This document shows positions 1 to 25,889 of a stretch of DNA of 25,889 bases, one piece after another. The notes under the pieces are model-generated. The model was not told the DNA's origin and made no database searches. It worked only from the letters and a program-made list of their open reading frames with translations. Each line of letters starts with the position of its first letter. The stretch's first letter is position 1. Made by a program: the position numbers and the translations under genes. Origin of the DNA: a virus; the IMG/VR virus record IMGVR_UViG_3300013094_004858, positions 1 through 25,889 of that record, one strand, 5' to 3'.

Positions 1-123
1 AATTCTCCAACCGGCTCTAATAATGAATATGCCGCAAGTTTGGCTGGCACTTTTTTACTGCCAGCAACCTTCACAGCTTATACTCCATTAAATCAAGTTG
101 GCTCTGCTAACGAATGGTGCTAA
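1..123 (+). CDS. C-terminal end of an upstream gene (partial)
   Basis: Frame 1 is open from the window edge to a TAA at 121-123 and gives 40 residues ending in N-E-W-C. The segment is rich in Ser, Thr, Ala, Asn and Gly, which resembles the virion proteins further right. It is too short to assign a family. The stop lies 9 nt before the pirin start, so the two genes are probably co-transcribed. Confidence 0.55.
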   Translation, partial: NSPTGSNNEYAASLAGTFLLPATFTAYTPLNQVGSANEWC

Positions 124-132
124 CCGTAACTG

Positions 133-804
133 ATGATAACACTAAGACCCGCTGCTACACGCGGTAATCCTAGAGCCCCGTTTATCACGAGTTACAGAAC
201 ATTCAGCTTTCCCAGCTATTACGATGCTCGCTATATGAACTATAGCGATTTGCAAACCATCAACGATGATCGAGTTCAGTATGCTTGGCAAGTGCCCTGG
301 CACGAACATCGTAACATGGAAATCTTTGGCTATGTGGTTTCTGGAAGCAGTCATCATGTGGACAGTCTTGGAAACGATGTACTAGTGCCAGCTGGTGCTG
401 TTCAGCGTATGAGTTGTGGTCGTGGTATCGGCCACACCGAAGGCAATACTGCCAACACGCCCAATCGCTACTTGCAGTTATGGATCAGGCCCAATGAGTT
501 TGACACCGAGCCTGCTCATGCCTGGCACGAGTTTAGCAGAGAGGACAAGTTAAATCGTTTTTGCGACATCACAGCTCGATTGCCCATCCGTCAAGATGCC
601 AGGTTACTGGCCGGCATTTTTACTGAGGATTTTTCTTTTGACATCAACCGGCATAGACACTACTACCTGTACACAGTCACAGGTGTCGCAAACATAAATG
701 GCCATGCCGTGGCCGAAGGTGACGGCATGGCTTTTGAATCAGAACACCAGATCCTGATACAGGATCCTCGAGAATCTGAAATAATCTTGTTTGACCTGGT
801 CTAG
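133..804 (+). CDS. Pirin-family bicupin protein
   Basis: The 223-residue product matches the N-terminal cupin of pirin. The segment W-H-E-H-R-N-M-E-I-F-G-Y-V-V-S-G (residues 56-71) corresponds to the pirin H-x-H-R-G-x-E signature. It is followed by H-x-D-S-L-G-N (75-81) and M-S-C-G-R-G-I-G-H-T-E (93-103). The expected metal ligands are present: His57, His59, His101 and Glu103. Known pirins are cytoplasmic Fe-binding proteins; some have quercetinase activity and others act as redox-linked regulators. The role in a phage is unknown. The start lies 9 nt after the previous stop and has no convincing Shine-Dalgarno sequence. The TAG stop overlaps the stop of the convergent glycosyltransferase gene within CTAG. 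The family is a confident call; the function is not. Confidence 0.85.
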   Translation: MITLRPAATRGNPRAPFITSYRTFSFPSYYDARYMNYSDLQTINDDRVQYAWQVPWHEHRNMEIFGYVVSGSSHHVDSLGNDVLVPAGAVQRMSCGRGIGHTEGNTANTPNRYLQLWIRPNEFDTEPAHAWHEFSREDKLNRFCDITARLPIRQDARLLAGIFTEDFSFDINRHRHYYLYTVTGVANINGHAVAEGDGMAFESEHQILIQDPRESEIILFDLV

Positions 805-807
805 ACC
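798..807. other. 10-bp palindrome holding both convergent stop codons
   Basis: GGTCTAGACC is a perfect palindrome. Its central CTAG supplies the TAG stop of pirin (802-804) and, on the other strand, the TAG stop of the glycosyltransferase (801-803). The two genes therefore end on each other with no intergenic space. No T-tract follows on either strand, so it is not a standard terminator. Confidence 0.6.
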
Positions 808-1949
808 TTGAACCAACCCAGATACTGATGCACACGATCAACGACCGCAGTCCAGTTGCCCATGCTGGGTTGACGGAACAATCTGGCTGTGCTGTACCAC
901 GGACTGGAATCTCGATCCAGCAACCAGCGCCAGTCCAACGCAAACCAATTCAGCATGACCCAAACTGGTCTTCCTAGCGCACCACTCAGATGTGCAACCG
1001 CGGTGTCTACGGCCAAGACCACGTCGCAGTTCATGATCAAGGCTGCAGAATCAGCAAACGACTGTACCGATCCTGGATAGCAAGCCACACCTGATGCTGC
1101 GAGTGCATCGTTTTCTTCCTGGGTACAATCTACCTGCAGATTGATCCACTCATAACCGGGATTGCGCTGGATCAATCGCAACATGTCACCAAACTGCATG
1201 CCCTTGTGACGATTGATCCAGGTATCTCTACGACCCGACCAACAAAATCCCACTCGTAGACGGGTTTTTGGACCCAGGCGATCCTGCCAGGCACGCACAA
1301 GATCAGTGGGCGGAGTCAGATAATACTGTACATGTCCCAGGTTGTCCAAGGTAGTGCCCAGCACGCCCGGTATACTCATGATTGGTATCCAAAAATCAAA
1401 ACCTTCGGGAGTTTCTTCGTAGGGTATAAAACGTTCCACACCCGAGATGCACCTAAACAGCGGTATGAGACTGGCATTCACATGCACCCAGACTCTAGCA
1501 CCTCGACTGATCAAGTCGCCCACAAAGCGTATGAACTGCAAGTTGTCGCCGTGCCCTTGCTCGCCCACTACCAACACAATTTGATCCTTGATGTCCTGTC
1601 CGGTCCATCTGGGCTGTTGGTATTTGGGCAACAGTCCTGCCAGATGCTCGTACTGCCATCTATTTTCGTACTGTGGCCAGCCATTGACATAATTGCCGTC
1701 CAAGAGCCAGGCCACAGCCAAGTTGAATCGAGCTGTCACATTGCCTGGATCCAGTTCGATAGCACGTTGCAGGAACGGCACAGCAGCCCGAGGCTCGCCA
1801 CATTCTCGCAACACATTGCCGTAATTGTTGAATGCAGCTGCACAGTTGCGATCTAGTGCAATGGCCTGCACATAACAGGCCAGGGCCTGATCTGGATTGT
1901 TTTGCTCGCGGTGCGTGTTGCCCTGAGCGATAAGTTCGTTGATATTCAT
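801..1949 (-). CDS. TPR-repeat protein with GT9-type (heptosyltransferase-like) glycosyltransferase domain
   Basis: The 382-residue product has about two to three TPR units (residues 1-85; A-F-N-N-Y-G-N-V-L followed by A-I-E-L-D-P-G-N). The C-terminal domain resembles TPR-fused GT9 proteins: V-G-E-Q-G-H-G-D-N-L-Q-F (128-139), G-F-C-W-S-G-R (234-240), V-D-T-A-V-A-H-L-S-G-A-L-G-R-P-V-W (314-330) and D-R-D-S-S-P-W-Y (345-352). GT9 enzymes transfer heptose or similar sugars from nucleotide donors. TPR-fused members are often linked to protein or surface-glycan modification. I chose Met at 1949 because the TPR starts there; an in-frame extension to 2048 would run through the divergent promoter. 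No good Shine-Dalgarno sequence is visible. It is transcribed away from the fibre operon and may glycosylate virion fibres or host glycans. The acceptor is unknown. Confidence 0.75.
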   Translation of the reverse strand: MNINELIAQGNTHREQNNPDQALACYVQAIALDRNCAAAFNNYGNVLRECGEPRAAVPFLQRAIELDPGNVTARFNLAVAWLLDGNYVNGWPQYENRWQYEHLAGLLPKYQQPRWTGQDIKDQIVLVVGEQGHGDNLQFIRFVGDLISRGARVWVHVNASLIPLFRCISGVERFIPYEETPEGFDFWIPIMSIPGVLGTTLDNLGHVQYYLTPPTDLVRAWQDRLGPKTRLRVGFCWSGRRDTWINRHKGMQFGDMLRLIQRNPGYEWINLQVDCTQEENDALAASGVACYPGSVQSFADSAALIMNCDVVLAVDTAVAHLSGALGRPVWVMLNWFALDWRWLLDRDSSPWYSTARLFRQPSMGNWTAVVDRVHQYLGWFKV

Positions 1950-1996
1950 AGCAATATTTAATTGAGACGCACAGTCCCGTAAAAATACCAGACCCG

Positions 1997-2004
1997 TATA
2001 AATA
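1997..2004 (+). promoter_or_regulatory. T4-type late promoter
   Basis: TATAAATA is an exact match to the T4 late-promoter box (cyanophage form NATAAATA) and is followed by C-T. It lies in the gap between the divergent glycosyltransferase and the first fibre-locus gene at 2097. Transcription should begin roughly 6-10 nt downstream, giving a leader of about 85 nt. By analogy with T4 it would need the phage late sigma factor and sliding clamp, which are not in this window. Confidence 0.65.
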
Positions 2005-2010
2005 CTAGTC

Positions 2011-2026
2011 AGCGCAATGGTGCGCT
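2011..2026 (+). promoter_or_regulatory. 5' leader hairpin next to the predicted late transcription start
   Basis: AGCGCA-ATGG-TGCGCT forms a perfect 6-bp stem with a 4-nt loop. It lies 7 nt after the TATAAATA box, so it would form at or very near the 5' end of the fibre mRNA. Hairpins at a 5' end can protect mRNA from decay, and this is a reasonable inference here. It does not cover the ribosome binding site, which is about 60 nt further on. Confidence 0.45.
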
Positions 2027-2096
2027 TTATGCTGAACGGGTCTCCCAACAGCGTACGGACTAGAACTCCGATTGGACTTCTTTAAGGAGAAAACAA

Positions 2097-3044
2097 ATGG
2101 GCAGACCATTAAAAATCAAAAAATCAACCACCAAAGACATTGGTTTCAACAACTTTGGTAATGTTGAAGTACCTGTTGTGCCAACTGGCATGACCACAGC
2201 AGAATTCTTGGGTGTAGTGGGCGGAGCCAATGCCGGCATCGCTACCAGCTCGTATCCAGTGGTGCAAATCACAGCCAACGTGAACGGTCAGCAAGGCAAT
2301 GCCTACATTATTACACAAAAAGGTCAGACCAAATACCTGGTTTCGGGCGAAGACTCGGTCACGGCCGGTTCATTTACTCCGGGTTTTTCATATCAGATCC
2401 AGAGCCTGGGCAATACCAACTGGACCACAATTGGCGCCGGAATCAATCCGCAAGTGGGTCAGGTGTTTACGGCCAACGGCGTGGGTGCCGGTACAGGCAC
2501 AGCATCAGATGCTGGCCAATGTGTCTTGGTGGCCAACGCCACAATCACCAGCGGACAAATGAACATGATATTCAATGCCAACGGTGGATCGGCTTATGCC
2601 AGCCGCCTTACAAACAAATACATCTGGGATGCTTCAAACACTCGCTATGCCGTGAACTTCTTTGTGGCAGGTACCACGACTCCGCTGTCGTTGGCCAACG
2701 TCACAATCACCGGCAATGCCGGCACATTCACTTGCTCCAACACCAATATTGGTTTGGGCGAACTGATCACAGTCAGCGGCGCACTGAGCAACGTGGCCAC
2801 AGGTACAATTTCTGGTTACAGCGATCCAACCATTTATTATGTGACCAACACCAACGGCACAAACACATTCACCTTGAGCACCACAGAAGGTGGCGCTAAT
2901 ATTGTGACAGGTACTGGTAACACAACTGGCTTGACATTCAGCACATCAAGTTCAACCACGTTCAAATCGGGAGCAGATCCAGTGACCTGGACCAACGGCA
3001 CCGGCAACTTGACTCTGGCACAGGTACAGAATTACACATCATAA
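2097..3044 (+). CDS. Virion structural protein (fibre or decoration protein of a T4-like phage)
   Basis: The 315-residue product starts M-G-R-P-L-K-I-K-K-S and has a strong Shine-Dalgarno sequence (TAAGGAGA) just upstream. Residues 89-136 hold a motif found in many phage structural proteins: Y-x-I-x-S-L-G-x-T-N-W-T-x-I-G-A followed by V-G-x-V-F-T-A-N-G-V-G-x-G-T-G-T-A. The C-terminal half is Thr/Asn/Gly-rich beta-structure (I-Y-Y-V-T-N-T-N-G-T-N-T-F-T-L-S). No enzyme motif, signal peptide or membrane segment is visible. It is the first gene after the late promoter and directly precedes the giant fibre, which suggests a particle protein. The exact role (fibre, collar or head decoration) cannot be told. 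Confidence 0.6.
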   Translation: MGRPLKIKKSTTKDIGFNNFGNVEVPVVPTGMTTAEFLGVVGGANAGIATSSYPVVQITANVNGQQGNAYIITQKGQTKYLVSGEDSVTAGSFTPGFSYQIQSLGNTNWTTIGAGINPQVGQVFTANGVGAGTGTASDAGQCVLVANATITSGQMNMIFNANGGSAYASRLTNKYIWDASNTRYAVNFFVAGTTTPLSLANVTITGNAGTFTCSNTNIGLGELITVSGALSNVATGTISGYSDPTIYYVTNTNGTNTFTLSTTEGGANIVTGTGNTTGLTFSTSSSTTFKSGADPVTWTNGTGNLTLAQVQNYTS

Positions 3045-3050
3045 AAACCG

Positions 3051-3078
3051 GGCAAGAGCTTGCAAACGCAGGCTCGCC
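3051..3078 (+). promoter_or_regulatory. Intergenic hairpin before the giant fibre gene
   Basis: GAGCTTGC (3056-3063), loop AAAC, GCAGGCTC (3068-3075) forms an 8-bp stem with one G-U pair. It can be extended by GGC/GCC (3051-3053 with 3076-3078) across a two-base bulge. No T-tract follows, so it is not a typical Rho-independent terminator. It may be an attenuator, an RNA-processing site or a 3'-end stabiliser. A late-promoter-like TACAAATA (3079-3086, one mismatch) follows directly. Confidence 0.4.
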
Positions 3079-3108
3079 TACAAATAGTAATACTAACAGG
3101 AGACTACC

Positions 3109-6100
3109 GTGGCCGTCACAAGAATAAAAAACAACCAAATCACTGATGCAATATCAGGAAATAGCATTGTTGGTATCAATGCCAACACCAAGATACAGGA
3201 CCACAGTATAACGTCGGTCAAATTGTCCAACAACCTAACCTATGGTAGCGATCTTACCATCACAGGTAATCTGAGCGTGACTGGTACTACTACAGCAGTC
3301 GACACTACATACACCAATATCCAAGATCCGTTGATTGTATTGGCAGACGGACAGACCACAGGAAGTCCAACTGTGGACATTGGCTATATCGGTCTACGTG
3401 GAAACCAAGCCAACATTGCTCTTATCTGGAATGAGGCCAACAGCACTTTTGCTGCTACCTATACCAACAGCGGTGTAAACGACGACACGATTGTTGCTAT
3501 CAACAGCTATGCCGACTTCAAGGCCAACAATGTAAACACCGTGACTGATGTTAGTGCTGGTGGTAACGTGTTTGGTGGCAATGTCACAGCCACAACTGAT
3601 GTTAGTGCTGGTGGCAATGTTACAGCTGCTACCAATGTAAGTGCTGGCAGCAACGTACTGGCCAATACCGATGTAAGTGCTGGTGGTAACGTAACAGGTG
3701 GCAATGTAAATGTGACCACTAATGTAAGTGCCGGCGGCAATATATACGGTGCAAATTTTGCAACAACAGGTTCGGGTGGCAATATCACCGGAGCCAATGT
3801 TATTTCTGCAACCACAATAACAACCACTGGCGATGTCAGTGCAGGTGGCAATATCATTGCTGGTGTCAATGTCAGCGTAGGCGGAAACGTCTCAGTTGCT
3901 GGCAACATCACGGCCACTGGTAATGTTGGCACAAATCAGTACCTGTTTGGTGACGGTTATTATATCAGCAACATCAATGCTGGCAACGTGTCTTCAACAA
4001 AAATATTCAATGGTGGCAGTTATGCCAACATAGCCGCCACTGACGGCAACTTGGTAGTGGCTGTTGGCAGTAGTTCAAACATAGTGGCCACATTCTACGA
4101 CACTGGTATCAACACCAACGGCAATCTCAGTGCCAGTGGTAATATACTAGCCGGAACCGATGTAAGTGCTGGTGGTAACGTAACGGGTGGCAATGTAACT
4201 GCTACTACCAATGTATCAGCAGGTGGCAATGTTTTAGCCAATACAGATGTGAGTGCTGGTGGCAATGTAACAGGTGGCAATGTAACTGCTACTACTAATG
4301 TAAGTGCTGGCAGCAATGTTCTTGCTAACACTGATGTGTCAGCAGGTGGTAACGTAACAGGTGGCAATGTAACTGCTACTACTAATGTAAGTGCTGGCAG
4401 CAATGTTTTAGCCAATACAGATGTAAGTGCTGGTGGTAACGTGTTTGGTGGCAATGTAACTGCCACAACCAACGTTTCAGCTGGCAGCAATGTGCTTGCT
4501 AATACCGATGTGTCAGCAGGCGGAAACGTAACTGGCGGCAATGTAACTGCTACAACCAACGTTTCAGCTGGCAGCAATGTAATTGCAGGTACAGACGTTA
4601 GTGCAGGCGGTAACGTATTGGCTTACAACAGTGTTTCTGCTAACGGAAATATAGCAGGTGATAATATAATTGCTGGCACTACCATTTCATCAGGTGGCAA
4701 CATACAGGCTTATGGCACTGTAACAGCTGGTGGTAACATACAGTCCAATCAAAATGTACAGGCTTACCAAGACGTTAGTGCTGGTGGTAATATAATTGCA
4801 AACTTCAACGTAACTGCTACAGGCAACGTAACCGGTGGTAACGTAAATGCCACAACTGATGTGTCAGCAGGAGCCAACGTGGTTGGTGGCAACATAGTCA
4901 CTCAAGGTACTATCACAGCCACAGGTACACTACAAGCCGGTAACATAATCACTGGCGGTTATGTGACTGCTACAGGTAACGTACAAGCCGGTAATATCAA
5001 CACAGCAGGTGATGTAAGTGCCACAGCCAATGTAAATTCAGGCAATGTAAACAGCGTCACGATCAGTGCTAGCGGTGCAGTGTACGGAGCCAACATCAAC
5101 AGCAACTATCTCTACAGTGCCAACAGCAGTTTGATTATCAGTGCAGTGGGTACCAATAGCGGTATCAGCATATTCACCAACGGTACAGGCAACATTGGTG
5201 TAGGTAACGCCTATATCAACAACTTGGCCAATCCGCAACAGGCACAAGATGCGGCCACCAAGTACTATGTTGACAGTGCAGTACAAGGTCTAGCAGTCAA
5301 AACTTCTGTGAGTGTGAGCGAAGTTTCTACATTGGCCAATGTGGCCAATGTGACCAATGTGGCATACTTTAATGGAACAGCCGGAGTTGGTGCCACATTG
5401 ACTGTGACCAGTACAGCTCAAATCAGCCTGGACGGTGTTGATCTCAGCACATTGCCGGCCAATGCCAGAGTATTGATCCAGAATGAAACTGGATCTGGTG
5501 CCAACGATACCAATGCTGCCTGGAACGGTATCTATTACATATCAACCAACAGTCCAACCAGCACTGTGTTTACACGCAGTTTGGACATGGACACACCAAG
5601 CCAATTCTACGGTGCATTTACCTTTGTTGAAGATGGTACTGTGTATAAAGCATCAGGTTGGGTATGTACCAACACTGCTGATGCCACTCCGATCACGATT
5701 GGTACTACCGCCGTTACCTGGAGTCAGTTCTCAGGTGCGGGTTCTTACACACAAGGCAACGGTATCGCAATCACAGGTACAGTAATCAGTACTAGAATCA
5801 ACACTGGCAATTTGCAATATGATGGTAGCGGAAACCTACAGGTATCCAGCTATGCCAATTTGACTTATCCAAATATTGGGTCAGCAACTGGTACCACATT
5901 GAGCTTGACCGGTAATTTAGTTGCCAGCGCAATTGGTTCAACCGACAGCATGAGTGCTGCTGGTAACGTTTATGCAGCCAATATCAGCACCAGCGGCAAC
6001 GTGTTTGCTGTGGCCAACATAACTGGTGGCAACTTGTTGACTGGCAACATTGTGAGTGCTGGTGGTAATGTTATTGGTAGCAACTTGTTGACCACTGGAT

Positions 6101-8121
6101 ATGTCAGCGCAACTGGCAACCTGTACAGTGGTAATCTCAGCTTGTCGGGCAATGTGTCCAGCGACATAAAAATGTTGGGCAACATTACCGCAGGCGGTTA
6201 CATAACTGCGGTTGGTAACATCAGCGGCGGCAACGTAAACACTGGCATTGTTTCAGCCAGCGGTAACGTGTACTCGGCCAATGTATTGGCCACAGGCGAT
6301 ATTATTCCTACTGCGGCCAACACATACAATTTGGGTAACGCAACCAACAACTGGCAGAGTTTGTATCTAAGCGGAAGTACCATTTACTTGGGCAACATCC
6401 AGCTCAAGCAAACCACAACAAATACTTTCAGCGTAACAACCAGCGATGGTACTACACCGGCTAATTTTGCTACCAACAACATCAGTGCTGCAGGAAATGT
6501 CAGTGCTGGTGGCAATGTATTGGCCAATGTCAATGTAAGTGCTGCTGCCAATGTGTATGGTAACAACATTTCAGCCACAACCAACGTGTTGGGCGGCAAT
6601 GTTTATGCGACCAACAACATCACAGCTGGTGGTAATGTTCTTGCTACCACAGACATAAGTGCCGGTGGTAATGTTCTTGCTACCACAGACATAAGTGCCG
6701 GTGGCAATCTAATTGGTGCAAATGTCAATGTCAACTATGTCAATGCCAACAACAATATCAGCGCAGGTGGCAACATTACAGGTGCCAATTTTACAACAAC
6801 TGGTTCACAAGGCAACATCACAGGTGCCAATGTAATCAGCGGTGTAACTTTGACAGCCAGTGGCAATATCTACGCAAACGGCAGTATCACTGCTGTTGGT
6901 AACATTGGATCTGGTCAATACTTGTTTGGTGATGGTTATTATATCAGCAATATCAATGCCGGCAACGTGGCCACAACCAAGATCTTTAATGGCAACAGCT
7001 ACGCTAACGTGGTTGCAACCAACGGTAATGTTACAATTGGTGTAAACAGTAATTTGGTTGCTACATTTTACAATACCGGAGTCAGTGTAGCTGGTAACAT
7101 ACAAACCAATGCGTTTGTGCTTGGTGCCAACTTGAGTCTGAGTGGTAATGTTGACGGTGCACTCAATGTGGGTGGCAATGTGACTGGTGCTAACTTGATA
7201 GCAGTTACTGATGTCACAGCAGGTGGTAATGTAAATGCCAGTGCAGTTGGTGTACAAACCACTGTCAGTGCAGGTGGTAACATTTATGGTGCCAACCTAG
7301 CAATTACTGGATATGGAACAGTGTCAACGGGTGGTAATATAATCGCTGATATCAACATCAGTGCTGGCGCCAATGTTATCGCAGGCAATGTGTTCACAGG
7401 TGGATTGATTAGTTCGGTTGGTAATATCACAGCTGGCACTTTGCTTTATGTAGATACCACAGACGGCACAGTGTTGATTGGTAACAACACACCAGTATCC
7501 AGTTCGATCTTGACCTTGAACAGCACTACCAGCTTTGTGGTACCAACTGGTAACACTGTACAACGTCCAGCAACAGGTTATACAGGTATGGTGCGTTTCA
7601 ATACCAGCCAGAACAATCTGGAAGTGTACGACAATGCACAATGGAGTCCGGTGGGTTCAACCACGTTTACTGTAATCTCAGATCAACAGTTTGCTGGTGA
7701 TGGCGCAACAGTGAACTTTACACTGGGCAGCACACAAACTACCAACAGTTGCTTGGTCAGTATCAACGGTGTGGTACAAATTCCAACCCTGGCTTATGCT
7801 GTGTCTGGAACCTACCCAACCTGTGTGCTCACATTCACAGAAGCTCCAGAAAGCGGTGACGTGATTGACGTAAGAGAAATCACAACCACGGTGACCTTGT
7901 ATGAATTGGCCAGTACCAGTGGCAATGCCAGTGTAAGCGTAAGCAACACCAGCGCCGAAGTGGACATCAAGGGTAATTTGGTAACTACTCTGAGTGCAAG
8001 TGCTCCGGCTCTGACTACCAACGCAACCATGAGCTTCCAGTTGGTCAACAACACCACTCTAGCATTTGTGGTGCGTGGCACAGACGGCGTGACAAGAACT
8101 GCTACTGTGACGCTGGCTTAA
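3109..8121 (+). CDS. Giant repeat tail fibre protein
   Basis: The 1670-residue product starts at a GTG behind ACAGGAGA. Regions in order: a head (1-145); GN-rich beta-repeats such as V-S-A-G-G-N-V-T-G-G-N-V-T-A-T-T-N (about 146-705); a D-A-A-T-K-Y-Y-V-D fibre motif near 713-722; a globular domain (about 733-900); more repeats (about 900-1440); T-G-M-V-R-F-N (near 1493); and a C-terminal domain with F-A-G-D-G-A-T-V-N-F-T-L and S-G-D-V-I-D-V-R-E. The 17-residue unit, often alternating with a 12-residue unit, has few charged residues, which suggests a long beta-solenoid or trimeric stalk. It is probably a host-recognition fibre. A strong terminator ends the gene. A 63-residue module occurs twice (3937-4125 and 6916-7098). 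It is more than twice as long as the first gene's whole product and is the longest protein in the window. Confidence 0.8.
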   Translation: MAVTRIKNNQITDAISGNSIVGINANTKIQDHSITSVKLSNNLTYGSDLTITGNLSVTGTTTAVDTTYTNIQDPLIVLADGQTTGSPTVDIGYIGLRGNQANIALIWNEANSTFAATYTNSGVNDDTIVAINSYADFKANNVNTVTDVSAGGNVFGGNVTATTDVSAGGNVTAATNVSAGSNVLANTDVSAGGNVTGGNVNVTTNVSAGGNIYGANFATTGSGGNITGANVISATTITTTGDVSAGGNIIAGVNVSVGGNVSVAGNITATGNVGTNQYLFGDGYYISNINAGNVSSTKIFNGGSYANIAATDGNLVVAVGSSSNIVATFYDTGINTNGNLSASGNILAGTDVSAGGNVTGGNVTATTNVSAGGNVLANTDVSAGGNVTGGNVTATTNVSAGSNVLANTDVSAGGNVTGGNVTATTNVSAGSNVLANTDVSAGGNVFGGNVTATTNVSAGSNVLANTDVSAGGNVTGGNVTATTNVSAGSNVIAGTDVSAGGNVLAYNSVSANGNIAGDNIIAGTTISSGGNIQAYGTVTAGGNIQSNQNVQAYQDVSAGGNIIANFNVTATGNVTGGNVNATTDVSAGANVVGGNIVTQGTITATGTLQAGNIITGGYVTATGNVQAGNINTAGDVSATANVNSGNVNSVTISASGAVYGANINSNYLYSANSSLIISAVGTNSGISIFTNGTGNIGVGNAYINNLANPQQAQDAATKYYVDSAVQGLAVKTSVSVSEVSTLANVANVTNVAYFNGTAGVGATLTVTSTAQISLDGVDLSTLPANARVLIQNETGSGANDTNAAWNGIYYISTNSPTSTVFTRSLDMDTPSQFYGAFTFVEDGTVYKASGWVCTNTADATPITIGTTAVTWSQFSGAGSYTQGNGIAITGTVISTRINTGNLQYDGSGNLQVSSYANLTYPNIGSATGTTLSLTGNLVASAIGSTDSMSAAGNVYAANISTSGNVFAVANITGGNLLTGNIVSAGGNVIGSNLLTTGYVSATGNLYSGNLSLSGNVSSDIKMLGNITAGGYITAVGNISGGNVNTGIVSASGNVYSANVLATGDIIPTAANTYNLGNATNNWQSLYLSGSTIYLGNIQLKQTTTNTFSVTTSDGTTPANFATNNISAAGNVSAGGNVLANVNVSAAANVYGNNISATTNVLGGNVYATNNITAGGNVLATTDISAGGNVLATTDISAGGNLIGANVNVNYVNANNNISAGGNITGANFTTTGSQGNITGANVISGVTLTASGNIYANGSITAVGNIGSGQYLFGDGYYISNINAGNVATTKIFNGNSYANVVATNGNVTIGVNSNLVATFYNTGVSVAGNIQTNAFVLGANLSLSGNVDGALNVGGNVTGANLIAVTDVTAGGNVNASAVGVQTTVSAGGNIYGANLAITGYGTVSTGGNIIADINISAGANVIAGNVFTGGLISSVGNITAGTLLYVDTTDGTVLIGNNTPVSSSILTLNSTTSFVVPTGNTVQRPATGYTGMVRFNTSQNNLEVYDNAQWSPVGSTTFTVISDQQFAGDGATVNFTLGSTQTTNSCLVSINGVVQIPTLAYAVSGTYPTCVLTFTEAPESGDVIDVREITTTVTLYELASTSGNASVSVSNTSAEVDIKGNLVTTLSASAPALTTNATMSFQLVNNTTLAFVVRGTDGVTRTATVTLA
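4162..4596 (+). repeat. Five tandem 87-bp (29-codon) repeats in the giant fibre
   Basis: Five in-frame copies of a 29-residue unit run back to back: a 17-residue part (V-S-A-G-G-N-V-T-G-G-N-V-T-A-T-T-N) plus a 12-residue part (V-S-A-G-S-N-V-L-A-N-T-D). A sixth, divergent unit begins at 4597. Protein identity is near complete while many third codon positions differ (for example GTA AGT versus GTT TCA). Some stretches are exact: 51 nt at 4270-4320 recur at 4357-4407. Confidence 0.9.
6631..6702 (+). repeat. Perfect 36-bp tandem duplication in the giant fibre
   Basis: The 36 nt at 6631-6666 recur without any change at 6667-6702. This adds exactly 12 codons (G-N-V-L-A-T-T-D-I-S-A-G). Complete identity, when neighbouring repeats differ at many third positions, points to a recent slippage or recombination event. 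Confidence 0.9.
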
Positions 8122-8138
8122 TAGCTGCAACGCTCTAG

Positions 8139-8170
8139 AAAAAATAGGACTCCTGGAGTTCTATTTTTTT
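8139..8170 (+). terminator. Rho-independent terminator after the giant fibre gene
   Basis: AAAAAATAGGACTC (8139-8152), loop CTG, GAGTTCTATTTTTT (8156-8169) gives a 14-bp stem with one G-U pair, and the descending arm is followed by one more T. The A-run and T-run make it look bidirectional. It starts 17 nt after the fibre stop codon and separates this gene from the next fibre-locus genes. Confidence 0.8.
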
Positions 8171-8171
8171 G

Positions 8172-8179
8172 ACTAAATA
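8172..8179 (+). promoter_or_regulatory. Possible degenerate late promoter
   Basis: ACTAAATA has one mismatch to NATAAATA and lies directly after the terminator, about 24 nt before the start of the next gene. Position supports it, because the terminator would otherwise cut the following five genes off from a promoter. The match itself is weak. Confidence 0.35.
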
Positions 8180-8202
8180 CTGTCAATAAAAGGTAAAACA
8201 AT

Positions 8203-8904
8203 ATGGCCCTGACCAAACCACGTGCGTATCAAATTTATGATATAGATTACAAACAGGCCACTCGTGTGGTCACTGTGACCAACATAACATCGTTGACCAC
8301 TGCGGCCCCTAACAATGTTGATGGCGTCATGCTGTCAGTCAACGACAGAGTCTTGGTTACCGGACAGACTGATCAAAGCCAAAACGGTATCTATGTGATA
8401 GTCACTACCGGTTCTGGTTCAAATGGCGTCTGGGCCCGCAGCAACGATACCAATGCCACTGGCGAATTGCTGGCCGGTACCATAGTCATGGTTACCGAAG
8501 GTGTGATCTACGCCGACACACAATGGAAACTGATCACTGACAATCCAATCACGATTGGAACCACGTCTCTGGTATTCACACAGAACTACTATGCCAATGT
8601 GCTACATGCCGGTACCAGCAATGTCACGGTATACAGCAATGCCAATGTGACCATAACAGCCGCAGGAATAGCCAATGTGGCCACGGTGGCCACAGATGGT
8701 GTGTACGTGATTGGCAATGTGAGTGCCAGTGGCAATGTGATCGGCGGCAACGTGATCGCAGTGTCTGGATTTTTGGGCAACAACATCAGTGTGTCTGGAA
8801 ATGTGACCCTGGGCAACCGACTGGATTGGACCAGCAATGGCAACAGCGCAGTCTATCAGGTCTACAATGCCAGCACTGGTAGTCTCGACACTATTTTTGG
8901 ATAA
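8203..8904 (+). CDS. Fibre-associated structural protein with an N-G-I-Y-type beta domain
   Basis: The 233-residue product has an N-terminal domain (about 20-130) with D-G-V-M-L-S-V-N-D-R-V-L-V, Q-N-G-I-Y-V-I, and P-I-T-I-G-T-T-S-L-V-F-T-Q. The same pattern occurs in the middle of the giant fibre (its residues about 733-900), so the two are paralogous domains. The C-terminal part carries a few GN repeats (V-S-A-S-G-N-V-I-G-G-N-V) and ends in a short tail with L-D-T-I-F-G; the 922-aa fibre also ends in F-G. AAAGGT upstream is a fair Shine-Dalgarno sequence. It is probably a virion component of the fibre network; the function of the domain is unknown. Confidence 0.65.
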   Translation: MALTKPRAYQIYDIDYKQATRVVTVTNITSLTTAAPNNVDGVMLSVNDRVLVTGQTDQSQNGIYVIVTTGSGSNGVWARSNDTNATGELLAGTIVMVTEGVIYADTQWKLITDNPITIGTTSLVFTQNYYANVLHAGTSNVTVYSNANVTITAAGIANVATVATDGVYVIGNVSASGNVIGGNVIAVSGFLGNNISVSGNVTLGNRLDWTSNGNSAVYQVYNASTGSLDTIFG

Positions 8905-8907
8905 TGC

Positions 8908-9777
8908 ATGTCTACATTAGCAACACGGCTGACCGCAGATGGCGTATTCCTTACCAATGCCTACTTTGACGAAATCACCCAATCCTGGGTCAGCATAAGT
9001 CCTGGCGCGGTGTATGCAGGTCTGTTTGATGAAGTTTTTCTGTCGGCTGGCAGCCTGTTGTTTTCGGGATCCACCGATTATCTTTACGGTACTAACAGTG
9101 TTTTTAATATTGGCACACCTGGCACAGCCTGGACATTTGAAACCTGGATATATCCTACCACAGCCGGTGCGGTATTCAGCATCGGAGATGGCACACAGTA
9201 CGGACAGAGTTTTGCTCTAGACTGGGGTGTCACAGCCACCGACAAATTTACCTTTAGACAAGGCGATGGCTCTGCTTATCCAGTCTCAATCACCAGTTCT
9301 GGTACCTACACCAGTGGATCCTGGTACCATGTGGCTGTGACCTGTACCGTTACTGGACTACGGGCCATTTACATAAACGGGATTGACAGTGCCAGCTATA
9401 TGACATCAAACGCCATGAGTTTGGCCGACCAATGGGTAGTCAACGGATTTTACGACAATGCTGGCCTGGGTAACAGTGGGTCGGTTGCACACATCAGCAA
9501 TCTACGTTTGATGGTTGGCGTTGCATTGTACACAGCCAATTTTACACCGCCCTATGCACCCTTGGTAGCTGTGTCTGACACACAACTGTTGCTGTGCATG
9601 CCCAACAACGGTGGTGCGTTTACAGACAGCAGTGCCAACGGATTCAAAATTCAGACCCATGGAACCCCGCAACAGACTGTTTCGAAACCCTTTGTACTAA
9701 ATACTGCGAAGAGAGAATTGAGCTCGGGGACGTTACAGGTTTCTGGCTATTTTGACGAACAGTCAGGAATAACTTAA
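8908..9777 (+). CDS. LamG/concanavalin A-like lectin adhesin
   Basis: The 289-residue product contains a laminin-G-like jelly roll at about residues 46-262: W-T-F-E-T-W-I-Y-P (75-83), S-G-S-W-Y-H-V-A-V-T (136-145), A-I-Y-I-N-G-I (153-159), and S-N-L-R-L-M-V-G-V-A-L-Y (197-208). Such domains usually bind carbohydrates, so a role in adsorption to host glycans is likely. The flanks (1-45 and about 263-289, with A-G-L-F-D-E-V and V-S-G-Y-F-D-E-Q-S-G-I-T) match the whole 74-residue protein at 12579. The gene therefore looks like that small protein with a LamG insertion. The start is 3 nt after the previous stop; the only Shine-Dalgarno-like bases (TGGA) overlap the end of the preceding gene, which suggests translational coupling. 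Confidence 0.75.
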   Translation: MSTLATRLTADGVFLTNAYFDEITQSWVSISPGAVYAGLFDEVFLSAGSLLFSGSTDYLYGTNSVFNIGTPGTAWTFETWIYPTTAGAVFSIGDGTQYGQSFALDWGVTATDKFTFRQGDGSAYPVSITSSGTYTSGSWYHVAVTCTVTGLRAIYINGIDSASYMTSNAMSLADQWVVNGFYDNAGLGNSGSVAHISNLRLMVGVALYTANFTPPYAPLVAVSDTQLLLCMPNNGGAFTDSSANGFKIQTHGTPQQTVSKPFVLNTAKRELSSGTLQVSGYFDEQSGIT

Positions 9778-9794
9778 AAAAAGGAAGAAATAAA

Positions 9795-12563
9795 ATGGCT
9801 AAACTGCTATCAGGAACCACCATATACGGTAATGCGGTCGTACAAACCTACATTACCGTCACAGGCAACGTCATCGGCGGTAACGTATTAGTTACCAGTG
9901 CTGGACAGATTAGTACAGCTGGCAACGTCTATGCTGGCAATACAATTATAGCTGGATCAGAATCGGTTGCTGGAAACATAACTGGTGGTAACATACTGTC
10001 GGGCGGTTTACTCAGCATCGCTGGTAATATTACCGGTGGAAACATACAGACAGCCGGGCAGATATCGGCCACAGGCAATATCACAATACCACAAGGCAAT
10101 TTCTTTATTGGTAATGGTAGTCAATTAACAGGCGTAACAGCGTCGAGTGTAAATGCCAATTCTCTCACTGGCAACACAATAAATTCAGGTGTCATTAACT
10201 CCAGTTTACAAAACTTTGGGCTGGTTACAGCAATCAGCGCCACAGGTACTATCACTACCACAGGTAACGTGATTGGTGGTAACTTGGTCACCGGTGGTTT
10301 GATAACATCGGTTGGCAATATCACCGGCGGCAACATCATCAGTTTGGGCGCAATCACAGCCACAACCACTGTAAATGCAGCAGGCAATGTCACTGGCGGC
10401 AACATACTCACAGCCGGACAAGTAAGTGCTACTGCCAACGTCACTGGCGGCAATGTGCTGACAGCAGGACTGGTAAGTGCTACTGGCAACGTAACTGGCG
10501 GCAATATTACCACAGCTGGTGCTATAACAGCAACTGGTACCATTATTTCATCTGCCAATATCACTGGTGGTAATTTGATAACAGGTGGATTGGTCAGCGT
10601 TGGCGGTAATGTAAACAGTGCTGGTGTAAACACTGGCGATATCAGCCAAACTGGTAATTTATATGTTGGTGGTAATGCAAATATCATTGGTAATTTGAAT
10701 GTTCAAGGCAATGTAACATTTGTCAACAGCAATGTGATCACTGTAAATGATCTCTATATTGAACTGGCCAACAACGTCACCACCTATGCCAATGCCAATG
10801 CAGCTGGTTTAGCAGTTGGACCAACAGGTAACAGCCTGTTCAACTGGCAGTATCTCAACTCAGCCAATGCTTGGTCAACCAACATTGGCATCAGTGCTCA
10901 AGGCAATGTAAACGGCGGAAATGTGATCACAGGTGGTTTGATAACAGCCACCGGCACTATATCTGGTGGTAACATCAGTACAGCTGGTTATGTAAGTGCT
11001 GCAGGCAACATCTATGGCGGCAATTTGAGCGTGACTGGCAGTATCAACTTTGCCACAGTGACAGGTACTACAATTTCAGTAACCGGCAACGTGACGGGTG
11101 GAAACTTGTTGACAGGTGGTGGTATAAGTGCTGCTGGACAGATTTCGGCCACAGCCAATATCACCGGTGGCAACATATTGACAGCAGGACTAGTAAGCGC
11201 CACGGGTGCCATCACTAGTGGTGCTAACATCACAGGCGCCAACATACTCACAGCCGGCTTAGTAAGTGCTACTGCCAACGTGATTGGCGGCAACGTGCTG
11301 ACAGCTGGTTTGATCAGCGCAACTGGTACTATTACCAGCAACGCCAACATTTCGGGTGCCAACGTTAATACAACAGGGCAGGTAAGTGCTACTGCCAACA
11401 TCACTGGTGGCAACTTGTTGACAGCAGGTTTGATCAGTGCTACGGGTGCTATAACCAGCGCAGCTAACATCACTGGTGGCAACGTGCTGACAGGTGGTTT
11501 GATCAGTGCCACAGGGGCTATCACAGCTGCCAATATCACTGGTAGCAACTTTAACACAGCAGGCCTAATCACAGCAACTGGCAACATCACTGGCGGCAAC
11601 ATAAACACAGCTGGACAAGTGATTGCTACTGCCAACATAACTGGTGGTAACTTGTTGACAGCTGGCACAGTTAGTGCTGGTGGCGATGTGGCCGGCAACA
11701 ATATATTGGCTGGCGGAAATGTCAGTGCTGTGGGCAACATTATTGCAAACACCGGCAGTTACTTTATAGGTAACGGTAGTCAGTTGACTGGTGTAACTGC
11801 AAGCAGTGTGAATGCCAACAGTTTAACCGGCAATACCATAAATTCAGGTGTTGTTAATTCCAGTTTGACCAATTTTGGTTTGGTCACAGCAATCAGTGCC
11901 ACAGGCACAATCACTACCACAGGTAACGTGATTGGTGGCAATGTACTCACAGGCGGTTTGATCAGTGCTACAGGTGCCATAACCAGTGCGGCCAATGTAA
12001 CCGGTGGTAATGTACTCACAGCAGGCTTGGTAAGTGCAGGTGGCAACATTTATGCACAAAACATCAGCGTAAGCGGCAACATCACTGGCAACATCAGCTT
12101 TGATACCACTATCAGTGCTGCCGGTAACATCATTGGTGGCAATTTACTGACAGCTGGTTTGATAACAGCCACAGGCACCATAACTGGTGGAAATGTAAGC
12201 ACTGCTGGCTATGTGACTGCTACTGGCAACGTGACCGGTGGTAATATTAACACAGCCGGACAGGTCAACGCAACTGCCAACGTAACTGGTGGCAACATAC
12301 TCACAGCAGGACTAGTAAGTGCCACAGGTGCCATAACCAGCGCAGCCAACGTGACTGGTGGCAACATACTCACAGCTGGACAAGTAAGTGCCACTGCCAA
12401 CGTAACTGGTGGCAACATAGCCACAGCTGGTCAGGTGACAGCAACTGGTAACATAACAACCAGTGCATACTTGAATTTGGCCAACAGTGCCAATGCAAGC
12501 GGCCCAGGTGGACACATAACTTACAACACCAGCTTACAAAGTATAGACTTTACATTCGGTTAA
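9795..12563 (+). CDS. Long repeat tail fibre protein
   Basis: The 922-residue product starts M-A-K-L-L-S-G-T-T-I-Y-G-N behind AAGGAAG. Most of it is a 17-residue repeat of the form V-S-A-T-G-N-V-T-G-G-N-I-L-T-A-G-L, poor in charged residues, which suggests an extended beta-stalk. Two copies of a 61-residue module starting F/Y-F-I-G-N-G-S-Q-L-T-G-V interrupt it (10101-10283 and 11760-11942). A 68-residue module (N-V-I-T-V-N-D-L-Y-I-E-L-A-N-N, 10689-10892) is shared with the 1221-aa fibre. It ends in I-D-F-T-F-G. The N-terminus is paralogous to the 125-aa product at 12811. Probably a fibre stalk; no receptor-binding tip is recognisable. Confidence 0.75.
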   Translation: MAKLLSGTTIYGNAVVQTYITVTGNVIGGNVLVTSAGQISTAGNVYAGNTIIAGSESVAGNITGGNILSGGLLSIAGNITGGNIQTAGQISATGNITIPQGNFFIGNGSQLTGVTASSVNANSLTGNTINSGVINSSLQNFGLVTAISATGTITTTGNVIGGNLVTGGLITSVGNITGGNIISLGAITATTTVNAAGNVTGGNILTAGQVSATANVTGGNVLTAGLVSATGNVTGGNITTAGAITATGTIISSANITGGNLITGGLVSVGGNVNSAGVNTGDISQTGNLYVGGNANIIGNLNVQGNVTFVNSNVITVNDLYIELANNVTTYANANAAGLAVGPTGNSLFNWQYLNSANAWSTNIGISAQGNVNGGNVITGGLITATGTISGGNISTAGYVSAAGNIYGGNLSVTGSINFATVTGTTISVTGNVTGGNLLTGGGISAAGQISATANITGGNILTAGLVSATGAITSGANITGANILTAGLVSATANVIGGNVLTAGLISATGTITSNANISGANVNTTGQVSATANITGGNLLTAGLISATGAITSAANITGGNVLTGGLISATGAITAANITGSNFNTAGLITATGNITGGNINTAGQVIATANITGGNLLTAGTVSAGGDVAGNNILAGGNVSAVGNIIANTGSYFIGNGSQLTGVTASSVNANSLTGNTINSGVVNSSLTNFGLVTAISATGTITTTGNVIGGNVLTGGLISATGAITSAANVTGGNVLTAGLVSAGGNIYAQNISVSGNITGNISFDTTISAAGNIIGGNLLTAGLITATGTITGGNVSTAGYVTATGNVTGGNINTAGQVNATANVTGGNILTAGLVSATGAITSAANVTGGNILTAGQVSATANVTGGNIATAGQVTATGNITTSAYLNLANSANASGPGGHITYNTSLQSIDFTFG
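10101..10283 (+). repeat. GNGSQLTGV module, copy 1
   Basis: A 61-codon module starting F-F-I-G-N-G-S-Q-L-T-G-V. Close copies lie at 11760-11942 in the same gene and at 14103-14285 in the 1221-aa fibre gene. Shorter versions of the G-N-G-S-x-L-T-G-V core occur near 13030, 13350 and 14725. It may be a non-repeat knob or a trimerisation point within the stalks. Confidence 0.8.
11760..11942 (+). repeat. GNGSQLTGV module, copy 2
   Basis: Second copy in the 922-aa fibre. It differs from copy 1 at a few residues (V-V-N-S-S-L-T-N for V-I-N-S-S-L-Q-N) and at many third codon positions, so it is not a recent duplication. Confidence 0.8.
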
Positions 12564-12578
12564 TAAAGGAACCCAATT

Positions 12579-12803
12579 ATGACATTTTTAGCCGCTAGAC
12601 TATACAATTCTGGAAACCTGTTGATAGCTAACACCATCCAGTTTGATGAGACTACATACAGCAATGCTCATATCGCTAACAGTGCCTGCTATGCAGGCCT
12701 GTTTGATGAGGTAACAGGAACTGGAAATGTAGCGTATAGAATCACCAACACTGGAACAATGCTGGTATCGGGAATATTTGACGAGTATACTGGCATAAGT
12801 TAA
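12579..12803 (+). CDS. Small fibre-locus protein, LamG-less paralogue of the adhesin
   Basis: This 74-residue product follows AAAGGAA. It aligns with the two ends of the LamG adhesin: M-T-F-L-A-A-R-L versus M-S-T-L-A-T-R-L, Y-A-G-L-F-D-E-V in both, and M-L-V-S-G-I-F-D-E-Y-T-G-I-S versus L-Q-V-S-G-Y-F-D-E-Q-S-G-I-T. Two F-D-E-(V/Y)-T-G repeats are visible. It keeps the same position relative to an M-A-K-type fibre gene as the adhesin does. It may be an adaptor or capping protein for that fibre. The role is inferred only from context. Confidence 0.6.
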   Translation: MTFLAARLYNSGNLLIANTIQFDETTYSNAHIANSACYAGLFDEVTGTGNVAYRITNTGTMLVSGIFDEYTGIS

Positions 12804-12810
12804 AGGTACT

Positions 12811-13188
12811 ATGGCCAAATTACAAAGTGGAACCACGGTATATGGTAATGCCACGGTTAACACATATCTAACAGTCGGAAGTTATGCTTCTGTTTCTGGT
12901 AATGTGTATGCTGGCAACACCGTTGTTACCGGATCTGAAACAGTCACCGGTAACATTGTTGGTGGTAACATACAGACACTGGGGCAAATTTCAGCCACCG
13001 GCAATATCACAGTCAATGCCAGCGGTTACTTTATCGGCAACGGTAGCCTGTTGACCGGTGTACAATCCAGCAACGGCGGTAACCTTGTTGTTTTGCAACG
13101 CACCGGCAGCTTGAAAGTGCCTATTGTGTATGGTTATCTATTGGTCATGGGTCGCGCTGGAAATGTACAATGCCCGATTGTCGCATAA
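12811..13188 (+). CDS. Short paralogue of the 922-aa repeat fibre
   Basis: The 125-residue product starts M-A-K-L-Q-S-G-T-T-V-Y-G-N-A behind AAAGGT, closely matching the start of the 922-aa fibre. It keeps a few GN repeats and one F-I-G-N-G-S-L-L-T-G-V module. It then switches to an unrelated C-terminal tail (V-V-L-Q-R-T-G-S-L-K-V-P-I-V-Y-G-Y-L-L-V) that has no match elsewhere in the window. The intact start, Shine-Dalgarno sequence and distinct tail argue for a functional short fibre rather than a decayed copy. The stop overlaps the next late promoter. Confidence 0.6.
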   Translation: MAKLQSGTTVYGNATVNTYLTVGSYASVSGNVYAGNTVVTGSETVTGNIVGGNIQTLGQISATGNITVNASGYFIGNGSLLTGVQSSNGGNLVVLQRTGSLKVPIVYGYLLVMGRAGNVQCPIVA

Positions 13189-13191
13189 ATA
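13184..13191 (+). promoter_or_regulatory. Late promoter before the collagen-like fibre gene
   Basis: CATAAATA matches the NATAAATA late-promoter form and is followed by C. It overlaps the stop codon of the 125-aa gene (TAA at 13186-13188) and lies 20 nt before the ATG at 13212, with AGGA at 13201-13204 as the Shine-Dalgarno sequence. The same box-to-Shine-Dalgarno layout is seen before the gp13-like gene. Confidence 0.55.
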
Positions 13192-13211
13192 CAAGATACT
13201 AGGACAATACC

Positions 13212-16200
13212 ATGGCAAATAGATTTCCGTTAATAGCTAATGCAACAGCTGATCAAATACAAGAACTGGCCAGTGGGGATTTTTTAGATCTCAGCCAAAG
13301 CGGCATTGCCAACAGTGGCAATATCACCGTGGCCAGTGGCAGTTTCTATTTTGGTAACGGCAGCCAGCTCACTGGAGTCATAGCTGCAGATTCTGGTTTT
13401 CCAATCACAGCTGGCACTAGCAATTTAAACGCACCATCCAACGGCAACATCACGGCCACAATAGGCGGTACTGGTGTAGTGGTCTGGGCCACTACCGGCG
13501 AATACGTTACTGGTCTTATATCAGCATCGGGCAATGTGACCGCTAGTCAATTTAATGGATCTGGTGCAGGACTGACCAGTATACCAGGTGCCAATGTGAC
13601 AGGCACAGTGGCCAATGCCACTTACGCAACATCAGCAGGGTCAGCAGTGGGCACTGCAGCCACGGTAACTGTCAATGCACAACCAAACATCACTTCAGTT
13701 GGTACCTTGACATCAGTAACATCGTCGGGTCTTGTATCAACCACAGGCAACATAGTTGGTAGCAATATTATAACCAGCGGAAGTGTGTTGCCCACAGCCA
13801 ATGCCACACAAGACCTAGGATCACCCACATTACAATGGGCTCACCTTTATGTCAGTGGTAACAGTATCTATCTTGGCGGCGGTGCTCTTACTGCCAATGC
13901 TGGTCAGCTGTCTTTTTCTGGAAATGCTGTAGTCACAGCCAATGCCACAGGCGTTTCAAGCACAGTGGGAAATGTGGCTATCAGCGGCAATGTGCAAGGT
14001 GGCAACATACTCACAGCTGGCTTAGTAAGTGCCGGTGCCAATATCACAGGCGGCAACATACTTACAGCTGGATCAATCTCAGCCACTGGCAATATCACTG
14101 GCAATTATATTATTGGTAACGGCAGCCAATTAACCGGTGTAACTGCAAGCAGTGTGAATGCCAACAATTTGACTGGCAATACTCTTGCTAGTGGTGTAAT
14201 CAACTCCAGCTTGACAAATTTTGGTCTAGTCAGCTCAATCAGTGCTACTGGTACTATCAGTACTGGCGGCAACGTACAAAGTGGCAACGTCCTAACTGGT
14301 GGTTTGATCAGTTCAACTGGCAACATAACCGGCGGCAATGTTGGTGCTACTACTATAACTGCAACCACAGTAACAGCAAGTGGCAATGTGTATGCTGGAA
14401 ATCTTGTCAATTCGGGCAGTTCTAGTATAACCGGAAATATCACAGCTGGCAACATACTTACAGCAGGCTTGATAAGCGCCACTGGTACAGTAACCGCTAG
14501 TCAATTTAATGGATCTGGTGCAGGCCTGACCAGTATACCGGGTGCCAATGTGACAGGTACAGTGGCCAACGCCACTTACGCAACATCGGCAGGGTCAGCA
14601 GTGGGCACTGCAGCCACCGTGACAGCCAATGCACAACCAAATATTACATCGGTTGGCACACTTACATCAGTAACATCATCGGGCTTGATTTCAACCACAG
14701 GTAATGTGGTTGGTAATTATATCTTGGGCAATGGTGCACTTTTAACTGGTGTGATCACCAGCGTGGCCAACATCAACAACGGTACCAGCAATGTGACCGT
14801 GACTGCGTCGGGCGGCAATATCACTGTGGGCGTAAGTGGTGTGGGCAATGTGGCGGTATTTGCTCCAACTGGAGAATATGTAACTGGTATAGTCAGCGCC
14901 TCGGGCAACATTGTTGGAGGCAATATATTAACAACTGGATTGATTAGCTCAACTGGTAATGCTATACACGGCAACATACTTACAGCTGGGTTAATTAGCT
15001 CAACTGGTAATATTATTGGTGGTAACATCGCTACGGCCGGGTTGATTAGCTCAACTGGTACAGTAACCGCTAGTCAATTTAATGGATCTGGAGCTGGCTT
15101 GACCAGTATACCAGGTGCCAATGTGACAGGCACAGTGGCCAATGCCACTTACGCGGTCAGTGCTGGATCAGCAGTGGGCACTGCAGCCACCGTGACAGCC
15201 AATGCACAACCAAACATAACATCAGTTGGTACCTTGACATCAGTAACATCGTCGGGCTTGATTTCAACCACAGGGAATGTGGTTGGGGCCAATATCAACA
15301 CAACTGGGTTGGCCAGCGTTGGAGGCAATTTGTATGTGGGCGGTAGCGCCAACATTATTGGCAACCTGAACGTACAAGGCAATGTCACATTTATCAATTC
15401 AAATGTAATCACAGTCAACGATCTCTACATCGAATTGGCCAACAACGTCACTACCTATGCCAATGCCAATGCAGCTGGTTTAGCAGTTGGACCAACAGGC
15501 AGTACATTATTTAATTGGCAGTATCTCAATTCGGCCAATGCTTGGAGCACCAACATTGGCATTACTGCCACCGGTAACATAACCGGTGGCAACATACTTA
15601 CAACTGGGTTGATCAGTGCTGCTGGCAATCTTGCAGGTGGCAACCTGTTGTTGACAGGCACTATTAGTACATCAGGAACCAGTCAAGCAGCCAGCTACAG
15701 TGCCAGTGGCAACATAACCGGTGGCAATATAAACACAGGTGGAGTAGTTAGTGCCACAGGTAACGTTTATGTGGCTAATCTAATCAATAGCGGATCTGAA
15801 ACCGTCACCGGTAACATAACCGGTGGCAATATAAACACAGGTGGACGTGTTACAGCAGTTGGTAATGTTATAGCAGCCGGGTTCCAGTATGCCAATGGGA
15901 CGCCTGTACAAGGATCGGGCGCACAAGGTACTACGGGTACTACTGGATCGCAAGGAACAACAGGAAGCCAGGGCACTGCTGGAACAAATGGCAGTCAAGG
16001 AACAACAGGCACACAAGGCACAGTCGGAACACAAGGTACTGTGGGTGCTCAAGGTACTGTGGGTGCTCAAGGTACTGTGGGTGCTCAAGGTGCTACAGGC
16101 TCAGCAGGAAGCCAGGGCACTGTAGGAGCTCAAGGTACTGCCGGAACAAATGGCAGTCAAGGTACAGCTGGAACAAATGGCAGTCAAGGAACAACAGGAA

Positions 16201-16877
16201 GCCAAGGTACTGCTGGATCAACAGGTAGCCAAGGTACAGCTGGAACAAATGGTAGTCAAGGAACCACAGGTACCACAGGTAGCCAAGGTACTGCTGGATC
16301 AACAGGTAGCCAAGGTGCCACAGGCCCAAGCACAGCAATCAATGCCACCGCAGTCACAACTGGTACATTTTATCCAGTATTTGTGGCTAGTGCTGGGTCA
16401 AATCAAACTCCCAGCGTGCGGACCACTGCCACAGCATTCAGCATCAATGCTGCTACCAATGTGCTCACAGTCACAGCAACCACAGCGCAATATGCCGACT
16501 TGGCAGAATGCTACGCAGCCGATACCGACTACGAACCAGGCACAGTTATGGTATTTGGTGGTGCCAATGAAATCACTATCAGCAATTCTGCTAGCGATCC
16601 TGCCATAGCTGGGGTGGTATCTACCGAACCAGCACACCTCATGAACGGATTCCAGAGCGGAGAAAATGTGTTGCCAATTGCCCTGGTTGGTCGCGTGCCG
16701 TGTCGGGTGGTTGGACCCATAGTCAAAGGTGATCGACTTGTAACTGGAACTGTTCCAGGAACAGCAGTCAAATTGGATCCGGCGCAGTACCAACCCGGTT
16801 GTCTAATCGGTAAAGCCCTACAAGATTACGACAGTGCCACGCCAGGTGTGATTGAAATATCCGTAGGTCGCGCCTGA
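13212..16877 (+). CDS. Large tail fibre with collagen-like stalk and C-terminal processing/assembly-type domain
   Basis: The 1221-residue product has a head with F-G-N-G-S-Q-L-T-G-V (near 46-55), GN-type beta-repeats, and three copies of a 75-residue module. It then has the 68-residue N-D-L-Y-I-E-L module (15360-15563) and 46 uninterrupted Gly-X-Y triplets (residues 903-1040). The C-terminal domain (from about 1095) has A-D-L-A-E-C-Y, A-G-V-V-S-T-E-P-A-H-L-M-N, L-V-G-R-V-P-C-R-V-V-G-P-I-V-K-G-D-R-L-V and I-G-K-A-L. This resembles the peptidase-G2/intramolecular-chaperone type tips of phage fibres, some of which self-cleave after trimer folding. Cleavage here is not shown. It is the last gene of the fibre locus and probably forms a trimeric stalk with a distal tip. 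Confidence 0.75.
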   Translation: MANRFPLIANATADQIQELASGDFLDLSQSGIANSGNITVASGSFYFGNGSQLTGVIAADSGFPITAGTSNLNAPSNGNITATIGGTGVVVWATTGEYVTGLISASGNVTASQFNGSGAGLTSIPGANVTGTVANATYATSAGSAVGTAATVTVNAQPNITSVGTLTSVTSSGLVSTTGNIVGSNIITSGSVLPTANATQDLGSPTLQWAHLYVSGNSIYLGGGALTANAGQLSFSGNAVVTANATGVSSTVGNVAISGNVQGGNILTAGLVSAGANITGGNILTAGSISATGNITGNYIIGNGSQLTGVTASSVNANNLTGNTLASGVINSSLTNFGLVSSISATGTISTGGNVQSGNVLTGGLISSTGNITGGNVGATTITATTVTASGNVYAGNLVNSGSSSITGNITAGNILTAGLISATGTVTASQFNGSGAGLTSIPGANVTGTVANATYATSAGSAVGTAATVTANAQPNITSVGTLTSVTSSGLISTTGNVVGNYILGNGALLTGVITSVANINNGTSNVTVTASGGNITVGVSGVGNVAVFAPTGEYVTGIVSASGNIVGGNILTTGLISSTGNAIHGNILTAGLISSTGNIIGGNIATAGLISSTGTVTASQFNGSGAGLTSIPGANVTGTVANATYAVSAGSAVGTAATVTANAQPNITSVGTLTSVTSSGLISTTGNVVGANINTTGLASVGGNLYVGGSANIIGNLNVQGNVTFINSNVITVNDLYIELANNVTTYANANAAGLAVGPTGSTLFNWQYLNSANAWSTNIGITATGNITGGNILTTGLISAAGNLAGGNLLLTGTISTSGTSQAASYSASGNITGGNINTGGVVSATGNVYVANLINSGSETVTGNITGGNINTGGRVTAVGNVIAAGFQYANGTPVQGSGAQGTTGTTGSQGTTGSQGTAGTNGSQGTTGTQGTVGTQGTVGAQGTVGAQGTVGAQGATGSAGSQGTVGAQGTAGTNGSQGTAGTNGSQGTTGSQGTAGSTGSQGTAGTNGSQGTTGTTGSQGTAGSTGSQGATGPSTAINATAVTTGTFYPVFVASAGSNQTPSVRTTATAFSINAATNVLTVTATTAQYADLAECYAADTDYEPGTVMVFGGANEITISNSASDPAIAGVVSTEPAHLMNGFQSGENVLPIALVGRVPCRVVGPIVKGDRLVTGTVPGTAVKLDPAQYQPGCLIGKALQDYDSATPGVIEISVGRA
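13536..13760 (+). repeat. 75-codon module, copy 1 of 3
   Basis: In-frame module beginning V-T-A-S-Q-F-N-G-S-G-A-G-L-T-S-I and including Q-P-N-I-T-S-V-G-T-L-T-S. Copies follow at 14490-14714 and 15063-15287. The motif resembles the linker between stalk segments of many phage fibres. Confidence 0.9.
14103..14285 (+). repeat. GNGSQLTGV module, copy 3 (in the 1221-aa fibre)
   Basis: This 61-codon module begins N-Y-I-I-G-N-G-S-Q-L-T-G-V and is homologous to the two copies in the 922-aa fibre, showing exchange or common descent between the fibre genes. Confidence 0.8.
14490..14714 (+). repeat. 75-codon module, copy 2 of 3
   Basis: Nearly identical in protein to copies 1 and 3. It differs at a few positions (A-N-A-Q-P for V-N-A-Q-P, G-L-I-S-T for G-L-V-S-T). 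It is followed by a G-N-G-A-L-L-T-G-V segment that repeats the layout of the N-terminal head. Confidence 0.9.
15063..15287 (+). repeat. 75-codon module, copy 3 of 3
   Basis: Third copy, with one local change (T-Y-A-V-S-A-G for T-Y-A-T-S-A-G). The opening GTAACCGCTAGTCAATTTAA is shared exactly with copy 2. Confidence 0.9.
15360..15563 (+). repeat. 68-codon module shared with the 922-aa fibre (10689-10892)
   Basis: The segment from G-N-L-N-V-Q-G-N-V-T-F to S-T-N-I-G-I is nearly identical in protein to residues 299-366 of the 922-aa fibre (V/I, N/S and S/T changes only). Third-position differences are scattered, so the copies are old or were exchanged and then diverged. Confidence 0.85.
15918..16331 (+). 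repeat. Collagen-like Gly-X-Y tract, 46 triplets
   Basis: Forty-six uninterrupted triplets run from G-A-Q to G-P-S. X is mostly Thr, Ser or Ala, and Y is mostly Gln, Thr, Ala, Val or Asn. Only the last triplet contains proline. Within it an 18-bp unit (CAAGGTACTGTGGGTGCT) is repeated exactly three times at 16032-16085. Collagen-like stalks form trimers in phage fibres. With so little proline, stability would have to come from Thr/Gln packing or from sugar on Thr. Confidence 0.9.
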
Positions 16878-16887
16878 TCAAAGAATA

Positions 16888-16927
16888 ATGTATACTGGCA
16901 TTTGTCGTCATAAATGCTAGTATACAT
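16888..16927 (+). promoter_or_regulatory. 16-bp inverted repeat enclosing the start region of the propeller gene
   Basis: The left arm ATGTATACTGGCATTT (16888-16903) pairs with the right arm AAATGCTAGTATACAT (16912-16927) over all 16 positions with one G-U, leaving an 8-nt loop. It starts 10 nt after the 1221-aa fibre stop codon. The right arm contains the ATG at 16914 and the first two bases of the in-frame ATG at 16926. There is no T-tract. It could block translation of the next gene, form the 3' end of the fibre mRNA, or be a protein-binding site. Confidence 0.65.
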
Positions 16928-17930
16928 GAACTTATCCCAACAAATTGCCCAGTCGGGTCTGGTAAAATCCAGTCTAGATCGAGGTGGTAGCATACATCCC
17001 TTGATCATACCCAGTGAATTGACCAATGGAACCGGGCTCATGAATCCCAGTATCTATCTAGACGGAGACCAGTTGTTGGTCAACATACGTCATGTCAACT
17101 ATACCCTTTACCATTCCGAGCAAAAACGATTCCAACACAGATATGGACCTTTGCAATATCTGCATCCTGAAAATGATCGCAAACTACGGACCTGGAACTA
17201 TTTTGGCGTACTAAATCCAGATCTTGCTCTCAAACAGATCACGGCCGTGGATACTACCCGTCTGGATGTGGAACCCATATGGGAGTTTGTAGGCCTAGAA
17301 GATGCACGCCTGTTTCGTTGGGACAACAAGATGTTCCTGAGCGGAGTCAGACGAGACACTACCACAAACGGCCAAGGCAGGATGGAACTGAGCGAGCTAT
17401 CGGTCAAGACCAATATTGTGCGAGAAATCAAACGCACTCGTATTCCGGCACCGGGAGCCAACGCCAGCTATTGCGAAAAGAACTGGATGCCGATCTTGGA
17501 TCAGCCCTATCACTATGTCAAGTGGTCCAATCCTACCGAAGTAGTTAGGTTTGACCCGGCCACCGGAATCACAGAAACAGTGCATCTGGATGAAACCAAA
17601 TTTATCAGTGGTCAGCCCGATTTCCGCGGCAGCAGCCAGGTCATACCCTATGGCGATCTTTATTTGGCACTCATACACGAAGTGGATCTGTTCAAGAGCG
17701 AGCATGGTGAAAAAGATGCCAACTACAAACACAGATTCTTGGTCTGGGACCGATCGTGGAACATAGTCAAATTCACCGACGCATTTACATTCATGAATGC
17801 CGATATCGAGTTTTGTTGCGGTGCTGCTTTTGTGGGAGACGATCTTTTGTTGAGTTTTGGATTCCAAGACAACGCAGCATTCATCTTGCGTATGCCTAAA
17901 ACTGTGTTGCGTGAATATCTAGGAGTGTGA
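16914..17930 (+). CDS. Beta-propeller glycoside hydrolase/phosphorylase-like protein
   Basis: The 338-residue product has features of five-bladed propeller carbohydrate enzymes (GH130/GH43-like superfamily): V-G-L-E-D-A-R-L-F (126-134), F-L-S-G-V-R-R-D (141-148), Y-C-E-K-N-W-M-P-I (186-194), and D-F-R-G-S-S-Q-V-I near the middle. In GH130 enzymes comparable Glu/Asp residues bind or cleave mannosides. Whether this protein is a hydrolase, a phosphorylase or part of a transferase cannot be decided. Start: ATG at 16914 or 16926. Neither has a Shine-Dalgarno sequence and both overlap the inverted repeat. The stop lies 2 nt before the next start, so the pair is translationally linked. No signal peptide is visible. 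Confidence 0.55.
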   Translation: MLVYMNLSQQIAQSGLVKSSLDRGGSIHPLIIPSELTNGTGLMNPSIYLDGDQLLVNIRHVNYTLYHSEQKRFQHRYGPLQYLHPENDRKLRTWNYFGVLNPDLALKQITAVDTTRLDVEPIWEFVGLEDARLFRWDNKMFLSGVRRDTTTNGQGRMELSELSVKTNIVREIKRTRIPAPGANASYCEKNWMPILDQPYHYVKWSNPTEVVRFDPATGITETVHLDETKFISGQPDFRGSSQVIPYGDLYLALIHEVDLFKSEHGEKDANYKHRFLVWDRSWNIVKFTDAFTFMNADIEFCCGAAFVGDDLLLSFGFQDNAAFILRMPKTVLREYLGV

Positions 17931-17932
17931 TC

Positions 17933-19165
17933 ATGTTTGCACAGCGACTACAACAATATATCAACAACCACAATGACTCAATGGCCAATTTTGCACTGGC
18001 ACAGGAATACGAACAGATGGGCCAGACTGGTGCCGCTATCAGTTTTTATCTGCGTGCAGCCGAACGTAGCACAACTGATCTCGAGCAGTACGAATCCTTG
18101 ATCAGGATGGCCTTGTGCTTTGAACGACAAAAAACTCGTGATGACACCGAGAAAGTGATCTTGCAAAAGGCTATCACGCTCATGATCGATCGTCCTGAAG
18201 CCTATTTCCTGCTCAGTCGCCTGCATGAATTCAATCGAGAATGGCACGAAAGCTATACCATGGCCTGTGTGGGTCTGCATGCGGCTCGGTTTGATCTTGA
18301 CCCGTTAAAGACTGACACTCAGTATCCAGGACAGTACGGTTTGATTTTTCAAAAGGGTGTGGCCTCATGGTGGGTAGGGCTGTGTGAAGAAAGTCGACAG
18401 ATCATGCACGATCTCAAGTTTGGACATCGGATGAATGATCTGTTTCGATCGGCTGTGGATAGAAATTTGGGCAACATAGGCTGGCCCAACACACGAACAG
18501 ATTACAAACCCGAATTGGCATCACGTGCTCGTGCGCCATTTGCAGGACTGGATCAACTGCAACACAATCATGCACAAAGCTACCAGGATCTATTTGTGTT
18601 GTCAGCCACCGGCGGCAAGCGCAATGGTCGATATTTGGAGATTGGCTGTGCTGAGCCATTTGACAGCAACAACACAGCCCTGTTAGAAACCAAATTTGGC
18701 TGGACCGGGGTCAGCATGGACATCAACCAACAAGTGGTCGAACAGTTCATGCGCGAACGTGACAACCTGGTATTTTGCCTGGATGCCATGCGTGTGGACT
18801 ATGCCAAGTTCTTGCTCACTGTGGGATTCAGTGGAGATTTTGATTACCTACAGGTCGACTGTGATCCGCCCAGCCACTCGTTCGCTATTCTACAACGTAT
18901 TCCGTTTGATACTGTGAGATTTGCCACCATAACTTTTGAGCACGATTACTACGTGGACCCCAGCATAAGAGATCTTTCCAGGAAATTTTTACTCGGCAAA
19001 GGTTATGTGCTAGCAGCCGGTGATATAGCATACAACCACACGCACAGCTACGAGGATTGGTGGATCCATCCAGATTTGGTTGACCCAATCATACAGCAAC
19101 AGTTGATAGATCGCAGCGATCAAATCAAACACGCCAGAGATTACCTGTTCCCCACAGCTAAATAA
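17933..19165 (+). CDS. TPR protein with FkbM-type methyltransferase domain
   Basis: The 410-residue product has TPR-like helices in the first half (A-L-A-Q-E-Y-E-Q-M-G near 21-30; P-E-A-Y-F-L-L-S-R-L near 88-97). A Rossmann methyltransferase follows: Q-S-Y-Q-D-L-F-V-L (215-223), G-R-Y-L-E-I-G-C-A-E-P (232-242), F-G-W-T-G-V-S-M-D-I-N (255-265), D-A-M (284-286), and F-D-Y-L-Q-V-D-C-D-P (303-312). FkbM-family enzymes O-methylate small molecules and sugars and occur in glycan clusters. Start: ATG at 17933 with AGGAG 7 nt upstream, preferred over the GTG at 17927. The combination of TPR and sugar-type enzyme mirrors the glycosyltransferase at 801-1949. The substrate is unknown. Confidence 0.7.
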   Translation: MFAQRLQQYINNHNDSMANFALAQEYEQMGQTGAAISFYLRAAERSTTDLEQYESLIRMALCFERQKTRDDTEKVILQKAITLMIDRPEAYFLLSRLHEFNREWHESYTMACVGLHAARFDLDPLKTDTQYPGQYGLIFQKGVASWWVGLCEESRQIMHDLKFGHRMNDLFRSAVDRNLGNIGWPNTRTDYKPELASRARAPFAGLDQLQHNHAQSYQDLFVLSATGGKRNGRYLEIGCAEPFDSNNTALLETKFGWTGVSMDINQQVVEQFMRERDNLVFCLDAMRVDYAKFLLTVGFSGDFDYLQVDCDPPSHSFAILQRIPFDTVRFATITFEHDYYVDPSIRDLSRKFLLGKGYVLAAGDIAYNHTHSYEDWWIHPDLVDPIIQQQLIDRSDQIKHARDYLFPTAK

Positions 19166-19182
19166 TAGCAAAGGGGAATCGC

Positions 19183-19845
19183 ATGGATGCAAAATACCGT
19201 ACAGATTATGCTGGCGAGTTCGTTATCACACATACTCGTTGGGCCGGTCGCAAACGTGAAGAGACCAGAGAATGGATAGCCAATCCAATTGAAAATCATC
19301 ACATCAGCGGTCGTGCAGTCTGCATTGGGCACACTTCAGAGCGTGAATATTTTGATTACACTAGATTACAACGCCATCGCGGCGGACTGCTGGGATCAAA
19401 AAAATTACAAACCTACGGAGTTGGTGCAATAGCTCACGAGATGCCATTGGATTTTGCCGTCGACACCACCACAGACGGACTAGCTAAACTGTTAGAATCC
19501 GGCTACGCAGAAAAAAATATTGTGTATACCAATGCCAGGAACTGTATACAGCATCCAGAAAAATTTTATCTGATACCGTACAAACCTCAACTGTTGGACA
19601 TTGCTATCATTATGTATCTGGCAGCATTTGATGGACACAGTGAAATATTCATGCTGGGTTATCATAAAGAAACCGACACCGGCTCCAACAGATGGATCGA
19701 ACAGATCACATCCGTGATACAGGCCTATTCAGGAACGCAATTCACATTTGCAGGCGAACCCACCAACATGCCCGATGCTTGGCTGGATCAGCCCAACGCA
19801 CGGGCGTTAAATTATAGAGATTTTATAGGCTACTGCGACATTTGA
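19183..19845 (+). CDS. Protein of unknown function, possibly DUF115/sialyltransferase-like fold
   Basis: The 220-residue product is preceded by AAAGGGGA. I do not recognise a firm family. Residues 139-161 (D-I-A-I-I-M-Y-L-A-A-F-D-G-H-S-E-I-F-M-L-G-Y, then H) resemble the helix followed by E-I-x-L-x-G-x-D/H seen in DUF115 and CST-type sialyltransferase folds. Residues 112-122 (N-I-V-Y-T-N-A-R-N-C-I) could be an earlier strand of such a fold. This is a weak analogy. It follows the FkbM gene by 17 nt, and its 3' end overlaps the convergent Nudix gene by 16 nt. Context suggests a place in the same glycan-related group. Confidence 0.55.
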   Translation: MDAKYRTDYAGEFVITHTRWAGRKREETREWIANPIENHHISGRAVCIGHTSEREYFDYTRLQRHRGGLLGSKKLQTYGVGAIAHEMPLDFAVDTTTDGLAKLLESGYAEKNIVYTNARNCIQHPEKFYLIPYKPQLLDIAIIMYLAAFDGHSEIFMLGYHKETDTGSNRWIEQITSVIQAYSGTQFTFAGEPTNMPDAWLDQPNARALNYRDFIGYCDI

Positions 19846-20270
19846 ATCTGCGATTCAATCAGCTGTATTTTGTCTTGCACAGTGTCAAAATTCACAGTGC
19901 TCCACAAGCCCGGATGCAACGGTTTGGGCCAACGCCCGCTGTCGATCCAGGCCCAGCCCACGTGCTCGTCGTTGAGTACCGGGGTAAATTCTTCTGCGAC
20001 GCTACAAAAAAATGTATGATAAGCAAACGTCAGATCGGCTGTGGTGAATTTTTCTAACGGGACCAATTTGAGATAGTGGGGCATACAGCCCAGTTCTTCG
20101 CGGCATTCACGCTCGATAGTTTCAATCAAGGTTTCACCAGATTCGCAACGTCCCCCTGGCAGGCCCCAGGTATCCGGATGTTTGGTATCGTTCCTCATCA
20201 GATAAAGATAGCGTCTGGTGGCTATGCTGTAAAACCATATGCCTACAGCAGTTACAATACCAGAGTCCAT
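19830..20270 (-). CDS. Nudix hydrolase
   Basis: The 146-residue product has a complete Nudix box at residues 40-62 (G-R-C-E-S-G-E, seven residues, R-E-C-R-E-E-L-G), preceded by W-G-L-P-G. Family members hydrolyse nucleoside diphosphates linked to another group; the substrate here could be an oxidised dNTP, a sugar nucleotide, NAD or an RNA cap. I chose Met at 20270 because AAGGGAGG lies just upstream and the conserved strand V-T-A-V-G-I-W begins soon after it. An in-frame start at 20324 would lengthen the overlap with gp15. With the chosen start, the gene overlaps the end of gp15 by 19 nt and is probably translated by coupling. The 3' end overlaps the convergent 220-aa gene. Confidence 0.85.
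   Translation of the reverse strand: MDSGIVTAVGIWFYSIATRRYLYLMRNDTKHPDTWGLPGGRCESGETLIETIERECREELGCMPHYLKLVPLEKFTTADLTFAYHTFFCSVAEEFTPVLNDEHVGWAWIDSGRWPKPLHPGLWSTVNFDTVQDKIQLIESQIQMSQ
19842..19858. promoter_or_regulatory. Hairpin at the convergent gene junction
   Basis: TTGAATC-TGC-GATTCAA is a perfect 7-bp inverted repeat with a 3-nt loop. It straddles the TGA stop of the 220-aa gene and the last codons of the Nudix gene. It could slow polymerases arriving from both sides, but no T-tract follows, so terminator function is only a possibility. Confidence 0.35.
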
Positions 20271-21658
20271 AGGCCTCCCTTGTACAAGCCCTGGTAGCTC
20301 TTGACCCAGGCTTGGCCAGTCCATCTATATTGCAGTTCTGTGGTAATGTTGGTCACATATTGATAGTTTTCGGGACTGCTGGCGCTGTCAAAAGAAATGG
20401 TCCACCTGGCTCCGTCCCATTCAATAATGTCGTTGGCTTGGGCCACCATGGGTGCCCCTGAGGTACCGGACCATGCGGCGGCATGTTGATTGTATGGATC
20501 ATCCCAGTCACCACTGCTCTCGGTCAGTAGATAGCGAGTTCCTATCGCAGGTTCGGGCAATCCAGTTCCGGGCCCGCTCAACAGCGGATTGATCACAGCA
20601 TCGATCGCAGTCAGGGTATCAGCTGGTACAGTATCGATATTGGTACTGTACAGCAGATATCGATCATCGGTTGGGTCGTAGGTCACAGTACCAATCACTT
20701 CGGTTCCGTCGGGCTGTTCTAGACTGATGTAGCTGATTCCGGGCCGCAGAGTACCGTATAGTCCAATCACGGCCGACCAAGTCAGATTGGTATCAGGATT
20801 ATCGGGCGCTGTCAGGCTGGCATTGCTCTGATCAACCACAACAGGTTCGGGCAATACCTGTAACTGATTGTTGATCAGTACCACTTGATAGTTGTAAGGT
20901 GTTATGGCCATTCTGGTACCCAGCAATAGGTCATTGTCGGTCACTGCCAGACTGGCATCGCCGTTGGCATCATAGATACTGGCTATTATTCTTTCAACCA
21001 CACCCAGTTTCTTGACCTTGGCTGGACTGGAGATCCACATGGGTAGTTTGAAAGTCAGAGTAGCTATGTCTATGGGGTTGTCGGTACCAACTGGTATCAC
21101 ACGACTACTCCAGTTCACATCATCTAGATAAACTGTGGTAAGACTGGTCCAATCTATATAGTTGTCGGTGCTTTGTATTTCCAGACTGGGATTAAACAAT
21201 ACCAAGATCTGTTCCAGCAGTTGCATTTTTTGATTGGTGTTTGACGTCCACATGTCCAATTTCAATGTCAGTTCAAACGGAACTGGCATGAGTCTGTCTA
21301 TAGTAAACGCATTACCTTGTGTGGTATCATAGGTGTTGGTCACACTATCATAGGTGCGTTGTCGGACATTGATGGTGCCAACAAAATTGGGTTCTTGTAT
21401 CATGGCCCTGTTGTATTTGAGATCGGTTATGTAAAACGTCATCAACGGCGTGCTGGGCAGTTCACTGGCTGAATTTTGCTGTATGATGGTTTGTGCCTGG
21501 CGACTGCTGTCACCGTAGCGTACTGGCACACGCACTAGAGTATCATTTTTTCCGTCCTCGTTGCGTCCGTATTCGACCTGGAAATTGCTAAAGATCCTGG
21601 CGAACTGCAACATGAATCGTCTGATCTGCGCATCATAAAAAAACTGTGTTACGGCCAT
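20252..21658 (-). CDS. 15: Tail completion/sheath stabiliser protein (T4 gp15-like)
   Basis: The 468-residue product matches T4 gp15 at its N-terminus: F-F-Y-D-A-Q-I-R-R-F (6-15), F-A-R-I-F-S-N-F-Q-V (19-28), and L-V-R-V-P-V-R-Y-G-D (41-50), comparable to T4 F-Y-N-S-S-F-R-R-Y, L-F-S-N-I-Q-I and F-I-R-V-P-I-T-Y. T4 gp15 forms the hexameric ring at the head-proximal end of the tail and locks the sheath. This protein is much longer than T4 gp15 (about 270 aa). The extra C-terminal part has W-x-G-x-x-G-A-P-M-V, N-D-I-I-E-W-D-G-A-R-W and Q-Y-R-W-T-G-Q-A-W-V-K-S-Y. Start: ATG at 21658, with TAGGA overlapping the gp14 stop codon; the gap is 7 nt. It follows gp14 as in T4. Confidence 0.82.
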   Translation of the reverse strand: MAVTQFFYDAQIRRFMLQFARIFSNFQVEYGRNEDGKNDTLVRVPVRYGDSSRQAQTIIQQNSASELPSTPLMTFYITDLKYNRAMIQEPNFVGTINVRQRTYDSVTNTYDTTQGNAFTIDRLMPVPFELTLKLDMWTSNTNQKMQLLEQILVLFNPSLEIQSTDNYIDWTSLTTVYLDDVNWSSRVIPVGTDNPIDIATLTFKLPMWISSPAKVKKLGVVERIIASIYDANGDASLAVTDNDLLLGTRMAITPYNYQVVLINNQLQVLPEPVVVDQSNASLTAPDNPDTNLTWSAVIGLYGTLRPGISYISLEQPDGTEVIGTVTYDPTDDRYLLYSTNIDTVPADTLTAIDAVINPLLSGPGTGLPEPAIGTRYLLTESSGDWDDPYNQHAAAWSGTSGAPMVAQANDIIEWDGARWTISFDSASSPENYQYVTNITTELQYRWTGQAWVKSYQGLYKGGLWTLVL

Positions 21659-21665
21659 GATATTC

Positions 21666-23054
21666 CTAGTATGAAGGTGGTGGGTTGGGCGGCAAATTAC
21701 CTCCCTGATCACCATTGTCGGCCAAGGGCCGCAAGATCTGGCTGAGACTTTGACGACTTGGTATATTGCCCAGATCTGTGGTTGGTACAGTGTATGTATT
21801 GTTCACAAAGCTGTTGCGTTGAGTTTGTGCAGCCGGAGCCAGGTCAAGATCGGTCCTGACAGCACTTTCTATGGCAACCCATCGGGCACCATCATAGCGG
21901 AACAGTCGATTGGGAAAATAGTCCAGTCTGAGCGCATAGGCACCAATCACTGGGTTGGGCGGAAAACTCACACCCGGGGTTACCGGAAGACCGTTGGGTG
22001 GCAACAGATAACCGGTATCAGGATCGTATCCGCCGGTCAAATAGCCCATGGTATAACCAAAACTGCCAGGAGTTTCGCCTATGCCGGTCTGTGTGGTACC
22101 AGCACCAGTGTTGTCATCGGATGCCAGCAAGCTGTCTCCGCCGGGCTGGCCATACGCTGTGGTTGGCAGTATATAAAATTTGGTGTTGTCATATCCGCTG
22201 AATGGCACATCTGCTTGTGCCTGTGCCAACAATGCATCATTGATTGAAAGATCTTTGGGACGGGTACTCATCTGATCAGCCACTGTGGTGGGGTTGGTAA
22301 TGGGTGTCCAGTACGGTTGTCCAGTACCAGGATTTACAGCATCGATCGCTGTGCCGGGCGGTACATTGCCCGCAGCTCGATAGTAACTGTCACCATCATT
22401 CACGATATCGCCTCCGGGATAAAAGTTTCCAGGATCCCAGATATTATCGGGCATAAATGGCTTGTTGGTGATCTGATTAAATTCCTGTGCATTGACCATG
22501 GGGGTGGCCTTGACTCGCCACAGATGTGGTAACCAGGTCTGGCTGAATCCTTCTTGAGCATAGTTAGCGTCTTGTATCACATAATATCTGGGCAACGGAA
22601 GCGGTATGGTAGGATCCAACGGATAGTAATCTTTGAGATTGGGCAGTTCTAACACATCGCCCGACATCAGTTTACGACCAAAAGCATCCAGCATGTAGTT
22701 GTAATGAAACGTGATAAACAAAGTATCATTGTTCATGAACAGGCCAAATTGCGTGAGATCAAAATCAATATCCTGTTGTCGGTACACACCGCGCATGACA
22801 TAAACATCGGGCTCATAGGCTCGATCTCGGTTTTCCAACAACAGTAGATCTTCTATGAACAAGGGATTGGTAGTATCGTAGACCGGTAAAGTGGCATCGT
22901 TGTTGCCAGGATTTGGGCTGTTGTCCACGATGGGACCGGCATATTTGTGTATATAAATGTCCAGACCACCCACTGTGAACTGTTCCTTGATTGTGCGATC
23001 AAAGAACTGATAATCAGCCGTCCGGTTCGGCCTGTACATGGATAATCTTGGCAT
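21666..23054 (-). CDS. 14: Neck protein (T4 gp14-like)
   Basis: The 462-residue product starts M-P-R-L-S-M-Y-R-P-N. Residues 95-190 resemble the core of T4 gp14: F-D-L-T-Q-F-G-L-F-M-N-N-D-T-L-F-I-T-F, G-D-V-L-E-L-P-N-L (132-140), Y-Y-V-I-Q-D-A (157-163), and W-R-V-K-A-T-P (179-185). T4 has F-G-M-Q-V-Q-D-E-V-T-L, G-D-L-I-Y-F-P and F-E-I-T-W-V-E-P. The Pro/Gly/Asn-rich C-terminus also recalls gp14. T4 gp14 joins gp13 in the neck and helps close the head and attach tails. It is longer than T4 gp14 (about 256 aa). Met at 23054 is preferred over an upstream in-frame ATG at 23090, because the conserved-looking start is there. The following gp15 supports the call. Confidence 0.75.
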   Translation of the reverse strand: MPRLSMYRPNRTADYQFFDRTIKEQFTVGGLDIYIHKYAGPIVDNSPNPGNNDATLPVYDTTNPLFIEDLLLLENRDRAYEPDVYVMRGVYRQQDIDFDLTQFGLFMNNDTLFITFHYNYMLDAFGRKLMSGDVLELPNLKDYYPLDPTIPLPLPRYYVIQDANYAQEGFSQTWLPHLWRVKATPMVNAQEFNQITNKPFMPDNIWDPGNFYPGGDIVNDGDSYYRAAGNVPPGTAIDAVNPGTGQPYWTPITNPTTVADQMSTRPKDLSINDALLAQAQADVPFSGYDNTKFYILPTTAYGQPGGDSLLASDDNTGAGTTQTGIGETPGSFGYTMGYLTGGYDPDTGYLLPPNGLPVTPGVSFPPNPVIGAYALRLDYFPNRLFRYDGARWVAIESAVRTDLDLAPAAQTQRNSFVNNTYTVPTTDLGNIPSRQSLSQILRPLADNGDQGGNLPPNPPPSY

Positions 23055-23076
23055 AGTAGTGTATTTACCGCGTTGT

Positions 23077-23106
23077 TTGACCAAAAACACCGATCAGTCA
23101 TAAAAT
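23077..23106 (+). promoter_or_regulatory. Sigma70-type promoter before the small helical protein
   Basis: TTGACC (23077-23082), an 18-nt spacer, then TAAAAT (23101-23106); each hexamer has five of six consensus bases. It lies in the divergent gap with gp14. The -10 box ends 5 nt before the ATG at 23112, so the transcript would have almost no leader. Confidence 0.5.
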
Positions 23107-23111
23107 AATGT

Positions 23112-23369
23112 ATGGACAATCAATTGACACAACGCAAAGAACAACTCACACAGCAGATTCTGCGTGTGTCCAATCGCCGCGCTCGTAACGATCTGCTCAA
23201 AATGATGAAACCGGTCGAATCGGCTCTTTCAAATCTAGATCGCGAAAGTGTGGAATGCCGTCGCCTAAATCGTACCACTTCCCGATACCAAGACCTGGAC
23301 CTGGCAGCCAAACACATGATCAACACACTCGAACAGTACCTGACTTTTGCGTGCCTGATAGGTGATTGA
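23112..23369 (+). CDS. Small helical protein of unknown function
   Basis: The 85-residue product is rich in Arg, Leu, Gln and Asn and looks almost wholly helical (Q-L-T-Q-Q-I-L-R-V-S-N-R-R-A-R-N-D-L; L-A-A-K-H-M-I-N-T-L-E-Q-Y-L). It may be a coiled-coil or nucleic-acid-binding protein. I recognise no family. Start: ATG at 23112, 5 nt after a predicted -10 box and with no Shine-Dalgarno sequence, which would suit leaderless translation. The gene is on the opposite strand to gp14. The -35 box of the next gene overlaps its final codons. Confidence 0.6.
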   Translation: MDNQLTQRKEQLTQQILRVSNRRARNDLLKMMKPVESALSNLDRESVECRRLNRTTSRYQDLDLAAKHMINTLEQYLTFACLIGD

Positions 23370-23394
23370 CTATAAATCACAATCCAGGTATAAT
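23366..23394 (+). promoter_or_regulatory. Strong sigma70-type promoter
   Basis: TTGACT (23366-23371), a 17-nt spacer and a perfect TATAAT (23389-23394). This is the best host-type promoter in the window. It overlaps the stop codon of the small helical gene and precedes the 385-aa gene at 23423. TATAAATC (23371-23378) also resembles a late-promoter box, so the site might serve both early and late. Confidence 0.7.
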
Positions 23395-23422
23395 AACAAC
23401 TGCTCTCTATAAAAAATACATT

Positions 23423-24580
23423 ATGGTCAAAATTCAAAAATCTCATGACACGCAGACAATCAAGCCGTTGAATCCCAAAAGTGCCGACGTCAAATATACC
23501 GGTGGCGAGCCCACCTGGACGCAAACTCGGACCGATGGCGACCGAATCAGTGCTATGCTGAAAGCATTTGCCTGGTACAACTACCACTACGACAAAAAAG
23601 ATGCCAAAGGCATGATAGTGTCTTGGCTGGAACGTAGAGACCGATCTGTCGAAGCCAAGACACTGTCGGGTATTCCAGACAGTCGCATACGATCAACCAC
23701 GGCCTGGGTATGCAGGATGAACGTGGCTGGACTGGAATTGACCGAACCCGAACTGGCCGTGATGGAATCCGAAATAGCCGGCATGTTGCGGGTCAAACAG
23801 GAAGTGATACGCACCGTGACCGAAGCTGAAACAGCTCAGGCACGTCTGACCATACAGGATCACTTGCGTGAACGAGCCAGTGAATGTGCCGGTGAACTGG
23901 AGGGCATGTTTGATGAATTTGTCACGCAGGGGGCAAAAATGAGTGCTGACTTCAAACCCATGGCACAGATACGTGGCATGAATATAGCACCGCAAATGAC
24001 CGGTGCCATAGCCAATCGCTGGCGAGATCGCCTGAGTGAATTCCAATCAGTGCTGGAAGGTCGAGATGGTGACCTGGTCGAAGGTTATAGCCATCTGACC
24101 AAACTACAACTCAAAAACTGTGTGAAATTTTGCGAAACTGTGATCAACGACTGCGCCAGCTATGTACAGATCAAGAAAGTTGAACGCAAACCCAGAGCCA
24201 AACGAGCTGTCAGTGCAGAAAAACTCAGTTCAAAGTTTAAATATCTCAAAGAGTTTGCCGAACTCAATTTGACATCGGCCGCACCATCTTGTTTGGTCAA
24301 CGCCACTGAAGCTTGGTTGTACGATACCAAGAAACGCAAACTGATACATGTGGTGGCTGACAGCCATGTGGGCAACTTCACAGTCAAAGGCAGCAGTTTG
24401 GTGGCATTTGATTCGGCCAACAGTTCTCAAAAAACCCTAAGACGCCCGGCCGAGCAAATCAAAAGCATCGTGAGTGTGGGCAAACCGGCTGCTCGCAAAG
24501 CCTATAACGAGATCAAGAGTACCGAGATACAGTTTAATGGACGTGGCAACGAGAATCTGATCATACTCAAAGCCTGGTAG
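23423..24580 (+). CDS. Conserved-looking phage protein of unknown function
   Basis: The 385-residue product starts M-V-K-I-Q-K-S-H-D-T. I do not recognise a named family; its style fits uncharacterised proteins of uncultured T4-like phages. Visible parts are an N-terminal region with A-F-A-W-Y-N-Y-H-Y-D-K-K-D-A-K (near 51-65), a helical middle with E-L-E-G-M-F-D-E-F, a basic linker (V-E-R-K-P-R-A-K-R-A), and a C-terminal beta-rich part with A-W-L-Y-D-T-K-K-R-K-L and F-T-V-K-G-S-S-L-V-A-F-D. The basic linker and the early-type promoter would suit a nucleic-acid-related role, but this is a guess. I chose ATG at 23423 because an in-frame TTG at 23366 lies inside the promoter. No Shine-Dalgarno sequence is visible. 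Confidence 0.65.
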   Translation: MVKIQKSHDTQTIKPLNPKSADVKYTGGEPTWTQTRTDGDRISAMLKAFAWYNYHYDKKDAKGMIVSWLERRDRSVEAKTLSGIPDSRIRSTTAWVCRMNVAGLELTEPELAVMESEIAGMLRVKQEVIRTVTEAETAQARLTIQDHLRERASECAGELEGMFDEFVTQGAKMSADFKPMAQIRGMNIAPQMTGAIANRWRDRLSEFQSVLEGRDGDLVEGYSHLTKLQLKNCVKFCETVINDCASYVQIKKVERKPRAKRAVSAEKLSSKFKYLKEFAELNLTSAAPSCLVNATEAWLYDTKKRKLIHVVADSHVGNFTVKGSSLVAFDSANSSQKTLRRPAEQIKSIVSVGKPAARKAYNEIKSTEIQFNGRGNENLIILKAW

Positions 24581-24594
24581 CAGGCCGTTGGCTG

Positions 24595-24602
24595 TATAAA
24601 TA
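24595..24602 (+). promoter_or_regulatory. T4-type late promoter before the gp13-like gene
   Basis: TATAAATA is an exact match to the T4 late box and sits within the palindrome GTATAAATATAC (24594-24605). AGGAG (24610-24614) and the ATG at 24622 follow at suitable distances. A late promoter directly before a neck gene fits its expected time of expression. Confidence 0.7.
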
Positions 24603-24621
24603 TACTCATAGGAGCATGATC

Positions 24622-25395
24622 ATGGGCATACAGTCACAAAGCACACTAGAAACACAAAAACAAGACTTATTCAAATATGTGCAGTACCAGCTGGGTGGAC
24701 AGATCATAGACCTCGAGCTGGATGCCGAACACTTTGAAGCAGCCTATCAGAACACAGTGGGAACCTATCGCCAGAGATCGCAAGGCGCCTACGAGGAAAG
24801 TTACAGTTTCATGGAACTGGTGGCCAACGTCAACATCTACGAACTGCCACAAGAAGTATACAGCGTGCGACAGATCTTCCGACGCACATTTGGTGACAGT
24901 ACTGGACCATTTGCCAGCAATTTTGATCCGTTCAGTCAGGCCAGTCTCAATGTGTACCTTATGAATTTCAACGTGGCTGGCGGACTGGCCACATACGATT
25001 TTTACAGCCAGTATGTGAGCTTGGCCGGGCGCATGTTTGGTGCCTACATGAACTACACGTTCAACCCAGTTACCAAAAAATTACAGCTGATACGTGACCC
25101 CAAAGCCACTGGCGAATCGGTGCTGTTATGGTGCTACAACTACAAGCCTGAATTCAACATGATGAGTGATCCGCTCATACTACAGTGGATGAGGAACTAC
25201 ATGGTGGGCAACTGCAAGAAAATAATCGGTGAAGCCAGAGAAAAGTTTGGTACCATAGCAGGTCCACAAGGTGGTGGTACCCTCAACGGTACTGCCATGA
25301 AAACCGAAGGACAGGCTGCCATGGACCAATGTGTTGAAGATCTTAAAAATTACGTGGATGGAGCCCAGCCAATCACCTGGGTGGTACACGGATAA
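24622..25395 (+). CDS. 13: Neck protein (T4 gp13-like)
   Basis: The 257-residue product resembles T4 gp13 in its N-terminal part: L-F-K-Y-V-Q-Y-Q-L-G-G-Q-I-I-D-L-E-L (16-33), comparable to T4 L-K-D-V-I-L-R-R-L-G-A-P-I-I-N-V-E-L. It is followed by a helix with Y-Q-N-T-V-G-T-Y and then V-R-Q-I-F-R-R-T-F-G, comparable to V-T-R-I-L-R-T-N-I-G. T4 gp13 is part of the neck that closes the filled head and joins the tail. T4 gp13 is about 309 aa, so this one is shorter. I chose ATG at 24622 over 24616 because AGGAG lies 7 nt upstream of it and only 1 nt from the other. It is on the opposite strand to its expected partner gp14. Confidence 0.75.
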   Translation: MGIQSQSTLETQKQDLFKYVQYQLGGQIIDLELDAEHFEAAYQNTVGTYRQRSQGAYEESYSFMELVANVNIYELPQEVYSVRQIFRRTFGDSTGPFASNFDPFSQASLNVYLMNFNVAGGLATYDFYSQYVSLAGRMFGAYMNYTFNPVTKKLQLIRDPKATGESVLLWCYNYKPEFNMMSDPLILQWMRNYMVGNCKKIIGEAREKFGTIAGPQGGGTLNGTAMKTEGQAAMDQCVEDLKNYVDGAQPITWVVHG

Positions 25396-25403
25396 CCTTT
25401 TTG

Positions 25404-25433
25404 TTGCACTTTTCTGGTATTTTGTGTTATACT
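25404..25433 (+). promoter_or_regulatory. Possible sigma70-type promoter before the exonuclease gene
   Basis: TTGCAC (25404-25409), an 18-nt spacer and TATACT (25428-25433). The -10 is good and the -35 is poor. The -10 ends 6 nt before the ATG at 25440, almost the same layout as at 23077-23112, so the transcript would again be close to leaderless. Confidence 0.4.
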
Positions 25434-25439
25434 TGACAC

Positions 25440-25889
25440 ATGCCAGATCTCATGATAGACCTCGAAGGACTAGGAACCGGACCCGATACCACCATCCTGA
25501 CTATTGCCGCCCAGGCATTTGATCCGTTGGGTTCGGGTTGGTTTGACACCAAATACTACGCCAGGATCACTCTGGAAAGCCAAGAAACTCGTAGCATACA
25601 GCAAGGCACCATAGACTGGTGGGCCACTCAGCCCGCGGCCGCCAGGGACGAAGCCTTCAATGAGCACGACCGCATTCCACTAGATCAAGCTCTAGACGAG
25701 CTGAAGAGCCTGATCTGGCAGAGCAAACGAGTTTGGGCACAAGGTCCCACGTATGACATGAACATACTAGAACATGCCTATAAAAGTTATGGCAAGCCCA
25801 TACCGTGGCAGTTCTACAATGTGCGTGACAGCAGGACGGTGTTTGGACTATGGCCTGAACTACCCAAGCCTGCTACCACACACCATGCC
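25440..25889 (+). CDS. dexA: DexA-like 3'-5' exonuclease (partial, runs off the window)
   Basis: The first 150 residues are visible. The DEDD exonuclease motif I is D-L-E-G-L-G-T-G (Asp7 and Glu9), comparable to D-F-E-T-M-G-S-G in T4 DexA. T-I-D-W-W-A-T-Q (57-64) matches T4 T-I-E-W-W-K-N-Q. Motif II is W-A-Q-G-P-T-Y-D-M-N-I-L (Asp106 the likely ligand), and R-D-S-R-T matches R-D-I-R-T. Motif III (H-x-x-x-x-D) should begin just past the edge, as the last residues are T-H-H-A. T4 DexA degrades DNA from 3' ends. Start: ATG at 25440, no Shine-Dalgarno sequence; ATG at 25452 is possible but would leave only two residues before the catalytic Asp. Confidence 0.7.
   Translation, partial: MPDLMIDLEGLGTGPDTTILTIAAQAFDPLGSGWFDTKYYARITLESQETRSIQQGTIDWWATQPAAARDEAFNEHDRIPLDQALDELKSLIWQSKRVWAQGPTYDMNILEHAYKSYGKPIPWQFYNVRDSRTVFGLWPELPKPATTHHA

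Follow-up and report, generated by a model that had tools for sequence, protein, structure and literature searches.

In the window, by which we mean the whole stretch of viral DNA analyzed (25,889 nucleotides), the gene of a collagen-like fibre is followed immediately by two genes whose products we call PROP, a GH130/GT108-like five-bladed propeller enzyme (positions 16914..17930, plus strand), and FKBM, a TPR protein with an FkbM-like methyltransferase part (17927..19165, plus strand), the start of the latter overlapping the end of the former. In some large aquatic phages, this pair and a proline-poor collagen-like tail-fibre shaft appear and disappear together, which suggests that such phages may attach methylated sugars to fibres of their own. 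We put at roughly 0.5 the probability that PROP and FKBM constitute a modification cassette for the fibre encoded directly upstream, decorating its proline-free shaft.

The fibre genes of the window together span positions 3109–16877. They begin with a long Thr/Asn/Gly-rich repeat fibre (3109..8121, plus strand), judged from its composition and a match to PF03961 (FapA, E = 1.9e-12) to contain beta-solenoid-like repeats, and continue with five further genes on the plus strand between 8203 and 13188 (8203–8904; 8908–9777, LamG-like; 9795–12563; 12579–12803; and 12811–13188). The collagen-like fibre itself (13212..16877, plus strand; 1221 amino acids) matched PF01391 with 69.1 bits and so passed the cut-off of 27.2 bits used for a collagen call. 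Its collagen run (15918..16331, plus strand) comprises 46 Gly-X-Y triplets, in which Thr accounts for 38% and Pro for 1% of the X and Y residues, and is almost devoid of Lys and Pro. The run is followed by a C-terminal domain of 181 amino acids (16332..16874, plus strand), for which the Pfam search returned no match and which also occurs on non-collagen fibres of loci lacking the pair. Downstream of FKBM lie a gene for a 220-amino-acid protein of unassigned family, which forms a separate module (19183..19845, plus strand), a Nudix hydrolase gene marking the right border of the slot (19830..20324, minus strand; PF00293, E = 8.7e-16), and the anchor gene of our comparison, encoding a T4 gp15-type tail sheath stabilizer (20252..21715, minus strand; PF16724, E = 7.3e-26).

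The main evidence comes from 61 loci anchored on gp15, which were selected by their structural neighbour genes, irrespective of the enzymes; loci with <5 kb beyond gp15 or without an adjacent Nudix gene (236 loci, 166 distinct gp15) are omitted from this set, and the distinctness of loci was judged on a stretch of PROP, GT9, or gp15. The pair was present in seven of the 61 loci, and a collagen-like fibre was encoded directly upstream in all seven, whereas collagen was found within the visible locus in only two of the 54 pair-less loci. Because "pair-less" refers to the visible locus, whole contigs were then searched for 46 of these 54 and for two loci outside the set (L193 and L368); PROP was found in none of the 48 contigs and collagen in five, in one of which (G146) it lay far from the locus. 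On the gp15 tree, to which ten additional pair loci were added, each with at least 1.5 kb visible upstream, PROP changed six times and collagen seven times, and the approximately six changes of the pair always occurred jointly with collagen. The five supported independent pairs all pointed in the same direction, giving a sign-test value of 0.0625, which is the minimum of that test.

The distinguishing feature of the pair loci is the proline-free collagen shaft. Proline amounted to ≤2% in 17 of 17 collagens beside the pair at the gp15 locus, a count that leaves out one of 18 (L102, with eight triplets, below the minimum), includes short runs of 11 (L033) and 19 (L111) triplets, and contains the window and L431, which are one phage at 99%. 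In the pair-less collagens, it amounted to 7–36% in four of four, although two of these (L485 and L368) are alike, so that the four may be three. At one pair-less locus with collagen (L407, on the same contig as L200), two GT4 genes and an FkbM methyltransferase gene occupy the slot; at L485, L368, and L193, collagen is present and no such enzymes are visible.

Phage glycosyltransferases near fibres are usually taken as modifiers of the host surface, and this is the most serious alternative, which we consider unlikely but far from negligible: the pair would alter a host polysaccharide, such as the receptor of the collagen-bearing fibre, and so exclude other phages, with enzymes and fibre traveling together since both concern one receptor. 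Glycosyltransferases in the tail-fibre region of T4-like aquatic phages have been published in this sense, in the parts of the reports consulted (PMC7029224; PMC7824862), and the same phage contig also encodes an NDP-sugar epimerase, a GT4, and a sugar-isomerase-type cupin. However, the 181-amino-acid fibre end sits on non-collagen ORFs in 43 of the 54 pair-less loci; together with the proline values, this indicates that the pair tracks the collagen shaft, not the end that both kinds of fibre have in common. This argument is not decisive, because the common end may serve as a chaperone while another part binds the receptor. No flippase or membrane anchor was seen in the pair itself, and no obvious membrane segment was found in PROP or FKBM.

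Beyond the gp15 locus, 25 of the 51 loci that could be assessed had a collagen gene ≤4 kb upstream of PROP. Among the matches listed, the distance between PROP and collagen was ≤10 kb in 18 of 25 collagen-bearing contigs (combined p = 7e-4, with kinship ignored) and >20 kb in seven; three of 28 PROP contigs had no collagen match, and in Synechococcus phage S-SCSM2R there was no collagen among the six genes mapped on either side of PROP. A contig relative of the window carries two further collagen fibres, both far from its sole PROP copy. In more distant phages, PROP is often far from collagen, and the linkage is looser than at the gp15 locus. Composition varies as well, the pair-bearing collagen of L066 containing little Thr (5%) and that of L048 some Pro. 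When contigs were picked by capsid protein as controls, PROP was found in 0 of 25 and collagen in two of 25, compared with collagen in 25 of 28 PROP contigs (Fisher's test, 1e-9); for contigs ≥60 kb, collagen occurred in 21 of 24 PROP contigs and two of 12 controls (p = 6e-5). As many of these controls were short, the gp15-anchored set was made the main evidence.

An earlier note on this DNA had proposed that glycan-enzyme genes on both sides of the fibres could form one system. Its observation is partly confirmed, and its interpretation is partly supported, in a narrower form. The association that the note proposed to check, between the enzymes and collagen-like fibres, proved strong for PROP and FKBM, across the 61 loci and the tree changes, but GT9, the 220-amino-acid gene, and the pair differ in their distributions and do not bracket the fibres as one system. 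The TPR-GT9 gene described directly left of the fibres (801..1949, minus strand; 47 distinct loci compared) probably starts at about 1949, where the first ATG common to its relatives lies, and not at 2048. Its N-terminal TPR is clear (TPR_16, 52.4 bits against a cut-off of 32.7, E = 7.2e-14), whereas its GT9-like C-terminus scored 20.1 bits with PF01075, below the Pfam cut-off of 22. Between it and the fibres, in divergent orientation, lies a structural-type gene of 315 amino acids (2097..3044, plus strand), for which no family match was found in the profile search. TPR-GT9 travels with this gene and occurs in phages lacking both the pair and collagen. In 31 of the 54 pair-less loci, the 220-amino-acid gene comes after ordinary fibres, and the suggestion that its product is DUF115-like found no support: there was no Pfam match at E ≤ 1 and no PHROG match, the structure model was poor (pLDDT 53), and Foldseek gave no match at E ≤ 0.001. 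Ankyrin-type matches of its profile to the PDB were judged to be due to chance. The description of the fibres as Thr/Asn-rich holds for the three long ones (Thr, 14–16%; Asn, 9.5–13.6%), compared with three other structural proteins (Thr, 5.8–10.3%; Asn, 5.8–7.2%), but not for a fourth, LamG-type protein, with only 4.8% Asn. Richness in Thr, Ser, and Asn does not discriminate a substrate, as such fibres are common in pair-less loci.

PROP and FKBM are closely bound to each other. In the loci fetched by PROP, the FKBM core started ≤200 bases downstream in 57 of 64 assessable cases and was fused in one more; of the 37 fetched by FKBM, 35 had PROP either directly before it or fused to it. The TPR-FkbM fusion reported earlier for FKBM is confirmed as a gene whose TPR part precedes a C-terminus resembling methyltransferases, although in the window protein the TPR is weak (TPR_8, E = 0.001) and the FkbM profile (PF05050/TIGR01444) gave no match. 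Among 27 relatives, TPR_17 was found in 13 and PF05050 in four (best E = 5e-4), and long relatives carry separate, additional FkbM domains above the cut-off. When the FKBM and GT9 profiles were compared with the PDB, TPRs accounted for all or most of the matches listed. The genes neighbouring the cassette encode GT2, GT17, nucleotidyltransferase/cupin, and methyltransferase proteins, and the presence of other glycosyltransferases and methyltransferases in the slot points to sugar building.

In some relatives, FkbM, radical SAM, and SPASM domains are fused to PROP or FKBM, with DUF6445 domains added. These fusions could instead point to tailoring of the RiPP (proteusin) type, in which FkbM-type methyltransferases, radical SAM/SPASM, and oxygenase-like domains would modify the Asn residues or backbone of the fibre and PROP would be an accessory. 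Such a system has a precedent in proteusins, whose Asn residues or backbone are methylated by FkbM-like enzymes, according to the part of the source available (PMC11285071), and the window fibres are Asn-rich. We nevertheless regard it as improbable, because the pair tracks collagen, Asn-rich repeat fibres are common without the pair, GT2, GT4, and GT17 genes also occupy the slot, and both radical SAM and DUF6445 are absent beside the pair in the window.

The propeller glycosidase-like protein noted to the right of the fibres was borne out: the PROP model (pLDDT 92.2) confidently shows the fold of GH130-type beta-mannosyl enzymes, with matches to GH130 at Z = 21.7–24.9, GT108 at Z = 18.0–18.6, and GH43 at Z ≤ 18.2. 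On the strength of this model, PROP is assigned as a five-bladed propeller of the GH130/GT108 superfamily. The Glu and Asp of its GxED motif (E129–D130) were invariant in 62 of 62 members, and the motif aligned with the GxEDPR of GH130 (hhalign, Prob 86.7, E = 4.4e-6, 103 columns), a slightly circular score in that the set of 25 of 30 proteins was chosen partly by this motif. The alignment makes it likely that GxED carries the putative catalytic Asp, and an Asn and an Arg of the sugar site are likewise predicted. The Pfam GH130 profile gave no match to the window protein and matched 20 of the 62 members weakly (best E = 1.8e-4). A single antibody match of the PROP profile to PDB sequences was judged to be due to chance. 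The GH130 phosphorylase class is marked by three basic phosphate-binding residues; the PROP members have many invariant Arg, Lys, and His residues in their sequence alignment. GT108 is characterized by mannosyl transfer that depends on GDP-mannose. The family comprises at least 598 viral stretches and is rare in cells (nine loci from seven genomes, all MAG or metagenome-bin records). GH130 enzymes are mostly catabolic, a point against the cassette reading. It is very improbable, however, that PROP serves catabolism, as a mannoside phosphorylase or hydrolase encoded by an auxiliary metabolic gene that travels with the fibre by chance: the characterized GH130 enzymes are mainly such phosphorylases and hydrolases and include its closest folds, but PROP is repeatedly joined with FKBM and collagen and has sugar-building neighbours.

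For the decoration of the phage's own shaft, we infer the following course. Modification would be set in the host cytoplasm, ahead of the winding of the three fibre chains, and the TPR part of FKBM may help to keep hold of the chain while it is still unfolded. Acting as a synthetic enzyme, PROP would place a beta-linked hexose, most likely mannose, on a sugar borne by triplet Thr, and FKBM would then cap the sugar or residue by methylation. The decoration might take over the role that proline and hydroxyproline play in ordinary collagen. Only tentatively, and at somewhat less than even odds, we propose the wider version, in which methyl-capped beta-mannosyl-type glycans on Thr replace proline and hydroxyproline and stabilize the shafts, made by a largely viral branch of GH130/GT108, with shaft, glycosylator, and methylator repeatedly acquired as a block by T4-like phages.

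The closest known systems, as described in the parts of the cited sources consulted, each share some of these features. PROP resembles the GH130 phosphorylases/hydrolases and GT108 (the mannosyltransferase-phosphorylases of Leishmania) in its five-bladed fold and GxED motif, but has almost no sequence signal, is mainly viral, and occurs beside collagen fibres. FlmG of Caulobacter carries out TPR-guided cytoplasmic glycosylation of flagellin, its TPR binding the acceptor protein (PMC7591256); the window GT9 and FKBM are likewise TPR plus enzyme, a likeness of domain plan alone, whereas the substrate of FlmG is flagellin and the window GT9 match is sub-threshold. Mimivirus L230 is a collagen hydroxylase/glucosyltransferase for a virus-encoded proline-poor collagen (PMC9614988), a similar association of virus-borne enzymes with such a collagen; its acceptor is hydroxylysine, whereas the window enzymes belong to other families, and Lys and Pro are nearly absent from the collagen of the window. 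The BclA-type spore collagen, with glycosylated Thr-rich Gly-X-Thr repeats (PMC8968730), resembles the Thr-rich run of the window, but lies on the bacterial spore surface, and bacterial collagens commonly have Pro at X. The host recognition cluster of T4-like pelagimyophages and cyanomyophages similarly combines glycosyltransferases and fibres in one variable region by the neck genes (PMC7029224), but is interpreted there as O-chain modification, and the parts consulted name neither the pair nor a tie to collagen. In the literature covered, mostly without subscription papers and without bioRxiv, no paper was found that names the pair of PROP and FKBM, and nothing was found for GT108 together with GH130.

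If phages do decorate their own shafts in this way, it would explain how a long phage collagen can be built without proline or hydroxyproline and would give a function to a largely viral branch of GH130/GT108. Unannotated viral genes, present in the hundreds of stretches counted above, would then become a testable protein-modification system.

The window is a piece of a T4-like phage genome, as judged from the matches at its right side to T4 gp15 (PF16724; 20252–21715, − strand), a head–tail adaptor (phrog_211), and a virion protein (phrog_11591). A 199,683-base IMG/VR contig (G019) is approximately 99% identical to window positions 2180–25394 and carries 2.5 kb of additional fibre sequence at window position 8751 (L311:6570–9073), indicating that the fibre region differs even among very close phages. 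Three stretches of this contig (L320:14803–16325, L316:6564–10108, and L313:8703–9792) also contain an NDP-sugar epimerase, a DegT-type fragment, a radical SAM/SPASM gene, a GT4, and a methyltransferase adjoining a mannose-isomerase-type cupin. At the left edge of the window lies a pirin/quercetinase-type bicupin (133–804, +; PF02678, E = 1.8e-22), which, among the loci fetched by that stage, was matched only in the window's own sequence. The glycan-enzyme genes named in the earlier note are present as gene calls. In the TPR + GT9-like gene (GT9; 801–1949, −), the TPRs are clear, but the GT9 assignment is weak, with a match below threshold. In the TPR + FkbM-like gene (FKBM; 17927–19165, +), the TPRs are weak and the C-terminus is FkbM-like, and the 220-aa gene (19183–19845, +), previously described as possibly DUF115-like, had no Pfam or PHROG match.

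The earlier note had suggested that co-occurrence of these enzymes with collagen-like fibres be examined, and this was confirmed at the window-type locus for FKBM and the preceding propeller gene (PROP; 16914–17930, +). To keep the selection independent of the enzymes, loci were fetched via structural genes (gp15, the virion protein next to it, and the 23366 gene). The 236 loci obtained (at most 80 per fetch, favouring close relatives, on contigs that are fragments) represented 166 distinct gp15 sequences, of which 61 had at least 5 kb beyond gp15 and an adjoining Nudix gene. The PROP–FKBM pair was present in seven of these, with a collagen fibre (13212–16877, +, in the window) directly upstream in all seven, whereas collagen was found in the visible locus of 2 of the 54 pair-less loci (Fisher 8e-8 for pair versus collagen, kinship ignored). 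When 48 whole contigs were searched (46 of the 54 pair-less loci plus L193 and L368), PROP was found in none and collagen in five, in one case far from the locus. On the gp15 tree, a quick search supported by SH-aLRT only, PROP changes twice among the 61 loci; when 10 further loci with the pair were added, PROP changes six times and collagen seven. All 10 contain collagen, L102 with just eight triplets. The five supported independent pairs on this tree all run in the same direction (sign test 0.0625, the lowest value attainable).

The association concerns the fibre shaft rather than the fibre end. The 181-aa C-terminal domain of the window's collagen fibre, which has no Pfam match, occurs in all seven pair loci and in 45 of the 54 pair-less loci, in 43 of the latter solely on collagen-free ORFs. 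The pair goes with a proline-free collagen shaft, whereas the same 181-aa end is found on another shaft where the pair is absent. Proline accounted for ≤2% of the pair-side collagen triplets in 17 of 17 loci (Thr: median 38%, range 5–52%), and for 7–36% in the four pair-less collagens. The lowest of these four values belongs to L407, where two GT4 genes and an FkbM methyltransferase follow the collagen fibre in the slot otherwise occupied by the pair (same contig, L200:1715–4370, −); no GT4/FkbM-type enzymes were visible in this slot in L485, L368, or L193. Beyond the window-type locus, the contrast is softer (5% Thr in L066; 10% Pro + Lys in L048).

Collagen matches were found in 25 of the 28 long PROP contigs; among the matches listed, the distance from PROP was ≤10 kb in 18 and >20 kb in seven. 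Taking the distinct PROP loci together, 25 of the 51 assessable ones have a collagen ORF no more than 4 kb upstream, and 44 of 93 have one somewhere in the locus as fetched. A collagen-like gene adjoins PROP in cyanophage DSL-LC02; in S-SCSM2R, collagen was flagged in none of the six mapped genes on either side of PROP. G019 has a single PROP and two additional collagen fibres far away. Given these looser distances and counts, tight linkage between the pair and collagen is a feature of some lineages, including that of the window.

PROP and FKBM are themselves closely coupled. Of the 64 assessable PROP-fetched loci, 57 have the FKBM core beginning within 200 bases downstream of PROP and one has it fused to PROP; in the other six, the core lies 0.7–5.5 kb downstream (five loci) or upstream of a second PROP copy (one). 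Conversely, PROP was directly upstream of or fused to FKBM in 35 of 37 FKBM-fetched loci. A GT17 gene sits between the two in L058; a weak GT17 match and other GT-type genes are present in L055. An FkbM + radical SAM + SPASM stretch is fused to PROP or FKBM in L013 (radical SAM and SPASM matches below the cut-off), L206, and L027, as are a GT17 and a methyltransferase in L061. The 4 kb downstream of PROP, surveyed in 83 loci, contained a GT2 gene (24), a DUF6445 domain (39), the 220-aa family (9), or a nucleotidyltransferase/cupin (5), with two types in 16 and none of those listed in 22. The DUF6445 domains show an HxD...H...R pattern, which we read as that of a putative oxygenase. A second, diverged PROP copy or PROP–FKBM-like fusion was observed beside the first in L045:12326–13906 and L071:10992–12608, and a heptose-adenylyltransferase-type nucleotidyltransferase fused to a mannose-6-phosphate-isomerase-type cupin adjoins PROP–FKBM in L143:7153–7914.

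The PROP sequence itself had no matches in Pfam, PHROG, or NCBIfam. Its model, predicted from a 62-member alignment (pLDDT 92.2), matched the GH130 phosphorylase 7fir best among PDB entries in Foldseek (E = 1.2e-9), followed by 9erg, a GH130-type mannoside synthase. The VIA Z values were 21.7–24.9 for GH130, 18.0–18.6 for GT108, and ≤18.2 for GH43, the latter two therefore being tied, and weak Pfam GH130 matches occurred in 20 of the 62 family members (best 1.8e-4). The predicted fold is of the GH130 type, a placement that does not distinguish among phosphorylase, hydrolase, and transferase chemistry. The sugar-site residues described for BT3780 (N74, R89, E141, D142, and D363; PMC4599007) likely correspond, in that order, to N44, R59, E129, D130, and D319 of PROP; N44, E129, and D130 were matched by profile alignment, R59 by spacing, and D319 by a weaker first alignment. 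Relatives are annotated as beta-mannosyltransferase in two phage records (one at 22.8% identity) and as an MGP protein in another; scans by peptide patterns identified at least 598 in viruses and nine loci in cells.

The proposal of a single system bracketing the fibres did not hold for the outer genes. Among the 25 PROP contigs, GT9 was strong in four and weak in two, and three of 25 control contigs picked by capsid protein gave a strong match; the absence of GT9 from G019 is explained solely by that contig beginning at window position 2180. The 220-aa gene follows the fibres in 31 of the 54 pair-less loci. In 47 distinct GT9 loci, the divergent neighbour was the 2097-type gene (2097–3044, +, in the window) in 34 and an unlabelled gene of comparable length in seven; the locus stops at that point in four, and two are otherwise placed. 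A 398-aa gene frequent further left agrees, in length only, with the gp23 capsid protein of this lineage. GT9 and the 220-aa gene may serve other virion proteins. A natural minimal locus was seen in L179, where GT9, the 2097-type gene, a DUF115-like gene, Nudix, and gp15 occur in series and both fibre genes and the pair are absent.

The simplest account of these sequence data and predictions would be that the enzymes in the slot between fibre and Nudix (19830–20324) decorate the proline-free collagen shaft. Glycosylated Thr is able to stabilise Gly-X-Thr collagen in worm cuticle. For flagellin, work on FlmG (PMC7591256) has established cytoplasmic O-glycosylation guided by TPRs, and glycosylation is described as believed to aid BclA hydration (PMC8968730). 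The main rival, that the enzymes modify the host surface, is the customary reading of such genes in the sources consulted (PMC7029224, PMC7824862); the linkage to the shaft and the proline results speak against it, though not decisively. If the shaft is decorated, its Thr residues would most likely carry a sugar that PROP extends and FKBM caps.
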